64,000 nucleotides of DNA from Streptomyces mirabilis (lineage in GTDB: Bacteria > Actinomycetota > Actinomycetes > Streptomycetales > Streptomycetaceae): assembly GCF_018310535.1 (NCBI RefSeq), contig NZ_CP074102.1, positions 992,001-1,056,000 on the forward strand. The letters run 5' to 3'. Position 1 is the stretch's first letter. Every line of letters starts with the position of its first letter. The notes below the pieces were generated by a model. It made no database searches and had not been told where the DNA came from. It worked only from the letters and a program-made list of their open reading frames with translations. Made by a program: the position numbers and the translations under genes. Shown here in pieces: positions 1 through 64,000 of the stretch.

Positions 1-232
1 TTGCGAGCGCTTCGAGATGACGCATCGTCGGATTATCGCGGCGTCCGGTGCGCAGCATCCACAGATAGGTGGACGTCACCGTTTCAAGCCCTCGCGCGGC
101 CATCAGCTCGGCCACCTCGGCATTGCTGTACGGGCCGCGATCAGGCGGGTGCACCACGTCAAACAGGCGGTTGAGCCGCTCGCTGAGCTTCCGCGCGCGC
201 GGACTCATCGGCTCCTTTGTCAACTCTTTCAT
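1..232 (-). CDS. XRE-family helix-turn-helix regulator, EspR-like (partial)
   Basis: The reading frame enters at the left edge and is cut off there, so only the N-terminal 77 residues are visible. It begins MKELTKEPMSPRARKLSERL, continues with NRLFDVVHPPDRGPYSNAEV, and then reads through TYLWMLRTGRRDNPTMRHLE. This is the arrangement of Streptomyces and mycobacterial EspR-like XRE proteins, where the NRLFD...P...GPY..AEV segment precedes the recognition helix and the LR.G.R.NP loop. An AAAGGA ribosome binding site lies just upstream of the ATG. The family binds DNA and usually regulates nearby genes. No target can be named here because the downstream neighbour is outside the window. The family assignment is from motif recognition only. 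Confidence 0.75.
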   Translation of the reverse strand, partial: MKELTKEPMSPRARKLSERLNRLFDVVHPPDRGPYSNAEVAELMAARGLETVTSTYLWMLRTGRRDNPTMRHLEALA

Positions 233-1115
233 GATCCTTTCCGGGACGCGGGTTCATTCGGGTTGAGCCACTGTACTCCACCATTAACACCAGTTGACGC
301 ACCGATCCTGAATATGGATAGTTCTTTCTCACCAGCACGTTTCCGCGTTTACGCGCGCCTCCTCGGTCGGCCCGTTCGTGCTTACCGGCAGAGGCGCACT
401 GGCCGACGTGACGCGTGCCATATTCACCCGGCGACATGCGTCGCGTCTGGGGCTGCAGGGTGTTTTTGATCTTCGAGCGGAAGGTGCAGGGGCGGCGGTG
501 GGAGCACTCAATCCACTTCGCAATGGCAGTGCGGCCAATTCCGCGCGCCCATTCTATTTCGGACATTCTGGCGCACTTCGCAAGTTCCGGGCAACCGTGA
601 CCATGGACCACCCGAAGGCTTTGCCGCAGACCGCGCCGCCAACCGCGAGCGATTACGAGAGCTTTTCGCGTCGTCACGCTCTGCGACTAGTACAGAGATT
701 AAGAACCAACTCTGGATCTTGACACGGGTCCGTGCGTATGTTCGTCGTCCCCGGGCAGCCCGCCCGGCGCCACGAACATGAGGAGCACGGCAGGTACCGA
801 CCAGACCGTGTAGGTCCACATACAGCGGCGGCGCCCGAGAGCGGTAACTCCCGGACGCCGAACGCTCAGCGGCATAACCCGCCCCGGCAAGGGCGGAGAT
901 TGCCCACCATCACCACGCTGATCCCTTCCACGGGGCGCTTCAGCATGGCAACACTGCAAAGGGGATTCTTGCATGCCTCCTGCCCTGCGCAAAAGGCCAA
1001 ACTGCCTGGCCTGCGCGGCAGCCGCCTCCGTCTCGGTGCCTTCCCGACCCGGGCTGGAGAACACCACCCCGGCCTCGGCAAACCGTCGGCCCCGCCTCGA
1101 GAGCGGGAGCAGCCG
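233..1115. other. Region without a supported gene
   Basis: About 0.9 kb lies between the divergent XRE gene and the winged-helix gene. Several open frames cross it, but none has a good ribosome binding site, and codon positions do not show the strong third-position GC seen in the genes around it. The stretch near 280-330 is relatively AT-rich, and TTGACG at 294-299 resembles a -35 box, but no convincing -10 follows at the expected spacing. It probably holds promoters for one or both flanking genes. I see no RNA gene or repeat. Confidence 0.5.
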
Positions 1116-2006
1116 ATGAGCAGCGATGCCCGCGAGTGGGTGTGGGAGCACAGCTCCAGCCGGGGAACCGCACGCCTGGTCCTGCTGTCGATCGCCGACC
1201 GGGTGACCGACGAGCAGTGCGTCTCCTGGGCCTCCCTGACCAGCCTGGCCAAGCGCACGCGCGCCTCTGTATCCACGGTGCGCGAAGCCATCAGCCGACT
1301 CGTCGACGACGGTGAGCTGGAGCAGCTCGACGACCTCACCGGCCCACAGCGCAGCACGGTCTACCGCCTGCCCCTCGCCGCCAAGGCCGTCGCGCAGGCC
1401 CCGCGAGAGCAGCAGGAGGACAGCGACGCCGCGTCGCCCGACGAGTCCGAGGCCGCCTTGACACTCCGGATCTCGGCCCTGCGACGGTGCGGAATCCGCC
1501 CGCGAGAGGTACCGGAATCCCCCGCGAGGGTCCGGAAACCGGCAGTACCGGAAACCGGCAGGTCCCGACGGAAACCGGCACCTCGACGTACCGGAAACCG
1601 GCACAGCGATGTACCGGAAACCGGCACACAGAACCGTAGTGAACCGGAATTGAACCGTAGGTACAGCAGTGGTGGTGCCGCCGTCACCTCGGCTGCCGAG
1701 TGGCAGGTCGACCCAGCCACCCACGCCTGGACCCGCCAGCAGGGACACCTCGACCGCCTCGGCGAGGAGGGCCTGCAGGCAGCCGATGCGAAGTGGCGTG
1801 CCCACCGCGCCGACTTCAAGCCGCGGACCGCGGCTGCCTGGGCTGCCGACTGGCGCTCCTGGGTCGCCCGGGAGCACGCCCCGGGCCGCCCGAATCTCTA
1901 CGCCGTGCCCGGCCAGCGCCCCGCTCAGCCGGGCGGCATGACGCGGGCCGAGGCCCACACCGCCGCCCTCCTCGCCGCCCTCGAAGAGCCGACCGGAACG
2001 GAGTAG
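1116..2006 (+). CDS. Winged-helix DNA-binding protein, possible replication initiator
   Basis: This 296-residue protein begins MSSDAREWVWEHSSSRGTAR. Residues 15-75 form a helix-turn-helix of the type found in plasmid and phage replication or regulatory proteins (LVLLSIADRVTDEQCVSWAS, then TRASVSTVREAISRLVDDGE). An unusual middle section of repeated PETG and RKP units follows, then a C-terminal domain rich in Trp (WQVDP, TAAAWAADWRSWVAREH). The ATG was chosen over upstream in-frame starts because a GGGAG site precedes it and coding character begins there. The gene leads a closely spaced group with a zinc-finger protein, a WhiB-like protein and a DUF2637 protein. The repeated DNA inside the gene looks like iterons, which suggests a Rep-like role. 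That is inference; a transcriptional regulator is the alternative. Confidence 0.65.
   Translation: MSSDAREWVWEHSSSRGTARLVLLSIADRVTDEQCVSWASLTSLAKRTRASVSTVREAISRLVDDGELEQLDDLTGPQRSTVYRLPLAAKAVAQAPREQQEDSDAASPDESEAALTLRISALRRCGIRPREVPESPARVRKPAVPETGRSRRKPAPRRTGNRHSDVPETGTQNRSEPELNRRYSSGGAAVTSAAEWQVDPATHAWTRQQGHLDRLGEEGLQAADAKWRAHRADFKPRTAAAWAADWRSWVAREHAPGRPNLYAVPGQRPAQPGGMTRAEAHTAALLAALEEPTGTE
1531..1626. repeat. Iteron-like direct repeats inside the winged-helix gene
   Basis: Five copies of the core CGGAAACCGGCA end at 1544, 1560, 1580, 1603 and 1626. Three copies carry the extension TACCGGAAACCGGCA. The last intervals are 20, 23 and 23 bases, close to two helical turns. Partial copies occur on both sides (TACCGGAATC near 1510 and ACCGGAATT near 1642). 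The core is itself nearly palindromic (CCGG..CCGG). The repeats lie in the coding sequence of a DNA-binding protein, as origin iterons do in some actinobacterial plasmids. Confidence 0.6.
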
Positions 2007-2013
2007 CCACACC

Positions 2014-2730
2014 GTGGACCGCCGCGAAACCGCAGCCCTGCTGGCCTACATCGGCCGACTCGACCCCCGCACCATCCGCACCGACCAGGGCGAGGCCCGC
2101 GACCAGCTCGCCCAGTGGCACGAGCTGCTCGGCGACGTGCCGATGGCGACCCCGCACGGCTGGGACGCCCGTGTCGCCGCCCGCCAGCACATCCGCACCT
2201 CGCCGTACCAGATCCTGCCCGCGGACGTGGCCCGTCCCTGGGAGAGCTACCGGCGCGACCGCCTGGCCCGGCACTCCGACCCGACGCCGTCCGCCGATCC
2301 GGACGACCAGGCCGCCTGGACCGCCGAGCTGGTCGGCACGCGCCGCGCCGTCGCCGCCGGCCTCGCGGAGCCTGCACAGGCCCGCGCGATCACCAGCGGT
2401 CGCGACGAGAACGACCCGCGGCTGGAGGCGATGCTGCGGGAGATCGGCTCCTGCATACCGCCCGCCGCCCGAGCCGCCCTCGCTCCCTACCGGCCCGCCC
2501 GAGCAGCGCGCGAGGCGGCCATCGCCCAGGGACAGCCCGACGCCCTCAGCGTCCGCTGCGAGTGGTGCAAGGCCCAGCCCGGCGAGCCCTGTCGCCGACG
2601 GCGGATCGGCCCCGACGACGGGGTACGCGCAACCGCCCTGCGCGCCACCCCGCACCCCGGCCGCCTCGACCTCGCAGCCGCCCAGCAGGCACAGCAGACC
2701 GAGCAGGCCCAGCAGCCCGCCATGGCCTGA
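2014..2730 (+). CDS. Hypothetical protein with C-terminal zinc-finger-like motif
   Basis: This 238-residue protein starts with GTG seven bases after the winged-helix gene, so it is very probably co-transcribed with it. The N-terminal and middle parts are soluble, helical and charged. Near residues 181-195 there is CEWCKAQPGEPCR, a C-x2-C-x6-C pattern followed by basic residues and a His further on (TPHPGRL). This resembles the short zinc-binding segment seen in many Streptomyces plasmid and phage proteins of unknown role. The tail is rich in Gln and Ala. It may bind nucleic acid together with its neighbours, but no function can be assigned. The gene is supported by spacing, codon use and length. 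Confidence 0.7.
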   Translation: MDRRETAALLAYIGRLDPRTIRTDQGEARDQLAQWHELLGDVPMATPHGWDARVAARQHIRTSPYQILPADVARPWESYRRDRLARHSDPTPSADPDDQAAWTAELVGTRRAVAAGLAEPAQARAITSGRDENDPRLEAMLREIGSCIPPAARAALAPYRPARAAREAAIAQGQPDALSVRCEWCKAQPGEPCRRRRIGPDDGVRATALRATPHPGRLDLAAAQQAQQTEQAQQPAMA

Positions 2731-2890
2731 CCGGCGCATCCGGCGCGTGCATCCCGTCCGCTGCACCGCCACAACATCACCGTCCCGCACCGGCTGCGGC
2801 GCACGCCCTCGCGCCGCAGCCGGCACCCGACGCCGCGCCCGCCGAGCACCGCCCCGGCCAGCCGACGCGGCAGCACATCGGAGACCCCCC

Positions 2891-3532
2891 TTGCGCCACA
2901 TCACCACCCACGACGCGCCGACCACCGGCCTGCGCGCCGTCGGCGACACCAGCTGGCACACCCGCGGAGGGTGTCACGGCATGGACGTCGAGGACGCCGA
3001 CGCCGTGTTCTTCCCCGGGCCCCGGGACCACGAAGAGATCGCGGAGGCGAAGGAGCTGTGCGGCTGGTGCCCCGTACGCCGCGAGTGCCTGGACTTCGCC
3101 CTTGAGAACGTCCTCAAGGAGGGAATCTGGGGCGGACTCACCGAAGCCGAGCGGCGCCCGCTGCACGACGGCCTGCACCAGCGCCTGGACTACCGGCGCG
3201 TGACCGCCTTCTTCCAGGGACGCGACGTGCACCTGACCGAGGCCGAGCGGCAGGTCGTCATCGACCACGCCTACGTCCGGGGCTGGCGACCCGACCGGCT
3301 CGCCGCCGCCCTGCAGATCAGCCACAAGCACGCCCGAGACCTGCTCCGGCAAGCCGCCAACAAGGTCCTCGACCGCGACCGCACCTATGGCGTGCCCCGC
3401 CCCAAGAAGAAGCGGAAGAAGACCTCCAAGGCAGCGAGCACCCCTACGCCCGCCGCTCCCGGCACTCAGCAGCCGACAGCCCGCCCGGCAGCGTCGACCA
3501 CGGCGCCCGCCCCTCTCGGAAAGGCCGCATGA
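2891..3532 (+). CDS. WhiB-like Fe-S transcription factor with basic C-terminal extension
   Basis: WhiB-like proteins carry a 4Fe-4S cluster and act with sigma factors on transcription. All four cysteines are present: C27 in RGGCHG and C57, C60 and C66 in LCGWCPVRREC, followed by the family turn GIWGGLTEAERR. The start was set at TTG because the first ligand cysteine lies upstream of the first ATG, and GGAG is 7 bases ahead of this TTG. The protein has 213 residues, about twice the usual WhiB length. Its extension contains a helix-turn-helix-like stretch (LAAALQISHKHARDLL), a basic cluster (RPKKKRKK) and a Pro/Ala-rich tail. Its TGA overlaps the ATG of the DUF2637 gene. A regulator of element genes is the natural inference. 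Confidence 0.85.
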   Translation: MRHITTHDAPTTGLRAVGDTSWHTRGGCHGMDVEDADAVFFPGPRDHEEIAEAKELCGWCPVRRECLDFALENVLKEGIWGGLTEAERRPLHDGLHQRLDYRRVTAFFQGRDVHLTEAERQVVIDHAYVRGWRPDRLAAALQISHKHARDLLRQAANKVLDRDRTYGVPRPKKKRKKTSKAASTPTPAAPGTQQPTARPAASTTAPAPLGKAA

Positions 3533-5169
3533 CCCACCCCGTCCTCGGCTTCGGTGCCGCTTCGGACCTCCCGCTCCCTCTCGCCGCCGTCGTGCCTGCT
3601 GCCCTCGCGCTCGTGCTGACCGCCTGGACCATCCGGCGCCGGGGAACCCGCCCGCAGAAACGTCTCGGCGGCCCGGCGGTCAAGGTCGCCGCCGTTGCCG
3701 CCCTCGGCTGTACCGCCTACAGCGCCGACACGAGCTGGCGCTTCGCCGCCGACTACCTCGACATGGCCGGCACCGCCGAGCGGGCCGGCATGTTCGCCGC
3801 CGCCGAACTCGCCCTGTTCGCCACCGCGCTCATGGCCCGGCAGAACCTGGCCACCCAGGGCGCCCCCGGTCTGCCGGGCACCCTGGTCTGGGTGATCACC
3901 GGAGTGCAGGTGATCCCCGCCTACGCCGAGAGCGGCCCTGTCGGCGGCACGGTCCGCGCCTTCGTCGGGCCGGTCATGGCAGCGATGCTGTGGCACCTCG
4001 CCATGGGCATCGAACTGCGCCTACGCACCCCCGGCGCCGCCTCCCACGGACTGATCGCCGTCCTGGGCCGGGAGGCACGCGAGCGGCTCCTGTCCCGCCT
4101 CGGCATCGCCGCGCGAGACCGCGACGCAGCACAGATCACCCGGGATCGGGCCACCGCCCGCGCAGTCGCCCTCGCCGCCCGCCTCGCCGAGCGCACGCCC
4201 GAGCAGCAGCGAAACCGTAACGGTCGACGGCTGACACGGCGCCTGTCGAAGGCGGTCGGCAGGGCCTCGGTCGGCACCGACCCCCTCCAGCGCGCACAGC
4301 TACTCGACCAGCTCGCCGCACGTCGGCACGCCCTCGCGCTCGCCACGGTCCCGCTTCCCTCTCCCTGGTCCCCGGCGCACAGCCCCACAACGGCAGCAAC
4401 CGTCCCCTCACAGCCAACGCCGAATGTGCCGGTCCGCGTCCACGATCTCCACGGTCCCGACGAGTCAGACTCGGACCGGGGACCGGGCGGCCCGCGGGGA
4501 CCGGTCCCCGAAATCGCGGACTGGAAGGCATCGGCAGACGCGGGGACCGGAGGTGACGAAACGGGGACCGTCGTGGGGACCAAGGCACCGGAAAATGGCC
4601 CGGTCCCGGGGACCGGTCCCGCCAATCCGGAGACCGCGGAGGGGGACGCCGCAGGCGCGGGGACCAGCCGCAGCACGCGAGAAGCCCCTGCTCAGGGCCC
4701 CGATTCGCGTCGGGGACCGAGCGCCGTCGATTCAGGGACCGAGACCACCGGGGACCGGGGACCGACCGACACCGAGTCCGGGACCGAGACCACCGCGGAC
4801 CGGGGACCGACCGACACCGAGTCCGGGACCGAGATCACCGCGGACCGGGGACACAAGGTCCCCCTCCGCCGGAAGACGACCACGAAGCCCCGGACGAAGA
4901 ACAAGGGGAAGCGTGCCCGGTCCCGCTCCCCGCAGACGCAGCGCCCGGTACGCGAGCTGGACGAGTCGGAGCGCCAGCTTGTCCGGGAGGTCCGCCCCCA
5001 CGTCCCCGCCCTGCTCGCACGGGACGGCAACGAAGCGATCACCCGGGTGCAGCTGCGGGAAATCATCCGCCGCGAGGGCCTGATGGGGGTCGGGAACGAC
5101 CGAATCACCTTCGTCCTCCGAGAACTGCGGAGCGACGACATCACGACGACAAGGAGCACCGCCCGATGA
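3529..5169 (+). CDS. DUF2637-type membrane protein with repeat-rich linker and C-terminal DNA-binding-like domain
   Basis: The protein has 546 residues. The first 170 contain four hydrophobic segments near residues 15-33, 50-65, 85-105 and 118-155, as in the DUF2637 family common on Streptomyces conjugative elements and often found near transfer genes. A basic coiled region follows (AARDRDAAQITRDRA). A long low-complexity section comes next, built on GT, DRGP and TES units, and encoded by DNA with many GGGGACC motifs. The last 75 residues look like a small helical domain (RQLVREVRPHVPALLARD, then RVQLREIIRREGL). The start overlaps the WhiB stop (ATGA), so translation is probably coupled. Membrane spread proteins and SpdB-like roles are known for relatives; the role here is inference. 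Confidence 0.75.
   Translation: MTHPVLGFGAASDLPLPLAAVVPAALALVLTAWTIRRRGTRPQKRLGGPAVKVAAVAALGCTAYSADTSWRFAADYLDMAGTAERAGMFAAAELALFATALMARQNLATQGAPGLPGTLVWVITGVQVIPAYAESGPVGGTVRAFVGPVMAAMLWHLAMGIELRLRTPGAASHGLIAVLGREARERLLSRLGIAARDRDAAQITRDRATARAVALAARLAERTPEQQRNRNGRRLTRRLSKAVGRASVGTDPLQRAQLLDQLAARRHALALATVPLPSPWSPAHSPTTAATVPSQPTPNVPVRVHDLHGPDESDSDRGPGGPRGPVPEIADWKASADAGTGGDETGTVVGTKAPENGPVPGTGPANPETAEGDAAGAGTSRSTREAPAQGPDSRRGPSAVDSGTETTGDRGPTDTESGTETTADRGPTDTESGTEITADRGHKVPLRRKTTTKPRTKNKGKRARSRSPQTQRPVRELDESERQLVREVRPHVPALLARDGNEAITRVQLREIIRREGLMGVGNDRITFVLRELRSDDITTTRSTAR
4735..4852. repeat. 45-bp tandem repeat with GGGGACC motifs
   Basis: Two and a half copies of a 45-bp unit encode GTETTGDRGPTDTES-type 15-residue repeats. 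They form the densest part of a wider field (about 4470-4852) in which GGGGACC or GGGACCG recurs more than a dozen times, some copies as GGGGACCGGTCCC palindromes. The repetition is conserved at the DNA level beyond what the peptide repeat needs. Confidence 0.7.
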
Positions 5170-5357
5170 AGACCTGCCACCAGTTCGACACCACCCGCGC
5201 GGAGTACGAGCGAGAGATCGGATTCATGCTCGCTCACTCCGAGCGGCACGCGGGCAGGCCGGCGGCGAAGTCCAGCGCGAAGCAGGCTGCCTCGACGAAG
5301 CAGCGGATGGCGCGCGCGCTCAACAGCCACGTCGGGCGCTGCCCCGAGTGCGGCTGA
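5166..5357 (+). CDS. Small hypothetical protein
   Basis: The predicted 63-residue protein starts four bases before the end of the DUF2637 gene (ATGA overlap), which supports translation as the next gene of the same operon. It is hydrophilic, with a central Lys/Ala/Ser-rich stretch and a C-terminal CPECG that could be half of a zinc site (another Cys is at position 4). I do not recognise a family. Confidence 0.55.
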   Translation: MKTCHQFDTTRAEYEREIGFMLAHSERHAGRPAAKSSAKQAASTKQRMARALNSHVGRCPECG

Positions 5358-5395
5358 ACCGACAAAACCCCAGCTCAAAGCCCCTATCCGTAACG

Positions 5396-5422
5396 GGTGG
5401 CCCGGCTCCGTGCCGGGCCACC
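5396..5422 (+). terminator. Hairpin, probable transcription terminator
   Basis: The arms GGTGGCCCGGC and GCCGGGCCACC form a perfect 11-bp stem with a five-base loop, 39 bases after the small gene and just before the ribosome binding site of the next one. There is no T run, which is usual in streptomycetes. It may attenuate transcription into the mobilisation genes. Confidence 0.6.
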
Positions 5423-5443
5423 GCCCCGCTTAGGAGGTACGCC

Positions 5444-5680
5444 GTGTTTCCGCGTCCCCCTCGTTCGTCCGAGCCCACCGTCGCCGAGGCCAGCGCCTGG
5501 GCGGACGTCCTGGTCCGCCAGCGACTCCTGCACGCTGCCGTCCTCACGCCGACCGGCCAGTGGCTCGTCCAGGACCACCCCGACGGACCCGTCCGCGTCC
5601 TTGCGGGCCCCGCCGATCTCCTCGCGCTGGCCGCGACCATCCAGCACCACACCCGCTCCACGAGGCCCGAATCCCGATGA
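5444..5680 (+). CDS. Small hypothetical protein upstream of mobC
   Basis: This 78-residue protein starts at GTG, eight bases after a strong TAGGAGGT ribosome binding site, which decides the start. The sequence is compact and globular (VLVRQRLLHAAVLTPTGQW, then PVRVLAGPADLLALAATI). It has no signal peptide or membrane segment. Its TGA overlaps the ATG of the MobC-like gene, so the two are translationally coupled and its job is probably linked to mobilisation. I do not recognise the family. Confidence 0.65.
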   Translation: MFPRPPRSSEPTVAEASAWADVLVRQRLLHAAVLTPTGQWLVQDHPDGPVRVLAGPADLLALAATIQHHTRSTRPESR

Positions 5681-6309
5681 CGAACGCACCCAAGAACGGC
5701 ACCACCCCGGAACCTGATCCCGACTCCAACTCGGTCTCGGGGCGAGCAAGTTATCGGCCAAGCTACTCTTCCCCGTCGGGGAAGGCAGCCTGGCCATCTC
5801 CCGCCCCTGGGGTGGCGGGAGTGGTCCAGCACCGGGGGGCGCTGGACCGTCAGGCGGCGACCGAGGGCGGATCGCAGCCAGGGGTGGAGGAGCAGCCGCG
5901 AAGCAGCGCGAGCGCCGCATCAGCATTCACCGCGCGTAAGCGCTCCCCTCAGAAGAACAAGCGAGCACGCGTCTGCAACATCCGTCTCAGTGACGACGAG
6001 TGGAGTCGTCTGACCACCGCAGCACGCGCTTCGCGCAAGAGCCTGCCCGCCTACCTCGTGCGCGCCGGTCTCGCCGCCGCCGACGACGCCGAGAACACCG
6101 CTGCGGTCATCGCGGGCCACCGAGACCTGATAGCCGAGCTGTTCGCCGCGCGCCGTCATCTCGGGCAGGTCGGCAACAACTTGAACCAGGTCGCCCGTGC
6201 CATCAACAGCGGCGGACAGCCGCCGGAACTCGACGCCGTCGTTTCGGCCGTTCAGCGAGCGGTCGCTCGCGTGCAGACGGTCACCGACCGGCTGCTGGAA
6301 CCGGATTGA
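5677..6309 (+). CDS. mobC: MobC-like relaxosome accessory protein
   Basis: MobC proteins bind and help open oriT DNA so the relaxase can nick it. Of 210 residues, about 96-205 match the family: RVCNIRLSDDEWSRLTTAAR is the ribbon-helix-helix-like start, followed by SLPAYLVRAGL and by GQVGNNLNQVARAINSGG, a very characteristic MobC signature. The first 90 residues are low-complexity and unlike the rest. The DNA coding for residues 27-57 forms three hairpins and may be part of oriT. A shorter product starting further in is therefore possible, but the open frame and the ATGA overlap with the upstream gene favour this start. The relaxase gene follows after one oppositely oriented gene. Confidence 0.85.
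   Translation: MTNAPKNGTTPEPDPDSNSVSGRASYRPSYSSPSGKAAWPSPAPGVAGVVQHRGALDRQAATEGGSQPGVEEQPRSSASAASAFTARKRSPQKNKRARVCNIRLSDDEWSRLTTAARASRKSLPAYLVRAGLAAADDAENTAAVIAGHRDLIAELFAARRHLGQVGNNLNQVARAINSGGQPPELDAVVSAVQRAVARVQTVTDRLLEPD
5756..5848. other. Hairpin cluster, candidate origin of transfer
   Basis: Three inverted repeats lie end to end. The first is a long imperfect hairpin: GGCCAaGCT (5756-5764) pairs with AGCcTGGCC (5787-5795), and inside it CTTCCCC pairs with GGGGAAG around a GTC loop. The second pairs CTCCCGCC (5798-5805) with GGCGGGAG (5814-5821). The third pairs GGTCCAGC (5823-5830) with GCTGGACC (5841-5848). Such clusters next to mobC and relaxase genes are typical of oriT. The nick site itself is not identifiable by eye. 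Confidence 0.5.
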
Positions 6310-6318
6310 CCGAGCGGC

Positions 6319-6801
6319 TCAGGACCACGAGGCACTGCCGGCCAGCAGGCTTCGGATGTCGCGGCGAACCGCTTCCTGGAACCGGTCGCGCAATGTCCCG
6401 ACCTCGTCCTTCAGGGCGAGGAGCGCTGGGGTGTCCTGTGCGTCCGCGGTGGTCACGTAGTCGCTCGCGCGTCGCAGACCTCGAAAGATCTCGTCTGCTG
6501 CCCGAACGACGTCGAGCGGAGCCAGGACATGGATCCGCTGCCGCGTGGCACCGAGATTGAAGCCGACGAACGCAGTTACAACCGCCGTCTCGCGTTCCTC
6601 GACTGCCGTGGTCTGCAGCACGCGCAGCAGGTCCCTGCCCGTGTCTTCCGTCGCGACCAGGTACTCGGCGTACAGCTGCGTACGCAGTTCCAGCAGGCGC
6701 GTGACCGCCTCCCGGCGCCAACGCCGCCGGTCCGCCAGCGCCGTCGCGCCGGCCCCCAGCAGAACTCCAAGCAGCGCGGCCAGCGGTGATATCCAGCTCA
6801 T
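6319..6801 (-). CDS. Membrane-anchored hypothetical protein
   Basis: This 160-residue protein has one N-terminal hydrophobic segment (residues 4-23, SPLAALLGVLLGAGATALAD) followed by a basic RRRWRRE stop-transfer stretch. The remainder is soluble and mostly helical, with coiled-coil character, and should lie in the cytoplasm. It sits between mobC and the relaxase on the opposite strand, and its 3' end lies 9 bases from the mobC stop. Proteins of this shape are common in Streptomyces and are annotated as hypothetical. The start is the ATG directly before the hydrophobic segment. No function can be proposed. Confidence 0.7.
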   Translation of the reverse strand: MSWISPLAALLGVLLGAGATALADRRRWRREAVTRLLELRTQLYAEYLVATEDTGRDLLRVLQTTAVEERETAVVTAFVGFNLGATRQRIHVLAPLDVVRAADEIFRGLRRASDYVTTADAQDTPALLALKDEVGTLRDRFQEAVRRDIRSLLAGSASWS

Positions 6802-6885
6802 CCGTGAGCACTTCCCGCGCCGCGCGCGTGGAACGCGCGCTTCCCACTGCCCATTCTCGTTGATCAACCGGTCGAGGACAGCAGC

Positions 6886-8619
6886 ATGATTCCCCGGATC
6901 CAAAAGCGCGGCCAGCGCACCATCGGTCTCCTGTATTACCTCTACGGGCCGGGCAAGTATGAGGAGCACACCGACCCGCACCTCGTCGCCTCTTGGGATC
7001 ACAACGCTCCCGACCCCGGACGGGACGCCACCGCGACCCTCAAGCAGCTCCAGCAGCTCCTGGACCAGCCCGTCGAGAACATCGACCAGGCGCAACGCCC
7101 GAAGAAGCACGTGTGGCACCTGTCCGTACGCAACGGTGGCGAGGACCGGATCCTGACGGACGAGGAATGGGGCGACGTGGCCCGCCGCATGGTCGCCGCC
7201 GCCGGGATCGACGACCCCGAGGCGGGAGCGGGTTGCCGGTGGGCGGCCGTGCGGCACGCCGACGACCACATCCACATCGTCGCGACCCTCGTCCGCGAAG
7301 ACGGGTACAAACCCGACCTCGACAACGACGCCCACCGCGTCCAGGCCCAGGCCCGCGCCCTCGAAGCAGAGCTGAGCCTGCGCCGCCTCAACAAGGGTGA
7401 CGGCACCTCGGCGAAGCGCCCCACCAGCGCCGAGCGACACAAGGCCCAGCGCCAGGGCCGCGAGCGCACCGCGCGGGAGGAACTGCGCGAGACCGTACGC
7501 CGAGCGGTGACCGGCGCTCGAAGCGAAGCGGAGTTCTTCGACCGCCTCGCCGCCGCCGGCCTCCTGATCCGCACGCGCGAAGCCCCCTCCGGCGACCTGC
7601 TCGGATACAAGGTCGCTCTGCTGGACGACCACAACAAGGACGGCGAGCCCGTGTTCTACCCCGGAGTGCGCCTGGCCCCGGACCTGTCCCTGCCACGGAT
7701 CCGTGAGCGCTGGTCCGCCGACCAGACCCCATCCACACATGCTCCCGGCCGTGCCAGTGCGGCCAACCCGGCTGCCGCACGCCGGAAAACAGCGTCGGCC
7801 GCCTGGAAGGCGATCACCATCGTCGAGCACGGTGACGACGCGGTCGCCGCCGCCCACATCGCTGCGGCCGGCGAAGTCCTGGACGCCCTCGCGAAGACGT
7901 CCGCCGCACACACCCGCCGCGAACTACGGGACGCCGCCTTCGCGTTCGAGCGGGCCTCCCGCTCCCACGTACGTGCCGAGCGCGGGCACGACCGCGCCCT
8001 GCGGCAGGCCGCCCGCGACCTCGTCCACGGCGGTCCCGCACTCGGCCGGGGCGAGGACGGAGCGAGCACCGCAATGGCGATCGACATGCTGTTCTTCCTC
8101 ATCACCGCGACCAAGCACTGGCACGCCAAGAAGGGACACGCGCAGCAGGCTGCTGCCGCCCGTGAGGCAGCCGAGCACCTTCGCGCCGCCTACGAACAAG
8201 CCGCCGCCCAGCCCCTCGGCGTGCTCTACCAGCACGGCCGGCGCCTGAACCGACCGGCGCTTCAGCGACAGACGGTGGTGCTGCGCGAGGCGCTGCCGAC
8301 CTTGGCCAAGCAGATCCTCGCCGAGCCCGGCTGGTACGCCCTGGCCGCGACCATCGTGGAAGCCGAAGCCGCCGGCCACGACCCGGCCACTCTCCTGTCC
8401 GACGCAGTGGAGCGTCGCGAACTCGACACCGCGGAATCGGTCAGCGACGTACTGGTGTGGCGGATACGGCGGATGGCCGATCTGGCAGCCGACGCTACCG
8501 GGATGCCGATGCCGGAGAACAGCACGGCAAAGAGCCCGACGACCGCGCGCCCGGCGGCGGCCCGCACCACCGCCTCTGGCCGCCGTTTCGGTGAAGAGGC
8601 GCCGGGCAATACACGATGA
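6886..8619 (+). CDS. mobA: Relaxase/mobilisation nuclease (MobA/VirD2-like, MOBP type)
   Basis: The relaxase nicks oriT, stays covalently bound to the 5' end of the transferred strand and pilots it to the coupling protein. In 577 residues the N-terminal catalytic domain is clear: a Tyr-rich segment at 17-25 (YYLYGPGKY), then the metal-binding motif with H124, H128 and H130 (RHADDHIHIVATLV). A long helical C-terminal region follows (about 200-577), probably contacting MobC and the secretion channel. The family is the Streptomyces relaxase group often annotated as a mobilisation protein. A second, degenerate copy of the catalytic domain is encoded at 54025-54870. The start is the ATG after AGCAGC; it leaves the conserved N-terminus intact. 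Confidence 0.88.
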   Translation: MIPRIQKRGQRTIGLLYYLYGPGKYEEHTDPHLVASWDHNAPDPGRDATATLKQLQQLLDQPVENIDQAQRPKKHVWHLSVRNGGEDRILTDEEWGDVARRMVAAAGIDDPEAGAGCRWAAVRHADDHIHIVATLVREDGYKPDLDNDAHRVQAQARALEAELSLRRLNKGDGTSAKRPTSAERHKAQRQGRERTAREELRETVRRAVTGARSEAEFFDRLAAAGLLIRTREAPSGDLLGYKVALLDDHNKDGEPVFYPGVRLAPDLSLPRIRERWSADQTPSTHAPGRASAANPAAARRKTASAAWKAITIVEHGDDAVAAAHIAAAGEVLDALAKTSAAHTRRELRDAAFAFERASRSHVRAERGHDRALRQAARDLVHGGPALGRGEDGASTAMAIDMLFFLITATKHWHAKKGHAQQAAAAREAAEHLRAAYEQAAAQPLGVLYQHGRRLNRPALQRQTVVLREALPTLAKQILAEPGWYALAATIVEAEAAGHDPATLLSDAVERRELDTAESVSDVLVWRIRRMADLAADATGMPMPENSTAKSPTTARPAAARTTASGRRFGEEAPGNTR

Positions 8620-8650
8620 GCCCCGCCGCAGGTGCGACTGCGCTTGTACG

Positions 8651-9466
8651 TCAGAGGAACTCGTGGACGCCGCGCAATCTGGTGCGCAGCTTGACCTGGG
8701 TTGCACGGCTGTCGAGTCGGACGTCGAGTGCGCCGGGAAGCGCGGTGGCTACCCGAAGGCCCTCCGGCAGACGGCAAGCGTCGAGCCCGTCGCGCTGGGC
8801 GATGAGAAGTCCAAGGCCGTGACGACTCACGGCGTCGGGACCTGCAAGGTGGTGGATGCCGCGCGCGTCGGTGGAGGCCAGCTCCAGCAGTGCGGCGGCG
8901 AGGTCACCGACATGCACCGGGCAGCGGATGTCGTCGGTGAACAGGGATCCGGTTCGGCAGCCGGTCGCGAGGTCGTGTACAAGGCGTACATGCTCGGACT
9001 GGATGCCGCCGATGATCAGTGAGGTACGGGCGATGGCGGCGTCCGGGGCCAGAAGCCGGATGCCGGTCTCCGCCGCGGCCTTCGCCGCGCCGTACGGGGT
9101 GACGGGATCGGGGAGGCAGGATTCGTCGTAGTGGACGCGGGTGCCGGAGAACACGGCGTCACTGCTTACGTGAACGAGGCGGCAGTTGTGCTTCGCGACG
9201 GTCATCGCCAGGCGGACGGGACCTTCGGCCGTGACTGCCCAGTTGGCGCTGCCGCTGCTCGCGTTGATGACCAGGCAGGGGGCAAGCGAGGCGACGACCT
9301 CTTCGACACGGTCGCCGTCCCGCAGGTCCAGGTCGTACCAAGTGGCCTCCCGACTGCTGCCCGGCCTGGTCGCGAAGGTCGCGGCGGTGAGATACCCGGC
9401 GGCAGCTGCCTGGCGGACCAACTCGGTGCCCAGGAACCCGCTGCCGCCAACGATGAGGACAGTCAT
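8651..9466 (-). CDS. NAD(P)-dependent SDR, RmlD-like sugar-nucleotide reductase
   Basis: This 271-residue Rossmann protein belongs to the extended SDR/RmlD group, which reduces nucleotide-linked 4-keto sugars or related substrates. The cofactor motif is at the N-terminus (MTVLIVGGSGFLGTELVRQA). VHVSSDAVFSG carries the catalytic Ser region, and TPYGAAKAAAE the YxxxK pair (Tyr, Lys). The length fits dTDP-4-dehydrorhamnose reductases (about 280-300). The gene is convergent with the relaxase, whose stop is 31 bases away, and has no other sugar-pathway gene nearby, so it is probably cargo, not part of transfer. Its substrate cannot be told from the sequence. Confidence 0.8.
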   Translation of the reverse strand: MTVLIVGGSGFLGTELVRQAAAAGYLTAATFATRPGSSREATWYDLDLRDGDRVEEVVASLAPCLVINASSGSANWAVTAEGPVRLAMTVAKHNCRLVHVSSDAVFSGTRVHYDESCLPDPVTPYGAAKAAAETGIRLLAPDAAIARTSLIIGGIQSEHVRLVHDLATGCRTGSLFTDDIRCPVHVGDLAAALLELASTDARGIHHLAGPDAVSRHGLGLLIAQRDGLDACRLPEGLRVATALPGALDVRLDSRATQVKLRTRLRGVHEFL

Positions 9467-9616
9467 GGCATGCCACGGTAGACGGTCCTCACATCGCTGG
9501 AAGCGCCTCGCCCAGAGCGGGCCCCGGCCCCAGGAAGCGAGGAAACACCTTACGACCTGCCCGAAAGTGACTGTGGACTTTGTGAATTGAAACCGCCGGG
9601 GGCGTGGGGCACGATC

Positions 9617-10105
9617 ATGAAGCGCGCAGGACGAGATGACGAGGTAGAGGAGGACGCCAGGGTGTTTCACCGGAGACGCCGCCGGGCCAAGGAGCCGAGC
9701 GAAGGGCAGAGGCAGTTCGCCGAGCTGCACGCGCAGCTGCAGGGCCAGGTTCCGCCCGGCTTCGGAGTGCCGGCGCCTGAGCCGGAGCCCGCCGAGCCGG
9801 CCGCCGTCGTGGACGACTTCCTTCCGCCGGAACTGCGGGTACCGAGCCACGACCAGGTCGACGGCAAGATGATGCCCTGGGCGCAGCCGCTCGTCCTCGA
9901 CGGCGAGATGGTCGCCTGTGCCGAGTGCGGCGCGTATCGGGACTGGCTCATCCTCTCGACCCGCGGTGAGATCTGGCTGCGCTGCCGGGCAGGCCATCAG
10001 CAGCAGGAGACCCGCATCGACACCGCCTGGTACAACCGGCACTCCGGGCCGGCGGACGCGACGCACGCCACGTTCGAGGACTGCCTGCGCCACCTCGGGC
10101 ACTGA
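9617..10105 (+). CDS. Hypothetical protein with zinc-ribbon-like C-terminus
   Basis: The protein has 162 residues. The first half is charged (RRRRRAKEPSEGQRQFAELH) and then rich in Pro and Glu. The second half contains CAECGAYRDW and, about 22 residues later, CRAGHQQQ. Together these give a C-x2-C...C-x2-H zinc-ribbon-like arrangement. The final part is acidic and aromatic. The ATG was preferred to an upstream TTG because that one has no ribosome binding site. It is followed 80 bases later by a lipoprotein gene on the same strand. I do not recognise a named family. Confidence 0.65.
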   Translation: MKRAGRDDEVEEDARVFHRRRRRAKEPSEGQRQFAELHAQLQGQVPPGFGVPAPEPEPAEPAAVVDDFLPPELRVPSHDQVDGKMMPWAQPLVLDGEMVACAECGAYRDWLILSTRGEIWLRCRAGHQQQETRIDTAWYNRHSGPADATHATFEDCLRHLGH

Positions 10106-10184
10106 CCACCACCCCTACGCCCCCACCGGGCCCGCGGGCCTGCACTGACCACCCGTCGCCTAGCACCAAGGGGTCAGTTCCGTC

Positions 10185-10880
10185 ATGCGCGTTCGCGTCG
10201 CCACCACCGCCCTCGGTATCACCGCCGCCCTCCTCGCCCTGCCCGCCTGCTCCCCCGACACCACCGGAGACAAGCACAAGACCCCCTCCGCCGCCCGGGC
10301 GAAAAAGCCGTCCGGTGGCGTCCAGGTGACGGCCGCGCTCTCCTCGGCCGCGCTCGCGTCCCGCCTGCTCGACCCGAGCGACCTCGGCAACGGCTACCTG
10401 CCCAAGCCGGAGAGTCCCGCCCAGCACGACGACGTCACCGTCATCGGCTGCCCGGCCCTGAGCGGACTGGGCGGCGACGCGGCGACCGGCGGCACGCTCG
10501 CCTTCCCGCACAAGGCGAAGGCGGACTTCACCTACGGCAACAGCTCCTCGGAGATCTCCGAGGAGCTGTACAGCGACAGCGCGAAGAAGCTCTCCGACGG
10601 CATCGACCGGATCTTCGACGCCATGACCGGCTGCCCCACCTATCAAGTCGTCGCGGGCGGCACCCCGGTCGACGTGACCTCGCAGAAGCTGTCCGCACCC
10701 CACGCCGGCGGTGACGAGCAGTGGAGCCAGCTCCTGACGTTCACCGCCGGGGGACGGAGCACCGTGGTCAAGCAGACCGCGATCCGCGACGGGAGCCTGC
10801 TGCTGGTCGTCTCCGGCTCCCCGGCCCTCGTCGACCGCCACCTCGACAAGGCCCTCGCCAAGGCCACGGCGACGAGCTGA
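10185..10880 (+). CDS. Secreted lipoprotein
   Basis: The 231-residue product has a classical lipoprotein signal: basic N-terminus, hydrophobic core and lipobox LPAC with the lipidated cysteine at position 22. The mature protein begins with a Lys/Thr/Ser linker and then a compact extracellular domain with a cysteine pair (GCPAL and GCPTY) likely to form a disulfide. The overall layout (LLDPSDLGNGY, then DVTVIGCPAL, a helix, GCPTYQVV, and TFTAGGRSTVVKQTAIRDGS) resembles actinobacterial sensor-type extracellular domains of the PknH group. It should be anchored to the outer face of the membrane. It lies between cargo genes and ends at a strong hairpin. Confidence 0.8.
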   Translation: MRVRVATTALGITAALLALPACSPDTTGDKHKTPSAARAKKPSGGVQVTAALSSAALASRLLDPSDLGNGYLPKPESPAQHDDVTVIGCPALSGLGGDAATGGTLAFPHKAKADFTYGNSSSEISEELYSDSAKKLSDGIDRIFDAMTGCPTYQVVAGGTPVDVTSQKLSAPHAGGDEQWSQLLTFTAGGRSTVVKQTAIRDGSLLLVVSGSPALVDRHLDKALAKATATS

Positions 10881-10897
10881 CCTGCGTGCACGTCACG

Positions 10898-10933
10898 CTG
10901 CTGCCTCCGACCACCACAGGTCGGGGGCAGCAG
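10898..10933. terminator. Hairpin terminator after the lipoprotein gene
   Basis: CTGCTGCCTCCGACC and GGTCGGGGGCAGCAG pair around a six-base loop (15-bp stem with one mismatch), 18 bases after the lipoprotein stop. The converging frame on the other strand ends just beyond it, so it may work in both directions. Confidence 0.7.
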
Positions 10934-10937
10934 TGCG

Positions 10938-11213
10938 TTACGGACTGACACGTGGAGCAGCGCGAGCGGCTTGGCCTGGCACCCAGGCTCGGACCTGGCC
11001 GGGCTGTACGTAGAGCACGTTCGGGTTGTGACTGCGCGGCCCGTAGCCGCTGGAGGCGTCGACGAGCAGGTACGCGCCCGGGGAAACGTGCCAGTTCCAG
11101 AACCAGGCATCCTGCTGCCGCCCGGTGTCGCACCAGGTCACGACAACTTTGGAGCCACGGCGGCCGTGCTGGTAGACCCGTGAAACCTGGAGGAGCTGCC
11201 CCTGCCCGGAGCT
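10938..11213 (-). pseudogene. Remnant of a small secreted or hypothetical gene
   Basis: An open frame ending here encodes a coding-looking stretch (VYQHGRRGSKVVVTWCDTG, then WFWNWHVSPGAYLLVDASS) with high third-position GC. The frame is closed upstream by a TGA at 11214-11216 and has no start with a ribosome binding site; the only in-frame start is a GTG in the middle of the coherent segment (11141). The missing N-terminus suggests a decayed gene. An expressed 67-residue product from the internal GTG is the alternative. Confidence 0.4.
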
Positions 11214-11231
11214 TCAGTGCTGCTGGAATGC

Positions 11232-11360
11232 CTACCACTGCGCCGCGAGGGCGGCTGTGCGCTGGCGCCGTGAACGGACCACCAACGCGATCATCACGGC
11301 GATGATGAGAACGCTGACCAGAAAGACGCCGAGGCTGGGGTGCATCGCCGCATCCTGCAT
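11232..11360 (-). CDS. Small single-pass membrane protein
   Basis: The 42-residue frame starts MQDAAMHPSL and consists mainly of one transmembrane helix (VFLVSVLIIAVMIALVV) followed by a basic RSRRQRT anchor. Either the ATG at its start or the second ATG five codons on could be used; GGAA lies 2-5 bases ahead of the first ATG. Short proteins of this shape are frequent in Streptomyces. I see no domain that would give a function. Confidence 0.5.
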   Translation of the reverse strand: MQDAAMHPSLGVFLVSVLIIAVMIALVVRSRRQRTAALAAQW

Positions 11361-11432
11361 CGTTCCATCAACGGGCGGCCATTCTTCCTCGGCGTCGAAG
11401 ACCGAACGGCCACTTCACCCGAGAAGCAAGAA

Positions 11433-11466
11433 AGTCCGGCACCCCCAACTGGGAGGGTGCCGGACT
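11433..11466 (-). terminator. Strong hairpin terminator
   Basis: AGTCCGGCACCC and GGGTGCCGGACT form a perfect 12-bp stem with a ten-base loop, 28 bases beyond the stop of the DUF317 gene on the minus strand. Confidence 0.75.
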
Positions 11467-11494
11467 GCGATCGTCGAGAGATACGAGCGGGACG

Positions 11495-12316
11495 TTAGAT
11501 GGCCGGCGCGCGCAGGAGGCGCTCCCGGGTGGCCTCGGGCAGTACCCGCCGCAGGACCGGCGCGGTCGAGCTGAGGGACGCGGCGAACGCGGCGACGAGA
11601 TCGTGCGGGACGCTGGCGGCGAACGATGCCGCCCACAGACACGGTGCGCCCAGCGCGGGCTCGGCCCACGCCTGCCATCCGACCGGTTCCGTGTCGTCGG
11701 CCTCGGCGGACAGGGTCCGCAGGTCGGCGTCCTGGATGAGGGGCGGGACCTCGCCGAGGCTGATGTGCGAGGTGAACGTCGGGTCCGTCGCCGCCGCCTG
11801 GGGCTGGTCGATATCGCGGAACCATCCGTGAGCGGCGACAGCATCAAGGACCACCTCGGATCCGGCGAGCGACACGGCAGGCTGCTCGCTTGCGTCGAGC
11901 GCGACGAGGAAGTCGACCACCGCCTCCCCGGGGACGTCGCGGGTGAAGTAGGCCGACCACTGGGCGAGCGGGCTGCTCGCCTCGGCTCGGGCGGAGACCT
12001 GCCAGGCGATCGGCAGCTCGCCCAGGTGGAACGGCTCGTCCGCCAGGCCCCACTGGGCCCAGCGCAGGGCGTCGGGGCTGATGTGCAGGACGGTGCTGCG
12101 CAGGACCTGGCGGTCCTCCGGGGCCTCGTCCGGCTCATGCCGTCCGCGGACGATCGTCAGGCTCGTCCAGCCCAGGCCGGCGAGCGTGTCGGCGACGACG
12201 TCGAATAGGCGCCCATCATCACCGGCCAGATGCCGGGGACCGACCCAGAACGCGGGCTGCCCGCCGCGCGGAGTGGACGAGTCGAGCGAGAAGTCGGGGT
12301 ACAGGGGCGCCTCCAA
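11495..12316 (-). CDS. DUF317-family protein
   Basis: DUF317 proteins occur in many copies on Streptomyces plasmids and chromosomal islands, and their function is unknown. The 273 residues carry two copies of the module. The first opens with the signature WVGPRHLAGDD; both end with a hydrophobic strand followed by the TP/VP..LVAAF..SL helix (VPGEAVVDFLVALDAS and VPHDLVAAFAASLSS). The fold is presumably alpha/beta with conserved Trp residues (GWTSLTI, GWQAWAE). No signal peptide or membrane segment is present. It is followed by a terminator and preceded by two small genes on the same strand, one of them a single-module DUF317 protein. Confidence 0.85.
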   Translation of the reverse strand: MEAPLYPDFSLDSSTPRGGQPAFWVGPRHLAGDDGRLFDVVADTLAGLGWTSLTIVRGRHEPDEAPEDRQVLRSTVLHISPDALRWAQWGLADEPFHLGELPIAWQVSARAEASSPLAQWSAYFTRDVPGEAVVDFLVALDASEQPAVSLAGSEVVLDAVAAHGWFRDIDQPQAAATDPTFTSHISLGEVPPLIQDADLRTLSAEADDTEPVGWQAWAEPALGAPCLWAASFAASVPHDLVAAFAASLSSTAPVLRRVLPEATRERLLRAPAI

Positions 12317-12331
12317 GGGCTCGATGCGGGT

Positions 12332-12622
12332 CTAGTTGCCGCCAGCACGGCGGCGGGGGCGGCGCGGGGGCGCCTGAACGGGGCCCTGCCACGTCAGGGC
12401 GACGGCGACCTCGGGCGGCAAGTGGCCGAGCTGTGCGTCCTCGTCGCGCCCTTCGGCGAGGTAGACGACGGTCCGGCCGGTCTCGTCCACGGACTGCACG
12501 ACCTGCGCCAAGCGGTGGGCCATCGGAAAGAACGGATTCATGGCCTGGCGGACCGGAGCACTCCGGTCGAAGCCCGACAGCAGGTCGATGAGATCGCCGA
12601 CGGTCATCTCCGGGGACGTCAC
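12332..12622 (-). CDS. Small hypothetical protein
   Basis: This 96-residue protein begins MTSPEMTVGDLIDLLSGFDR and continues with a short alpha/beta sequence (RTVVYLAEGRDEDAQLGHL), ending in a basic tail. The MTVGDLIDLLS...D..APVR pattern is common to small Streptomyces proteins encoded next to DUF317 genes, but no function is known to me. It lies 15 bases upstream of the DUF317 gene, so the two are probably one transcript. Confidence 0.65.
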   Translation of the reverse strand: MTSPEMTVGDLIDLLSGFDRSAPVRQAMNPFFPMAHRLAQVVQSVDETGRTVVYLAEGRDEDAQLGHLPPEVAVALTWQGPVQAPPRRPRRRAGGN

Positions 12623-12678
12623 GAACAGCCTCCTGGGGTACGGGGAAACGGGGAGCAGTGGAAACGGTCAGCGGCCGG

Positions 12679-12714
12679 CAGACAGCCGACCGCTCGCAGG
12701 GCGAGGGCTGTCTG
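12679..12714 (-). terminator. Hairpin between the single-module DUF317 gene and the next gene
   Basis: CAGACAGCC pairs with GGCTGTCTG (9 bp), and an inner CTCGC/GCGAG stem continues the structure. It lies just after the stop of the upstream minus-strand gene and could limit read-through into the next two genes. Confidence 0.5.
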
Positions 12715-12730
12715 TCGGTGTCCCGCGCTG

Positions 12731-13084
12731 TCATAGGAGGCGTGAGGTCTCCAGCACGCGCGCCACGGCGGCGGCGACGATGTCGGCCGGCGTCTCGGTG
12801 TCGAACGACAGGTGGTACCCGCGCACCTTGGCCGTGCCGGTGACGGCGATCTTCCATCCCTCGCCGTCCGTGCCGGGGCGGCCGAGCGGGAACCAGCCGA
12901 GGTAGAACCGGCCGTCCTTGGAACTGACGTGCACGTCCGCGCGGTCATCCACAATCAGGTGGAAGTCCTCCGCGGAGAACTGGTCCATGACCAGCGTGGG
13001 CTGGCCGGGACCTAGCTGCCACTCGCGCAGCCGCAGGGCTTCGACGGTGGTGGAGAAACCGGGACCAACAGACGCTACGGTCAC
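12731..13084 (-). CDS. Single-module DUF317-like protein
   Basis: The product has 117 residues when read from the GTG that follows GAGAGG at a spacing of 9 to 10 bases. A TTG two codons upstream is too close to that site. It contains one DUF317-type unit: an N-terminal strand segment, then DDRADVHVSSKDGRFYLGWF, WKIAV, and the closing helix TPADIVAAAVARVLE. Full-length relatives have two units, so this is either a natural short form or a half-gene. It is the first gene of a small minus-strand group with the 96-residue protein and the two-module DUF317 gene. Confidence 0.7.
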   Translation of the reverse strand: MTVASVGPGFSTTVEALRLREWQLGPGQPTLVMDQFSAEDFHLIVDDRADVHVSSKDGRFYLGWFPLGRPGTDGEGWKIAVTGTAKVRGYHLSFDTETPADIVAAAVARVLETSRLL

Positions 13085-13576
13085 GGGCAATCACCTCTCT
13101 GACCTGGGGTTTCTTGCAAGGTCGTCTACGTTGACATGCCCTCACGCACGTTGGCCAGTCTTTCCGCGGTCTTTCCTGTCTGCCCCCGGCGAACTTGTGG
13201 TCTGTCCCATTGTGGGATCTCACATCCCGTGTCATTTTCTCCGGCGCAGTCTCATGCCGATGTCATATCGCAGGTCAGCGGCTCGTATCGAACACGAGAG
13301 CTGAGGAAATGACACGGAAGCTGAGACAACCGACCGATGACACGACGTGAGACGCCAGACAAAACCGCAGGTCAGATGCCCCGTCGCGGCGGAGTCGGCA
13401 ATTGACAGGTGGGGATGGACGATTGGCAGGCATCGCGAGCGCCACGGGCGGGTTCTCCCGCTTTTAGTCGCGCTTGCACTGCCGGGCAGTGACCGGGGCG
13501 ACGACCAGACAACAGGCCGACTTCAATTCGCGGCTGAGGCCCGCCCCCTCAACGGGCCAAGGAAGCCGTACGGGAA
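13085..13576. other. Intergenic region with an inverted repeat
   Basis: About 490 bases separate two minus-strand genes. The region is less GC-rich than its surroundings. CCGTGTCATTT near 13227-13238 is matched by its complement AAATGACACGG at 13308-13318, and TGTCAT or ATGACA recurs in between and after. It should contain the promoter of the DUF317 group and perhaps an operator. No open frame here has convincing coding character. Confidence 0.45.
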
Positions 13577-14743
13577 TCAGGGGTTCGTGACGCGCGGTTG
13601 CCGAGGGACGGCCTGAGTGAGATCGGCCAACAGGGCCGATGGGATGACCGTGTTGGCGCCGGACCTGCCGCTCGTCGCTTCGGTCATAAGAGCCGCGTCC
13701 AAGGCGGCGGCGGCTTGCGCTGCGAGCTGCACACCGTCAAGGGGCTTGCGCTTCGTCTGTTCTTTGGCCTTGGCGCGCTGGTCCTCCGTGTTGCCCCTGA
13801 CCAGCTGGGCGTACCCAATGAGGCACATCCCGAGAGAGGTGAAGGCAAGGAGATAGGCACTCGTGACGGCGGCCTGCGTGAAGTATGTGCGGGCGAAGGT
13901 CTCGATGTCGTCCACTGGTAGGCGGGACAGGACGATGTCCCGAGTCAGTTTGTCGAACCCAAAAGGGCCCCAGAGCCCGTAGCCCACGATGGCGAGTGTG
14001 GGCAGCTTCCGTACGGGCCAGATGTCCCGCGTAAACACGCGCAGCCCGAGGAACGCGGCGATGGGCATCGCGACGACCGTCAGCACGGCGAGGAGGAACA
14101 GGTTGGGCCAGCCGCCGAGGGCTGCTAACCCTGCCTTCCCCGCTACAGCACGCCGCGCGTGCCGGATGGCGGCGGACTCGTACATGAACGCCATCAGACG
14201 GTTCATGTCCTCATCGGCGTTGCGCCGCCGCTTGATCAGCACTACCTCTCGGCCGTTGCCGCCGCTCTCCTCCTGCTCGGGCTCCGGGCGGATGACACCG
14301 AGGACGACGTCCCTGACGATGCCTGCCAGCCGTTCCGGCGTGACCAAGTGCTCGCCGCGCTCAGTGCGTACACCGGAACGCCTTGGTGCTGTGCGTGTGT
14401 TGGGGCGGCCAGGCTGCGATGTGGGACTGGAGTACTGGTGGACAGCCGCGGGAATCGCGCCGACCGGCTCCAGGCCACCAAAGTCGAACCACTCGCCCTC
14501 GCGTCGATAGTCGGCAAATGCCTGGTGCAGTAGGGCCTCCAGCTCTCAGCCACCGAGCGTGTACCACAGCACTTCGAGACGATCGGGGTTGCCGGTCTGT
14601 AGTTCCTTGAGCCCCTTCTTCGGGCTGACGCTAGTGCCGATCTTGACGCGGGTCGATCCGGCGGAGCCGATCACGTACACATAGGAGTCGCCGCCCGGCG
14701 TGGAAGAGGTCACGGTCTCGACTGTACGGGGGCCCACTGACAT
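13577..14743 (-). pseudogene. GIY-YIG/T5orf172-type membrane protein interrupted by an in-frame TGA
   Basis: Read through one stop, the frame encodes about 387 residues. The N-terminus (YVYVIGSAGSTRVKIGTSVS, then LKELQTGNPDRLEVLWYT) is the start of a T5orf172/MUG113 GIY-YIG nuclease domain. It should continue directly with ELEALLHQAFADYRREGEWF, but a TGA at 14546-14548 lies between the GG and the ELE, exactly in frame. The second half has a charged linker and two strongly hydrophobic segments (LFLLAVLTVVAMPIAAFLGL and VTSAYLLAFTSLGMCLIGYA). A CGA to TGA change would explain the stop. Without read-through only a 65-residue fragment and an internal-start membrane fragment are made. It borders OLD and PD-(D/E)XK genes, so a defence role is possible. 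Confidence 0.75.
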
Positions 14744-14967
14744 GCCATGGCCCTTGCGGGACTGTGCTTGGAGGCTTGCGGGGTGCGGGGCCCGGCACCG
14801 GAGTCCCGGCGAGTGGCGTAGCGCGTCAGTCGATCCTCAAGGCCGCAAGTCGGCAGGCCCATCAAACCAGGATCCGGCGTGTCAGTCTTCCTGATCTGGC
14901 GAGAAGCAGCTGGCCTTCGCAGATTCTGGAAGGATCGTCGCCAGCAGCCAATGGACGGGGGCACAGG

Positions 14968-16899
14968 GTGAAGATCAGCAGGATCACGGCACAGGGCTTC
15001 TTGTCCTTCGCCGAGCTGAGCATGGACCTGGGACAGGGTCTAACCGTGGTCACCGGCCCCAACGCTGCGGGCAAGTCGAACCTGGGCCAAGTACTCTCCG
15101 CTGTATCCGCGTTCCTGGGCCGCTACCGCGACTCGGAGCAGCGCGATCTGCTCGCCCTGTACGAGCAGGCCGGCCACCACGGGGCTTCCGCCTTCACGTT
15201 GACGGTCTCCTTCGAACTGGACCAGCCGTGGGAACAGGACCTGGTCACTACGTTCGTGAAAGCCTCTTACATCAGCATCGCCGCTCAGAAGCACGACGGG
15301 ATGGGCCCCAGCACCGAAGAATTGGAGCAGGCCGCTGAGACCAGCATTTCCACCGACTCAGTGGCCGCGCTGTTCCACGGCACACTCCGGTTGGACTTCG
15401 ACTCCCACCAGCACACTGGTTGGTCCTGCGCCTGGCAGTTCAACCACGGCGAGGACACCTACCACATCCAGCTGGACGGACCATGGCGGGAGCAGCTCCG
15501 CCCTGGAGCTGCCCAGGGCTGGAAGACCACGGCCATGGAACGGGTACTAACACCCGAGCCTGAACTGGTGGAATTCGAAGCCCTCCTGGATGGGCTTGAC
15601 CAGCCGGTCATGTTCAACGTACCCACGCTCAACGACGGGTCCAGCCCCCGGCCTGTCTCCATGACCGCGCTCGCCCAGGCGATGCAGCTGACCGAGCAGC
15701 ACTCCGTACCCTTCGTTGCCGTACTCGGAAAGATCTGGGCCGCGGGAGTCACGGTGACTGCCAATCGGCGGGTGCCCGCGCGCCGACACTTCTCTCTCGA
15801 TGAACTTAAGGGCCCCCTTGACCTGAGCGACGGCAGCCGCATCCCGGCCGAGTTGTACAGGCTGAAGAACGGTGCGCGGGAACAGCGTGAGAGCTTCCGC
15901 AGAGCCCAGGAAATGTTTCGCACCATCACCGGGGCCCACCTGGACGTGCAGGCATCGGCCGAGTCGGACGGGATGGCCATCGACGTCGTGATCGACGCCG
16001 GTCACGGTGAACGCCGTGCTGAGTTCAGCGGAGCAGGACTGCAGGAGGCCATCCTGCTGGCGGCCCTGACAACGGGTGGACCCGGCCGCATCATCGTCCT
16101 GGACGAACCGGCGGTCCATTTGCATCCGACCATGCAGCGACGGATCACCATAACCGCCCTGCGTGATGTACAAGCCCTCCTGATCACCCACAGCGCGGAC
16201 CTCGTCCCGGTGACTACGACGGCCGACCTCAAGCGCATCGTTCGCCTAGCCCCGGGGCCAGGCGGAGCGACTACGGTTAGACGCACTTCGGCAACGACTG
16301 CTTCACACCTAGCCGGCTGGATCCAGAACCTGGCCGCTGCCGACACCAGGGCCCTGCTCTTCGCCCGTGCCGTGATCCTATGCGAGGGCGCGTCGGAAAC
16401 CGGCGCCCTGGGCCATTGGTGGAACACAGCCACCGAGCGAGGGCCGGAGTCGGCCAACGTCCCGCTGCTGGACGTCGGAGGCCAGAACAACTTCGGCGGC
16501 TACATCAACTACCTCACCGCCTTCGGCATCCCCTGGGCCGTCATCGCCGACGGGCCAGCTCTGCGCGGCACCAGCGCACTCGCCAAGCAACTTGCCAAGC
16601 AACGACTTCGGCCTTCCAACCCGCCTGGTGACACCGACGACTTCACCGCCTGGACCGACTACTGGAGGACCGCAGGCGTGTTTTCTCTCGCCGACCAGTT
16701 TGGCGACGACGGCAGCAAGTCGGGCGAACTGGAGGCTTACCTGCGGCGCCTGGACCCCCAGATCCTCGACCAAGCCCAGAAGGACACCACCAGCAAACCG
16801 CGGGTGGGTGCCCTCTTTGCTACCCGCTACCCCCACGGAACGCCGCCGGCGGTTGCTGCCCTGTACAAGGACGTGGCCGCGTATCTGAGGCTCGACTGA
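14968..16899 (+). CDS. OLD-family ATPase with TOPRIM nuclease domain
   Basis: OLD proteins couple an ABC-type ATPase to a TOPRIM nuclease and often act against phages. In 643 residues, Walker A is GPNAAGKS at 30-37, and Walker B is IIVLDEPAVHLHP near 379 with the His switch after it. The TOPRIM part starts near 467 (AVILCEGASETG, with the conserved Glu) and continues with VIADGP near 524 (Asp). The ATPase core is split by a long insertion. The start is the GTG of VKISRITAQGF, because the family begins at this strand. No UvrD-like GajB partner follows, so this is not a Gabija pair; the next gene encodes a PD-(D/E)XK-like protein instead. Confidence 0.82.
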   Translation: MKISRITAQGFLSFAELSMDLGQGLTVVTGPNAAGKSNLGQVLSAVSAFLGRYRDSEQRDLLALYEQAGHHGASAFTLTVSFELDQPWEQDLVTTFVKASYISIAAQKHDGMGPSTEELEQAAETSISTDSVAALFHGTLRLDFDSHQHTGWSCAWQFNHGEDTYHIQLDGPWREQLRPGAAQGWKTTAMERVLTPEPELVEFEALLDGLDQPVMFNVPTLNDGSSPRPVSMTALAQAMQLTEQHSVPFVAVLGKIWAAGVTVTANRRVPARRHFSLDELKGPLDLSDGSRIPAELYRLKNGAREQRESFRRAQEMFRTITGAHLDVQASAESDGMAIDVVIDAGHGERRAEFSGAGLQEAILLAALTTGGPGRIIVLDEPAVHLHPTMQRRITITALRDVQALLITHSADLVPVTTTADLKRIVRLAPGPGGATTVRRTSATTASHLAGWIQNLAAADTRALLFARAVILCEGASETGALGHWWNTATERGPESANVPLLDVGGQNNFGGYINYLTAFGIPWAVIADGPALRGTSALAKQLAKQRLRPSNPPGDTDDFTAWTDYWRTAGVFSLADQFGDDGSKSGELEAYLRRLDPQILDQAQKDTTSKPRVGALFATRYPHGTPPAVAALYKDVAAYLRLD

Positions 16900-17093
16900 C
16901 GCCTCCGCGTGCACTCGAGCCTTCCCTGCCGCTGGGGGCTGATGAGAGCTTTGCCGTCGTGCTGCCGACTCAGCTAAATGTCTCCAAGACGTGAGTGGAG
17001 CAGGAATCCGCGGACGCATTCCCCACCTCGGTCCCAGAAAAGGCTCGATCCCCGGCGGTGGGCGCGGTCTGGGCCCGTGCCAGAGTGATCCGC

Positions 17094-18617
17094 ATGATCC
17101 CCGCACACGTTTCCGACGGGCCACCGCTTACCTACACCGACAGCTTCGACATACCGGTCCTGTTCCGAAGTGGGCCTGCGAAGAAGCCTCGGAGGCAGTG
17201 GCGGACGGCCAAGCACAAGGCGTGGACCGGATCGGACGGGTTTCTGGCGGCCGACGGCTGGTACGCCCCGACCACCACATGGCGGGAGATCATCAAGGCA
17301 GCCACCGAAGTCGGCCGCGACGTCACCCCGCACCTGCAGAACCAGCCGCGCTACGCACACGGGGAACTCGTCGCCCGGGTCTCCCCGCTGTACGCCTACC
17401 TCGGCGCCCACCCCGTCGAGCCCCGCCATCCCGTACCGGGCGCCAAGGGCCGGCGCCTGACCTGGAACCCGGTGTACGCGCACGGCACCGAGCGCAGCGC
17501 GAAGAGTGCCGCCAGCTACCGGTTGGGCATGACGATGACCGAGTGGGCCTGCCGCTCGCTGCTGGGCCTCGGCCAGACCGAGCACCTCGAACTCGGCGGC
17601 CCCATCCCCGCTCTGCTCAACACGTTCAAGGATCCGAAGAAGAAGCTGCCCGATCTGTGGGGGCGCCACGAGGCAGAGGAGCTGTACTGGCTGATCGAGG
17701 CCAAGGGCGGCGACGTGGGTCTCGGCACGCTCCGTAAGGGGTGGGCGCAGCTGGCGGCCGGCAGCAAGGTCCTCGGTGCGTACGCGCACCGCACCGTCTT
17801 GGTCGGGGCGTCCGTACGGCCCGGTGACGATCTCTTCCTTACCATCGACCACGAGCTGCACCCCGGCCAGCCGCCCCTCACCCCTGCCGGGTCCGACACC
17901 GACGACGAAGCGGCGGGCCCGGGCAACCTGGAAGACCACCTCGGCGACAGCGACGACGCGCTCATCGGCGCGGCCCGCGCCCAGATGCTCGCCTACCTGG
18001 CGCTGCGCTCAGCTCCCACCTCGCAGTTGCGCACCGTGCCCGTTCCCGCCGACCGTGCTTCCCGTCACCGGCGTTCCGGGCTGACCACGCCCCTGGAAGA
18101 CGATGGCCTCACTCTCGCCATGCGGGCCGACGCCCGCGGAGCAGCGACCGACGCGGAACAGCACACCCTGCGCGCCGGAATCCGCTCCATGGGCCTAGAC
18201 GACTTCCTCAGCTGCCGCATCCCCGGAACCGAGGTCCACCTCGGCATGTCCCGGAAGTTGTTCGCCGCCTGCGAGCGTCTCCACGAGGAAGACCTCGCGA
18301 TCGCCCGGCGCACCCCAGGACTGCGCGCCGAGGACCAGCCGGCGGCCGACCTGGAACTCAGCGACGGAGCCCAGGAAGAACAGCGACTCACGCAGCGGCG
18401 CATCTTCCGCGAACAGCAGGAGGAAGCCCGCCCACGGCTGCGTCCCCTGCTCCGCGACGCCTATGAGCGGGGTGCGGCAAGCGACTGGAGTGACCTGCTG
18501 CGCCGTCCCCAGGAGCCGGAACTCGATCTGGAGGGCGACGAGGGTCTCCTCGAAGCGGCGACGCCGGAAACATACCTGGCCGTCAGCCGCTACGACCTGC
18601 CCCCCGCACGCGCCTAG
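17094..18617 (+). CDS. PD-(D/E)XK-nuclease-like hypothetical protein
   Basis: The 507-residue product has no family I can name. Near residues 184-205 it reads KLPDLWGRHEAEELYWLIEA followed by KGG. This matches the PD-(x)n-(D/E)xK active site of restriction-like nucleases: Asp in PDLW, a hydrophobic strand YWLI, then E-A-K. The segment after it is helical, as expected for such folds. The C-terminal half is charged and helical (TQRRIFREQQEEARPRLRPL). It follows the OLD gene at about 195 bases on the same strand and precedes a DUF4238 gene, a setting that suggests defence. The start was set at the ATG of MIPAHVSDGP; an upstream in-frame start would add 33 residues of weak character. Confidence 0.6.
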   Translation: MIPAHVSDGPPLTYTDSFDIPVLFRSGPAKKPRRQWRTAKHKAWTGSDGFLAADGWYAPTTTWREIIKAATEVGRDVTPHLQNQPRYAHGELVARVSPLYAYLGAHPVEPRHPVPGAKGRRLTWNPVYAHGTERSAKSAASYRLGMTMTEWACRSLLGLGQTEHLELGGPIPALLNTFKDPKKKLPDLWGRHEAEELYWLIEAKGGDVGLGTLRKGWAQLAAGSKVLGAYAHRTVLVGASVRPGDDLFLTIDHELHPGQPPLTPAGSDTDDEAAGPGNLEDHLGDSDDALIGAARAQMLAYLALRSAPTSQLRTVPVPADRASRHRRSGLTTPLEDDGLTLAMRADARGAATDAEQHTLRAGIRSMGLDDFLSCRIPGTEVHLGMSRKLFAACERLHEEDLAIARRTPGLRAEDQPAADLELSDGAQEEQRLTQRRIFREQQEEARPRLRPLLRDAYERGAASDWSDLLRRPQEPELDLEGDEGLLEAATPETYLAVSRYDLPPARA

Positions 18618-18677
18618 TCCGCCTGGGGCGGCGGCCGGGTCGAGGACTAGGCCGGGGAGAGGCTGCCGCTGTGACTG

Positions 18678-18714
18678 AGCGCCGCAGGTGGCCGGGGTGG
18701 CCAACTGCGGCGCT
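18678..18714 (+). terminator. Hairpin terminator
   Basis: AGCGCCGCAG and CTGCGGCGCT form a perfect 10-bp stem, with a smaller GGCC/GGCC pairing inside the loop, followed by TTGGG. It lies about 60 bases past the stop of the PD-(D/E)XK-like gene and separates it from the DUF4238 gene. Confidence 0.65.
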
Positions 18715-18802
18715 TTGGGTCGCCGGTGGAAGCCCCATCCGCTTCCCGCACCAATGCTGGGGTATGGACCAGGGCGAGCGCCGTCCTCGTTAAGGTCGCG
18801 TC

Positions 18803-19717
18803 ATGCCGCCGCACGCCAAGAAGCACCACTTCGTCCCGCAGTTCCTGCTCCAGCACTTCGCCGACCAGCAGGGCAAGCTAGTCATTCACCAGGTGATGAG
18901 CGAGCAGCGGTACAACTCGACGGTGCGTAACGTAGGCCATCGCAATCTTGGCCACTCCATATACCGGCCCGGTCGGGAGCCCGATCACGCCTCGATGGAG
19001 ACCGCCATGAGCAACATCGAGGGGGAGGCCGCCACTGCCGTCCGGGAACTGGTCCAGAGTCGGGAGCGTGCGGTTCCCATGCATGCCCGCCATGCCCTTT
19101 CCTGGCTGCTGGCCCTGCAGTGGCAGCGAAGCCGCTTCCTGCGGTACGTGGTGTCCAAGGAGATCGGCGCCGAGGACAGTGGGCTGTCCGACGAAGAGAT
19201 CCAGACCAGCATGATGGGGATGATCTCTCGCACCGTGGTCGAGCCCTGGCGCCTGCGAAACGATGATGACGCGTACTACAAGGACCAGTGGAACCATCTC
19301 GTCTCAACGTTGCTGGCCAGTGACATGTACTGGTCCTGCTATCGCCCACGCGACGGTGGTCTGCTGGTCAGCGACAACCCGGTTTGCTTCTCCGGCGTCG
19401 TAGGCCCCCCGCCGCCGGGAATACCGGTCGGTTTCTTCGACCATGGTGTCGGGACAGGTTTCCATAACTTTCAACGGCTGACCGCGGCGCTCGGCAGCCG
19501 TCTAGCGGTGATCATCTCCCGCGACCCCCAGGACATCTCGCGCCTCCGCGTCGCAGAGCTCAATCGTTTCACGATCTTCAACAGCCGAGAGTTCGTGGCG
19601 CACGCCCCAGAGTGGCCCAGCGTCCACCCCCGCCTCGCTCAGGACCTGGCTGAACTGCTTATGCGACAACGTATGGTCGCGCCCGCCTTCTCTCAGGGCT
19701 ACCAAGGCCGCACCTAA
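18803..19717 (+). CDS. DUF4238-family protein
   Basis: The 304 residues open with MPPHAKKHHFVPQFLLQHFA, the hallmark of DUF4238 (HHFVPxFxLxxF). Further family-like blocks follow: helix-rich LSWLLALQWQRSRFLRYVVS, then SDNPVCF before the C-terminal alpha/beta part. DUF4238 proteins are widespread, often lie in mobile or defence regions, and have no established activity; the conserved HH and DNP residues suggest an enzyme. There is no signal peptide or membrane segment. Here it closes the run of putative defence genes. The ATG is the only sensible start because the signature sits at the very N-terminus. Confidence 0.8.
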   Translation: MPPHAKKHHFVPQFLLQHFADQQGKLVIHQVMSEQRYNSTVRNVGHRNLGHSIYRPGREPDHASMETAMSNIEGEAATAVRELVQSRERAVPMHARHALSWLLALQWQRSRFLRYVVSKEIGAEDSGLSDEEIQTSMMGMISRTVVEPWRLRNDDDAYYKDQWNHLVSTLLASDMYWSCYRPRDGGLLVSDNPVCFSGVVGPPPPGIPVGFFDHGVGTGFHNFQRLTAALGSRLAVIISRDPQDISRLRVAELNRFTIFNSREFVAHAPEWPSVHPRLAQDLAELLMRQRMVAPAFSQGYQGRT

Positions 19718-19861
19718 GGACCGCCTCACAGAGGCTCGCTCGGCGGCACGCTGGCCAACTATCGCGCTCAGCAGCCAACCGGCGCGCCTAGTCGCAGCCG
19801 CGCCTACGCAGCCGACCTGCAAGGATGCGCTGCAAATCGAACACATGATGCAATAGCTGGT

Positions 19862-20089
19862 ATGCGTTGCTCTGCTCTCCCCGAGGACCTGGTCGCAGCA
19901 CAGTGTGCCTGGGAACGGACCTATCGGAGCCTTGCCGACCCGGCCAACCGGCAGCGAACGACGGCCCTCCGCCGCCGCCTGCTGCGACTGTCGGTCCAGG
20001 TGTGGTGGCATCCCTACTGGCAGCAGGCCGGCAGCGGGCAGCGCTGCGCTCCTCGGCCCGAGAGCTGGAACCAGGACCCCGGTAGGTGA
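19862..20089 (+). CDS. Small hypothetical protein
   Basis: The 75-residue product begins MRCSALPEDLVAAQCAWERT and continues with a Leu/Arg-rich amphipathic part (TALRRRLLRLSVQVWWHPYW). I have the impression of a family of short Streptomyces proteins of this pattern, function unknown. The stop overlaps the start of the following DUF6233-like gene, which supports both calls. Confidence 0.6.
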   Translation: MRCSALPEDLVAAQCAWERTYRSLADPANRQRTTALRRRLLRLSVQVWWHPYWQQAGSGQRCAPRPESWNQDPGR

Positions 20090-20589
20090 CCAGCCCGCGC
20101 GGTGACCGGCGAGCGGCCGGACCCACTCCGGCCGCCATATCGCTCACGCTGCCCGACGGGCAAACCGTGCGGGTCCGGCTCCAAGCACGCCAGGAGGTCG
20201 CCGGCCCCCATCCATGGCGTTACCTCGTAGGCGTCCCCTCCTGGATCGCGCGACCGAACGGGGTCGAGGCGGCCGAGTACAACGTCTGGGTGACCGACCG
20301 GCAGCTGACGCCCATCGAAGGAGTGGATCTGTCCGGCGTGCCGACCCGGCGTCTGCCCGGCCCTCCACCACAGCCGGCCTCCGGCTGGGTATTACGTCCC
20401 GCGCCCGAGCGTCGGGGGCGGACGGTCGTACACGACGCCGCATGCCGCCACGCCTCGGGCGGCGGAACAGAGCTGGGCACGCAGGAAGCCGTGGACGCCC
20501 TGATGCGAGACGGCTTTCGGGCTTGCACCGACTGTGACGCGGCGGCGGTACTGGTCCCGGCGCTCGAACTCGGCCAAGGGCACGGATAG
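20086..20589 (+). CDS. DUF6233-like protein
   Basis: The 167-residue product contains the pattern SLTLPDGQTVRVRLQARQEV, WRYLVGVPSWI, AAEYNVWVTDRQLTPIEGVD and VPTRRLPGPP that I associate with the Streptomyces DUF6233 family. The C-terminal part has VHDAACRHASGG and ACTDCDAA, giving a possible zinc or disulfide set. These proteins are frequent on Streptomyces accessory DNA and have no known function. It overlaps the preceding small gene by four bases. Confidence 0.7.
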   Translation: MTSPRGDRRAAGPTPAAISLTLPDGQTVRVRLQARQEVAGPHPWRYLVGVPSWIARPNGVEAAEYNVWVTDRQLTPIEGVDLSGVPTRRLPGPPPQPASGWVLRPAPERRGRTVVHDAACRHASGGGTELGTQEAVDALMRDGFRACTDCDAAAVLVPALELGQGHG

Positions 20590-20619
20590 CGCAGCGACGG
20601 TCGCTACCCTCTGCCTGCT

Positions 20620-20823
20620 ATGGAGATCCCGGAGCCCGCCGGCCCGCCCTACCTCGATTCCGACCGAGGGGATCCGCAGCGGCCGGTCTGCGGAATCTGC
20701 CCGGCCACCCGTTACCCACGAGAGCAGTTCGTCGTCTACAGCAGGCCCTCCTGGGAGTGCCCCTTCAACCCGGCGGACGGGCACCGCTACACCCTCGACG
20801 AGGGAGTCCCGGCCTGCGTGTAG
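20620..20823 (+). CDS. Small hypothetical protein
   Basis: This 67-residue frame starts 30 bases after the DUF6233-like gene. It has four cysteines (PVCGICPATRYP, WECPF, PACV) and several prolines and aromatics. It could be a small metal-binding or secreted-domain-like protein, but there is no signal peptide. Confidence is limited because of its size. Confidence 0.45.
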   Translation: MEIPEPAGPPYLDSDRGDPQRPVCGICPATRYPREQFVVYSRPSWECPFNPADGHRYTLDEGVPACV

Positions 20824-20958
20824 CCGGACAAGATCAACCTGAAGCCCGACAGGATCGCGCCGCCTCCGAAGACACCGCTGGACCAAGAGGAGGCACCGGC
20901 TCGCCCTCGGGGGTGGCGGCCTTCCTGGTGCGCTCGCCTCACGCGTCGGCAAGGCCGG

Positions 20959-21690
20959 TCATGAGGCAGAGGTCCGCCAGGACGCGCCAAGATCGGCAAG
21001 GTGCCTGCGGAGTGCGCCGCGCTGCTCCTCCAGGTCCTGCGAGGCAGGCGACAGGAGATAGACGTTGTCCCGGTAGGGGCGGAAGCCCAGGCGCTCCCAC
21101 CCCTGGGCGATCCTGGCGTTCACTCGGTCCCATTCGGCCTTGTCCGTCAGCCGGTGGCTGCTGAGGTCGGTGATGCCGGGCGAGCAGGCGACGGCCCGGC
21201 AGCCGGACATGAGCCGGGTGATCGCCTCACACGCGAGTACGGCCGCCAGGCCGTGCCCGCGCCACGGGGGATCCAGCGTCACTCGATCCATGACGAGCAA
21301 CGCTGAGCCGACGTACTCCAGTCGTTCGCTGACTTCGTCGGTGAAGGAGCCCGTCTCGGGATCGAGGAGGACCTGGGCAGTCTCGTACAGTTCCTCGGAC
21401 TCCTCCTCCATGGCCCAGAAGGCGTTGCGGCCTCGGTCGAGGTGCACCCGGAAGAACGTCATGGACCCGACGGGGGCGTTCTCGACCGTGCGGAGCGGGG
21501 CATCGGGGGCCGCGCACCCGCTGGGGCCGACCAGCTCGTGCCCCGCGGCGCGGGTGCGTCGACGGTGCAGGACGGCCACGTTCCAGCGCTCCAGCGTGTC
21601 GGCCTGCGGGGTGTCCCAGAGTTCGTCGTCGTAGGAGATGCGCAGGTGCAGCTCGGAGGGATCGCCGGGGAGCGAAGAGGGGTCGATCAC
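20959..21690 (-). CDS. GNAT-like acetyltransferase family protein
   Basis: In 243 residues the recognisable part is the acetyl-CoA binding region of the GNAT fold: a strand LLVMDRVTLDPPWRGHGLAA and the following helix, where RGHG matches the R/Q-x-x-G-x-G/A pyrophosphate loop. VEYVG-like strands precede it, and ERLGFRPYRDNVYLL looks like the family's last strands. The substrate is not predictable. It lies downstream of the terminator that ends the surface-protein operon and seems to be transcribed separately. The start is the GTG or ATG at MIDPSSLPGD. Confidence 0.6.
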   Translation of the reverse strand: MIDPSSLPGDPSELHLRISYDDELWDTPQADTLERWNVAVLHRRRTRAAGHELVGPSGCAAPDAPLRTVENAPVGSMTFFRVHLDRGRNAFWAMEEESEELYETAQVLLDPETGSFTDEVSERLEYVGSALLVMDRVTLDPPWRGHGLAAVLACEAITRLMSGCRAVACSPGITDLSSHRLTDKAEWDRVNARIAQGWERLGFRPYRDNVYLLSPASQDLEEQRGALRRHLADLGASWRTSAS

Positions 21691-21731
21691 TGCGGCAGCG
21701 TAACGAGGGCCGCGCGCGTTCGTGAACGACA

Positions 21732-21768
21732 GAGCCCCCGGATTCCAGGCTGTGGAATCCGGGGGCTC
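21732..21768 (-). terminator. Very strong terminator of the surface-protein operon
   Basis: GAGCCCCCGGATTCCA and TGGAATCCGGGGGCTC form a perfect 16-bp stem with loop GGCTG, 27 bases past the stop of the LAHTG surface protein gene. It marks the end of the long minus-strand operon. Confidence 0.9.
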
Positions 21769-21795
21769 GGAGTCGTGAAGAGGGTGGAGTGCGGG

Positions 21796-22806
21796 TTAGC
21801 TCTCGGTGGAGTCGTCGGTGGGGCTGTCCGTGCGGTTGCGGCGTGCCAGGAGGAGAGCGCCTCCGCCTGCTGCGATCAGCACGGCGCCGCCGCCGATCAG
21901 CCACGGTGTGGCGTCGGCTCCGGTGTGGGCGAGGGAGCCCGTCGGCGCCTTCGGCGTGGGGTCTCCGATCGGGGTCGCGGCCACGGGTGAGGAGTCGGGC
22001 TCCGGTGTGTCGCTGTCCGAGGCGGAGGGCGTGGTGCCTCCGGTTCCGTTGCTCGGCTTGCCGGGACTGGACGGGGAGTGGGTGGGCTTGTCTGAGGGGT
22101 CGGGCTTCGGGTCGGTGGCCGTCTTGGCGTTCGTGACGGTCACCGTCACCGGGGCGCCGGGACCCGCGGTGAACGTCTTCGTCGGCTTGTATAGGTCGTA
22201 GCCGGCGGGGGCCTTGATCTCCTTGACCCAGAACTGCGTGCTGCGGCTCGACACGGGCAGTTCGCCGGAGGCCGTGCCCTTGGCGCCGGTAGTCAGGGTA
22301 AGCAGCGTCGAGCTGCCGGTGCCGATGTTCACGGTCGCGCCGGGCAGGAGCTTTCCGGTCTTGTCGTCCTTGGCCTGCAGGAGGACCTTGGCGACCTTGA
22401 ACGGGTCGGTGATCGTCAGCCGGGTGGTCGCGCCTGGGGTGACGATGACGTCCTGGTCGGCGACGACCTCGTGGAGCGGGCTGCCGGTAGCCGTCTGCTT
22501 GAGCCGGTAGACGCCCGGTGCGAGGTCGGGGAAGGTCAGCTTCCCCTGGGCGTCGCTCTGTCTGCGTCCGGCTTCCTGGCCGGTGGAGTCGAGCAGCAGG
22601 AACGCGGCGCCGGGCAGGGAGTCTCCGGCCGTGTCCTTCGTGGTGATCTCGACGCTGCCCGCGTCCGGGGCCGGGGCCTCGGCGGGAGCGGCGGAGGCCG
22701 AGGGGGTCGGTTCGGAGGGCTCGGCGCTGGCGACCGGCGCCCAGGTCAGGGTGCCGGCCGCCGCGACGGCGACGGCAGCAGCGGATCGAACGAATCGTGC
22801 GTGCAC
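21796..22806 (-). CDS. Sortase-anchored surface protein with Cna_B/SpaA-like domains
   Basis: The 336-residue product has a signal peptide (residues 1-28, cleavage after ASA). Two Cna_B-type beta-sandwich domains follow: one near 50-130 (GSVEITTKDTAGDSLPGAAF, then GKLTFPDLAPGVYRLKQTAT), the other near 137-225 (LLQAKDDKTGKLLPGATVNI, then FWVKEIKAPAGYDLYKPTKT). After a Pro/Ser-rich wall-spanning linker come LAHTG at 292-296, a hydrophobic helix and RRNR, that is, a sorting signal of the LAxTG type used by Streptomyces class E sortases. It is therefore a wall-attached adhesin or spacer. As last gene of an operon in the same putative regulon as the transfer genes, it may promote mating-cell contact (inference). 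The GTG start follows AGGAG by 11 bases. Confidence 0.85.
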   Translation of the reverse strand: MHARFVRSAAAVAVAAAGTLTWAPVASAEPSEPTPSASAAPAEAPAPDAGSVEITTKDTAGDSLPGAAFLLLDSTGQEAGRRQSDAQGKLTFPDLAPGVYRLKQTATGSPLHEVVADQDVIVTPGATTRLTITDPFKVAKVLLQAKDDKTGKLLPGATVNIGTGSSTLLTLTTGAKGTASGELPVSSRSTQFWVKEIKAPAGYDLYKPTKTFTAGPGAPVTVTVTNAKTATDPKPDPSDKPTHSPSSPGKPSNGTGGTTPSASDSDTPEPDSSPVAATPIGDPTPKAPTGSLAHTGADATPWLIGGGAVLIAAGGGALLLARRNRTDSPTDDSTES

Positions 22807-23623
22807 GAGGAAGAGGACTCCTTGGGACAGGGAACGGGGAAGGTCATCGGGTGTGGCCAGAGACCGGGGCGGGAGGTGGCGGGGCGACGGGTGTGTTGCC
22901 GTTCGGTTGCTTGCCTGTCGGGGTGGCGACGTAGAGGGCGCGGGGCAGGTCTGGGTGGGGACGTCCTGGACGGTGCGCCGCAGTGGGTCGGTGGAGATGA
23001 GCGAGGCGGTGAAGGCCGCGACGAGCGTGGTGGGCGTACCGAACGAGAAGCGCGCCGTCCAGTGCGGCTCACTGGGGTACCCACCCCGAGCCTGCCAGGC
23101 CGGCTCGCTGGAACCGCCGGTGGCGTACACCGCCGAGTCCCTCCGGGGTGAGGAAGGTCTGGGTGCCGTCGGTCTTGACGGCGTGGCTCCAGCCGCGGGT
23201 GAGCAGCAGCGCGTACGCCTCGTACGGTGCCGTCTCGTCCTGGAACAGCCGGTCCTGGTCGCTGTACCTGTCTTCGAGATAGAGGTCGAGCAGCTCGCTG
23301 TGGATGTCGTGCAGCATTTCGGCGGGGGTGGTGGCGTCGAAGGTGACCCGCCAGGCCGGCGGGGTGAACGGCGCCTTGTGGGCATTGATGGTCCACGTGC
23401 CCCTGCCGGGCTTGCCGGGCTGGGGGTCGAAGGTGGTCTGCAGGCGTAGGCACGGGCTGAATGCGGCGGCCGTGCCTGCATCGGTCTGGGCGAACGGCCA
23501 GCCCTCCTCGAAGGGGAAGGCCCACACGACGCGGGGGTCGACGGCGCCGGGACCGGCGAGGTGACGAGGCAGGACCTGCACGCTCTGTGCCGGGTCGAGG
23601 TTCTCAAGGGGGTGGGTGAGCAC
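22807..23623 (-). pseudogene. DUF317-family gene with a frameshift
   Basis: The frame from the start at 23623 encodes the first DUF317 module (VQVLPRHLAGPGAVDPRVVW, then WTINAHKAPFTPPAWRVTFD and TPAEMLHDIHSELLDLYLED) but loses coding character after TFLTPEG and stops at 23069. The missing second module is found in another frame: SAVYATGGSSEPAWQARGGY, WTARFSFGTPTTLVAAFTAS, SLISTDPLRRTVQDV. The switch is at about 23138-23143, where one extra G in the GAGGGAC run would explain it. In the second frame no stop occurs before the downstream surface-protein gene, so the original end is also unclear. Either decay or a base-calling error in the G run. Confidence 0.7.
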
Positions 23624-23675
23624 GGGCAGGGCTCCTGCGGAGAAAGGACGGGCTGCCGGGTTGGAAGGGCGCGGC

Positions 23676-24164
23676 TCAGCGAGTGCGAGCGCCGCCGCGC
23701 GCGGTCGGCGGGGCGGGAGCCGTGTGCGTGCTCCTGTTGGCAGCCCGGCTCGGCGCAGACGCCGCCCATGCCCCTGGGAACCAGACAGCGGTGTATTCCT
23801 TGATGGCGTCGCGGAGCCCGGTGAACTCAGCCCCCTCCCAGGGTGGTTGACCGGCGCGGCGGTACTTGTCGAAGGTGCCGCGAGTGGAATTGTTCAGGGG
23901 CCGGTTGCTGGCCACGTCGCGGCGGTCGAAGGTGCCGTGGTCCAGAAAACTGAGGGCGACCGCGTCGATCTCGCCGCGGTCCGGGTGGACGACCGCAAGG
24001 CGTAGACCGCCGTAGGTGTCCGCGTAGATGGTGCGGGTGAAGTCGATTCGGAGCCGAAGGTGCATGCCTGGAGTCGGCGCGGCGAGGTAGGTGTTGCCCA
24101 CGACGGTGCTGTCGTGAAAGGGGAGGCGGAGTTCGGCGAGGAACTCAGGGGCTTGCAGGGACAA
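23676..24164 (-). CDS. Hypothetical protein
   Basis: This 162-residue protein has a compact beta-rich first part (FLAELRLPFHDSTVVGNTYL, HLRLRIDFTRTIYADTYGGL, RLAVVHPDRGEIDAVALSFL) followed by TFDRRDVASNRPLNN and a helical end with an Arg/Ala/Pro-rich tail. There is no signal or membrane segment. It lies 29 bases after the DUF317 gene and 52 bases before the frameshifted one, inside the operon. I do not recognise the family. Confidence 0.65.
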   Translation of the reverse strand: MSLQAPEFLAELRLPFHDSTVVGNTYLAAPTPGMHLRLRIDFTRTIYADTYGGLRLAVVHPDRGEIDAVALSFLDHGTFDRRDVASNRPLNNSTRGTFDKYRRAGQPPWEGAEFTGLRDAIKEYTAVWFPGAWAASAPSRAANRSTHTAPAPPTARGGARTR

Positions 24165-24193
24165 GGAGGATCTCCGGTCGGGTCAGGAGCGTT

Positions 24194-25066
24194 CTACCGG
24201 CGCGGGCCGGGCAGGGCCGGTCGGCTGGTGGTGCTCCAGCGCGGGACGCTGGCCGCGGGCAGCGCAGCCGGACGACGGGAGGAGACGGCCCGCTGCACGT
24301 CGAGCGGAGTGGGAGCCGGCGGGCCGGGCGGGAGGATCGGGGTGAGCTGGGCCATCCCCTTGATGTAGCTGGAGGTCACCTCGCGCCACCGGGGCAGGGG
24401 AGCCGGATCGGCGACGCACTCGGTGACGGCGGTGAGCAGGGCGACCGGGGTGTCGGTGCTGGCCGTGGCGTACCAGACGGGCCGGTCGATGGACTTGCCC
24501 GCCCACAGCTGCCAGCGGGACTCGCGCGTGGTCAGTTCGGCTTCCGGATCGAGGTCGCCGGTGGTGAACTCCAGGCCGGCGTGCCCGTCCGGGGCCTGGA
24601 CCGCGAAGACGCCCCAGCGTGGACGGTCGATCTCCCAGCCCTGCTTCAGAAACGGCACGACCGCGAGGAAGGGATCGTGCTCGTCGATGCCGGAGACCGG
24701 CCGGGCCAGGTAAGCATCCGGTCCCTGCTCGTACGCCGTGGCCAGGACCGTGGTGAACGCCTGGACGAACTCGGTGGGAACGCGGTCGTTGAAGCAGACG
24801 CCCCACGCGGGCGGTCCGAAGGAGTCCTTATAAGCATTGATGCGCCAGAGTCCGTCGTCCTCGCCTTCGGGCAGGTAGCCCAGGCGTACGCGCCGGTCGG
24901 GCGCGCTCACGTACACGTTGGAGTCCTCGTCGTACCGCAGGTCCCAGCCGAGGTCGAGCAGCGGGGCGAGGGCGGGGTCGCCGGTTCCGGTGGTGGAGGC
25001 GAGGTGGCGCGGGGAGACGTAGACGTCGCCGTCGATTTCATGGTGCGGATCGGGCTGTGGGTTCAT
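24194..25066 (-). CDS. DUF317-family protein
   Basis: The 290 residues hold two DUF317 modules. The first is VYVSPRHLASTTGTGDPALA, WRINAYKDSFGPPAWGVCFN, VPTEFVQAFTTVLA; the second contains FLKQGWEIDRPRWGVFAVQA, WQLWAGKSIDRPVWYATAST and TPVALLTAVTECV. The C-terminus is Pro/Arg-rich and disordered. Its start overlaps the stop of the ATP-grasp gene by four bases, so the two proteins are made together. The function of the family is unknown; the coupling to a ligase gene is noteworthy. Confidence 0.85.
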   Translation of the reverse strand: MNPQPDPHHEIDGDVYVSPRHLASTTGTGDPALAPLLDLGWDLRYDEDSNVYVSAPDRRVRLGYLPEGEDDGLWRINAYKDSFGPPAWGVCFNDRVPTEFVQAFTTVLATAYEQGPDAYLARPVSGIDEHDPFLAVVPFLKQGWEIDRPRWGVFAVQAPDGHAGLEFTTGDLDPEAELTTRESRWQLWAGKSIDRPVWYATASTDTPVALLTAVTECVADPAPLPRWREVTSSYIKGMAQLTPILPPGPPAPTPLDVQRAVSSRRPAALPAASVPRWSTTSRPALPGPRR

Positions 25067-26292
25067 CGGTCCGCCCTCGTGGTGACGGTGATCTCGTCAG
25101 CGGCGAGGTCGAGGCGTTCGGTGATCTCGACGGTGGTGCGGCCGGTGACGATGTAGAACCCGGCCCGGGCGGTGAACAGGTCGCCCTCGGGCGGCAGAAC
25201 GAGCTGGTCGCCGATCTCGCGGATCCACTGCACCTGCCGCAGCCAGGGGGTGTGGGCGGCGAAGGGCTGGTTGATGTGCCGGGCGGTGAGGGTGCCGGAG
25301 GTGTCTGGGTAGAGCATGCGGATGCCTGCAGCTCCGCTGCGGGTCGGGGTGAGGTCCGGCGCTCGGCCGCAGGCGAGGTCGGCGGCGGCCCTGGGCAGGT
25401 CGATGCCGGTGGCGAGGCGGACGAGGTGGCCGATCATGTCGCCGCCGATGCGCGCGTTGACCTCGATCAGCCGGGGCCTGCCGTCCACCAGGCGCAGCTC
25501 GACGTGCTGCACGCCGTCGGTGATCCCCAGGGCCTTGACCGCAGCAGCGGCGGCCGGGGCGACCTGGGCCAGAAGCGGGTCGGCGGCATCGACGGTGTGC
25601 CCGGTCTCATCGAAGTACGGCGCGGGGCCCAGGTGCTTGCGGGTCACCGCGACCGCCGTGGTTTCGCCGCGGTGGGTGACGCATTCGACCGAGACTTCCG
25701 GACCGTCGAGGTACTCCTCGACCAGGACCCCGGTGTCCTCGCGGCTGCGGCTCGCGCCGGCCGAGGCGAACGCGAACGCGGCGGGCAGTTCTTCGGGATG
25801 GTCGAAGCGGATCACGCCGATGCTGCCCGCGAACGCCGCGGGCTTGATGACCGCTGGCAGGCCGAGGGTCATCGTCGCCAGGCCGGCCTCCAGCAGGGTC
25901 CGCGCCCTCATTGAGGCGGCCGAAGGCACGCCGTGGCGGGCGAACAGGGTGCGGGCGGTTGCCTTGTTGCGGCAGGCCCGCATCACCTCGACGGACGTCG
26001 AGGACAGACCGAGCGCGCGGGCAAGACGGGCGGTGGGGACGAGGTGCCACTCGTCCCAGGTGACCACGCCGGCAAGGTCGTGGCGCTCGGCCAGCGCCCG
26101 GCCGCCGGCGAGCAGTGCTGCGGGGGCGCTCAGATTGACCACGGTGTGGTCAACGATGAACGGCTTCTCCCACGACGGCTCGGTGCCGGTGAGCAGGACG
26201 ACGTCGTACGCGGCGGCCACCTGCTCCAGGCAGTAGCCGCGATAGGTCTCGTCGCCGGGAGAAACGACGAGGACGAGGGGGCGAGCGGACAA
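25063..26292 (-). CDS. ATP-grasp carboxylate-amine ligase family protein
   Basis: ATP-grasp enzymes join a carboxylate, via acyl-phosphate, to an amine or thiol. The 409 residues show the full architecture: N-terminal Rossmann-like domain (PLVLVVSPGDETYRGYCLEQ), central domain with ARHGVPSAAS and the ATP-binding strand GLPAVIKPAAFAGSIGV, hinge VLVEEYLDGPEVSVECV, and catalytic strand VELRLVDGRPRLIEVNARIG with the Mg-binding Glu and Asn residues. It ends in a short beta region typical of dipeptide or amino-acid ligases of the carbamoyl-phosphate-synthase-like group. The neighbouring MFS gene suggests a small ligated product that is exported, but no substrate can be named. Confidence 0.85.
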   Translation of the reverse strand: MSARPLVLVVSPGDETYRGYCLEQVAAAYDVVLLTGTEPSWEKPFIVDHTVVNLSAPAALLAGGRALAERHDLAGVVTWDEWHLVPTARLARALGLSSTSVEVMRACRNKATARTLFARHGVPSAASMRARTLLEAGLATMTLGLPAVIKPAAFAGSIGVIRFDHPEELPAAFAFASAGASRSREDTGVLVEEYLDGPEVSVECVTHRGETTAVAVTRKHLGPAPYFDETGHTVDAADPLLAQVAPAAAAAVKALGITDGVQHVELRLVDGRPRLIEVNARIGGDMIGHLVRLATGIDLPRAAADLACGRAPDLTPTRSGAAGIRMLYPDTSGTLTARHINQPFAAHTPWLRQVQWIREIGDQLVLPPEGDLFTARAGFYIVTGRTTVEITERLDLAADEITVTTRADR

Positions 26293-26343
26293 GAAGGGTT
26301 CTCCGTATCGGTGGACGGCAGGACGAGGGAGGAGAGGGGTGTC

Positions 26344-26646
26344 TCAGGCGGCACGGCGGCGGCGCAGCTCGAACGCCGCAGCCCAGTGGGGATGTTCGTC
26401 GATCAAGCGGCGGGCGTAGAGGGAGGTGTAGTTGTTGTTCAGCCCGGCGACTCCGTGAGGGAGCTGGCGGCGCAGGTCCTCGAACAGGTCTTTCAAGCTG
26501 ACCCGGGTGGCGCCGGCGGCCAGGCGGCGGGCGGCCATGCGTTCCAGGGCCCAATAGACGTGCGGGTTGTGGGCGTCGAAGGCGTGGAACTGCTCGGTGA
26601 TGGTGCGGCCGGTCGCGCGGTGCGATCCGAAGGCGGCGATGGACAT
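26344..26646 (-). CDS. Small phage-like hypothetical protein
   Basis: The 100-residue product contains EQFHAFDAHNPHVYWALERM, SLKDLFEDLRRQL and LNNNYTSLYARRLIDEHP. I associate this pattern (F.AF...NP.VYWALE ... L.L..LFE.LR ... LNN....LYAR....) with small proteins of phages and prophages, function unknown. GGAGA precedes the ATG by about 7 bases. It lies between the MFS and ATP-grasp genes and is probably co-transcribed. A moonlighting regulatory or DNA-binding role cannot be excluded. Confidence 0.7.
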   Translation of the reverse strand: MSIAAFGSHRATGRTITEQFHAFDAHNPHVYWALERMAARRLAAGATRVSLKDLFEDLRRQLPHGVAGLNNNYTSLYARRLIDEHPHWAAAFELRRRRAA

Positions 26647-26678
26647 GAAGTTCTCCACAGGCTGGGGGCGCAGCGAGT

Positions 26679-27914
26679 TCAGGTGCGCAGGGCGGGATCG
26701 GTTCGCAGGCGGGCGAAGGCGCAGAACAGACCGAGGGCCTGCAGCGCGGCACAGACGGTGATGACGTGGCCCAGCGCGTCGGGCGGGGTGAGTGCGGTGA
26801 GCACGCCGGCGACGGGGAAGGGCAGCAGGAGGATGAGGATGGTCGCCGACAGGGTGCTGCCGAACTTCTCCGGAGGGATCAGGCGGGAGCGCAGGGTGCG
26901 CAGGACGACCGCTAGGCCGCCATCTGCTGCCATGAGGACCGCGACCAGGACGAGGTAGGACCGGTAGTCGGGGGCCAGGGCGGCGGCGAGACAGCCGAGC
27001 GAGGCGAGGGCGGCGCAGGCGGCGCCGACCGGCCACAGGCCGAGGCGGTCGAGCGCGAACCGGCAGAGCGTGACGCTGAGGAGCGTCGCTGCGGCAGCGG
27101 CGGACCAGACAAGGCCGACTGCCGTGGTGGACTGCCCGAAGTGCTTGACGACGATCACGGGGCCGGCCGCTTGGAGAAGGCCGGTGGCCAGGTTGGACAG
27201 GGTCAGTCCGGTCACGAGCCAGCCGAGCGCGGGAAGCGAGCGGATGGTGCGCCACCCGGTGAGGAGTCCGGCGCCGGACTGTCCCTTCGGCGCACGGGCC
27301 GGTGCCACGGGCGAGGGCGGGGTGCGCAGGGCGAGCAGCGCGGCAAGCAGCGAGAGCACGGTGATCACCGCGAGCATCGACGGTGGCCCGGCAAGCAGGA
27401 GCACCCCGGCGAGTGCCGGGCCGGCCAGGGTCGCGGTCTGGTCGATGCCGAGCAGGACGGCCTGGACACGGTGGGCCCGCCGTCCTGCTCGGCGTCCGGC
27501 GGCGGCGCCCGCTGTCTCGGCGGCGATATAGCTGAACTCGGTGAGCACGCCGGTCGTCGCCGCCAGCACCATCACGGTCGCGCTCGCCACGGTGCCGGAC
27601 GGGTGGAGGTGGAGCAGGACCGCGCCGGCGGCGAGGGCCAGTGCCCGTCCCAGGGAGGCCCGGTGGAAGACCACGGCGGCACCGCGCCGGTCGACAACCG
27701 ATCCGGCCCACCCGAACGCGGCCAGCCGCGGGATCCACTCCAGGGCGAAGGCTGCGCCCGTCAGCGCGGCGGAGCGCGTCGTGGACAGGACGAGCAGCGG
27801 GATGCCGTAGGTGGACATCGCGAACGCCAGCGCGTCCGCCGTGCGCGGCAGGTAGATGCTGCGCATCAGCCCGCCGGTGTGGCGTGCGTGCCGGGGTGTG
27901 ACCGCTTCGCTCAC
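26679..27914 (-). CDS. MFS transporter, probable exporter
   Basis: The 411 residues show about twelve hydrophobic segments and the loop-2 MFS signature (GWAGSVVDRRGAAVVFHRAS, G-x3-D-R-x-G-x-R/A-like). A charged central loop (RTPPSPVAPARAPKGQSGAG) separates the two six-helix halves. Members of this group usually export small molecules by proton antiport. The start overlaps the stop of the winged-helix gene upstream (ATGA). With the ATP-grasp ligase two genes on, it could export the ligase product or give self-resistance. The substrate is unknown. A second MFS protein is encoded at 51691-52959, but the two are not close in sequence. Confidence 0.85.
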   Translation of the reverse strand: MSEAVTPRHARHTGGLMRSIYLPRTADALAFAMSTYGIPLLVLSTTRSAALTGAAFALEWIPRLAAFGWAGSVVDRRGAAVVFHRASLGRALALAAGAVLLHLHPSGTVASATVMVLAATTGVLTEFSYIAAETAGAAAGRRAGRRAHRVQAVLLGIDQTATLAGPALAGVLLLAGPPSMLAVITVLSLLAALLALRTPPSPVAPARAPKGQSGAGLLTGWRTIRSLPALGWLVTGLTLSNLATGLLQAAGPVIVVKHFGQSTTAVGLVWSAAAAATLLSVTLCRFALDRLGLWPVGAACAALASLGCLAAALAPDYRSYLVLVAVLMAADGGLAVVLRTLRSRLIPPEKFGSTLSATILILLLPFPVAGVLTALTPPDALGHVITVCAALQALGLFCAFARLRTDPALRT

Positions 27915-28390
27915 GCGACCGGCTCGGGTTCGGACAACCTGGCTACCTGGGGGTTGTCGGCCAGCCAGTGGATCAGGAGCGTGCGGAGACGGGCCAGGCC
28001 CGTCTCCGCTCCGTCGGCGCGCTCGGTGGTGAGCGATGGTGCCAACAGGTCAAGGGCGTGCCGGATGCGGCTGCTGAACTCGCAGACGGGGGCCGGGACG
28101 GCGTGACGCCGGGCCCAGCGGGCCATCGCGTCGTAGAGGTCGGCCAACTCCATCCCGGGCTCGGTCAGTTCCAGACCGGTGCCTGGCGCGGTCCGGATGA
28201 GACCGTGGGCGCGGGCCGTGTCGGATGCGCTGCGCAGTTGGTGTGTGGAGAGGTCGGGCAGGGTGCCGGCCAGCCGTCGCGGCGGTATGGCGCCGTTGTC
28301 GTCGATCTCGGTGACCAGGCGGACCAGGGGCCGCGAGGCGAGCAGTTCGACAGCGCGCTGCGCTTCGGCAGAGGTAAAGGGGGTGCTCAT
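27911..28390 (-). CDS. Winged-helix transcriptional regulator
   Basis: In 159 residues the part from SAEAQRAVELLASRPLVRLV through LAGTLPDLSTHQLRSASDTA and GLIRTAPGTGLELTEPGMEL follows the pattern of winged-helix regulators (HxlR/MarR type): first helix, recognition helix, then a wing ending in an ELTEPG-like turn. The start ATG overlaps the stop of the tandem HxlR gene, so both regulators are made together. They presumably control the MFS/ATP-grasp operon or respond to its product (inference). Confidence 0.7.
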   Translation of the reverse strand: MSTPFTSAEAQRAVELLASRPLVRLVTEIDDNGAIPPRRLAGTLPDLSTHQLRSASDTARAHGLIRTAPGTGLELTEPGMELADLYDAMARWARRHAVPAPVCEFSSRIRHALDLLAPSLTTERADGAETGLARLRTLLIHWLADNPQVARLSEPEPVA

Positions 28391-29229
28391 CGGCGCGGGC
28401 CTCCCGCCGGGATGGCTGCTTTCGGGCGGGCGGTCGTGGCGTGCGAGAAGAGATCCCCGTTGTGCCAGGCGGGAGGGGACTGGGGTGTCCGAGCGGGTGG
28501 GAGTGCCGTGGGGGCCGGCCGGGGCTGGCTGCTGGTCCACGGCCTCGGCGCGGGCTTCGTCTGCGGGTGCCCCCAGACCGGGTGCTGGGCCGCCTGGTCG
28601 AGGGGCTGCCCGGCGGACCAGGCGGACAGGGTGCCGAGCACGGGGCCCAGGCCGTCGCCGGCTGCGGACAGCCGGTAGGGCTGGCCCATGCCGTCGGTGT
28701 CGACCAGGCCGTCGAAGACGAGCTGCCGCAGAGGCGGATAGATGTTGGTCCAGTCGCTGCTGGGCATCACGATCCGGGCCAGAGCACGGCCGCTGACTTC
28801 CTCACGGGACTTGAGCACCCACAGGATGGCGGCGGCATGGCGGCGGGTGAGCAGGGTGAGGCTGTCCTCGATCTGCTCGATCGCGGGCAGCGGGCGGTCC
28901 GCCTTCTCCAGGTGTTCCTCGGCCCAGGTGACGATCACCGGCAGGACCGGCAGCAGGGCAACGCCACGTTCGGTGTGGCCGTAGGTCACATGCCGTGCGG
29001 TGTGTTCGGTGCGTTCGACGAGTCCTGCGTCGCACAGCGCCTTGAGCTTGGGGTGGAGCTGGCCGTTCTGCAGCCAGGACACCTTGGCCGCCAGCTCGCT
29101 GTAGCGCAGCGGCGGGCCGGAGAGGGCCAGGAGGATCCTCACGTTCCAGCGCGGGGTGATCATGGCGAGGGCCTCGGTGACCCGGGCGATGTCGGCGTCG
29201 GTGTCAGGGGGCAGAGCGGTGATGGCCAA
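28387..29229 (-). CDS. Tandem HxlR-type transcriptional regulator
   Basis: The 280 residues contain two winged-helix units. The first is a full HxlR match: ALAMITPRWNVRILLALSGP, LRYSELAAKV, LHPKLKALCDAGLVERTEHT, VTYGHTERGVALLPVLPVIV. The second repeats the plan in diverged form (LLTRRHAAAILWVLKSREEV, NIYPPLRQLVFDGLVDTDGM, PYRLSAAGDGL). The C-terminal 75 residues are Pro/Ser-rich. HxlR proteins usually regulate by sensing small molecules. Two units in one chain suggest a built-in pseudo-dimer. It is the lead regulator in the operon and is translationally coupled to the next winged-helix gene. Confidence 0.8.
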   Translation of the reverse strand: MAITALPPDTDADIARVTEALAMITPRWNVRILLALSGPPLRYSELAAKVSWLQNGQLHPKLKALCDAGLVERTEHTARHVTYGHTERGVALLPVLPVIVTWAEEHLEKADRPLPAIEQIEDSLTLLTRRHAAAILWVLKSREEVSGRALARIVMPSSDWTNIYPPLRQLVFDGLVDTDGMGQPYRLSAAGDGLGPVLGTLSAWSAGQPLDQAAQHPVWGHPQTKPAPRPWTSSQPRPAPTALPPARTPQSPPAWHNGDLFSHATTARPKAAIPAGGPRR

Positions 29230-29270
29230 GGGAGGAACTCCTGGGTTATGAAAGGGGGATCGCCTGCGGG

Positions 29271-29684
29271 TCAGCGGCTGTGCGCCGGACTCGGGGCCGG
29301 AAGAGGCGGAGCCGGAGCAGGCGGCGAGGGAGCTGGCGGGACAGGCGTCGGGGCCGGGACGCGGGCCAGGCTCTGCAGGACGGCGGCGACCGATTTGGCC
29401 TGGACCTCGCGGACGGCGACGGCTTCGGCGAGGCGGCGGGTCCCGTCGAGGAGGTGGGAGACCTCGTGCGGGCCGATCTGCCGCTCGGGGTGGATGAGCC
29501 TGGCGAGGTGGTCACGGTGGAAGTCGATGCTGCGCTCGGCGAGGGCGAGGTCGTCGTGCATGCCGAGCAGGGCGGAGAGCATGCCGGGCGGCTGGTCCTG
29601 GGCGTGGGCTTCGAGGTCGGCGAGCGGTGCGCCGTACAGGTCCTCGATCCGTCCGGCTATGTCGGTGGACGTGGGGTGGGGCAA
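29271..29684 (-). CDS. Hypothetical helical protein
   Basis: The 137-residue product, read from TTG, begins MPHPTSTDIAGRIEDLYGAP and is mainly helical (LSALLGMHDDLALAERSIDF, TRRLAEAVAVREVQAKSVAA), ending in a Pro/Ala-rich tail. A GTG upstream would add 14 residues, but those codons lie in the stem of a hairpin that seems to end the preceding gene, so TTG is preferred. It precedes the regulator genes in the operon. Similar to the neighbouring small helical proteins in composition only; no family recognised. Confidence 0.6.
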   Translation of the reverse strand: MPHPTSTDIAGRIEDLYGAPLADLEAHAQDQPPGMLSALLGMHDDLALAERSIDFHRDHLARLIHPERQIGPHEVSHLLDGTRRLAEAVAVREVQAKSVAAVLQSLARVPAPTPVPPAPSPPAPAPPLPAPSPAHSR

Positions 29685-29714
29685 GCGGGGGCTTTCACGG
29701 TCGGCGGGCCCGGG

Positions 29715-29744
29715 CCGCCCCGGCACGCTGGGGTGCCGGGGCGG
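29715..29744 (-). terminator. Hairpin after the interrupted gene
   Basis: CCGCCCCGGCAC and GTGCCGGGGCGG form a 12-bp stem with loop GCTGGG, 40 bases past the stop of the interrupted helical gene. It may be a partial terminator that lowers expression of the downstream part of the operon. Confidence 0.55.
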
Positions 29745-29783
29745 CAGGCGGGGCGGGGTTGCGGAGGCCCTGAGCTGAGCCGT

Positions 29784-30137
29784 TCATACGGGCCGGGCCT
29801 GCTGGGCGGGCGGGGGCATGGTGCGCAGCAGCTCGCCGAGGGCGGCGCGGTAGCCGTCGCGAGCCTCCAGTGCTGCTTCCAGCCACTGCGCGTCGAAGCG
29901 GAGCTTGTCCGCCGATAGTTCGCCCATGTCGCGGTCGGGATCCATGTCGGCGTGGACGCGGGCGCGGACGCGGGCGACCTGCTCTTCGGTGAGCGCCAGG
30001 AAGGAACGCAGCTCCAGGGCCCGGGCGAGCGCGGGCGAGGCATCGTGGCCGCCCGCCGCTTCGTACAGCTCGGGGGCCAGCTTACCGAAGACTTTCTACA
30101 GGTCGGCATCCATGGTGCTGGGCTTGTCCCGGCTCAT
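29784..30137 (-). pseudogene. Helical hypothetical gene interrupted by an early in-frame TAG
   Basis: The ATG overlaps the stop of the preceding gene (ATGA), and the frame begins MSRDKPSTMDADL. It then meets TAG at 30096-30098, after only 13 codons. In the same frame the sequence continues as a coherent protein: KVFGKLAPELYEAAGGHDAS, ALELRSFLALTEEQVARVRA, SADKLRFDAQWLEAALEARD, YRAALGELLRTMPP, then TGA. Codon use is typical throughout, and no good start follows the TAG for the next 50 codons. One base change (for example TGG to TAG) would explain it. If genuine, the gene is off; a sequencing error or read-through is the alternative. Confidence 0.7.
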
Positions 30138-30616
30138 CGGGCGGCCCTTGCCGATCGCCACGCCGTCGCCGGTGCGGTTGTACCCGCGGGCCGGTTGGGG
30201 GCGCTGGTCTGCACCGCCGGGCCGGTGCGGGGTCGAAGGCGGGCGAGGCGCTCTGCGGCGAGGTCCTTCTTCCCCGGGGCGTCCGGGTCGAGGAGCCATC
30301 GCACGACCAGGGCACGGCCGTCGCGGGCGGTGACGGCTGCGTTCACCCGATGGGCGAGGCCCATCGTCGGGTCGTCGACCTCGCTGGGCTGGGTCTGCAG
30401 TGCGGCGAGGAGGTCGTCCTCCGTGCGCTCCAGCACGGACTGGGCCTCGACGAGAAGGCCGTGCCACTTGACGACGTCGGTGGCGTCAGGGTTCGCGGTC
30501 GGCGCGGCGGCGACCGCGGCCTTCAACTGGTCCATGCCCATGTCGAAGCGCGCTTCGATCCGTTCGGTGAGCACACCCACGACATCCGCAGAATCCTCGG
30601 ATATGCCGTCGGACAA
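30134..30616 (-). CDS. Hypothetical protein
   Basis: The 160-residue product is helical in its first two thirds (VVGVLTERIEARFDMGMDQL, VKWHGLLVEAQSVLERTEDD), with RDGRALVVRWLLDPDAPGKK near residue 100 and a disordered basic tail. It shows no motif I recognise. It lies between the secreted SH3 gene (100 bases upstream) and the interrupted helical gene, with which it overlaps by four bases. Its position suggests membership of the promoter-A operon. Confidence 0.65.
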   Translation of the reverse strand: MSDGISEDSADVVGVLTERIEARFDMGMDQLKAAVAAAPTANPDATDVVKWHGLLVEAQSVLERTEDDLLAALQTQPSEVDDPTMGLAHRVNAAVTARDGRALVVRWLLDPDAPGKKDLAAERLARLRPRTGPAVQTSAPNRPAGTTAPATAWRSARAAR

Positions 30617-30716
30617 GGGGGATCTCCTGTTCTGGAAAGGCCGATGCCTGGAGGGGAATGTGAGGGGCGGCCGTACCCGGCGGCTCAGCCGCTTACCGGG
30701 GCGTGCTGGACTCCGG

Positions 30717-31061
30717 TTAGTCCAGGCACATACGAACGTCGCGGTAGACGTACGTGCCGGAGACCCAGCCCTTGACGCCGGTCGTCCTGTCCTTGATGTA
30801 GAGCCAGTTGCCGCTCTTCTTGGAGACGGTGAACTTGTGGCTCTTGTAGAGCACGCCGACCGCGGTGGACTTCGTGGTGGCCTTGGACCGGATGGTCACG
30901 GCCTTCGTGTGGACCGCGTACGGCAGCGGCGGGAGGTTGTGGCAGTTGGTGATGGAGGCCGCAGTCGGGAGCGGGGTCGCGCCGGCGGTAGTGGCAGACA
31001 GCATCGGCAATGCGAGTGCGCCGAGCATCGCCGCGGATATTGCAATTCGGGTGGAGCGCAT
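30717..31061 (-). CDS. Secreted SH3-like domain protein
   Basis: The 114 residues start with a Sec signal (MRSTRIAISAAMLGALALPM, cleavage probably after AGA or ATP near residue 28). The mature protein is one bacterial SH3 domain: VTIRSKATTKSTAVGVLYKS, then HKFTVSKKSGNWLYIKDRTT and VKGWVSGTYVY. Two cysteines (NCHN and MCLD) probably form a disulfide. Such domains usually bind cell wall or peptides. It is the first gene after promoter element A. A second SH3-like secreted protein follows the wall hydrolase gene in the transfer core (36413-36769), so both may act in the wall during mating (inference). Confidence 0.8.
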   Translation of the reverse strand: MRSTRIAISAAMLGALALPMLSATTAGATPLPTAASITNCHNLPPLPYAVHTKAVTIRSKATTKSTAVGVLYKSHKFTVSKKSGNWLYIKDRTTGVKGWVSGTYVYRDVRMCLD

Positions 31062-31126
31062 GCGGAAGAAACCTCCGTGAGGGCATAGGGATTACGGGGA
31101 GAGGTGCCGCGGGGTTGTCCCGGCGG

Positions 31127-31185
31127 CTGTATAAGAGTCCGGAGAATCGCCGGTTTGGCTAACCGGCGATCGTCGGCTATGTTGC
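31127..31185 (-). promoter_or_regulatory. Palindromic promoter element A, upstream of the 31-22 kb operon
   Basis: On the minus strand the element reads GCAACATAGCCG, then arms CGCCGGTT and AACCGGCG separated by AGCCA, then ATTCTCCGGACT and TTATAC, which fits a -10 box. The first gene starts about 65 bases beyond. The same order of motifs is repeated at 53511-53563 (26 or more identical positions around the palindrome) and, less exactly, at 34901-34942. It is probably a promoter with an operator over the -35 region. Confidence 0.65.
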
Positions 31186-31208
31186 GCCGCCCGCGTCGGG
31201 GTGAGCGC

Positions 31209-31940
31209 TCAGCGTGAACGGCCGGGCGGGTGCGCGGCAGGGGCCTTCGCCACACCGGCCGGGCGGCTGGCGGCGGCTGCCGGGAGAGGGCCAGCCTCGC
31301 CGGTGAGCCGGTCGTCGCACCACTGCAGGGCCTCGCCCACCGTGTCGAAGCCGCCCTCGCGCAGGGTGTGCGTCCACGTCTCGGTGTCAACCTCTTCGAC
31401 CACGACGCGGAACGGCGACGGGGCTCGCTCGTCCAAGGCACGCAGGGCCACGACGACGACCATGTCGTCCGGGTCGCCGCTGGTGTAGGAGTAGCCCATG
31501 GCGTAGTGGTCGCCGTCGCCGGCGAGGCGTCGCTCCAGCGCCCGCGTGGCCTCGTCTGCCGGCGGCGGGCCCAGCTCGGGGTCGAGGCCGATGGCATCGT
31601 GCGGACAGCCGCGGTGGATGAGCCAGGACTGCGCCATCGCGGGCAGCGGCAGCGGGGCCTGCTCAAAGCTGAACGTCTGCTTCTCGTAGTCCCGTTGCAG
31701 ATGAACGGCGAGCACCTGGGGCATGCCGGGGTGTCCCCAGGTCGCGGTGCGGTCGAACAGGACGTAGTAGCTGTGCGGCCCGTCGTGGTGTTCGGCGAGG
31801 GGGACGAGCATGTCCTCGTGGACACCGACCTTGCGGTAGAAGTCGAGGTACTTCTCCTCGTCGGCGTCGAGATCGTCCAGATCGAAGTCGACCTGGGGGA
31901 TGGGCTTCCGGACCGGCGCCGGTTCGGTGGGAGACAACAA
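31209..31940 (-). CDS. Hypothetical protein
   Basis: The 243-residue product has an acidic N-terminal region (VDFDLDDLDADEEKYLDFYR), a mixed alpha/beta core (HSYYVLFDRTATWGHPGMPQ, MVVVVALRALDERAPSPFRV, VEEVDTETWTHTLREGGFDT), and a Pro/Ala-rich tail. No signal peptide or membrane helix. It is the last gene of a minus-strand group headed by the DNA methyltransferase and lies 24 bases from promoter element A. I do not recognise a family. Confidence 0.65.
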   Translation of the reverse strand: MLSPTEPAPVRKPIPQVDFDLDDLDADEEKYLDFYRKVGVHEDMLVPLAEHHDGPHSYYVLFDRTATWGHPGMPQVLAVHLQRDYEKQTFSFEQAPLPLPAMAQSWLIHRGCPHDAIGLDPELGPPPADEATRALERRLAGDGDHYAMGYSYTSGDPDDMVVVVALRALDERAPSPFRVVVEEVDTETWTHTLREGGFDTVGEALQWCDDRLTGEAGPLPAAAASRPAGVAKAPAAHPPGRSR

Positions 31941-31958
31941 GGGGCCTTTCGGTGGAGT

Positions 31959-32654
31959 TCAGCGCCGCTGCGCCGGAGTTGACGGCGATGTGCCGGGTCG
32001 AGCTGGGACCTTCGGCGTCCGCGTCGTGGGGGTCCTGCGGGCGGCGAACAGCGCGGCTCTTCCGGCGTCGGTAAGCGCGGCCGGCTGGCCAGCGTGTACG
32101 GGGTGGCCGGTGTCCCGGGCGACCAAGCCGGCGTCCTCCAGCCGCCGTAGCTTCGCGTGGGAGATGCGGGTGCCGGAGGCGGCTGTCACGGACATCCGGC
32201 CGGTCAGCAGGTGTTCGTAGAGCTTGGCGCCGCCGTCGATGGCGAGCAGCGCCGCCTGGTCGTCCGTCGAGAGCTGCCGCGCGTCGGGCGCGGTGGACGC
32301 TGCTGCGGCTTCGATGGGCTCCAGGGCGGCGAGCACCGCCCGGACGGCGGCGTCCCGCGCATCGGCAGCCTCTTCCAACTGGTCCACGGTGCGGTCGATA
32401 CGCGTGAACAGGGCACCGTCGACGTCGAACTCGCCGCTGGAAAGGCGATTGAGGAGACGCAGGTAGAAGATGACGCCGGTCTGGGTCTTGGCCAGCTCCC
32501 GGTGCCGGTCGACCAGCAGGGCGTGCTGCTCGTCGAGCACGCCGCGGTCGCGGTAGGCCCACAGGGTGTCGATGTCGTGCCCGGTGGCGGCTTCGAGGCG
32601 ATGGTCGAGCGGGGAGACCGCACGCCGGGTGGTCGGCGCGGGTTCACGAGGCAT
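31959..32654 (-). CDS. Hypothetical protein with C-terminal winged-helix-like segment
   Basis: Most of the 231 residues are helical with coiled-coil character (LDHRLEAATGHDIDTLWAYR, LVDRHRELAKTQTGVIFYLR, VDQLEEAADARDAAVRAVLA). The last third, RISHAKLRRLEDAGLVARDT followed by AALTDAGRAALFAARR, is the second half of a winged-helix unit (recognition helix, wing, TDAGRAAL helix). This suggests DNA binding. It lies 18 bases after a RelE/ParE-like gene, but their order and sizes are not those of a standard toxin-antitoxin pair. Confidence 0.6.
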   Translation of the reverse strand: MPREPAPTTRRAVSPLDHRLEAATGHDIDTLWAYRDRGVLDEQHALLVDRHRELAKTQTGVIFYLRLLNRLSSGEFDVDGALFTRIDRTVDQLEEAADARDAAVRAVLAALEPIEAAAASTAPDARQLSTDDQAALLAIDGGAKLYEHLLTGRMSVTAASGTRISHAKLRRLEDAGLVARDTGHPVHAGQPAALTDAGRAALFAARRTPTTRTPKVPARPGTSPSTPAQRR

Positions 32655-32672
32655 AGGCGACGCTCCGTGCGT

Positions 32673-33158
32673 TCAGCGGGTGTGGTGGTGCGCGGGGTCC
32701 GTTGCGGGACGGGGCAGACGCGGCGTCGCGGTGGGCGGAGGACCGGGCCGGGGCACAGGCGCGCGAGTGGCCAGCTGCGGGGAACGGGAGCGAGCCGCAT
32801 GGGTGCGGGCGCTCAGCGGCCGGCGGGTCATGCCCAGACGGCGGCCGACCTCGTCGTAGACGTCGTTGCCCGCGCGCGGCCGGATCGCGACGACATGGAT
32901 CTCCTTGGGATGGGCAGACTCCGCGGGCGCCGGGCGGACGCCGTAGACAACACGCCAGTCCTTGCGCGAGTCCACGAACAGCTTCCTGAATCCCTCCAGG
33001 TCACCGTCGAGCCGCAGCCCGAAGCGCTGCGCGTTCACGACTTCCTGCAGGTAGGCGAGGGTGAGGTCGCGTATGTCGCTGGGGGCCTGGAGGAGATCGG
33101 TCAGCGCGCGAGGGTCGAAGCTCAGTCCGAAGGCGGGCTGTCCCTGTCCCGTGCTCAT
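32673..33158 (-). CDS. RelE/ParE-like protein
   Basis: The first 100 of 161 residues resemble the RelE/ParE toxin fold: helix pair DIRDLTLAYLQEVVNAQRFG, then LEGFRKLFVDSRKDWRVVYG, a strand EIHVVAIRPRAGNDVYDEVG and a short final helix. The W-R-V-V-Y strand and the I-R-P-R-x(n)-V-Y-x-E ending are typical. The rest is a Pro/Arg-rich tail not found in ordinary toxins. The start overlaps the DUF4913 stop (ATGA). No obvious small antitoxin gene is adjacent, so a toxin role is unproven; it may be a structural relative with another job. Confidence 0.5.
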   Translation of the reverse strand: MSTGQGQPAFGLSFDPRALTDLLQAPSDIRDLTLAYLQEVVNAQRFGLRLDGDLEGFRKLFVDSRKDWRVVYGVRPAPAESAHPKEIHVVAIRPRAGNDVYDEVGRRLGMTRRPLSARTHAARSRSPQLATRAPVPRPGPPPTATPRLPRPATDPAHHHTR

Positions 33159-33796
33159 GACGCCGGCTCGTCTGGGTCGGCGGCTTCCGCCGTGGCCGCC
33201 GTCTCCGTGCGTACGGACGGCGGCGGGCCGGGCAGGAGACGGTGTGCGGGCCGGTCGGGAGAGGTCATGCAAGCCGACAGCGGGCCGCCCGGTGCGCGGA
33301 TCGCCGCGACGGCGTGGGTGAGGAAGTCCCGATGCCACACGAACAGGCCGGAGAGCCCGGATTCGGGGTCCTTGTGCTGCTGGTAGGAGAGCCACAGAGC
33401 GTGGAGCCAGGCCACGACGTCGTCGTGCTCCTGCCACTGCAGGCACCACGGCGCCGCGGTGGTGACCTCCGCCCCATAGACCGGGAGGAAGAAATCGTCG
33501 ACCCAGTCGGACAGGGCGTCGAGTTCGTCCTCGCGCTCCTCTCCGTCCAGTTCCAGGATCGGGCGGGGCTCCGGCGGAGCGGCAGCCGGCGGGCCGCCGA
33601 GTCCCGGCATTCCGAACGCGGCGAACGGTGATCCGCTCGGCGACGGGGCGGACGCGAGGTGGTCGAGCTGCTGAGCCTGTTGCGCCGACTGCTCCATGAG
33701 CCGCCGCACGCTCGCCTCGATTCCCTCCAGCTGCGGATCCGGAATACGAATCGGCTCCAACTCCCCATCGTCGGCAGGCTTTGCGGATTCGGGCAT
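33155..33796 (-). CDS. DUF4913-family protein
   Basis: The 213-residue product carries the DUF4913 core from about residue 88 to 178: LDALSDWVDDFFLPVYGAEV, WCLQWQEHDDVVAWLHALWL, DPESGLSGLFVWHRDFLTHA and a final GPLSACM. These tryptophan-rich proteins are frequent on Streptomyces and other actinobacterial plasmids, often close to transfer genes, with no known activity. The N-terminal 80 residues are a Gln/Pro/Gly-rich linker. AGGAGG precedes the ATG at a rather long spacing of about 12 bases. Confidence 0.8.
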   Translation of the reverse strand: MPESAKPADDGELEPIRIPDPQLEGIEASVRRLMEQSAQQAQQLDHLASAPSPSGSPFAAFGMPGLGGPPAAAPPEPRPILELDGEEREDELDALSDWVDDFFLPVYGAEVTTAAPWCLQWQEHDDVVAWLHALWLSYQQHKDPESGLSGLFVWHRDFLTHAVAAIRAPGGPLSACMTSPDRPAHRLLPGPPPSVRTETAATAEAADPDEPAS

Positions 33797-33948
33797 TGAG
33801 AAATTCGGCCTCCTACGAGACGCGGAATGAGGGAAATGCGAGGACGCCCTCGCGCGGCGCCGCCGGCGGATTGCACGTTGCTCCAGCGGTATGCCGCCGA
33901 CGGCTGCGCGTGGGAGCTGGTCGCCGTGGCGACGAGCACGGACGCGGC

Positions 33949-34704
33949 TCAGGCGGTAAGAACCACGTCGTCCTGCGTGAGGGTCGCGCGGATCGTCTCG
34001 GTGAGCCGGTCGGCCGCGATCGACGCGTAGTGCTCGGTCTTCTCCACGCCGATGAAATCCCGGCCCTCCAGCAGGGCGGCCACGCCCGTGGAGCCGGAGC
34101 CGGCACAGAAGTCGAGGACCGTGCCGCCCTCGGGACTGATCTTGACCAGCTCGCGCATCACCTCGACCGGCTTCTGCGTGATGTGCTGGCGCTTCGCGCC
34201 CGAGGGCTGCGACGCCGAGTACATTCCCGGCAGATAGACGGCGTTGCGGGAGCCGTCGATCGGCCCCTTGCTGGCCCAGACGATGAATTCACAGTTCTGG
34301 GTGAAACGGCCCTTCTGCGGCCTGGCCTGCGGCTTGTGCCACGCCAGGACACCGCGCCACAGCCATCCGGCAGCCTGGATCGCATCCGTTGTCGTGGGGA
34401 GCTGGCGCCAGTCGGTGAACAGCAGAGCCGTCCCGCCGGTCTTGGTGAGGCGGTGGGCTTCGGTCATGATCTGCGTCAGCCAGAACGCGTAGGACCTCTG
34501 GTCCATGTTCTCGCCGGTGAAGTCGGCGAGGTCGTTCTTGGAGTCGGCGGAGGTGTACTTCTGCTTCGCGGAGCGAGTGGTGCGCTCCTTCGCGGTCCGG
34601 CCCCCGCTGTTGTACGGCGGGTCGGTGATGACGGAGTCGACGCAGCCGTCCGGAAGGCCGGAGAGAACGGCCAGAGCGTCGCCCTGGTGAAGGGAAAAAG
34701 GCAA
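33949..34704 (-). CDS. Site-specific DNA methyltransferase (N4/N6, beta-class order)
   Basis: The enzyme transfers a methyl group from S-adenosylmethionine to adenine N6 or cytosine N4. In 251 residues the catalytic motif DPPYN is near residue 27 and the SAM-binding motif FCAGSGSTG near 200, the order of the beta class; the target-recognition part lies between (HITQKPVEVMRELVKIS follows it). No restriction gene is adjacent, so it is an orphan that may protect the element on entry. The start was put at TTG (MPFSLHQGDALAVL) because the longer frame runs through the intergenic promoter region. It is divergent from the transfer core. Confidence 0.82.
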   Translation of the reverse strand: MPFSLHQGDALAVLSGLPDGCVDSVITDPPYNSGGRTAKERTTRSAKQKYTSADSKNDLADFTGENMDQRSYAFWLTQIMTEAHRLTKTGGTALLFTDWRQLPTTTDAIQAAGWLWRGVLAWHKPQARPQKGRFTQNCEFIVWASKGPIDGSRNAVYLPGMYSASQPSGAKRQHITQKPVEVMRELVKISPEGGTVLDFCAGSGSTGVAALLEGRDFIGVEKTEHYASIAADRLTETIRATLTQDDVVLTA

Positions 34705-35162
34705 AGAGGGACCCCGATTCGGGTGCGGAAACACGGAGGGAAATAGCCGCCTCGCGCAGGAGTCCTCGGGGGCCGGAAGTGGGCATGTAGAAGCCCAGGG
34801 CCGCAGACCGAGGAGGGCGAGGGGGAGTCCAAAAACTGTAGAGGCGAAACCGCCGACGACCAAGAAGTGCCCTGTCGAGGTATCGGTTTCCGGCACCTCA
34901 CGCCGACTTTTTGGTCAACCGCCGATCCGCGCCTACTGTTTTTGAACCGCCCGGCGCACACCACCGCTGGCTACTGCCCTGCCACACCTCACGGAGGTAC
35001 CCCCCTGCCCTGGCACACCTAGCTCACGGCCCGGCCACAGGAAGCGAGCGGCAACTCGCCCCGCACCGGCCCGCCTCCGATCGCCCACCCCGGCTGCCGC
35101 GCCCTTCCGACACGCCTCGCGCACGCGGCACGTCGGACACCGCACCGCCCAAGGACACGTTC
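34705..35162. other. Divergent promoter region between methyltransferase and transfer core
   Basis: About 460 bases without a supported gene. The part from 34820 to 34945 has a lower GC content than its surroundings and contains palindromic element C pointing right. The remainder (34950-35160) is a GC-rich leader rich in CACC and CCG runs. It presumably also holds the minus-strand promoter of the methyltransferase group. Confidence 0.55.
34901..34942 (+). promoter_or_regulatory. Promoter element C, upstream of the transfer core operon
   Basis: CGCCGACT, TTTTGGTC, then AACCGCCG, ATCCGCGC and CTACTGTT follow the same order as elements A and B (CGCCGGTT, spacer, AACCGGCG, TTCCTCCGGA, CTATTG). 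The palindrome is imperfect here. Position before the transfer operon supports a promoter; the first start codon is more than 200 bases downstream, so a long leader is implied. Confidence 0.5.
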
Positions 35163-35225
35163 ATGACGTCGCGCTACCCACCCATGCCCGAAACCGCTGA
35201 CCGGCGAGCGGTCCGCTCGGATTGA
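35163..35225 (+). CDS. Short leader ORF overlapping the wall-hydrolase start
   Basis: A 20-codon frame (MTSRYPPMPETADRRAVRSD) has an AAGGA site 8 bases ahead of its ATG. Its TGA overlaps the TTG start of the next gene, and a palindrome (CGAGCG GTC CGCTCG, 35205-35219) covers the region just before that TTG. It may serve translational coupling. Alternatively, the two frames were once one, split by a single-base loss. Confidence 0.4.
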   Translation: MTSRYPPMPETADRRAVRSD

Positions 35226-36343
35226 AGGGGCTCGCCGCCGGCATCGGCGTCGTCTTCCTCTCCCCGATCCTGATCGCCGGTACCGGCATGATGATGGCTT
35301 CCTCGGCCGACGCCGTGCAGAGCAGCGGCTCCTTCACCAGCTGCCTGACCGACATCGACAGCGACAAGGTCGCCGAACAAGTCACCAAGATCCTCGACGG
35401 CGCGTCCGGCAAGGATGTGCGCGTCGAGGGCCTGGACCTGCCCGCCGAGCAGGTCCCCAACGCCCAGACCATCGTGGCCACCGGCCTCTCCCTCGACGTC
35501 CCTAAGAAGGGACAGATCATCGCGCTCGCCACGGCGATGCAGGAGAGCCGACTGCGCAACCTCTCCTACGGCGATCGCGACTCCCTCGGCCTCTTCCAGC
35601 AGCGCCCTTCCCAGGGCTGGGGCAGCGCCGAGCAGATCCGCGACCCCACCTACGCGAGCGAGCAGTTCTACAAGCACTTGCTCAAGGTGAGCGGGTGGCA
35701 GCAGATGACCGTCACCCAGGCCGCCCAAGCCGTACAGAAGTCCGGCCTGCCGGACGCCTACGCGCAGTGGGAGAAGCTGGCCACCGCCCTGCAGGGCGCC
35801 ATCGCCAAGACCTTCCCCGGCGGCGGTGACGCGGATGGCAATGACACGGACAAGGAGCCGTCGGCCACGACCGGCTGCGCGCCGGGCCAGGACAATTCCG
35901 GATTCGGCCGCATCCCCGAGGGGAGCGTCCCGAAGGGTTACTCGATCCCCAAGGACGCGGATCCGAAGGCGCGCAAGGCCATCGCCTGGGCGATGCAGCA
36001 GCTCGGGACGCTCTACCAGTGGGGCGGATCCTGCACGAACTCGCACGCTCCCGATCCCATGGGCCGCTGCGACTGCAGCTCGCTGATGCAGCAGGCGTAC
36101 GCGCACGCCGGCGTCACGCTCACTCGCACCACGTACACGCAGGTGGGCGAGGGCAAAGCGGTCTCGCCCGCTCACCTCAAGCCCGGTGACCTGATCTTCA
36201 GCCGCGGCAGCGCCGCACGGCCCGAGCACGTCGGCATGTACATGGGCGAGGGCCTCGTCATCGAGGCGCCCCGCACCACCAAGCCGGTCCGGATCACCCC
36301 GATCAAGGACTGGACGATCCTCGCCGCCCGCCGCGTCCTCTGA
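35222..36343 (+). CDS. Bifunctional transfer wall hydrolase: lytic-transglycosylase-like plus NlpC/P60
   Basis: Conjugation systems of Gram-positive bacteria use such enzymes to open peptidoglycan for the channel. The 373 residues begin with one membrane anchor (LKGLAAGIGVVFLSPILIAG). Residues about 95-155 form a transglycosylase-like unit (IIALATAMQESRLRNLSYGD with the catalytic-type Glu, DSLGLFQQRPSQGWGS). The C-terminal NlpC/P60 domain has catalytic Cys near 283 (GRCDCSSLMQQAYAH) and His near 334 (RPEHVGMYMGEG). The catalytic part is outside the membrane. It is the first large gene of the transfer core and starts with TTG, coupled to a leader ORF. Confidence 0.88.
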   Translation: MKGLAAGIGVVFLSPILIAGTGMMMASSADAVQSSGSFTSCLTDIDSDKVAEQVTKILDGASGKDVRVEGLDLPAEQVPNAQTIVATGLSLDVPKKGQIIALATAMQESRLRNLSYGDRDSLGLFQQRPSQGWGSAEQIRDPTYASEQFYKHLLKVSGWQQMTVTQAAQAVQKSGLPDAYAQWEKLATALQGAIAKTFPGGGDADGNDTDKEPSATTGCAPGQDNSGFGRIPEGSVPKGYSIPKDADPKARKAIAWAMQQLGTLYQWGGSCTNSHAPDPMGRCDCSSLMQQAYAHAGVTLTRTTYTQVGEGKAVSPAHLKPGDLIFSRGSAARPEHVGMYMGEGLVIEAPRTTKPVRITPIKDWTILAARRVL

Positions 36344-36412
36344 CACCGGCCGGGGCGCGACCGCCCGACACACCACCTCTGACCGAGATCACCCCGACAG
36401 TAAGGAGCATCC

Positions 36413-36769
36413 TTGATAACCCGCCACCGCGCCCTCGCAGCAGCCTCTCTGGGCCTGGCCGTCACCGCCGGCGGCCTGGTCACCGCCACCACGGCACAGG
36501 CGTACGACACCGGTAAGACCACCATCAGCTGCAGTGCGGTCAAGATCCGCAAGGCCCCGTCGAAGACGTCCGCGGTCGTGGGTATCGGTTACCGGAGCGA
36601 CAAGGTCGTCTACGACCAGTGGGCGTACAAGAAGGCCGAGCGGACCTGGTACACCCGCGGCACCGTGACACGGAAGTCCGACGGCAAGAAGGTGCGCGGC
36701 TACATGATCTACAACTGCGCGAATCCGTACCAGACCAACCCCGCGCCGAAGCCGTCGATCCCGAAGTAG
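36413..36769 (+). CDS. Secreted SH3-like protein
   Basis: The 118 residues carry a signal peptide (RALAAASLGLAVTAGGLVTA, cleavage after AQA near residue 29) and a short SH3-like domain: ISCSAVKIRKAPSKTSAVVG, YRSDKVVYDQWAYKK, TWYTRGTVTR and VRGYMIYNCA, with a cysteine pair at both ends. The start is TTG behind AAGGAGCATCC. It follows the wall hydrolase gene by 70 bases, so it may help target or regulate peptidoglycan opening. It is similar in plan to the SH3 protein at 30717-31061. Confidence 0.8.
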   Translation: MITRHRALAAASLGLAVTAGGLVTATTAQAYDTGKTTISCSAVKIRKAPSKTSAVVGIGYRSDKVVYDQWAYKKAERTWYTRGTVTRKSDGKKVRGYMIYNCANPYQTNPAPKPSIPK

Positions 36770-37017
36770 TGCACCCCGGCCGCCGCCCCGCAGTGTGAGC
36801 CACAGCGCTGCCGCCGGCAGCACCCACCCGGACCATGTGCTCGCCCGGCCCGGGACGACACCTGCGTGTCCTCGTGCACGCCGCGCTGCGGATGCCAAGC
36901 GGGCCAGCTGTTTCACGCATCGTTGTCGGCCTTCCCTCCGCGAGACAGTCGCCTCGCTTCTCCCCCTCCCCGCCGGCCCCCGCCTGGCCTGCGTACTCAA
37001 GGAGCCCTCCCACACCC

Positions 37018-37332
37018 ATGTCCGTCCCCCTCGCAGACCGCGTCATCCAGCTCGCCTACGACCCAGGAATCTCGCCCAAGGGCGGTGGCCTGCCTGGCCT
37101 GAGCGTGCTGAAGAACGTCGTCAACTCGATCAACATGTTCGGCATCATCGCCGTCGTCGGCGCCCTCGCCGTCTCACTCGGCGTCTGGGCCTGGGGCCAC
37201 CACACCGGTGGCCACCAGGCCGAGGCCAACGGCAAGAAGGGCGCGGTCGTGGCCGCCGGCGCTGCCCTCGGTCTGGGTGCCGCGAACGGCATCGTGGCCT
37301 TCTTCTCCAGCCTGGGCTCGCAGGTCCACTGA
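37018..37332 (+). CDS. DUF6112-like integral membrane transfer protein
   Basis: This 104-residue protein has two hydrophobic helices (SINMFGIIAVVGALAVSLGV near 41-60 and AVVAAGAALGLGAANGIVAF near 79-98) separated by a basic HHTGGHQAEANGKKG loop. The layout is that of DUF6112 proteins, which lie in this place in actinobacterial type IV secretion clusters and resemble VirB2-like pilin precursors in size and topology. The ATG overlaps none of the upstream coding, but its stop overlaps the next ATG (TGATG). A channel or pilin-like role is inference. Confidence 0.78.
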   Translation: MSVPLADRVIQLAYDPGISPKGGGLPGLSVLKNVVNSINMFGIIAVVGALAVSLGVWAWGHHTGGHQAEANGKKGAVVAAGAALGLGAANGIVAFFSSLGSQVH

Positions 37333-38024
37333 TGCGGAAACGATCCCCCTCCCTCTCACTGTCCGCGTACGGCACGGGGTGGTCAGCCAACCGGCGCATC
37401 GCGATCGTCGTCGCCGCCGTCGCCGTCCTGCTCGCCATCGCCGTTGTCGTCGCCCTGCTGACCGGAGGCGGGAACAGCCACCAGGCTCCGGATACTGCGG
37501 CGCCCGCCCCGACCGGCAGCCCGTCCGCCTCCGAGGCCGCACCGAAGCCATCCTCCGGATCCGGGACGGTGCCCAAGCCGCCGCAGATTGCCGAGCCGGT
37601 CGCCTACGCCAAGGCAGCGGCCCAGATGCTGTGGTCCTACCACACCCGTGACACCAGCCGAGACCAGCAGCTCGCTGGCATGCGCGCCTGGATGACCACC
37701 GAGACGAAGTACGCCGACTGGGCGTCGGTCTCCGGCCAGGTTCCTGACCCGGTGCTGTGGTCGCGGATGGCCGACCAGGACCAGCACGCCACCGCCCACG
37801 TCACCGAGGGCCACTACCCCGGCGCGTTCAAGCAGGCGCTGGCCGAGGACCCGTCCGCGATCACCGAGGCGTACATCTACGTCGTCACCGTCAACGGCAC
37901 GCAGCAGATCGCCTGGAAGAAGGGCGGCGGAGGGGCCGAGGAACGGGCCGTGACCCTCGCCGTCCAGTGCCGCCCGAATCACGACTGCACCCTGGCGGCC
38001 ATCGCTCCGAGCGTCACGCAGTGA
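37332..38024 (+). CDS. Membrane-anchored transfer protein, VirB8/TcpC-like
   Basis: The 230 residues have a cytoplasmic basic N-terminus, one membrane helix (RIAIVVAAVAVLLAIAVVVA, about 23-43), a Pro/Ser/Ala-rich linker and an extracellular domain from about 90 on (AEPVAYAKAAAQMLWSYHTR, WMTTETKYADWASVSGQV, ITEAYIYVVTVNGTQQIAWK, VTLAVQCRPNHDCTLAAI). Size and topology match VirB8-type NTF2-fold proteins that brace the channel in Gram-positive systems. The assignment rests on topology and gene order, not on a motif. It overlaps the DUF6112 gene and precedes the polytopic VirB6-like gene. Confidence 0.65.
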   Translation: MRKRSPSLSLSAYGTGWSANRRIAIVVAAVAVLLAIAVVVALLTGGGNSHQAPDTAAPAPTGSPSASEAAPKPSSGSGTVPKPPQIAEPVAYAKAAAQMLWSYHTRDTSRDQQLAGMRAWMTTETKYADWASVSGQVPDPVLWSRMADQDQHATAHVTEGHYPGAFKQALAEDPSAITEAYIYVVTVNGTQQIAWKKGGGGAEERAVTLAVQCRPNHDCTLAAIAPSVTQ

Positions 38025-38060
38025 CCCGCGTCTGAGACAAGAAAGGAGGAGTAACTCCCC

Positions 38061-39431
38061 GTGGGTTTCTGTGATTACCCCCTGGCCGACAAGTTGTGCG
38101 CGGTCGGTGACGCGGTGGATTTCGCCTCGGACCCCGGCAAGGCCATCGGTGACTGGATGGCGAAGTCCGCCGGTGAACTGGCCGCCGCCGCAGCCGATCT
38201 GGCCGCCGAGGCAGTCGACACCACCACGAAGGTGGATTTGAACGCCGGATGGTTCCGTGACAACTACGAGATGCTGCTGCCACTGGGCCTGGTCCTGCTG
38301 GTCGCCACGTTCTGCGCACAGCTGGTCCGGGCCGCCATCCGGCGCGACGGGCAAGCGCTGACACAAGCGTTCACCGGCACCATGAGCGGTGTCCTGTTCG
38401 CCTTCTGCGCCATCGCCTTCACCACGGTGGCCGTCGAAGTCGTCGACGCCGTCTCCGACGGCCTGTTCAAGACCGCGCACCTGAACATCGAGTCAGCCGT
38501 GCGCCGCATCGTGAAGGTCAACCAGATCGGGTCGCTGTCCGGCCTCGGCTGGCTCGTTCCGGTCGTCGCCGGGCTCGGCGCCGCCATCGGCGCCTTCCTC
38601 TACTGGTGCGTGATGATGGTCCGCAAGGTCGGCATCCTCGTCATGGTCACCCTCGCCGTTTTCGCTTCCGCCGGCGGCGGCTGGGAAGTCGCCCGGCGCT
38701 GGCGCAAGGGCTGGATCGAAGCCACCGCCACCCTCGTGGTCTCCAAGCTCCTGATGACCGTGATCTTCGTGCTCGGTATCGCCGCCATGGGCAAGACCGA
38801 GGCCAAGGACGGCATCGCCGCTCTGGCCGACGTCATGTCCGGCATCGTGATCATGATCCTGGTGTTGCTGTGTCCGTACGCGGTCTTCAAGTTCGTGCAC
38901 TGGGCGGCCGACGGGACCGACGGGGAGTCCATCCACCGTGCCGGCGGCGCCGGTGCGCAGATCGCGAAGGCGCACGCCGAGAAGGCCGCCCGCAAGGCCG
39001 CCGCTGCTGCGGCCACCGCCGGAACCGGGGGCGCTGCCGCCGGCGCGGGTGCCGCACCGCAGGGCCCCGACGGCGGTGGGTTCCCCGGCGACGTCGCTGC
39101 CAACCCGACCGGCGGAGGCGGCGAGGGAAAGGAGGGATCGCAGAGCGGCGGAACGGGTGCCTCGCCCGGCGGCGACGCGGTCAAGTCCGGCTTGGAGAAG
39201 GCCGTCCAGCCCGCGCCGACGAGAGTATCCGACGACACCAGCGGCCAGGTGGGCGGCAGCCCGGGGCCTGGCGGATCCGGCGCGAGTGCCGCGTCTGGGC
39301 AGAGCGGCGGATGGCAGTCCACTCCGCCGACCACAACCCCGCCGCCGCAGGGGGCACCGCCGTCCTCCGGCACGCAGAACGCCCCGTCCAGCGAGGCGAG
39401 CGGCCCCCCGCCGCCTCCGACCGGCCTCTGA
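38061..39431 (+). CDS. Polytopic transfer protein, VirB6/TrbL-like (SCO6881-type)
   Basis: The 456 residues contain about six transmembrane segments between 70 and 280 (MLLPLGLVLLVATFCAQLV, SGVLFAFCAIAFTTVAVEVV, WLVPVVAGLGAAIGAFLYWC, GILVMVTLAVFASAGGG, LLMTVIFVLGIAAMG, SGIVIMILVLLCPYAVFKFV). A long Gly/Ala/Pro-rich tail follows. This is the scheme of VirB6/TrbL channel proteins and of the S. coelicolor SCO6881 group. The N-terminal part before the first helix holds two cysteines (CDYP, LCAV). A GGAGG site lies upstream of the GTG. It forms the inner membrane channel base (inference from family). Confidence 0.8.
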   Translation: MGFCDYPLADKLCAVGDAVDFASDPGKAIGDWMAKSAGELAAAAADLAAEAVDTTTKVDLNAGWFRDNYEMLLPLGLVLLVATFCAQLVRAAIRRDGQALTQAFTGTMSGVLFAFCAIAFTTVAVEVVDAVSDGLFKTAHLNIESAVRRIVKVNQIGSLSGLGWLVPVVAGLGAAIGAFLYWCVMMVRKVGILVMVTLAVFASAGGGWEVARRWRKGWIEATATLVVSKLLMTVIFVLGIAAMGKTEAKDGIAALADVMSGIVIMILVLLCPYAVFKFVHWAADGTDGESIHRAGGAGAQIAKAHAEKAARKAAAAAATAGTGGAAAGAGAAPQGPDGGGFPGDVAANPTGGGGEGKEGSQSGGTGASPGGDAVKSGLEKAVQPAPTRVSDDTSGQVGGSPGPGGSGASAASGQSGGWQSTPPTTTPPPQGAPPSSGTQNAPSSEASGPPPPPTGL

Positions 39432-39512
39432 TTCCCTGACCGACTCCCGGGGGCGGGATGTGCACGCGCCCTCCCGCCCCCGGGTTCAACCCGCGCCTCC
39501 AGGACCCGCCCC

Positions 39513-40985
39513 TTGACTGATCTTTCCGTCGCCCCGGTCACGGTGAAGTTCCCGCACCGAAGCCGCCGCGGCATCCTCCTCGGCCTCTCCCTGCCCCAAC
39601 TCGTACTCGTATCCAGCATGCTGGCCCTGCTGCTGATGACGGTGATCTCCACCGGGCTGCTCGGCGCCGTTGCCCTGGCACCGCTGTGGGCGGCATCCGG
39701 GGCACTCGTCGCGATCCGCCGGCACGGCCGCTCCTTGATCGACTGGGCGCCGATCGTCACCCGGTATGCGCACCGTCGCCGCACCGGCCAGACCCTCTGG
39801 CTCGCTCGGCCCGTCACCCGGCCCCGGCAGGACGGCGTCCTCCATCTGCCCGGCACCGCCGCTTCCCTCAAGGTGGTCACCCCCGGCGACTCCGCCAACG
39901 GCGCCGCAGCCGTCCACGACCCGCACCAGCAGACCCTGACCGCCATCGCCCGCGTCACCAGCCGCGCCTTCGCCCTCCTCGACCCCGCCACCCAGAACCA
40001 CAACGTGAGCAGCTGGGGACGCGCGCTCGCGGGTATCGCCCGCACCGGGCACATCGCCACCGTGCAGGTGCTGGAACGCACCGTCCCCGACTCGGGCGAC
40101 ACCCTCAGCCGCCACTGGACCCACAACGGGCAGCCCCAGACCCCCGTCGCCGGACAGATCTACTCCGAGCTGGTCTCCTCTGCCGGCCCTGCCGCCGCCC
40201 CTCACGAGACCTACCTCGCCATCTCCCTCGACCTCAAGGCCGCCCGGCGCCTGATCAACCAGGCCGGCGGAGGGCTGCCCGGGGCGTTCACCGTCATGCA
40301 GCAGACCACCGCGTCCATCGCGCAGGCCGCCCGCAACGCAGGTCTCCAGGTCACCGGCTGGCTGAGCGCACGGGAAATCGCCGCCGTCATTCGCACCGCC
40401 TACGACCCGAAGGCCCTCGCCGCGCTCCAGCAGTGGTCCGAGACCGGCCGCGCCGAAGCCGACCCCGCAGCCGCCGGGCCCGTCGTCCAGTTCGAGGAGT
40501 ACGACCGCCTCGCCACCGACAGCGCACGGCACGCGACGTACTGGGTGGAGAACTGGCCGAGGACCGAGAGGGGGGCCGGGTTCCTGCACGGGCTGATGTT
40601 CACGGCCGGCGTGCGCCGCAGCCTCTCCCTTATATACGTGCCGCAGGGGCTCGAGTCCGCACTGCGGGACGTCCAGCGCAAGAAGGCCGCGATCATCGCC
40701 GACGCCAACGAGCGCGCACGCCGCGGACAGGTCGATTCCGAAGAGGACTCCGTCGAGTACGCCGACGTCAAAACCCGCGAACGCCAGCTCATCGCCGGAC
40801 ACGCGGACGTCGCACTGACCGGCCTGGTCACCGTCACCGCCGAGACCGACGCCCTCCTGGACGCCGCCTGCGCACAGATCGAGACCCACGCCGTCACCTC
40901 CGGCGTCGACCTCCGACGGCTCAACTACCAGCAGCCCGACGCCTTCGCCCTCACCGCGCTCCCGCTGGCCCGCACCGCCCTGTGA
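39513..40985 (+). CDS. SCO6880-family transfer protein (PrgI/VirB3-like N-terminus, VirB4-related)
   Basis: The 490-residue product begins with SVAPVTVKFPHRSRRGILLG and two adjacent membrane helices (LPQLVLVSSMLALLLMTVIS and GLLGAVALAPLWAASGALVA), as in PrgI/VirB3-like proteins. The large soluble part (from about 80) resembles the N-terminal domain of VirB4 ATPases without the Walker motifs, which are encoded two genes downstream. This split matches the SCO6880 family. The start is TTG after a weak ribosome binding site. It should sit at the membrane and dock the ATPase encoded at 41576-43090. Confidence 0.8.
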   Translation: MTDLSVAPVTVKFPHRSRRGILLGLSLPQLVLVSSMLALLLMTVISTGLLGAVALAPLWAASGALVAIRRHGRSLIDWAPIVTRYAHRRRTGQTLWLARPVTRPRQDGVLHLPGTAASLKVVTPGDSANGAAAVHDPHQQTLTAIARVTSRAFALLDPATQNHNVSSWGRALAGIARTGHIATVQVLERTVPDSGDTLSRHWTHNGQPQTPVAGQIYSELVSSAGPAAAPHETYLAISLDLKAARRLINQAGGGLPGAFTVMQQTTASIAQAARNAGLQVTGWLSAREIAAVIRTAYDPKALAALQQWSETGRAEADPAAAGPVVQFEEYDRLATDSARHATYWVENWPRTERGAGFLHGLMFTAGVRRSLSLIYVPQGLESALRDVQRKKAAIIADANERARRGQVDSEEDSVEYADVKTRERQLIAGHADVALTGLVTVTAETDALLDAACAQIETHAVTSGVDLRRLNYQQPDAFALTALPLARTAL

Positions 40986-41085
40986 ACCAGCCGCGCTCGT
41001 ACGCGCCCTGACCCACCGCACTCCGGTTCACCCGCGCCGGGTCGCCCCTCACTGCCCTGCCTACCGGCAGGAAGGACCACCACCT

Positions 41086-41547
41086 TTGACCTCTCCTACG
41101 CGCCCCGACGACGCGCACCCCTACCTCCGCGCCGCGAGCGCCGGCATCCGCCACCACGCACGGGCCTTGGCGCCGTCGGACGCGGATCCGCCCAAGCCCG
41201 GAGATCGTCTGCACCTTGACGTGCTGCACGCCCACCTCACCGCTCTGCTCCAGCTTCTGGACCAGCTCGCCGACCACACCCGGCCCCCGCACCCGGTCGC
41301 CGGACGTCACCTGGCCACCGCCCACACCAGGCTCTGGCAGGCCACCAGCGAAGTCCACGCCGCCTTCCACCTGCTGCCTGGCACACCCCAGGCCGACGCC
41401 GAGACAAGCTCCTGCCATCCAGAGCGGCTCCCCGAGGGCCCGCCCGTGCTGACGATCTGCCAACGCCACCTCGCCGCCGGACACGTAGTACGCCGCAAAA
41501 CCACCCCCACCGACCTCCGGCCGCACACCACGGCCTGCGTGCGATGA
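41086..41547 (+). CDS. Hypothetical protein (DUF6238-like)
   Basis: The 153-residue product (HPYLRAASAGIRHHARALAP, LHLDVLHAHLTALLQLLDQL, ATAHTRLWQATSEVHAAFHL) is a His- and Leu-rich helical protein. I tentatively link it to DUF6238, found next to transfer ATPase genes in Streptomyces. Its tail has a Cys/His set (SSCHPERL, TICQRHLAAGH) that could bind metal. It begins with TTG, lies 100 bases after the SCO6880-like gene and 28 before the ATPase gene. Function unknown. Confidence 0.6.
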   Translation: MTSPTRPDDAHPYLRAASAGIRHHARALAPSDADPPKPGDRLHLDVLHAHLTALLQLLDQLADHTRPPHPVAGRHLATAHTRLWQATSEVHAAFHLLPGTPQADAETSSCHPERLPEGPPVLTICQRHLAAGHVVRRKTTPTDLRPHTTACVR

Positions 41548-41575
41548 GCACCACCCGCAGAATCGAGGGCCCCCG

Positions 41576-43090
41576 ATGAGCCACCGGCCCGCCCGTCGCG
41601 CCCGCCGAGCGTCCGCCAGCCCGCTGTTCACCCCCCACGGCACCGACCGCGCCAGCCGCAAGGCCGCCCGCCGCCAGCTCGCCGAGGCCACCGCCAAAGT
41701 CCGCGCCGAAGCCAGCGCCCACCAGAGCGAAAGCACGCCCGCCGAGCACCAGATGCCCGCCCCGCTCTACCCACCGAGCGGACGCCCCGGGCCCGCCTCC
41801 TCTCGCGGGAACCAGCTGAAGCTGCCCGCCCACCGCATGACCACCGCGGTCGCGGCCGGCGCCTATCCCTTCCTCGCCGAAGGCGGACTCGGCGCCGAGG
41901 GCATCTACATCGGCCGCGACGTCCACGCCGAAGCATCATTCGTCTTCGACCCGTTCGCTCTGTACGGCAAAGTCGAGGGATTCACCAACCCCAACCTTTT
42001 GCTCGCCGGCGTGATCGGCCAGGGCAAGAGCGCCCTCGCCAAGTCCTTCGCGCTGCGTTCGGTCGCCTTCGGATACCGCGTCTACGTCCCGTGCGACCCG
42101 AAGGGCGAGTGGACTCCGGTGGCTGAAGCCCTCGGCGGCCAGTCCGTCGCCCTCGGTCCCGGACTGCCGGGTCGCCTGAACCCCCTGGACGCGGCCCCGC
42201 GCCCGGAGAGCGTGTCCAAGGCCGACTGGGTCGGCGAGATCCGCAAACGACGCCTGCTCCTGCTCGGCTCCCTCGCCCGCACTGTCCTGGGCCGGGACCT
42301 GATGCCCATGGAGCACACCGCCCTGGACGTCGCCCTCGATGCCGTCGTCACCCGCGCCGCCGACACGCACCGCACCCCGCTCCTCGGCGACGTCGCCGCC
42401 ACCCTCAACAACCCAAGCGCACTCGACGAGGCCGCCGGGATGATGTCGGGCCAACTCGGCGACGCCGCCCGCGACCTGGCCCACGCCATGCGGCGCCTGG
42501 TCCACGGCGACCTGGCCGGCATGTTCGACGCCCCCTCCACCGTCGCCTTCGACCCGACCGCGCCGATGCTCACCATCGACCTCTCCCGCCTCGGCGGCTC
42601 CGGCGACGACACCGCCCTCGTCCTGGCGATGACCTGCGCGAGCGCATGGATGGAATCCGCCCTCTCCGATCCCAGCGGCGGCCGGCGCTGGATCGTGTAC
42701 GACGAGGCGTGGCGCCTGATGCGCCACGTCGGCCTGCTCCAGCGGATGCAGGCCCAGTGGAAGCTCTCCCGCGGTCTCGGCATCGCCAACCTGATGGTGA
42801 TTCACCGACTCAGCGATCTGCTCACCGCAGGTGACGCCGGATCACAGGGCCGCGCCCTGGCAGAAGGGCTTCTCGCCGACTGCTCCACCCGGATCATCTA
42901 CCGCCAGGAGACCGACCAGCTCCACGCCGCGGCCTCGCTGCTCGGCCTGACCTCCGTCGAGATGGACGCCATCGCCCACCTCAACCGAGGGCGCGGCCTG
43001 TGGAAAGTCGCCGGACGATCTTTCATCGTGCAGCACCTCCTGCACAGCCACGAGCTGGCGCTCTTCGACACCGACGCCCGGATGCACTGA
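41576..43090 (+). CDS. VirB4/TraC-like conjugation ATPase
   Basis: VirB4-type ATPases energise assembly of the type IV channel. In 504 residues, Walker A is GVIGQGKSAL near 145 and Walker B WIVYDEAW near 372; between them lie VPCDPKGEWTPVAEAL and the helical insertion of the family, and at the C-terminus DCSTRIIYRQETDQLHAAAS and LNRGRGLWKVAGRSF are the arginine/glutamine region of TraC/VirB4. The N-terminal 100 residues are basic and Pro/Ala-rich; the missing front half of a normal VirB4 seems to be the separate SCO6880-like gene. It is cytoplasmic and membrane-associated. Confidence 0.9.
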   Translation: MSHRPARRARRASASPLFTPHGTDRASRKAARRQLAEATAKVRAEASAHQSESTPAEHQMPAPLYPPSGRPGPASSRGNQLKLPAHRMTTAVAAGAYPFLAEGGLGAEGIYIGRDVHAEASFVFDPFALYGKVEGFTNPNLLLAGVIGQGKSALAKSFALRSVAFGYRVYVPCDPKGEWTPVAEALGGQSVALGPGLPGRLNPLDAAPRPESVSKADWVGEIRKRRLLLLGSLARTVLGRDLMPMEHTALDVALDAVVTRAADTHRTPLLGDVAATLNNPSALDEAAGMMSGQLGDAARDLAHAMRRLVHGDLAGMFDAPSTVAFDPTAPMLTIDLSRLGGSGDDTALVLAMTCASAWMESALSDPSGGRRWIVYDEAWRLMRHVGLLQRMQAQWKLSRGLGIANLMVIHRLSDLLTAGDAGSQGRALAEGLLADCSTRIIYRQETDQLHAAASLLGLTSVEMDAIAHLNRGRGLWKVAGRSFIVQHLLHSHELALFDTDARMH

Positions 43091-43104
43091 CGACCAAGAG
43101 GCCC

Positions 43105-43629
43105 GTGAAACCCGACTTCCAACGCGACCTGATACCGCGCGACGACGCCCTCCAGCTTATCGGCGCGCTGAACGCGATGAAGGACAAACTGCATGACGCC
43201 GCCCAGCAATGGGAGCTGCTCGACGAGAACGGACACGTACCGGCCGCGCCCTCGTACACCGCGCTGCTCCAGCACGCCACCGACGCACAGGAACTCTCCC
43301 GCGACGTCCTCCACCTGACTGCTGACTTCGCCCGGAGCCCACACCACACCACCCGCACCGGCAGCACCGTCCTGAGGCACCTCGCCACGGCGGCGACCAT
43401 GTCGAGCCACGCAGCACCGCACTTCACCGAGACCGCGGAGTGCGCCCTGACCCTACCCCGGTCTGCCAACCCGACCGACCGGCACCCACCTCGACTTCCA
43501 AAGCTTCCTCACGACGCTCACCCGTCAGGAAGCCCCGCCGGCGCCCCCGCCACCCAGGCCGGGCGGTCGCCACCGCTGACCGCGCCTGCCCCGGACCCCG
43601 ATCCACCCACATCCCAAGGAATGCTCTGA
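43105..43629 (+). CDS. Hypothetical helical protein
   Basis: The 174-residue product, read from GTG shortly after AAGAGG, is helical (DALQLIGALNAMKDKLHDAA, YTALLQHATDAQELSRDVLH, STVLRHLATAATMSSHAAPH) with a Pro-rich, disordered C-terminal third. The TALLQHATDAQE...HLTADFARSPHHTT pattern is common to small Streptomyces transfer-region proteins, but I know no function. It is 14 bases after the VirB4-like gene and overlaps the next frame. Confidence 0.55.
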   Translation: MKPDFQRDLIPRDDALQLIGALNAMKDKLHDAAQQWELLDENGHVPAAPSYTALLQHATDAQELSRDVLHLTADFARSPHHTTRTGSTVLRHLATAATMSSHAAPHFTETAECALTLPRSANPTDRHPPRLPKLPHDAHPSGSPAGAPATQAGRSPPLTAPAPDPDPPTSQGML

Positions 43630-43868
43630 CCCGCCCCGCTCATTTCAGCGACGCCGACTGGGCCAAATACCAGCAGTGCCAGGCCGAACACGACCACCTC
43701 ATGGCGCAAGTCGCCGATCGTGAAGCCCAGCTGGAACACGACCTGATCGCCGCCTACCACGAGTACGAACTCGACTTCAGTCCGGTTCCGAAGCAGGAAA
43801 CCGACCTCACTCGCCGAACGCCTCCGCCACACCGACTGGCGTCCCTCAGGAGAAGCCGTGGCCGCTGA
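43626..43868 (+). CDS. Small hypothetical protein with non-standard start
   Basis: The frame encodes LTRPAHFSDADWAKYQQCQA, HDHLMAQVADREAQLEHDLI, AAYHEYELDFSPVPKQETDL and a short tail (80 residues), with good codon bias. There is no ATG, GTG or TTG at its beginning; CTG after AAGGA at 5 bases is the best-placed codon. The first ATG (43701) would remove a third of the coherent sequence. The end overlaps the start of the next gene. Confidence 0.45.
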   Translation: MTRPAHFSDADWAKYQQCQAEHDHLMAQVADREAQLEHDLIAAYHEYELDFSPVPKQETDLTRRTPPPHRLASLRRSRGR

Positions 43869-44781
43869 CGAGGCAAACACCACGGACGCCCGCGCGGTTC
43901 CGATCGCGCCACTTCCCGACCACCGAGACGTGAACATGTCGTGGTGGCAGGAGCTATGGCGTCGCCACGCACACATCACCACGCCGCTGCGAGCGCGCGG
44001 ACTGCCATGCGACATCGAGTTCGGACTCAGCGCCTACATCGTGCGCGTCTCGCTCCCCGACGACAGCTACCTGATCATCAGTCCGCCGCAGGAACCGTCC
44101 TCCAAGCGTCCGCCCGGCGATCCCGAGGGCTGGCTCGCAACCCGCGAGCACCCCGACGACCAGACGCTGTCCGAGATCCTCTACGACTCGGCCCCCACCG
44201 ACGGCCCCGGCGCTCGCCAGCGGCCCGAAGCCCGCCACGGCGGCAGCGCCGAACCCCTAATCGAGGCGATCGACCACCGCCTCGCCCAGCTCGGACTGCT
44301 ACCGCACCCCGTCCTGCCCCACGAGATCCCACACCTGCACCCAGCCCAACCGACGCCCCCGCCCCCGGCCCGGGACACCCCCGGCACACCAGACCGTGGC
44401 ACCGTCTACGTCTACGGCGACGCGCTGCGCGATCTGACCGACCGGCTCAACGGGGCCGAGTCGCACGCGGATGCCGCCACCCTGCTGCACCAGATCCTGG
44501 AACCCACCGACGGCCTGCTGGCGCAGCTCGGCGAGTTCTTCGAAGCAGCCGGCGAAAAGGCGAAGGAAGCCGAGCAGGACGACGGCTTCGACCTGTCCTA
44601 CGACCTCGCCGACGCCGCCGCCGAGATCCGCAACCTCGGAGAGGTCCTGCACGTGACCGAGGACCGCATGCGGGCCCTCACCCCGCTCGCGCCCGCACCG
44701 CGGCTGCCCGCCGCTCCGGCTCGTACGCCGTCCCTTCCGCCGCGAGCCCTCCCGTCAGCTCTACCGCGGCACACCCGCTGA
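43858..44781 (+). CDS. Hypothetical transfer-region protein
   Basis: The 307 residues have an alpha/beta N-terminal part (WWQELWRRHAHITTPLRARG, CDIEFGLSAYIVRVSLPDDS, YLIISPPQEP), a Pro-rich central linker, and a helical C-terminal domain (LTDRLNGAESHADAATLLHQ, LGEFFEAAGEKAKEAEQDDG, LADAAAEIRNLGEVLHVTED). The C-terminal part resembles the helical half of other proteins in the two transfer operons (for example the second half of the frameshifted gene at 54884-55578), hinting at a shared interaction module. No signal or membrane helix. Confidence 0.6.
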   Translation: MAADEANTTDARAVPIAPLPDHRDVNMSWWQELWRRHAHITTPLRARGLPCDIEFGLSAYIVRVSLPDDSYLIISPPQEPSSKRPPGDPEGWLATREHPDDQTLSEILYDSAPTDGPGARQRPEARHGGSAEPLIEAIDHRLAQLGLLPHPVLPHEIPHLHPAQPTPPPPARDTPGTPDRGTVYVYGDALRDLTDRLNGAESHADAATLLHQILEPTDGLLAQLGEFFEAAGEKAKEAEQDDGFDLSYDLADAAAEIRNLGEVLHVTEDRMRALTPLAPAPRLPAAPARTPSLPPRALPSALPRHTR

Positions 44782-44811
44782 CGCCGCTCCGCCGCCTCCC
44801 TCCAGGAACAC

Positions 44812-45585
44812 ATGACCTCACCTCGCACCGACCTGTCCGCGTTCGCCACCGGCCTCGCAGAACGCCTGCCGGGCATCTGGACCAGCGACTACCAGCGCCA
44901 CGCGCGGTATGAGGACCAGTTCCCCCGCACCGAGCAGCTCTGGGACGCCGGCCACGTCGACTACATCGTCAGCCAGTACGTCCTCACCCACGACGCCGTA
45001 CTCCACGGGCCGGCCAACCAGCGGCTGTACGTCACCGACCGGCGCCGCTACCCGCACCAGTTCGTCGTCGCGCCGCTCGCCCCCACCGAGGGGCACATCA
45101 AGCCTCACCACTTCGACGTCGTCGAGGAACCCAACGGCATCGCCGTACCCAAGGACCCCGCCCGAGCGGCGGCTCAAGTCGCCCGACGAGTGCTGCCCCG
45201 CTACGAGCAGGCCCTGCAGACAGTGCTCACCAGCGCAGCGGACCAGCCCGAGCCTCCGCACCGGCCCGGCCCGCCGCAGGTCGACCAAGTCCTCACCCTG
45301 ACCTTGTACAGCGACGGAGCCCTCGGCGCACCGTACGAGAGCGTGCCGGTGGACGCCCGGATGACGCTGTACGCCCACGGCTTCCAGTACCACCCGCACC
45401 AAGCGGCGTTCCTCCTTCCCGCCGCCTATGGGGACAACGGTCGTGCACTTCGCGTCCACGGCGTGGTCCAACAACTCACGGCCAAGGGCATCGGCGTGAA
45501 CCTCCGCCATTCGGCGCCCACCACCAGCGCGGCTCTTCCGCCGGCATCGCCGAAGACAGCACCCACGACCAGCCGTACTCGCTGA
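44812..45585 (+). CDS. Hypothetical protein, paralog of the 55602-56357 product
   Basis: The 257-residue product contains a central segment EEPNGIAVPKDPARAAAQVA, RRVLPRYEQALQTVLTSA that aligns with PEPNGIALADDPFLSAEQIA, GDLLARYDSALAQVRHN in the product of 55602-56357, and both end with AHGF.......... followed by a helix (VHGVVQQLTAKGIGVNL here). It thus belongs to a family repeated in both transfer operons. The N-terminal part has LPGIWTSDYQRHARYED. No catalytic motif, signal or membrane segment. It probably acts in the cytoplasm. Confidence 0.65.
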   Translation: MTSPRTDLSAFATGLAERLPGIWTSDYQRHARYEDQFPRTEQLWDAGHVDYIVSQYVLTHDAVLHGPANQRLYVTDRRRYPHQFVVAPLAPTEGHIKPHHFDVVEEPNGIAVPKDPARAAAQVARRVLPRYEQALQTVLTSAADQPEPPHRPGPPQVDQVLTLTLYSDGALGAPYESVPVDARMTLYAHGFQYHPHQAAFLLPAAYGDNGRALRVHGVVQQLTAKGIGVNLRHSAPTTSAALPPASPKTAPTTSRTR

Positions 45586-45618
45586 TCCCCATCCGCCCAA
45601 CAGATCCTTGGAGTCCCC

Positions 45619-46674
45619 ATCCGCACCGCTCGCCGTTCCCTGCCGCTGCTAACCGGCGCTGTCTGCCTCGCCCTGGCCCTCACCGGCTGCGCCGACGAAG
45701 ACGGCCCCGCCCGGGTCCGGCAGACGCACAGCGCCAGCGCCGCCCCGAAGCCCGTGCCCGCTCTCAGCGCCGCCCAGGCCCGCGACGTCATCACCCGCTA
45801 TTCGAAGATCAACAACGAGGCCAACACCGGTCGTGATCGGCGTCTGCTCGACACGGTCGAGGACGGCCCCCTGTACGCGATGTCCGTCTCGGACTACACC
45901 GAGACCGAAGGGCTGCCCACCGCGGACCGCAAGCCGTACAAGCCGTGGTACTACGACTCCGCGAACGCCAAGCTGTACATCCCGCGCCTGGGAGCCGGAC
46001 AGAACCGCTGGTTCGCCGCCGCGCTCTCGGACCAGAAGGGCAAGGAACCCTCACGGCTGGCCGTGTTCGCCGAACGCCCCCAGCACAAGCGCTGGGAGAT
46101 GGTCTCCGTCGTCGACCTCGACAGCCCGGACCTGCCGGACGTCGCCCTCGACCACGACGGATACGCAACGGCCGTCACCGCCGACGGCAACAAGCACCTC
46201 GGCGCCGACGCCAAGCTGCTGCGCACCGCGATCCTCGACAACTTCGCCACCGGGGGCACGAACACCGGCACGAAGGTCTTCATACCGACCAAGGCGAGCA
46301 AGCGGCAGATCGAAGTCCACGACAAGACCGGGACCCGCTACGGAGACCAGGGCACCACTGTCTTCGCCGGCGCCGCCAACCGCTACACGGACGCCTACGC
46401 CCTGAAGACCACCGACGGCGGCGCGCTGATCCTTTTCTCCCACACGCACACCCAGACCGACGCCGTCGCGCACTCCGGCCTGCAGATCAACCCCGGGAGG
46501 GACGACCGAGCCTGGCTGCACGACGTGCCCCGCATCTCCATTACATACACGTTCGTGTGCAACGACGCCGCCACCGTCCCCGCGAAGGCCGCACCGTCCC
46601 GGCTGATCGGCTACACCTGCGCGCGTACCGACGCCTCCGGCCCCCCGGTTCCCTCCTGGTCGGACCGCGCGTAG
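45619..46674 (+). CDS. Extracellular lipoprotein with an ATC start
   Basis: In frame with a 300-residue soluble domain is a perfect lipoprotein signal, IRTARRSLPLLTGAVCLALA followed by LTGC, Cys24 being lipidated. The first codon with correct spacing to GGAG is ATC; no ATG, GTG or TTG precedes the signal in frame. A start at GTG 45754 would delete the signal, so initiation at ATC, or a mutated ATG, is proposed. The mature part (DVITRYSKINNEANTGRDRR, AVFAERPQHKRWEMVSVVDL, ALILFSHTHTQTDAVAHSGL) looks like an extracytoplasmic binding domain. It may be the outer-face part of the transfer machinery. Confidence 0.65.
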   Translation: MRTARRSLPLLTGAVCLALALTGCADEDGPARVRQTHSASAAPKPVPALSAAQARDVITRYSKINNEANTGRDRRLLDTVEDGPLYAMSVSDYTETEGLPTADRKPYKPWYYDSANAKLYIPRLGAGQNRWFAAALSDQKGKEPSRLAVFAERPQHKRWEMVSVVDLDSPDLPDVALDHDGYATAVTADGNKHLGADAKLLRTAILDNFATGGTNTGTKVFIPTKASKRQIEVHDKTGTRYGDQGTTVFAGAANRYTDAYALKTTDGGALILFSHTHTQTDAVAHSGLQINPGRDDRAWLHDVPRISITYTFVCNDAATVPAKAAPSRLIGYTCARTDASGPPVPSWSDRA

Positions 46675-46692
46675 AGGCACCCGCGCGCCACC

Positions 46693-47331
46693 GTGACGGT
46701 CGCCGAACGCCCCCGCACCCCGCTCGTTCCGGAGAACCTCCTGTCCACACGCTCCTTCATTGCCCGCCCCACCATCGGTACGGGTTACGCGGGCATCCAC
46801 GTCCAGCTCGACGGCGTACCCAGCCACCACCTCCCCTTGCTCCTGGCCGCCTACCAGTACAAGTTCGGACGCAACATCGAGGCCATGTCCCGGCACCTCA
46901 TCGACGACGTCGCCGTCGGCTGGGACGAACTCGGCACCGATCTCCTCGACGACGCCCCGCCCGCACTCGTGACCGCGCTGACCGGCGGCGAACACAGGCC
47001 CAGCCGAACCCTCGACCACCTGATCACCCCGGACGGCTCACCCCCGGTACGCATGTCGGTCACCGACACGACCGCCGACGAGCAGGACATGCAGTGGGGG
47101 TACGTCCTGCACAAGGAGGGCGTCGAGGTGATCAGCCTCCTGCACGAGGACATCGGCCCGATCGTGAGCTGGTCCACCGACCCGCGCACCGCCTTCAACG
47201 ACCACCCGGCGGCCTGGTCCTCCCTCGACTCCCCGCCCGCCATCCGTGCATCGCGCGGCAGGCAGCCCCAGAGCGCTCCTGCCGCAGCCCTGGCGAAGGC
47301 CGGCACCCTGCGCCCCGCCGCCCGACGCTAG
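46693..47331 (+). CDS. Hypothetical protein, last gene of the transfer core
   Basis: The 212 residues include FIARPTIGTGYAGIHVQLDG, HHLPLLLAAYQYKFGRNIEA, SRHLIDDVAVGWDELGTDLL and a second half WGYVLHKEGVEVISLLHEDI, IVSWSTDPRTAF. It is a soluble alpha/beta protein. The GTG used here lacks a good ribosome binding site; a CTG at 46741 stands 6 bases after GGAGAA and gives a product beginning with STRSFIARP, so the true start is uncertain. It ends the plus-strand run before the interruption at 47.4-49.7 kb. Function unknown. Confidence 0.6.
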   Translation: MTVAERPRTPLVPENLLSTRSFIARPTIGTGYAGIHVQLDGVPSHHLPLLLAAYQYKFGRNIEAMSRHLIDDVAVGWDELGTDLLDDAPPALVTALTGGEHRPSRTLDHLITPDGSPPVRMSVTDTTADEQDMQWGYVLHKEGVEVISLLHEDIGPIVSWSTDPRTAFNDHPAAWSSLDSPPAIRASRGRQPQSAPAAALAKAGTLRPAARR

Positions 47332-47352
47332 TTCCCCCTCGTCGGCAAGCAG

Positions 47353-47451
47353 TCAGGTCGATGTGGCGTTGTTACGGTCGCGGCAGTTGACGATGGCCGG
47401 CGCCTGCGCGCTGGAGTGCTCGGTGAGCTGGGAGTTCGGATCCCAGGTGTG
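47353..47451 (-). pseudogene. Truncated C-terminal fragment of a propeller-type protein
   Basis: On the minus strand the end of an open frame reads HTWDPNSQLTEHSSAQAPAI and VNCRDRNNATST. This parallels the last repeat of the 48474-49733 product (STWHADTQLPDHFSKQGPTL and VNYRDRNGTENQ). The preceding codons of the frame do not resemble a repeat, so only the final part of a former paralog is left. The rest of the gap up to 47689 shows no gene. Confidence 0.55.
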
Positions 47452-47689
47452 ATGGTGGCCCATCAGCGCACCTGCCGCCGCGACGTCTTGCGGACGGGGA
47501 CGCCTCTGAGGGCTGACTCTCCGGGGCCGGGCCCGGTGTGCGCAGTTCACCCAGATCGTCCGCCACGTCTCCCCGCCCCCCAAGGCTTGATACATAGGGT
47601 TATCGAGCATTGACGGTGGGTAGCGATCATGATGATCCGGTCGCGATCATGGACGCAGCCGGACAACGACAACTTCGGATGGAGAACTC

Positions 47690-48202
47690 GTGCCGCTGCC
47701 ATCAATCGGTCAGGAAATCCCGGTCGCTTGCCATGCGTCGGATACGCCGCTGCGAGTGGATGCCCTGGGGCTCGTCACCGTCGACATCAAGGGCGGTTTC
47801 AGGGCCCGGGTGGAGCAGGAGGTTCAGGCCGGGGTGAAGCTGAAGGTCGTCGGGTTCGAGATGAGCGGCGACAGCCCGGTGCTCGGCAGGGTCACCCTGG
47901 CCTGGGTGGACCTCGGCACCAGCCCGCTGAGTGCGGTCGAGGTCAACGGCAGCTCCAATTACCGCAACACCATGTACTTCGACTGGACACTGACCATCGA
48001 GAAGCCTCCGAGCGGGGGCGGGCCGATGACGCTGTCCGGCACGAAGACGGCCGTCCTGATCGGCGACCAGCTCACCAACTACCCCCCGCAGGGGGTGGGC
48101 TACCAGCTCCAGCAGCCCGTCGATTTCGCCCCGGCCGGCAACCCTGGCCAGGTCGTCGCCAGCCTGCAACAGCTCTCCGCGACGGTCAGCTACGTGCCCT
48201 GA
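47690..48202 (+). CDS. Hypothetical beta-rich protein
   Basis: The 170-residue product begins with GTG and reads LPSIGQEIPVACHASDTPLR, LVTVDIKGGFRARVEQEVQA, VKLKVVGFEMSGDSPVLGRV, TMYFDWTLTIEKPPSGGG. The many alternating hydrophobic strands suggest a beta sandwich. I suspect the Streptomyces DUF6073 group but cannot confirm it. There is no signal peptide. It converges on the propeller gene, with hairpins in between, and the two form a separate block inside the transfer region. Confidence 0.6.
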   Translation: MPLPSIGQEIPVACHASDTPLRVDALGLVTVDIKGGFRARVEQEVQAGVKLKVVGFEMSGDSPVLGRVTLAWVDLGTSPLSAVEVNGSSNYRNTMYFDWTLTIEKPPSGGGPMTLSGTKTAVLIGDQLTNYPPQGVGYQLQQPVDFAPAGNPGQVVASLQQLSATVSYVP

Positions 48203-48249
48203 CCCGCAAGTCCGCTACTGCGGGCCCAAGCCGCCGACGGCTTCGGCCC
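48203..48249. terminator. Two consecutive hairpins between convergent genes
   Basis: CCCGCA pairs with TGCGGG (48203-48224); next, GGGCC and AAGCCG pair with CGGCTT and GGCCC (48222-48249) with one mismatch. They directly follow the stop of the beta-rich gene. The second is the stronger terminator candidate. Confidence 0.6.
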
Positions 48250-48473
48250 GGTGGTGGAGGGCCCACCTGGGGGGCTGGGCGGAGCATCCAGGTCGCCCCC
48301 AGCCGACTTGAGCGGCTCACGTCGGGCGGGCGGACTACCCGGTCGGGCGGGCACTCGGCTGCCCGGCCGTGCTGCAGGGCGCCCGGAGCCTCGGGACTGG
48401 GCCAGTGCGGTTCCACGGCCGCGAGCGGGGTCACAGCGCCCGTCTGCGGCCGTGCGGTGTGTCGTGCGAGGGT

Positions 48474-49733
48474 TTAGTTGCCGCGGTGTACGCAGAAGAG
48501 CTGGTTCTCGGTGCCGTTGCGGTCGCGGTAGTTGACGAGGGTCGGTCCCTGCTTGCTGAAGTGGTCGGGGAGCTGGGTGTCCGCATGCCAGGTGCTGCCG
48601 TTGAAGCGGGTCCACCACAGGCTGCCGCCGCTTGCCCCGCCGCGGTGCACGCAGTAGAGGTGGTCGTTGTAGACGGCCAGGGCGGGGCCTTCCTGGCTGT
48701 GGTGGTTGGGCAGCTTGCTGTCGCCGTTCCAGCCGTTGGTGCCGTTGAACCGCGCGTAGTAGAGGGCGGTGGTGTCGACGCCCTTGTAGACGGCGTAGAG
48801 GGTGTTCTTGTAGACGGCCAGGGCGGGGTTGGAGTCGGTGCGGTGGGCGCCGAACTCCTTGTCGCCGCTCCAGCTGCTGCCGTTGGAGGTGGTGCACCAC
48901 CACAGGTTGTTGTTGCTGCCGGTGCCCTTGTAGGCGCAGTACAGCTTGCCGCCGAAGACCGCGAGGGCCGGCCCGCGGCTGGTCTTCTGGCTGCCGAACT
49001 TGGTGTCGGGGCTCCAGGTCCTGCCGTCGAAGCGGGTCCACCACAGGTTGTCGTCGCTGCCGCCGCGGTGCACGCAGTAGAGGTGGCCGTTGAAGACGGC
49101 CAGGGCGGGGCCGTTCTGGCTGTAGTGGTTGGGGAAGGCGGTGTCCGCAGACCAGCCGTTGCCGTCCGGGTCGTAGACGGTCCACCACAGCTTGCCGTCC
49201 CCGTCACCGCGGTGGACGCAGTACAGCTTCCCCTCGTACTCGGCCATGGCCGGGTTGGACTTGGAGCGGTGGTCGGCGAACTTCTCGTCCTCGCTCCACT
49301 GGTGCGAGGCGTCCATGACCGTCCACCACAGATGGGTGTCTTCCCTGGGGCGCAGCGAGATCGGGATGAGCATGCCCGGCGCGATCCACGGCGAGACGAG
49401 CTTGCAGCCGTAGTCCTTGCCCACCTCCTTGATCCACGCCGACTTGACCTTGCAGAACAGCTCGACGATCTCGCCGTAGGGTGACGGCAGGACGTTGCCC
49501 GCCACGTCGCCGATGTACTCAGCGATGTCCCCTGCCATGTTGGCGGCTTCAGCGTCGAGATGGACCTCGAAGCCCCACCACCTCTTCTTGGTCGAGACGT
49601 TGTACCCGCGTGCGGCCAGTTCCTCCTGGGCCTTTTGAGCACGCGCGATGTCCTGCGACGTCGGTTCCGCGTGGTCGGCACCCAGAACATGGCTGGGGCT
49701 TTCCGTCGCTGCTGATTCCTCGTCAAGCGCCAT
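48474..49733 (-). CDS. Six-repeat beta-propeller/lectin-like protein
   Basis: Residues 135-419 consist of six tandem repeats of about 47 residues, each with an LWWT/LYYA strand, a W..D..F turn, GPALAVF/Y and LYCVHRG (copies: LWWTVMDASHQW, LWWTVYDPDGNGW, LWWTRFDGRTW, LWWCTTSNGSSW, LYYARFNGTNGW, LWWTRFNGSTW). This looks like a PLL-type lectin propeller. The N-terminal domain (1-134) is different: it has an amphipathic part (NMAGDIAEYIGDVAGNVLPS) and no signal peptide. Export by another route or a cytoplasmic role is possible. GGGAG precedes the ATG. AT-rich DNA with two copies of TCACAAAG (49810-49870) probably holds its promoter. Confidence 0.75.
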   Translation of the reverse strand: MALDEESAATESPSHVLGADHAEPTSQDIARAQKAQEELAARGYNVSTKKRWWGFEVHLDAEAANMAGDIAEYIGDVAGNVLPSPYGEIVELFCKVKSAWIKEVGKDYGCKLVSPWIAPGMLIPISLRPREDTHLWWTVMDASHQWSEDEKFADHRSKSNPAMAEYEGKLYCVHRGDGDGKLWWTVYDPDGNGWSADTAFPNHYSQNGPALAVFNGHLYCVHRGGSDDNLWWTRFDGRTWSPDTKFGSQKTSRGPALAVFGGKLYCAYKGTGSNNNLWWCTTSNGSSWSGDKEFGAHRTDSNPALAVYKNTLYAVYKGVDTTALYYARFNGTNGWNGDSKLPNHHSQEGPALAVYNDHLYCVHRGGASGGSLWWTRFNGSTWHADTQLPDHFSKQGPTLVNYRDRNGTENQLFCVHRGN

Positions 49734-50025
49734 CGAGCACTCCCTGATGCGGTGGTGACGCCCAGGGCTCCATGGCGGCGGCCTCCGGACGTAGTGGCAG
49801 GGCCAGCTGATCACAAAGCACCAGACACGGAAAGTAGCAATCAGGTCACAAAGAGTAATCACATAAACGGATCAGGCCCTATCAGCGCTCCCCACCGCCG
49901 CCCGGCCCTGCCCGTCGCCGCGCCAGCCCGCCCCCTCACCGCGGCCCGCCCCCTCACCGCGGCCCGGCCCGCGCACCGCGGCCCCTGACCCTTCCGACCC
50001 ACGCCCCGAGGAGAACCCCGCCCCC
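49734..50025. other. Divergent intergenic region with short repeats
   Basis: The left half (49800-49870) is AT-rich for this DNA and has GATCACAAAG and GGTCACAAAG as direct repeats, suitable for a promoter or operator of the propeller gene. The right half is very GC-rich and has three copies of CACCGCGGCCC at 18-19 base intervals (49937-49984). No coding sequence is supported. Confidence 0.5.
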
Positions 50026-50484
50026 TTGCAACCCGGCACCCACTTCGCCTTCGGCGACCACGAGGAACACGGCTTCGTCGCCTCCTTCACCGCCGCCCTG
50101 CCCGCACACCTCGCCCACTGGTACCTGGAACGCGAACAGTTCGAGCCCGCGCCCGGAGAACCCGGCCTGTACCGGCTCAGCGAGCCCGAGCGCGACGGAG
50201 TCCGCCGCACCCGCCAAGCCGTCCACGACCTGCGCCGACACGGCTACACCGTGCAGGCCGACATCCGCCTCGACCCATCCCGCTCGGCTGGCCCGCCACG
50301 CCCCGCCCGGCCCAACGGACTCCAGGAGCGCCGCAGCCGTCTCGCCCAGGCCGCCGCCGGCCGGACGAGGCAGCGCTCCGCACCGCCCACCACCTCCCCG
50401 CCGGCGGCCCGGCCGATCCCACCGAAGCCCACGTACGCTCCGACCGTCCATCTGACGGCCGCGACCGGCGGGCGGTCCCGATGA
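50026..50484 (+). CDS. Hypothetical protein of the transfer-operon paralog family
   Basis: The 152-residue product starts with TTG. Its central part, LYRLSEPERDGVRRTRQAVH, DLRRHGYTVQADIRLDPS, matches the module YR/HRLP-x(n)-E-x2-R-x(n)-A-x3-L-x3-GY-x-V-x2-D found in at least four other products of this region (54884, 56354, 57019 and, less clearly, 55602). Upstream of it a HWYLEREQFEP segment may correspond to the 'hydrophobic-R-x-GF' part of relatives. The rest is a Pro/Arg-rich tail. Its stop overlaps the next ATG. Confidence 0.6.
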   Translation: MQPGTHFAFGDHEEHGFVASFTAALPAHLAHWYLEREQFEPAPGEPGLYRLSEPERDGVRRTRQAVHDLRRHGYTVQADIRLDPSRSAGPPRPARPNGLQERRSRLAQAAAGRTRQRSAPPTTSPPAARPIPPKPTYAPTVHLTAATGGRSR

Positions 50485-51671
50485 CGCCCGCGAGCGGCCC
50501 GGCCCCCGACGGCTCCTTGCCGACAGCTCCCGAACTGGCCAACGGTGCACGCGACTTCCGCTTGCGGATGGCGATCATCGACCGTGCGACCGAGGCCGCG
50601 CTCGACATGACACGCGACCGTTACGGACGTGCCGTCCACGCGGGCGCCGCGGCAGCCGCACGAGCCCACCGTGACAAGGCGGCGGTGGAGGCGTACGCCA
50701 CCCACCTCGCCTCGTACGCCGAGGCCCTCTTTGATACCGCCCGCCTCGTGCTCGATGAGTTGCCCCCCGCCCGTCACGTGGCCGGGTGGCGGGCCGTCCT
50801 GGACGGCCTGGCTGCCTCCACCGCCGAGATCCGCCGGGCCCTCGATCGGCCGGCCACCCCGGGCTCCCAGGCCGAACGCACTCAGCACGCGAACTTGTGG
50901 CCGCACCTCACCGCTTGGGCGGACCACAGCCCTATCGCCAGCAACCTCGCTGACCAGCGCGACGGCCAGCACCACAAGGCTCCGCTGACCGACGAGGAAC
51001 AGCAGATGTGGACCGAGAGGGCCCAGGCCGCGCAGCGGCGCGGCGAGTTGGAGCTGACCGAGTCGTGGTACGCCGCCGACGGGCAGCCGATCACCCTCGC
51101 TTACCTGGTCGAGGACGACGACTCGACGGTGGTCGCGCTGCGCGGCGATCCGGGGGTACCGGGCTGGCAGGTGATCGGGCACTACGCCCACGAGTACGAG
51201 GCAGGGAAGGTACTGCCTGCAGCAGTCCCGCCCGGTGTGTTGCGCGCCGATGTCTCAGCGTTCAACCGGCCCGAGCCCGTCCCCGAGATCTCGCTGCAGG
51301 AACTCATCCGGGACGTCGTCGAGGCTCAGCACGCTGGCGACGCCTCCAACGCCCTTCTTAGCGCCACCCAGCGCGGCTACGACGCAGGGCCGATGGTCCG
51401 CCTCCAGGAACTCCTCGAAACCGGCGGGCAGTTCGCCAGCGCGTTGGAGACCGCTCAGGGACGCCAGATCGCCGCTCGTCTTTCGGCACTGGGCCGGCAG
51501 ATCGAATTCCTCACCCGTGAAGTCGAAGAGGCGGCTGAGGACCTCGGCGCGACCGTCGCCGTCCTGCCCCCGCACCGCACCCCCGTGCTGCGCGCCCGCC
51601 CGCGGCCGGCCGTGGACACCACGCCGCCCACGCCGCCATCCCGCGCCAGTACGACCGCCCGCCACCGCTAG
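50481..51671 (+). CDS. Hypothetical protein
   Basis: The 396 residues are helical at both ends: LRMAIIDRATEAALDMTRDR, YATHLASYAEALFDTARLVL near the front, and TAQGRQIAARLSALGRQIEF, LTREVEEAAEDLGATVAVLP near the end. Between them lies an alpha/beta segment (ELTESWYAADGQPITLAYLV, STVVALRGDPGVPGWQVIGH). The tail is Pro/Arg/Thr-rich. No signal, membrane helix or enzyme motif. It is coupled to the gene upstream (ATGA) and lies 19 bases before an MFS gene. I cannot assign a family. Confidence 0.6.
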   Translation: MTPASGPAPDGSLPTAPELANGARDFRLRMAIIDRATEAALDMTRDRYGRAVHAGAAAAARAHRDKAAVEAYATHLASYAEALFDTARLVLDELPPARHVAGWRAVLDGLAASTAEIRRALDRPATPGSQAERTQHANLWPHLTAWADHSPIASNLADQRDGQHHKAPLTDEEQQMWTERAQAAQRRGELELTESWYAADGQPITLAYLVEDDDSTVVALRGDPGVPGWQVIGHYAHEYEAGKVLPAAVPPGVLRADVSAFNRPEPVPEISLQELIRDVVEAQHAGDASNALLSATQRGYDAGPMVRLQELLETGGQFASALETAQGRQIAARLSALGRQIEFLTREVEEAAEDLGATVAVLPPHRTPVLRARPRPAVDTTPPTPPSRASTTARHR

Positions 51672-51690
51672 CCCCCCGAGAAAGTAGCCG

Positions 51691-52959
51691 TTGTCCCCGA
51701 CCGCACCCCCGGCCCCGGCACCGCGCATCACCTACGGCGCGGTGCTGGGCAGCCCGTACGTCGCCCGCCTCCTCGGCGGCACCCTCACCGGCCGCCTCCC
51801 CAACGGCATGGCGCCCGTCGCGATCCTCCTGTGGGCCACCACGAGCGGCAGCAGCATCGCCTTCGGCGGACTGCTCAGCGCCCTGTACGGGCTGTCCTCC
51901 TCGGTGGTGCAGCCGGTCAAGGGACGCCTCATGGACCGCCACGGCCAAACGGCCGTGCACCTTCCGGCCGCCGTGCTCAACGCAGCCCTCCTGATGGCCC
52001 TTCCGCTGACCGGACCGTACGGCGGACCGGGCCTCGCCACGGCCATCGTCGTCGCCGGCGGCCTGACCACCCCGTCCCTGGAGGCAGGGCTGCGAGCCCT
52101 ATGGCCAAGCGTGCTGCCCGACGCCCGCCTCCGGCACGCCGCGCTCGCCCTCGACACCGGCACGCAGGGCCTGCTGTACATCGTCGGCCCCCTGCTCGTC
52201 GCCGCCCTCGCCTCCGCGTACAACCCCACCGTCGCGCTCACCGTCACCGCCGCCCTCGGCCTGGCCGGCACCACCGTGGTCGTGCTCGCTCCGCCATCGA
52301 GGCGCTGGCGACCGACGCCGTCAGCCGACACCCGGCACGGTGCCGCTCGTCGGCTAACCAGCCCCGGCCTGGCGCTCCTGTTCATCTCGCTCACCGGCAT
52401 CGGGTTCGCGATCGGGGCCATGAACGTGTGGTCGATCTCCATGGCCGAGCACCACGAGCAGGACATGCTCTCGGGCATCATCCCCGCCGCGTTCTCCACC
52501 GGCAGCTTCCTGGGCGGCCTCGTCTATGGACGGCGCACCTGGAGTCGGACCACCGCCGACCGTCTGATCATCGCCAGCGCTGCGTTCCTCGCCGGGTGGC
52601 TCCCGCTGGCGGTCTTGGCCGCACCCTTCGCGGCCACCTCAGCGGTCGCCGTGCCCGGTGCGTTCCTGACCGTCGTGGTCGCCTGCGCCTACGTGACCAC
52701 CGACGCCCTCGCCCCGGCGGACCGGACCAGCGAGGCGTACGCGTGGCTGATCCTCTCGATCGGCGTCGGGCAGTCCGCCGGTACCGCCCTGGCCGGACGC
52801 CTCGCCGAGCAGCCGCTCGCCAGCGCCGCGCTCCCCGCCGCCGGTGCGGCCTTCGCACTCGCCGTCCTTCTCGCCGCACGCCGACAGCTCCGCCCCGCCG
52901 GACACTGGCCGCGCGGCCGGCACCGTCGCTCACTCCGAGGCCGGCACAAGACGTCCTGA
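51691..52959 (+). CDS. MFS transporter
   Basis: The 422-residue product has twelve predicted membrane helices (for example SIAFGGLLSALYGLSSSVVQ, ALALDTGTQGLLYIVGPLLV, LALLFISLTGIGFAIGAMNV) and the loop VVQPVKGRLMDRHGQTAVHL, a variant of the MFS signature. It belongs to the actinobacterial drug-resistance-like MFS group. The N-terminal 30 residues and the C-terminal 25 are basic and cytoplasmic. It starts with TTG and seems to be transcribed with the preceding transfer-region gene. Substrate unknown; the presence of two MFS genes on the element is notable. Confidence 0.85.
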   Translation: MSPTAPPAPAPRITYGAVLGSPYVARLLGGTLTGRLPNGMAPVAILLWATTSGSSIAFGGLLSALYGLSSSVVQPVKGRLMDRHGQTAVHLPAAVLNAALLMALPLTGPYGGPGLATAIVVAGGLTTPSLEAGLRALWPSVLPDARLRHAALALDTGTQGLLYIVGPLLVAALASAYNPTVALTVTAALGLAGTTVVVLAPPSRRWRPTPSADTRHGAARRLTSPGLALLFISLTGIGFAIGAMNVWSISMAEHHEQDMLSGIIPAAFSTGSFLGGLVYGRRTWSRTTADRLIIASAAFLAGWLPLAVLAAPFAATSAVAVPGAFLTVVVACAYVTTDALAPADRTSEAYAWLILSIGVGQSAGTALAGRLAEQPLASAALPAAGAAFALAVLLAARRQLRPAGHWPRGRHRRSLRGRHKTS

Positions 52960-53005
52960 TCAGGGCGCACCCCCACCTTCAACCCCCTTTTGAGGAGATC
53001 GAATT

Positions 53006-53503
53006 ATGGCCGTGCGTACGCACTGGACCGTGGAGCACGCCTGCTCCCACAGCGTGGATCATGACCTGTCCAACCGCCCCGCCGACAAGCGGGCAGGCTT
53101 TGCCCGTTGGCTCGTGTCGAAGGACTGCACCGGCTGCTGGAAGGCGGCGCGCGACGCCGACTCCGAGTCCAAGGAGGAGTGGCTCGCGACCAAGCGGGCC
53201 GAGGAGCAGGATGCAGCCGTCGCGTGGGCCAAGCAGTTCGACATGCCGGACCTGGAGGGTCCGGAGAAGGCCCTGGACTGGGGCGAGCGCTCCCGCCACC
53301 AGCTGATGACGGCCGCGCACACCGCGCTCTTCGTCGAGGGCACGTGGGACGAGGCGGACTGGGCGGAGCTGGAGGAGAAGGCCCGCTCCATCACCCGTGC
53401 CGGGTGGTGGATCGACCAGCGCGACGCCGACGGCACTGACCTGCTCGAACTCCTCGACGCGGCCAGCGAGGCGGACCGCGGGACGGAAAACCCGTTCCGC
53501 TGA
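53006..53503 (+). CDS. Hypothetical protein with zinc-finger-like N-terminus
   Basis: The 165-residue protein has W-T-V-E-H-A-C-S-H-S near its start and KDCTGCWKAARD at 39-50, which together give C/H pairs like a small treble-clef or zinc-ribbon. The remainder is acidic and helical with many Trp (EEWLATKRAEEQDAAVAWAK, TWDEADWAELEEKARS, WWIDQRDADGTDLLELL). Its start has GAGGAG upstream at 8 to 10 bases. It is followed directly by promoter element B and so ends the transcription unit to its left. Function unknown. Confidence 0.65.
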   Translation: MAVRTHWTVEHACSHSVDHDLSNRPADKRAGFARWLVSKDCTGCWKAARDADSESKEEWLATKRAEEQDAAVAWAKQFDMPDLEGPEKALDWGERSRHQLMTAAHTALFVEGTWDEADWAELEEKARSITRAGWWIDQRDADGTDLLELLDAASEADRGTENPFR

Positions 53504-53510
53504 CGGCGGG

Positions 53511-53563
53511 GCAACATAGCCGGGAAACGCCGGTTAGCCAAACCGGCGTTCCTCCGGACTATT
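53511..53563 (+). promoter_or_regulatory. Palindromic promoter element B, upstream of the second transfer operon
   Basis: GCAACATAGCCG (53511-53522) precedes arms CGCCGGTT (53528-53535) and AACCGGCG (53541-53548) with spacer AGCCA; TTCCTCCGGACTATTGATG follows, where TATTGA could be the -10. Nearly the same sequence occurs inverted at 31127-31185. The first start codon lies about 40 bases downstream. Confidence 0.65.
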
Positions 53564-53602
53564 GATGCTCCCACCCCGCCAGCAATCGCGTGGAAGGAAC
53601 TC

Positions 53603-54028
53603 ATGTCCCAGCCCCCGCCCACCTCGGCGTTCGCACCCACGCCCGACCCGCTCACCACCGACCGGGACATCACCCACGCCCACTTCCAGGCCGGTGACAC
53701 CGTCGTCGTCCTGAAGGGGGTGGCCGGCGGAGAACTGTGGGGCGACGCGATGCGCGTCGTGGCCCCGTCCTGGCACACCCCGACCGACGAGGACGGGTGG
53801 CGGCTGCGGGATGCGACCGGCGGCGCCCAGTCCTACGTCACCGCCCACCCCCGCTACCTCGTGCACCTCTCACGCCGCTGCCCTGACTGCCTGATCTACC
53901 TGCGAGCCATGGAGGACACCCTCCTCGCACGGTTCGCCGACCGCGACGAGCTGATCGACTGCGGCTGGTACACCACCACCGCCCTGGGCCAGCTCGTGCA
54001 CATGGCCGACATCCGGAGCGGCCGGTGA
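53603..54028 (+). CDS. Hypothetical protein, first gene of the second transfer operon
   Basis: The 141 residues comprise a beta-rich part (HAHFQAGDTVVVLKGVAGGE, LWGDAMRVVAPSWHTPTDED, GWRLRDATGGAQSYVTAHPR) resembling a small SH3- or KOW-like barrel, then LSRRCPDCLIYLRAMEDTLL, a possible CxxC metal site, and a helix. GAAGGAA precedes the ATG by 5 to 7 bases. It overlaps the following relaxase-like gene by four bases. It is the first gene after promoter element B. Function unknown. Confidence 0.65.
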   Translation: MSQPPPTSAFAPTPDPLTTDRDITHAHFQAGDTVVVLKGVAGGELWGDAMRVVAPSWHTPTDEDGWRLRDATGGAQSYVTAHPRYLVHLSRRCPDCLIYLRAMEDTLLARFADRDELIDCGWYTTTALGQLVHMADIRSGR

Positions 54029-54870
54029 TCCCCCGCCTGCACAATCGGACCCACCGGCCCCACCACCCGCTCGAAGAGGCGCTGGCGCGGCCGGTCTCAC
54101 CGAACGAGGGCCTGACGGAACACACGATCGTCGCCCACTGGCCCGGCCTGGATTACTTCACCCTGGACGACGAGCAGAAGACCTGGACGTCCGTCCAGTG
54201 GGCCGAACACCTCGAAGACCCCTACCTGGAGTATCCGTTCGCCGCCAGCCCCGACGACGACCGGCGGGCGATCCTCCACCTCGATGTCCGTCTTCACCCC
54301 GACGACCGGGAACTGACCGGACCGGAGTGGGCCGAGGTCGCTCACCGGCTCGCACGGGCCGCCGGCATCGAGATCCCCGGCAAGGAACATGGCTGCCGGT
54401 GGATCGCCGTCCAGGCCCAGCCCGGGCGCCTCGACCTGATCGCCAACCTGATCCGCCTCGACGGCGCGTGGCACGCTCCTCCCGCCGACAAACTGCGGCG
54501 CCTAGCACAGGAGGCGCGTCGCATCGAACAGGACCTCCACCTGACCCCTGTCCGATCCGACACCCCTTGGCGGCCAGCCGTCCGCGCAGCGCTCACGGCG
54601 TCGGCCCAGCTCGCGACCATCCTCACGCAGCTCGCCGACGAACAGACCGGCCCTCTGGCCGCGGTACGCGGACTCATCGAGCACGCCTCGCACCGGATCG
54701 CCCGCCAGCCGGGAGCAGCCGGAACCGATACGGCACACCGCCTGGAGCTGATCGCCCGCCGCCTCCACGCCATCCAGCAGGACCTGGACACCACCGCAAC
54801 CCTCCTGGTCCAGCCCCATGCCGTCCCTGCCCCGGCCGCCGTCCGGCACAACGCCCACCGATCGCCGTAG
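54025..54870 (+). CDS. Relaxase-like protein lacking the metal-binding histidines
   Basis: The 281-residue product parallels the N-terminal domain of the relaxase at 6886-8619: it starts MIPR, has YFTLDDEQKTWTSVQWAEHL early, then ILHLDVRLHPDDRELTGPEW, AEVAHRLARAAGIEIPGKEH, GCRWIAVQAQPGRLDLIANL, with IRLDGAWHAP and RRIEQDLHLTPV after it. The genuine relaxase reads GCRWAAVRHADDHIHIVATL at the same place. Here the three His ligands are replaced (QAQPGRLDLI), so nicking activity is unlikely. It could be a regulator of relaxase activity, a recruitment factor or a DNA-binding subunit. The helical C-terminal third is shorter than in the relaxase. Coupled to the preceding gene by ATGA. Confidence 0.7.
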   Translation: MIPRLHNRTHRPHHPLEEALARPVSPNEGLTEHTIVAHWPGLDYFTLDDEQKTWTSVQWAEHLEDPYLEYPFAASPDDDRRAILHLDVRLHPDDRELTGPEWAEVAHRLARAAGIEIPGKEHGCRWIAVQAQPGRLDLIANLIRLDGAWHAPPADKLRRLAQEARRIEQDLHLTPVRSDTPWRPAVRAALTASAQLATILTQLADEQTGPLAAVRGLIEHASHRIARQPGAAGTDTAHRLELIARRLHAIQQDLDTTATLLVQPHAVPAPAAVRHNAHRSP

Positions 54871-54883
54871 GAGAAACGTCTCC

Positions 54884-55578
54884 TTGCCCCGCACCGAACG
54901 CTTCCTGGACATCCGCCGCGACCCGCACTCCGACGAACTCCTCGCCCGGGGCGGCGACTTTGAGGCGCACAGCATCCTCCAGCGCGCGGGCTTCGTCGCC
55001 GTCGTCCGCGTCCATGAGACGTACCACCGCGCCCCGACCGGCCTAGCGGAGGCGACGAGGCCCGTCTCGCCACCGACGCCGTGGCCCGCCTGCGGGCGGC
55101 CGGATACCACGTCGACTGCGACGCGGACTTCGACACCGACTCGCGTCCGGCCAGCTACCTGCCGCTGGGCGCCTCGGTCGCGCATCTCGCCGAGCGCCTT
55201 CGAGAGGCCACCACCACGGCGGAAGCATCCGACGCGCTGACCGAGCTGACCGCAGCCCACGACGGCATCCTCACGGCGCTGGACGAAGTCCTCGCCGCCA
55301 CCGCCGACTTCCACGACGAGCTTGGTGGCCCGTCCGACCAGTACATCGCCCAGCGGCTCCGCTATATCGCTGACGAGCACCTTCGCGTCATCCACGGCGA
55401 CCTCTCCTACCTGCGCAACCAGCTCGCCGACCGGCACGCCCCGCACCCCGGCCGCAGCACCTGCAGCGAAGAGGTCCCCACCACCGAACGCGAACGGTCC
55501 GCCGTGTGCGCCTGCCCGCCCCCGCCGCGCACTGTCCCGGCACCGCCGCCCCCGCTGGCCGTCGGACTGCGCCGCTGA
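54884..55578 (+). pseudogene. Transfer-operon paralog family gene with a frameshift
   Basis: From TTG the first frame gives MPRTERFLDIRRDPHSDELL, ARGGDFEAHSILQRAGFVAV, VRVHETYHRAPTGL and then loses coding character, stopping at 55240. The continuation is in the next frame: GGDEARLATDAVARLRAAGY, HVDCDADFDTDSRPASYLPL, then a helical domain (LAERLREATTTAEASDALTE, LTALDEVLAATADFHDELGG). The paralog at 56354 has both parts in one frame (DYHRLPHGLPVEQQRLKATA, then LLAAGHSVHLDPALN), which confirms that loss of one base near 55043 split this gene. The second half could still be made from GTG 55081. Decay and sequencing error are both possible. Confidence 0.7.
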
Positions 55579-55601
55579 CCCTCACCTCGCCCAAGGACAC
55601 C

Positions 55602-56357
55602 ATGCACGACTACGACACCTCCGAGCGCCTCGCCTCCTACGCCGACGTTCTCGCCGGCGAACTCCCCGACAGCTGGACCAGCTCCCACCTGCCGGCCGAC
55701 GCCAAGGACGACCTCGCCGAACTCGCCGACCGTATCTGGGATCTGGACCTGGTCGCCGCCTCTCTCGCCGAGCACCCCCTGCAGCAGGCCGCCGTCCTGA
55801 GCCGACCGGACGGTGCGCAGCTCGTCCTTCTGGACCGGCACGACGAGCGTGAGGGTTTCCTCATCGCCGCCGTCGCCCCGCGCGCCCTGCCCGACGAGGC
55901 GTTCAGCGCCGTTCCCGAACCCAACGGCATCGCCCTGGCCGATGACCCGTTCCTGAGCGCCGAGCAGATCGCCGGCGACCTGCTCGCCCGTTACGACAGC
56001 GCCCTCGCCCAGGTCCGCCACAACGCTCTGGGCGGCATCCAGCCATCCCAGCCGGACCGGATCGTCCTGACCTGGCAGCCGGACGGCAGCATCGCCACTG
56101 CCCCCGCCGACGACCGCTCCGGCACCGTCCTCGTGGCCCACGGCTTCGTCCAGGACCCGCAGAGTGGCATCTACCGCCTGAGTGGTGACGACACCCAGGG
56201 CCAGGCCCGCGCCCTGCGCGAGATCGGCCCGCGCCTCGACGCGCTCGGCATCGGCACCGCTCTGCAGCATCCCGCAGGCCGGACCGCGCCCACCGCCGCC
56301 GCTTCCGTGCCGCCCGTCCCGGCCGGTCCCCGTACGCCGGCCACCCGGTCGCGGTGA
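55602..56357 (+). CDS. Hypothetical protein, paralog of the 44812-45585 product
   Basis: The 251-residue product starts MHDYDTSERLASYADVLAGE and shares VPEPNGIALADDPFLSAEQI and LLARYDSALAQVRHN with the protein at 44812-45585. Its C-terminal part, TVLVAHGFVQDPQSGIYRLS, QGQARALREIGPRLDALGIG, TALQHP, is a variant of the module found in the neighbouring paralogs (GF, YRL, helix with R, then GI/GY and a strand). No signal or membrane segment. The stop overlaps the GTG of the next gene. Function unknown. Confidence 0.65.
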   Translation: MHDYDTSERLASYADVLAGELPDSWTSSHLPADAKDDLAELADRIWDLDLVAASLAEHPLQQAAVLSRPDGAQLVLLDRHDEREGFLIAAVAPRALPDEAFSAVPEPNGIALADDPFLSAEQIAGDLLARYDSALAQVRHNALGGIQPSQPDRIVLTWQPDGSIATAPADDRSGTVLVAHGFVQDPQSGIYRLSGDDTQGQARALREIGPRLDALGIGTALQHPAGRTAPTAAASVPPVPAGPRTPATRSR

Positions 56358-57004
56358 AGCAGAAGGAGCCCGACTTCTGGGTGCTGGAGTACGTCACGAT
56401 CACTAAGGACCCCCGCACCGACCTGGTCGTGGCCATCGGCGGCACCGAGCAGGCGGCAGACATCCTGCAGCGAACCGGCGGCTTCCTCTCCGCTCCCGGA
56501 CCGCGTGGGGACTATCACCGGCTTCCGCACGGCCTGCCCGTCGAGCAGCAGCGCCTGAAGGCGACCGCGGCCTCGCACGCTCTGCTCGCCGCCGGGCACA
56601 GCGTCCACCTCGACCCCGCGCTGAACATGCTGGTCGCCCCGGAAGGTGAACGTGAGGCCACCCTGCGCGACCTGGCGGGACTCGCCGAGCGAGCCGCAGC
56701 CGCCACAACCAGCAGCGAGGTGGCTGAGGTCTTGACCGAGGTCGCTGCCCCCGTCCACGGGCTGCTGCCCCTCGCCAGAGAGGTCGTCGTCCGCGCCTGG
56801 ATCGCCGCCGGCGACTTCCAAGGGGCCGCGCCCGCCGGGGAACCCGATCCCATCGCACGGATCGGAAGCACCGCCACCTCCATGAGCGAGGCCGCGCGCG
56901 CCATCCTCCACGCCCGCAACCACGCCGCACGCCCTGCGCAGCGGCCGGCCACTACCTCACCACCGCCGAGCCGCGCCCAGCCCGCGGAATCCCGCCGCCG
57001 CTGA
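56354..57004 (+). CDS. Hypothetical protein of the transfer-operon paralog family
   Basis: This 216-residue protein is the best complete member of the family. DPRTDLVVAIGGTEQAADIL, QRTGGFLSAPGPRGDYHRLP, QQRLKATAASHALLAAGHSV and HLDPALNMLVAPE make up the repeated module (residues 22-98), and the second half is helical (LRDLAGLAERAAAATTSSEV, VAAPVHGLLPLAREVVVRAW, SMSEAARAILHARNHAARP). The frameshifted gene upstream has the same order. The module looks like a small alpha/beta domain; the helical part may mediate assembly. Starts with GTG, coupled to the gene before it. Confidence 0.65.
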   Translation: MKQKEPDFWVLEYVTITKDPRTDLVVAIGGTEQAADILQRTGGFLSAPGPRGDYHRLPHGLPVEQQRLKATAASHALLAAGHSVHLDPALNMLVAPEGEREATLRDLAGLAERAAAATTSSEVAEVLTEVAAPVHGLLPLAREVVVRAWIAAGDFQGAAPAGEPDPIARIGSTATSMSEAARAILHARNHAARPAQRPATTSPPPSRAQPAESRRR

Positions 57005-57018
57005 CCCCGGAGAACCAC

Positions 57019-57495
57019 ATGGCCAACCTGGCCGACGAATACGGCACGGACGTCGAGATCTACATCAAGGCCCTGACGACCACCATCCACGCCGACACCC
57101 CTACCGGAGCCCCAGCCAAACTCCACGCCCTGCTGGAACAGCTCGGCCTGGAACGCCACGCATACCCCACGGACGCGCCGCTCTACATCTGGCACACCGT
57201 GCCCGAGCACCTCGACGCCGGCGAGCAGAAGCGGCTGGCAACCCGCGCCATCCCCGTCCTGCTCCTGGCCGGGTACGAGGTCAACTGCACGCCCGACGTC
57301 TTCGACGAACCCGCCTACCGGCAGGCCGTGCAAGACCTGCGCACCCGAGCGGGCCGCCCTGCCGCGCGGCAACAGCCACCGATCGGCTCCCCCTCACCTG
57401 CACCCCGGCCCGCCGCACGCCGTAAGCGCCTCGGTGGCCCCGGCTCCAGGCCGGGGCCACCTGCCTCACCACCCGAGACCCGGAGAAACCCGTAG
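57019..57495 (+). CDS. Hypothetical protein of the transfer-operon paralog family
   Basis: The 158-residue product shows the same module in diverged form: LHALLEQLGLERHAYPTDAP, LYIWHTVPEHLDAGEQKRLA, TRAIPVLLLAGYEVNCTPDV, FDEPAY. The order hydrophobic helix, Y/W-H-x-(V/L)-P, E-x2-R, helix, AGY-x-V, strand, D is that of the neighbours at 54884 and 56354. The C-terminal 45 residues are Pro/Arg-rich and disordered. An AGAACC stretch precedes the ATG. It lacks the helical second domain. Function unknown. Confidence 0.62.
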   Translation: MANLADEYGTDVEIYIKALTTTIHADTPTGAPAKLHALLEQLGLERHAYPTDAPLYIWHTVPEHLDAGEQKRLATRAIPVLLLAGYEVNCTPDVFDEPAYRQAVQDLRTRAGRPAARQQPPIGSPSPAPRPAARRKRLGGPGSRPGPPASPPETRRNP

Positions 57496-57677
57496 CAACC
57501 CGCACACCCCCACCGATCAGCAACCGGCTCAAGCCCCGACTCGCCACGGCCCTCTTCCGCCGTTATCTGCGCGCCTGTATTCCGACCGGCCCCGACCGCA
57601 CCTCCCCGCTGGCCGGCGCCCACCCGGAGGCCGTCATCGCCGAGGCACAGCGTGTCGGACAGCGCCACCACCACTGA
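57492..57677 (+). CDS. Possible small protein with a GTA in start position
   Basis: The frame gives ATRTPPPISNRLKPRLATAL, FRRYLRACIPTGPDRTSPLA, GAHPEAVIAEAQRVGQRHHH after a GTA codon that stands 5 to 9 bases behind CGGAGAAA and overlaps the previous stop. No ATG, GTG or TTG is in frame, yet codon choice and the RLATALFRRYLRAC helix look real, and the gap between its neighbours would otherwise be empty. It would be a short basic protein of 61 residues. Confidence 0.35.
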   Translation, partial: VATRTPPPISNRLKPRLATALFRRYLRACIPTGPDRTSPLAGAHPEAVIAEAQRVGQRHHH

Positions 57678-57699
57678 CCGTCCACCGCCCCGGAGGAGC

Positions 57700-58083
57700 A
57701 TGTCCCACCCCGCCCCTTACCCGGTGAGGCTGGCCGACGAGATCACCCGCCAGCTCGGCCAGCTCGCCGACCACCTCTCTCAGCTTCCCCCGCCGCAGGC
57801 CGCTCAGGTCATCGCCCGCGTGCTCGACCCGGACACCGGAGTCCTCGGCGGCGTCACCCACCTCGTCGCCACCGGCAGCGTGTTCGCCAAGGACCAGGCA
57901 GAGCGAGGCGCGCTCCCCGCGGAGGTGTGGCTCGCCCTGGGCCGTGCCTCGAACGAACTCAGCGACGTCACCCTTGACCTGGACGAACACAAAGACACCC
58001 TCCAGCGCGTCGGCGCCCAGCCCGCCGCTGCGGCGGCGAAGCCCCCGGCACCCGCACCGCTCGTCGTCCGGCGCCGCCGGTGA
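57700..58083 (+). CDS. Hypothetical protein
   Basis: The 127-residue product follows a good GGAGGAG site. It is helical throughout (LADEITRQLGQLADHLSQLP, AAQVIARVLDPDTGVLGGVT, VWLALGRASNELSDVTLDLD, EHKDTLQRVGAQ) and ends in a basic, Ala/Pro-rich tail. The pattern 'dtgvLggvt.LVatgs.Fa...a' is reminiscent of the helical half of the paralog family members. Its stop overlaps the GTG of the following DUF317 gene. Confidence 0.62.
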   Translation: MSHPAPYPVRLADEITRQLGQLADHLSQLPPPQAAQVIARVLDPDTGVLGGVTHLVATGSVFAKDQAERGALPAEVWLALGRASNELSDVTLDLDEHKDTLQRVGAQPAAAAAKPPAPAPLVVRRRR

Positions 58084-58883
58084 AGAAGAAGCAGGGGCAG
58101 GGCTGGGGACCCGGGGAACAGGCTGAGCAGCACTACCTCGTCCAGCCCCGTGCCCTGGCTGGCGGCGGCGACGTCCGGCACGTCTCGGAGTTCCTGCGCG
58201 CCTCCGGCTGGCGGGACAAGTCCAAGACGGGCGGCCCCCTGCACATGGAGAGCCCGGACCGCACCGTCCGCATCGCCTACGACCCCTACGTTCTCCCCGG
58301 CGGATGGACCTTTCACGGCCGGGCGGACGGGGCGAACGGCGAGTGGTCGGCGCACCTGGGCCGGCAAACTCCGGTGGAGATCGTCGCCGGCCTGACCGAC
58401 GCCCTCACCCGCCCCCGCTCCGCCCACGCCCCCAACGTCTGGGCCCCTCTACAGGAGCAGAACTGGCACACGCGCTTCGAGGGCCAGGACTACATGGCGA
58501 CGAGCCCCGACGGCACCGCGTGGATGCAGTACCGGCAGAGCCCCGAAGGGGCGGCGATGTGGTGGACCGGAGCGCAGGACAAGCAGGGCAACGGCTGGAC
58601 GGCCAACTTCACGCCGAACACCCCGATGCACCTGGTGCAAGCCTTCTCCGCCCAACTCGCCAGCCCGGACCCCGTGATGCGCCCGCGCGGACGCGTGCCG
58701 ATGAGCGCGCAGATCCGTACCTGGTCGGTGTCCGTGAAGCCCTCCCAGCTCAGCGCGTGGCAGCAGGCCCGCATCACGGCCGCCCGCGCCGCCACCTGGG
58801 CCCGCAACAGCGCCCGCAGCACCAGGCCGCGCACCAGCGCCCGTCCCTACACCCCGGCCGGAGGCTCACGCACCCGCCGCTGA
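58080..58883 (+). CDS. DUF317-family protein
   Basis: The 267 residues have two DUF317 modules: HYLVQPRALAGGGDVRHVSE, GWTFHGRADGANGEWSAHLG, TPVEIVAGLTDALTRP, and then FEGQDYMATSPDGTAWMQYR, GNGWTANFTPNTPMHLVQAF. The first signature is VQPRALAGGGD instead of the common V.PRHLAG, with the His replaced. The C-terminal 70 residues are basic (ARNSARSTRPRTSARP). The gene is embedded in the second transfer operon and is coupled to its upstream neighbour. It is one of three DUF317 genes between 58 and 61.5 kb. Confidence 0.82.
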   Translation: MKKKQGQGWGPGEQAEQHYLVQPRALAGGGDVRHVSEFLRASGWRDKSKTGGPLHMESPDRTVRIAYDPYVLPGGWTFHGRADGANGEWSAHLGRQTPVEIVAGLTDALTRPRSAHAPNVWAPLQEQNWHTRFEGQDYMATSPDGTAWMQYRQSPEGAAMWWTGAQDKQGNGWTANFTPNTPMHLVQAFSAQLASPDPVMRPRGRVPMSAQIRTWSVSVKPSQLSAWQQARITAARAATWARNSARSTRPRTSARPYTPAGGSRTRR

Positions 58884-58916
58884 CCGCAACAGCCCCGCCC
58901 CGCCCCGAGGAGCCCG

Positions 58917-59273
58917 ATGCCCGCACTCACCCCGGACACCATCCACACCCTGACCGAAACGCTCGCGGACCTCACCGACTACCTGCGCGAGAACCCCGAC
59001 CCCGCAGAAGCCCTCGCGCTCGTCGAGCCCTTCCTCGACGAGTACACGGGCCTGCCCGTCCAGTTCGCCGACACGCTGCGCGCCCTCGCCCGCGCCGTGC
59101 AGGAGAACCCGGACACGCCGCGCACGGCGAAGGGCGACTTGCTGATCACCGAGCTGCGCACGGCCGCATGGGAACTGGCCGACCAGCACACCCTCCACTA
59201 CGTGCTGGACGATCTCCGTGATCTGTACGGCGGTTCGCCGACGAGCGAGCAGGAGTGCTGCTGGTGCCGCTGA
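58917..59273 (+). CDS. Small helical hypothetical protein
   Basis: The 118 residues are acidic and helical (TIHTLTETLADLTDYLRENP, ALALVEPFLDEYTGLPVQFA, DTLRALARAVQENPDTPRTA, ELRTAAWELADQHTLHYVLD). It ends in CCWCR. The stop codon lies inside the start region of the next DUF317 gene. No family recognised; its repeated helices resemble the helical modules of nearby genes. Confidence 0.6.
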   Translation: MPALTPDTIHTLTETLADLTDYLRENPDPAEALALVEPFLDEYTGLPVQFADTLRALARAVQENPDTPRTAKGDLLITELRTAAWELADQHTLHYVLDDLRDLYGGSPTSEQECCWCR

Positions 59274-60082
59274 GCGAACGGCAGCTCGCCGCCTTCGCCG
59301 ACAAGCACGCCACGCAGATCCCGTACGACACCAGCCCCCGCCACCTCGCCGGCCCCGGAGACGCCCGCCACGTCACCCACGGTCTGGCCGCCGCCGGATG
59401 GAACACGGTCTCCGACCCCCTGAGCGCCGAGATCATCCTGGCAAGCCCTGACCTTCGCCGCCGGCTCCAATTCGATCCGCAGTCCCGCACCTCGGCGTGG
59501 TGGCGGCTACGGGCGGAGCCCGTCGGCACCGAGCCCGGCTGGTACGCCGAGTTCGGCGAACTCGTGCCCGCCGAGGTCCTCGCCGCCTTTACCGACGCCC
59601 TCACCGCCCCGCCGCCACAGCAGCCGGACCCGTGGCAGCAGGTGACCTCGGCAGGATGGCACCACGAGCCAGACGGCGCGCGCTCGCCGGACTCCATGTG
59701 TCACATCGAACTGCGGCCGTTGAGCGAATTCCACGACCGGTCGTCCTGGCACATCGAGACCCGTGAGCCCGGCCACGGGGGATATTCCGGCCCGCGCATC
59801 TGGCACGCCTACCTCGACGAGCACACCCCCGTTCACCTGGTCAGCGCGTTCCTCACCGCGCTGACCGACCACAGCCCGCTCCAGCGCGGCATGTTCGAAC
59901 GCACCGGCCATTACAGCGCCGTCCAGGAGCCCAGCCCGCTGCGCCCGCAGCAGGTGGTCGACGCCCACGCCACGCGCATCAAGCATCTGCGCGCCCAGGC
60001 CCGCTCAGCCCGCCGCCAGCAGACGAAACCCGCGACAACCCCGGCGCACGCCACTACCGCGCAGCCGGCCGCTCGCCGCTGA
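59264..60082 (+). CDS. DUF317-family protein
   Basis: The 272-residue product is read from the GTG that stands 8 bases after AGGAG. It has two modules, both well preserved: YDTSPRHLAGPGDARHVTHG, AEIILASPDLRRRLQFDPQS, WWRLRAEPVGTEPGWYAEFG, VPAEVLAAFTDALT, then SWHIETREPGHGGYSGPRIW, HAYLDEHTPVHLVSAFLTAL. The signature SPRHLAGPGD is canonical. The C-terminus is basic and disordered. It overlaps the preceding gene. Confidence 0.85.
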   Translation: MPLSERQLAAFADKHATQIPYDTSPRHLAGPGDARHVTHGLAAAGWNTVSDPLSAEIILASPDLRRRLQFDPQSRTSAWWRLRAEPVGTEPGWYAEFGELVPAEVLAAFTDALTAPPPQQPDPWQQVTSAGWHHEPDGARSPDSMCHIELRPLSEFHDRSSWHIETREPGHGGYSGPRIWHAYLDEHTPVHLVSAFLTALTDHSPLQRGMFERTGHYSAVQEPSPLRPQQVVDAHATRIKHLRAQARSARRQQTKPATTPAHATTAQPAARR

Positions 60083-60101
60083 CCTGACAGGACCCCTCCC
60101 C

Positions 60102-60668
60102 ATCTCCCGAGACCACCACGCACACCGCGACTTCCTGCGCCACCTCGACCACTACGTGCGGGACAGCCAGAAGATCCTCGACGCCTGGGACGCCTACTCC
60201 GACGAGCACACCGACCTCGACGGCTGGCCCTACGACGACCACGCCTACGGCATGCGCAAGAGCCAGCGCGATGCCGACACCGCCGAGGCGTTCGAGCCGC
60301 TCCGCTACGGCGCCCGGCACCTGCTGGCCACGGCCGAGACCCAGCTGACCCGACTGCCGGAGAACACGGTTCAGAGCCGCTGGGTCTACCAGCTGGGCGT
60401 CCTCCACACGGCCCTCGACCGGCTCGACGAACTGCACGAGCAATGGCTGCTCACCCGCGACGCCCTCCCCGCCACCGCCCAGCCCGGCACGCCCGACTTC
60501 GACGACGCCCTCGCCGAACATCACGCCGAATCGTGGAGCTACCTCGACGACTGGGCCACCCACGGCAAAGCGCTCCGAGAAATCAACATCGCAGCCCGCC
60601 GGGCCCCTTCACCCCTGGCACCCACACCGGCCCTCGCGCCCTCCCGGCGAACCGCGGCACGGAAGTGA
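60102..60668 (+). CDS. Hypothetical protein, possibly started at ATC
   Basis: The coherent frame begins SRDHHAHRDFLRHLDHYVRD, SQKILDAWDAYSDEHTDLDG, WPYDDHAYGMRKSQRDADTA and continues through helices (GARHLLATAETQLTRLPENT, YQLGVLHTALDRLDELHEQW) to a Pro/Ala/Arg-rich tail. The first good start is GTG 60156, but the 18 codons before it have the same coding character and are headed by ATC, 7 to 10 bases after AGGA. As with the lipoprotein at 45619, this position should be an ATG. The product is 188 residues from ATC or 170 from GTG. Function unknown. Confidence 0.6.
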   Translation: MSRDHHAHRDFLRHLDHYVRDSQKILDAWDAYSDEHTDLDGWPYDDHAYGMRKSQRDADTAEAFEPLRYGARHLLATAETQLTRLPENTVQSRWVYQLGVLHTALDRLDELHEQWLLTRDALPATAQPGTPDFDDALAEHHAESWSYLDDWATHGKALREINIAARRAPSPLAPTPALAPSRRTAARK

Positions 60669-60670
60669 CG

Positions 60671-61447
60671 ATGCCCCCGACTCCCGAGACCGTCGAGGTC
60701 GACTTCATCACCCCGCGCCGCCTCGCCAGCGGGGGCGATCCCGCCTGGGTCACCGTCCCTCTCCACCGCGCCAGCGGATGGAGTTACGGCGACGACCCCC
60801 TGATGCCGCGCGTCCTGCTCTCCAGCCCCGACCAGAAGGCCCTCCTGCGCCTGGAGCCCGACCCCGACGACCAGTGGTGGACCCTGCACCACGCCGCCGA
60901 GCCGAACCGGCCCGCCTGGTACGCGAGCTTCGGCGCCCGTACCCCGGTCGAGCTGATCGCCGCGGTCACCGACGCCCTCACCGATCCGGCCCCAGGCGCC
61001 GACGCGCCGGGCGACCCGTACCGGACCCTCCGGCAGGTCGGCTGGTCACCGTACGGCGACGACGGCATCGTTTCCCCCGACAAGAGTGCGTACGTCGAGC
61101 GGCTGGGAACACCGGCTGATCCTGGAGCCTGGTTCGCCACCGTCACCCTCGGCACGCACCAGAAGGTCTGGCAGGCCCGCTTCGGTGCGCACACTCCGCC
61201 ACACCTTGTCGCCGCGTTCACCGCCGCGCTCGGCGATCCGAAGCCCTTGCACGGCACCGACAGCGGGCGCAGTCTGCCGACCCTCGACCCGAACGTCGTC
61301 ACCCGCAAGACCACCGACGTGCTCGCCGTGTACGTCGCCGGCGCGCTGGAAGACCGCGTCCACTCCCTCGCTGCCCGGCACACCACCACGCCGACGGCCC
61401 CGACACCCTCTCGGCAAGCGCCGCCCAGGCACGGCCGCAGCCGCTGA
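60671..61447 (+). CDS. DUF317-family protein
   Basis: The 258 residues contain two modules: VEVDFITPRRLASGGDPAWV, HRASGWSYGDDPLMPRVLLS, WWTLHHAAEPNRPAWYASFG, TPVELIAAVTDALTDP, and GWSPYGDDGIVSPDKSAYVE, FATVTLGTHQKVWQARFGAH, TPPHLVAAFTAALGDP. It is the DUF317 gene nearest to the coupling protein gene (33 bases). The signature is TPRRLASGGD. Association of three DUF317 proteins with the coupling-protein operon suggests that the family takes part in transfer or its control, although the function is unknown. Confidence 0.85.
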   Translation: MPPTPETVEVDFITPRRLASGGDPAWVTVPLHRASGWSYGDDPLMPRVLLSSPDQKALLRLEPDPDDQWWTLHHAAEPNRPAWYASFGARTPVELIAAVTDALTDPAPGADAPGDPYRTLRQVGWSPYGDDGIVSPDKSAYVERLGTPADPGAWFATVTLGTHQKVWQARFGAHTPPHLVAAFTAALGDPKPLHGTDSGRSLPTLDPNVVTRKTTDVLAVYVAGALEDRVHSLAARHTTTPTAPTPSRQAPPRHGRSR

Positions 61448-61479
61448 CCCTCCCCTCCCCGCCCGGAAGCACGTAGCCC

Positions 61480-63270
61480 TTGCCCCCTTCCTCCTCCAGC
61501 AGCAACACCGACGGATACGACCTCGTCCTGCGCCTCCTCCTCGGCGTGCTCGCCGTCGTCGTCCCCCTGTCCCACCTGGCCTGGCTGTCCGGCAACGTCA
61601 CCGCCTACCTCACCGGCACCAGCTGGGCCCCCTACCAGCCGACCAACGCCCTGCTCCACCCCGAGCAGGTCTGGCCCGCCACAGGAGAAACGTCCCTTCT
61701 GATCGGTGCCCGCATCGTCCCCGTTCTCTTGCTCCTCGCCCTCGGGGTGGGGGCGGGCGTCCTGTGGGCCCAGCACAAGAACCGAAGAGGCGGCCGGAAG
61801 AAGATCACCGACATGGCCAAGGCCCGGGACATCGAGCCGCTGATGGCCAAGGCGATCACCGACAAAGCCCGCTCCCTGCGCCCCAGCCTGAAGGACAGCA
61901 AGCACATCGACGCGAAGGACACCGGCATCCTTCTCGGCAACCTGCAGGGCAGCCGCCACGAGGTACGGATGGGGTTCGAGGACGTCGCCGTCGCGATCAT
62001 GGCGCCCCGGTCCGGCAAGACCACCTCGCTCGCCATCCCGTCCATGCTCGGCGCACCCGGCCCGGTCCTGCTGACGTCGAACAAGGCCGCCGGCGACGCC
62101 TTCACCACCGCCTACGAGGCAAGGGCCCAGGCGGGGGCGGTGTGGACCCTGGATCCACAGCAGATCGCGCATGCCGCCCGCGAGATGTGGTGGAACCCTC
62201 TCGCCAGCGCGACCACCTTGGACGGGGCGAACCGGCTGGCCGGACACTTCCTCGCAGCCTCGGTGGACGCCTCCCAGCAGGGCGACTTCTGGTCGAAGGC
62301 CGGCAGCAACATCTTGTCCCAGCTGCTCCTGGCCGCGGCGCTCGACGAGCGACCCATCACCGACATCATGCAGTGGCTCGCCTTCCCCGCCGACCGCACG
62401 CCGCTGGACATCCTGCGCGACCACGACTTCGCCGCCGTCGCCGCTCAGCTCAAGGGCACCGTCGAGGGCCCCCCGGAAACGAGGGACGGCATCTACGAGA
62501 CAGCCCGGCAGTACGCCTCCGCACTCCTAAACGCGGAAATCGCCGCGTGGGTGACCCCGCAGAAGGACGTCCCGGAATTCCGGCCGGAGCAGTTCGTCAC
62601 GTCCACCGACACGCTGTTCCTGCTCAGCAAGGACGGCGGCGGCGGAGCCTCGGCGCTGATCGCCGCGTGCGCAGACTCGGTGATGCGGGCCGCGACCGCC
62701 CAGGCCGAACGTGCCGGCGGGCGCCTGGATCCGCCCATGCTGGCGATCCTCGACGAGGCCGCCAACGTGTGCAAAATCAGCGACTTGCCAGACCTGTACT
62801 CCCACCTCGGCAGCCGCGGGATCATCCCGATCACGATCCTGCAGTCCTACCGCCAGGGCCAGAAGGTCTGGGGAGACGCGGGCATGGACGCCATGTGGTC
62901 CGCCTCGACCGTCAAGGTGATCGGCAGCGGCATCGACGACCCCGACTTCGCCGACAAGCTCAGCCGCCTGATCGGCGACCACGACGTGGAGACCACGTCC
63001 ACGTCGCACTCGGAGTCCGGCAAGAGCACGTCGGTGTCGATGCGGCAGGAGCGGATCCTGCCCGCTGACGCTGTCCGCGCCCTGCCCAAGGGCACTGCGC
63101 TCTGCTTCGCCACCGGCATGCGTGCCGCCATGCTTGATCTTCGGCCGTGGTACCGGGAGCCCGGCGCGGAGGAACTGTCCGCAGCGTCCGCCCGCGCGTC
63201 GCAGGCGATCACCGCCCGAGCCGTCGCGAAGCACGCGCCGACACAGTCCGACTTCGGGCTGGCCACGTGA
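61480..63270 (+). CDS. traG: TraG/VirD4-type conjugative coupling protein
   Basis: The coupling protein links the relaxosome to the channel and pumps DNA. In 596 residues there are two N-terminal membrane segments (LRLLLGVLAVVVPLSHLAWL near 17-36 and IVPVLLLLALGVGAGVLW near 78-95), Walker A APRSGKTTS near 175, Walker B MLAILDEAANV near 420, and LGSRGIIPITILQSYRQGQK plus GSGIDDPDFADKLSRLIGDH, typical of the TraG/TraM-recognition region. The start is TTG. It closes the run of DUF317 and small genes and overlaps the C5 methyltransferase gene by four bases. Confidence 0.9.
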   Translation: MPPSSSSSNTDGYDLVLRLLLGVLAVVVPLSHLAWLSGNVTAYLTGTSWAPYQPTNALLHPEQVWPATGETSLLIGARIVPVLLLLALGVGAGVLWAQHKNRRGGRKKITDMAKARDIEPLMAKAITDKARSLRPSLKDSKHIDAKDTGILLGNLQGSRHEVRMGFEDVAVAIMAPRSGKTTSLAIPSMLGAPGPVLLTSNKAAGDAFTTAYEARAQAGAVWTLDPQQIAHAAREMWWNPLASATTLDGANRLAGHFLAASVDASQQGDFWSKAGSNILSQLLLAAALDERPITDIMQWLAFPADRTPLDILRDHDFAAVAAQLKGTVEGPPETRDGIYETARQYASALLNAEIAAWVTPQKDVPEFRPEQFVTSTDTLFLLSKDGGGGASALIAACADSVMRAATAQAERAGGRLDPPMLAILDEAANVCKISDLPDLYSHLGSRGIIPITILQSYRQGQKVWGDAGMDAMWSASTVKVIGSGIDDPDFADKLSRLIGDHDVETTSTSHSESGKSTSVSMRQERILPADAVRALPKGTALCFATGMRAAMLDLRPWYREPGAEELSAASARASQAITARAVAKHAPTQSDFGLAT

Positions 63271-64000
63271 TACTCGACCTCTTCGCGGGGCCGGGCGGCT
63301 GGAGCAGGGCGCTGCACGTCCTCGGCGTGCGCGACGTCGGGCTGGAATGGGACGAGTGGGCGTGCAAGACCCGGGCCGCGGCCGGGCAGTTGACCATCCG
63401 CACCGACGTGGCAATGTATCCGACCTGGCCCTTCATCGGCCGCACCCGCGGAGTGATCGCTTCCCCTCCGTGCCAGGCGTGGAGCATGGCCGGCAAACGC
63501 CTCGGCCTGCTCGACCAGCCGCTGGTGCACGCGGCGGTCGAGGACCTGGCCGCCGGACGCGACACCCGCGAACGCCTCCTCGCCGCGTGCCGCGACGAGC
63601 GCTCCCTGCTCGCTGCCGAGCCGATGCGCTATCTGTACGCCCTGAACACGGTCGGCGAGCCCGACTGGGTCGCCATGGAGGAAGTGCCGCACGTCCTGCC
63701 CTTGTGGAAGCAGTACGCGGCCGTCCTGCGCGAGTGGGGGTTCTCCGTCTGGTGCGGGATCCTCAACGCGGCCGACTTCGGCGTCCCGCAGACCAGGAAG
63801 CGGGCGATACTCCTGGCCTCCCGCGTCCGTACGGCGCAGCCTCCTACCCCCACGCACTCCCAACTCGCCGAACCGCAGTCGCTGTTCGGTCCGGGCCGCG
63901 CCCGCTGGATCAGCATGGCCGAGGCCCTGGGATGGGGCGCGACCGACCGGCCCGTCCCCACCGTCTGCGCGGGCGGTGGACCCGGCGGCGGACCCGAACC
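63267..64000 (+). CDS. DNA (cytosine-5) methyltransferase (partial)
   Basis: The first 244 residues are visible; the gene runs past the right edge. Motif I is DLFAGPGGWS at the start, motif IV SPPCQAWSM carries the catalytic Cys, motif VI is present as MEEVPHVLP (the usual ENV is EEV), and motif VIII is PQTRKRAILL. After that comes the beginning of the variable region. GTG overlaps the stop of the coupling protein gene, so the enzyme is made with the transfer apparatus. It may methylate the incoming element against host restriction. No restriction enzyme is visible. Confidence 0.85.
   Translation, partial: MILDLFAGPGGWSRALHVLGVRDVGLEWDEWACKTRAAAGQLTIRTDVAMYPTWPFIGRTRGVIASPPCQAWSMAGKRLGLLDQPLVHAAVEDLAAGRDTRERLLAACRDERSLLAAEPMRYLYALNTVGEPDWVAMEEVPHVLPLWKQYAAVLREWGFSVWCGILNAADFGVPQTRKRAILLASRVRTAQPPTPTHSQLAEPQSLFGPGRARWISMAEALGWGATDRPVPTVCAGGGPGGGPE

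Follow-up and report, generated by a model that had tools for sequence, protein, structure and literature searches.

In IncA/C plasmids, transfer of the conjugative element is regulated by AcaCD, and the mobilizable element SGI1 carries AcaCD sites at xis, so that its excision follows the helper (PMC4605294). In actinomycetes, int and xis of pSAM2 are under element-encoded control by Pra and the GntR-type KorSA (PMC3218068). For the switching of Streptomyces integrative conjugative elements (ICEs) of the type IV secretion type, no description was found in the literature searched. Here, we describe a 21-bp near-palindrome that recurs at several places of such an ICE, and we consider it probable that it is the operator of an ICE-encoded trans-acting regulator, probably an HxlR-type protein, that governs the integrase end and two operons, A and B. 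As in the AcaCD/SGI1 case, sites of one regulator of a conjugative element would be found on mobilizable elements as well, but the ICE's own integrase end here also bears a site, and AcaCD is an activator of the FlhDC family, whereas the present candidate is of HxlR type and the hosts are Streptomyces-type (PMC4605294). Element-encoded control of int and xis would be shared with pSAM2-type elements, although an HxlR-type candidate would stand in place of Pra and KorSA, and the genes of the ICE include those of VirB4, VirD4 and relaxase type (PMC3218068). The 21-mer seems absent from the main text of the papers, for the most part not subscription ones, that were searched by letter strings: 285 of them contain one or more of four strings, and the eight listed contain just the 9-letter string.

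A conjugative element with repeated 21-bp sites

The window, a 64,000-nucleotide stretch of the Streptomyces mirabilis genome, is by its gene content part of a large ICE (Table 1). A coupling protein, a VirB4-like ATPase, a relaxase and an integrase lie together in one element, the combination that marks an ICE with type IV secretion-like machinery; the VirB4-like assignment comes solely from a weak AAA_10 match and gene order. An open integrase homologue is present at the site of the integrase end.

Table 1 Features of the window discussed in the text
Feature	Position	Strand	Remarks
WhiB-like protein, 213 aa	2891–3532	+	PF02467; rival regulator candidate
MobA/VirD2-type relaxase	6886–8619	+	PF03432
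Operon A (predicted from gene order)	21796–31061	-	SH3 protein, small proteins, HxlR, 159-aa protein, MFS, ATP-grasp enzyme, SPDY proteins, SpaA-type protein
ATP-grasp enzyme	25063–26292	-	Weak L-amino-acid-ligase C-terminal match PF18603, under its cut-off
Possible second winged-helix protein, 159 aa	27911–28390	-	No Pfam match
HxlR-type protein, 280 aa	28387–29229	-	Within operon A; PF01638 at 6.9e-16; best regulator candidate
Site A	31124–31185	-	GCAACATAG, 8 bases, 21-bp core (31148–31168), right flank; precedes operon A
Former third site (not an A/B copy)	34835–34939		Divergent promoter-like pair: TTGGTC-17-TACAGT (minus, 34835–34863) and TTGGTC-17-TACTGT (plus, 34911–34939)
Transfer core	35222–43090	+	NlpC/P60 protein, VirB6-like, EccE-like and VirB4-like genes
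Site B	53511–53572	+	Same element as A, 21-bp core 53528–53548; precedes operon B (first gene 53603)
Operon B (predicted)	53603–63270	+	Last gene a TraG/VirD4-type coupling protein (61480–63270; PF02534 and PF12696)

The initial annotation had read sites A and B as near-identical elements, and they are real: the two share an identical 21-mer, CGCCGGTT-AGCCA-AACCGGCG, with GCAACATAG eight bases 5' of it and CTCCGGAC 3' of it in both. Across the whole genome, a 49-base pattern built from what the two have in common (at most three mismatches) matches A and B only, and its reversed control gives no match. Full copies of the element number five in the 9.62-Mb genome, A and B included, spread over no more than 164 kb; three of them (C1:944643, 1069254 and 1108332) lie outside the window, so the initial annotation had undercounted. 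Specificity is weaker for the palindrome by itself (at most three mismatches), which is found at 197 genome places versus 158 for the reversed control. Hence, only the full element is meaningful, not the loose palindrome. In a survey of the genus, 146 of 392 genomes have a match, and the reversed pattern has none across the same 392 genomes.

A third site at 34901–34942 had been added to these, so that one palindrome appeared to head three large operons. This did not hold, because the site is not a member: it has neither GCAACATAG nor matching arms. What lies there is a divergent promoter-like pair whose halves face each other as mirror images, conserved in six of seven ICE copies, with one base altered in the seventh (G203). 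The interval that holds it, between the F6 and NlpC genes, contains a true palindrome in four sister ICEs (G057b, G013, G038 and G093).

No promoter could be placed from sequence within the A/B element. A leftward promoter, suggested by TTGGCT-17-TATGTT on the reverse strand of A and B, was rejected: its transcripts would enter the upstream gene in antisense direction, the left flank is unconserved in classes c and d (defined below), and the TTG is lost in CCCC-type ICEs except G038. Nor does the ATTGA-like box on the right side fit a -10 well.

Placement and concerted evolution of the sites

Seven ICE copies can be followed from end site to end site, with sites at the integrase end (class d), before operon A (a), before operon B (b) and at the other end (c). 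In each of these copies, sites a and b face outwards from the transfer core. The orthologue of site A, with a palindrome at that place, is found in 15 of 17 ICE copies. In 17 sites the next start codon is 91–92 bases off, and the spacing is fixed within classes. Of 38 class d sites, 29 have an integrase-like gene behind them; these genes belong to families F0 (PF00589 on one member), F4 (weakly similar to the window's integrase, with no Pfam match on the tested member) and F59. In classes a, b and c the upstream gene often ends 8–25 bases before the site. Class c has longer arms, and its 97-base unit is conserved at 82 of 97 bases between two contexts in the window's genome; the tail resembles the B leader as far as a ribosome-binding-like stretch, after which no start codon was seen. 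No gene was found downstream of class c sites, which counts against the explanation we favour.

At least 120 stretches were gathered, 80 of which are listed. In a set of 152 sites, the conservation seen in CAACATAG and in much of the core is partly by construction, as the patterns used to collect the set already require both. Sites A and B across ICE copies were instead located by gene order, except for B of G203, which falls outside the stretch covered there and was found by pattern; for sites c, d, m and x, a pattern that permits both arm types was used.

Within any one ICE, the 21-bp cores show concerted evolution, whereas the flanks follow position. Mean core mismatch is 0.028 within an ICE versus 0.092 for the same position between ICEs, a comparison made without G035 (degenerate), G224 (no ICE genes) and the untyped extra sites (1108332 of the window's own genome, four of G203, two of G248 and one of G172), and none of 10,000 permutations gave a within-ICE value as low. 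Some of the ICEs are close relatives (G057b and G013, and several of the CGCC type), a kinship that representative sets answer in part; the difference survives dropping any one of the seven representatives. A equals B in 13 of 15 ICEs. Both arms change together, with G-C at position 2 in 37 and C-G in 15 of 53 typed sites, and the unpaired centre likewise changes in concert. In G038, all four typed sites have the same asymmetric C, which disrupts the dyad. There are exceptions: 5 differences separate A from B in G015, the arms in G172 are CCCC at the integrase end but CGCC at A and B, and G035 lacks a palindrome like the others at A or B. Because cores change together while flanks follow position, an element-encoded, sequence-specific, trans-acting regulator is indicated, and the pattern suggests that one element-encoded switch protein reads all copies of the 21-base site. 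The dedicated regulator and conjugation regulon proposed in the initial annotation thus gain stronger support than the window's sites could give at that time.

The same sites are found at the mobility genes of mobilizable elements, as in the AcaCD case. In both compact elements read (G187 and G024), one site is at an XRE/xis-like/integrase module and the other is behind a MobA-type relaxase.

Candidate regulators and alternative readings

Among the proteins put forward in the initial annotation, the HxlR-type protein of operon A fits best and is most likely the regulator, as judged by covariation with the operator. In a ranking of 32 core genes drawn from related ICEs, its divergence tracks that of the operator most closely (Spearman 0.90, partial 0.68); the ranking does not include HTH_36, zinc-finger and XRE genes, which turned up in too few ICEs. 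The F6 gene also correlates with the operator, and the 159-aa protein reaches a partial correlation of 0.23. The HxlR domain is matched at 58.3 bits (cut-off 20.8) over residues 24–109, and HxlR-family PDB chains are matched by sequence. The N-terminal 110 residues resemble HxlR/DUF24 regulators (YodB, HypR and HxlR) in sequence and may do so in predicted fold, in a comparison that covers mainly residues 8–115. Known members have about 110 residues, whereas the candidate has 280, among them a second helical region, modelled at low confidence, and a long tail; the helices of this region are in similar order, but with low confidence and no Pfam match there they were set aside as proof. HxlR proteins of at least 69% identity occur in 9 of 40 site-positive versus 0 of 40 site-negative genomes, taken in handle order from 146 and 246 genomes, respectively, with G001 (79% complete) skipped. 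Counting against the favoured explanation, 23 of the 40 site-positive genomes have neither a VirB4 nor an HxlR match. The XRE protein at the window's left edge, another of the earlier candidates, is a poor one because only three of the six other end-to-end ICEs have it at more than 75% identity (36% in one, not found in two).

If the operator is real, its reader could be another protein of the ICE core, which we regard as unlikely but the most serious alternative: the WhiB-like protein, perhaps in partnership with the housekeeping sigma factor, or a DNA-binding protein that has gone unrecognised, for instance g32673 or g9662. Their partial correlations are 0.50 (g32673), 0.49 (g9662) and 0.43 (WhiB), and WhiB identity also drops with operator type, from 70–90% among CGCC-type ICEs to 42–54% in others. 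The WhiB-like protein, fourth of the 32, keeps a place among the candidates, but HxlR ranks above all of these and its gene sits in a site-headed operon. It is highly improbable that the reader is a small XRE repressor of the kind whose gene adjoins the site in certain integrase modules. Such a gene starts 58–59 bases from the site start in six loci, adjoins the integrase-side site in both compact elements and is found on the opposite side of the site in two further loci; yet the window's genome, despite its five sites, has no match to it at E 0.001 (a composite query, run without a positive-control genome).

Two further readings dispense with an operator. The palindrome might function by folding into a hairpin in RNA or single-stranded DNA, such as a terminator of the upstream gene or a leader hairpin, as the co-varying arms, the longer arms of class c and the upstream genes that stop just short of the site would allow. 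We hold this to be very unlikely, given that the unpaired centre also changes in concert, that G038 shares its pair-breaking base at all four typed sites and that a plain terminator needs no sequence identity between sites. Alternatively, the sites might serve DNA upkeep or transfer, as partition, recombination or transfer-origin sites, rather than transcription; the geneless class c and the uniform orientation of a and b fit this, but the fixed spacing to start codons, also before the XRE gene, and the integrase-like genes behind class d sites make it very unlikely.

A proposed common switch for excision and transfer

Under the operator reading, the near-palindrome would be read by an ICE-encoded, sequence-specific regulator acting in trans and jointly controlling the integrase end and operons A and B. 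Through site A, the HxlR-type protein would control the operon that encodes it. The operator common to the integrase end and the transfer operons would make excision and transfer respond to one switch, and this switch may also be obeyed by mobilizable elements in which the operator is found at the integrase module and behind the relaxase gene. A speculative and rather doubtful extension is that operon A forms a cell-to-cell conjugation signal circuit, in which a small signal of amide or peptide type would be made by the ATP-grasp enzyme, exported by the MFS protein and sensed by HxlR; by way of the lineage-specific operator, HxlR would then switch operon A itself, the operon of the coupling protein and the integrase end, and mobilizable elements would have adopted that operator to leave simultaneously.

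With a defined operator and a ranked candidate regulator, the question of how such ICEs are switched becomes directly testable. The lineage-specific versions of the operator are natural specificity variants. They could reveal to which regulator a given element responds, and from the shared sites one would learn how actinomycete mobilizable elements follow their helpers.

Shared elements in the window and the genus

The initial annotation had proposed one palindromic element ahead of three large operons. Sites A (31148-31168, minus strand, before operon A) and B (53528-53548, plus strand, before operon B) are borne out as real shared elements, with the same 21-mer, GCAACATAG at equal spacing and five full copies in the 9.62-Mb genome, which comprises two contigs, C1 and C2. 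The palindrome pattern with up to three mismatches has four matches in the window versus 1.32 expected, a number reached in 5 of 100 shuffles, and A and B alone are free of mismatches. The palindrome alone with three mismatches is common (197 genome places versus 158 for the reversed control), so it is the full element that carries the argument. Two looser matches inspected, at 982170 and 1158107, are without the flanks.

Full copies of the element
Feature	Contig	Position	Strand	Source
Full copy	C1	944643	-	genome pattern search
Full copy, site A	C1	1023148	-	genome pattern search
Full copy, site B	C1	1045528	+	genome pattern search
Full copy	C1	1069254	+	genome pattern search
Full copy	C1	1108332	+	genome pattern search

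The proposed third site at 34901 was a misreading. The stretch 34835-34939, between a methylase gene and the transfer core, is a mirror-image divergent promoter-like pair (TTGGTC-17-TAC[AT]GT, then TTTTTG), near-invariant in six of seven ICE copies. A related 16-mer, CGGTACGCCAAACCGC, has two inverted copies, separated by 139 bases, on the second contig, at C2:324039 (+) and C2:324178 (-), inside the collected locus L025.

The window spans C1:992001-1056000, and its genes were called by a custom codon-usage script. Pfam matches include a relaxase, a NikA/MobC-like protein, an HxlR-type protein (HxlR), a WhiB-like protein (WhiB), ATP-grasp and MFS proteins, SH3, SPDY and SpaA domains, a DNA methylase, NlpC/P60, a TraG-type coupling protein and weak VirB6- and AAA-type matches. 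An open-frame integrase homologue lies approximately 200 bases behind the 944643 copy, and the window is read as belonging to a large ICE.

Within the genus, 146 of 392 genomes contain a match to a 40-base pattern with up to three mismatches (reversed control, 0 in every row). Public genomes gave at least 120 matching stretches, with all 80 listed titles being Streptomyces or Kitasatospora; one viral contig match was found, and five plasmid records matched B. We gathered 152 distinct site windows, with right-flank classes a (11), b (16), c (39), d (39), e (9) and other (38). Integrase-like families (F0, with PF00589 on one member; F4, whose tested member is without a Pfam match and weakly similar to the window's integrase; and F59) are found among the downstream genes of 29/38 class d, 5/9 class e, 13/38 other, 1/37 class c, 0/10 class a and 0/15 class b sites analysed. 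Downstream of class d sites (e.g. L120, L142), a long leader opens with a conserved stretch containing TTGGCGGTGGAGCC, the reverse complement of which resembles the class c TCCACCGCCA.

Seven ICE copies were taken from end site to end site (the window's own, G301, G057, G237, G203, G225 and G248; G-numbers denote other genomes of the genus). In all seven, sites typed d, a, b and c are present and a and b diverge around the transfer core; d is on the same strand as a in all except G301. Extra site copies occur in the window's genome, G203 and G248, and the several consecutive class c copies in G203 may mark accreted elements. The class c copies at C1:1069254 and C1:1108332 (L004, L014) have a common 97-base unit (82/97 identical), downstream of which no start codon was seen; a DUF5655/NucS-like gene converges on the former.

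Concerted evolution of the 21-base cores

Positions A and B were located in other ICEs through neighbouring genes. Both have an AGCCA centre with CGCC arms in nine ICEs (G225 A is one base different), AGGCA in G047, CCCC..ACCGA..GGGG in G057b and G013, and CCCCGGTC..GGGG in G038. Among 15 ICEs with both sites, A and B are identical in 13, differing by one mismatch in G225 and five in G015. Across 53 typed sites in 16 ICEs, core mismatch is 0.028 within ICEs (67 pairs) versus 0.092 between ICEs at the same position (295 pairs), with 0/10,000 label permutations as low. The difference survives omission of any single one of seven representatives and holds when each operator type is represented by a single ICE (six in all; 0.037 versus 0.167, 0/10,000; right flank 1339/10,000). 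Exceptions are G172 (one discordant site, at the integrase end), G015 (two unlike sites) and G035 (no comparable pair).

The flanks are position-dependent, at 0.455 within versus 0.293 between for the left 8 bases (8293/10,000 permutations as low) and 0.499 versus 0.282 for the right 30, although these right 30 bases carry some ICE-specific signal (244/10,000 permutations as low), as expected from shared ancestry. Gene conversion is inferred to be an unlikely cause of the core identity, given that homogenisation does not extend into the immediately adjoining flanks. Arm position 2 covaries on both sides (G-C 37, C-G 15, other 1 among the 53 sites), a pattern compatible with a symmetric protein site and with a hairpin alike. 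The unpaired centre likewise changes in concert and a dyad-breaking C is common to all four G038 sites; we take this to mean that the element is recognised by sequence.

Candidate regulator and related elements

The earlier reading of a dedicated regulator and a conjugation regulon pointed in the right direction, and the concerted cores give it stronger evidence. Of 32 core proteins whose distances across up to 16 ICEs were set against the operator distance measured at site A, HxlR ranked first (Spearman 0.90, partial 0.68), followed in partial correlation by g32673 (0.50), g9662 (0.49) and WhiB (0.43), with VirB4 at -0.14; the HTH_36, zinc-finger and XRE genes, found in too few ICEs, are outside the ranking. 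The HxlR proteins of CGCC-type ICEs are 68-92% identical to the window's, and those of CCCC-type ICEs and G015 are 41-49% identical to it. Cys66, predicted to lie in the helix that precedes the wing, is conserved in 11/11 CGCC-type ICEs and replaced by A or T in the four CCCC-type ones, but twenty residues segregate like this, so no single one counts as proof.

In samples of 40 site-positive and 40 site-negative genomes, VirB4 (E 1e-60) matched in 16 versus 6 (G080, site-positive, at a mere 39% identity) and HxlR (E 1e-30) in 12, nine of these at 69% identity or more, versus 3, all at 44-49%; G038 was scored site-negative, yet has CCCC-type sites outside the pattern's reach. Neither protein matched in 23/40 site-positive genomes. 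In the compact mobilizable elements of G187 and G024, an XRE/xis-like/integrase module has one site beside it and a second site lies directly behind a MobA-type relaxase (PF03432 on a homologue in L033); no HxlR or secretion genes were seen among the listed gene starts of these 17-kb stretches. Their loci (L282, L283) hold integrase, xis-like, XRE, Rep/AAA-like, MobC-like and relaxase genes, with exactly two sites found in each.

Inside operon A, the HxlR gene adjoins genes for an ATP-grasp enzyme (weak L-amino-acid-ligase match) and for an MFS protein, at 25063-27866 in the ICE core. This pair is possibly the source of a small signal molecule; the gene neighbourhood prompts a bold, speculative signal-circuit reading of operon A and supports no further claim. 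HxlR is absent from the covered parts of PMC9513070, PMC10711302 and PMC6540685. The arrangement here differs from that of pSAM2-type AICEs, which the covered part of PMC3218068 describes as controlled by Pra and KorSA. Without claiming FlhDC membership, we see a likeness of arrangement to AcaCD-SGI1, which is similar in working as far as the covered part of PMC4605294 describes it.
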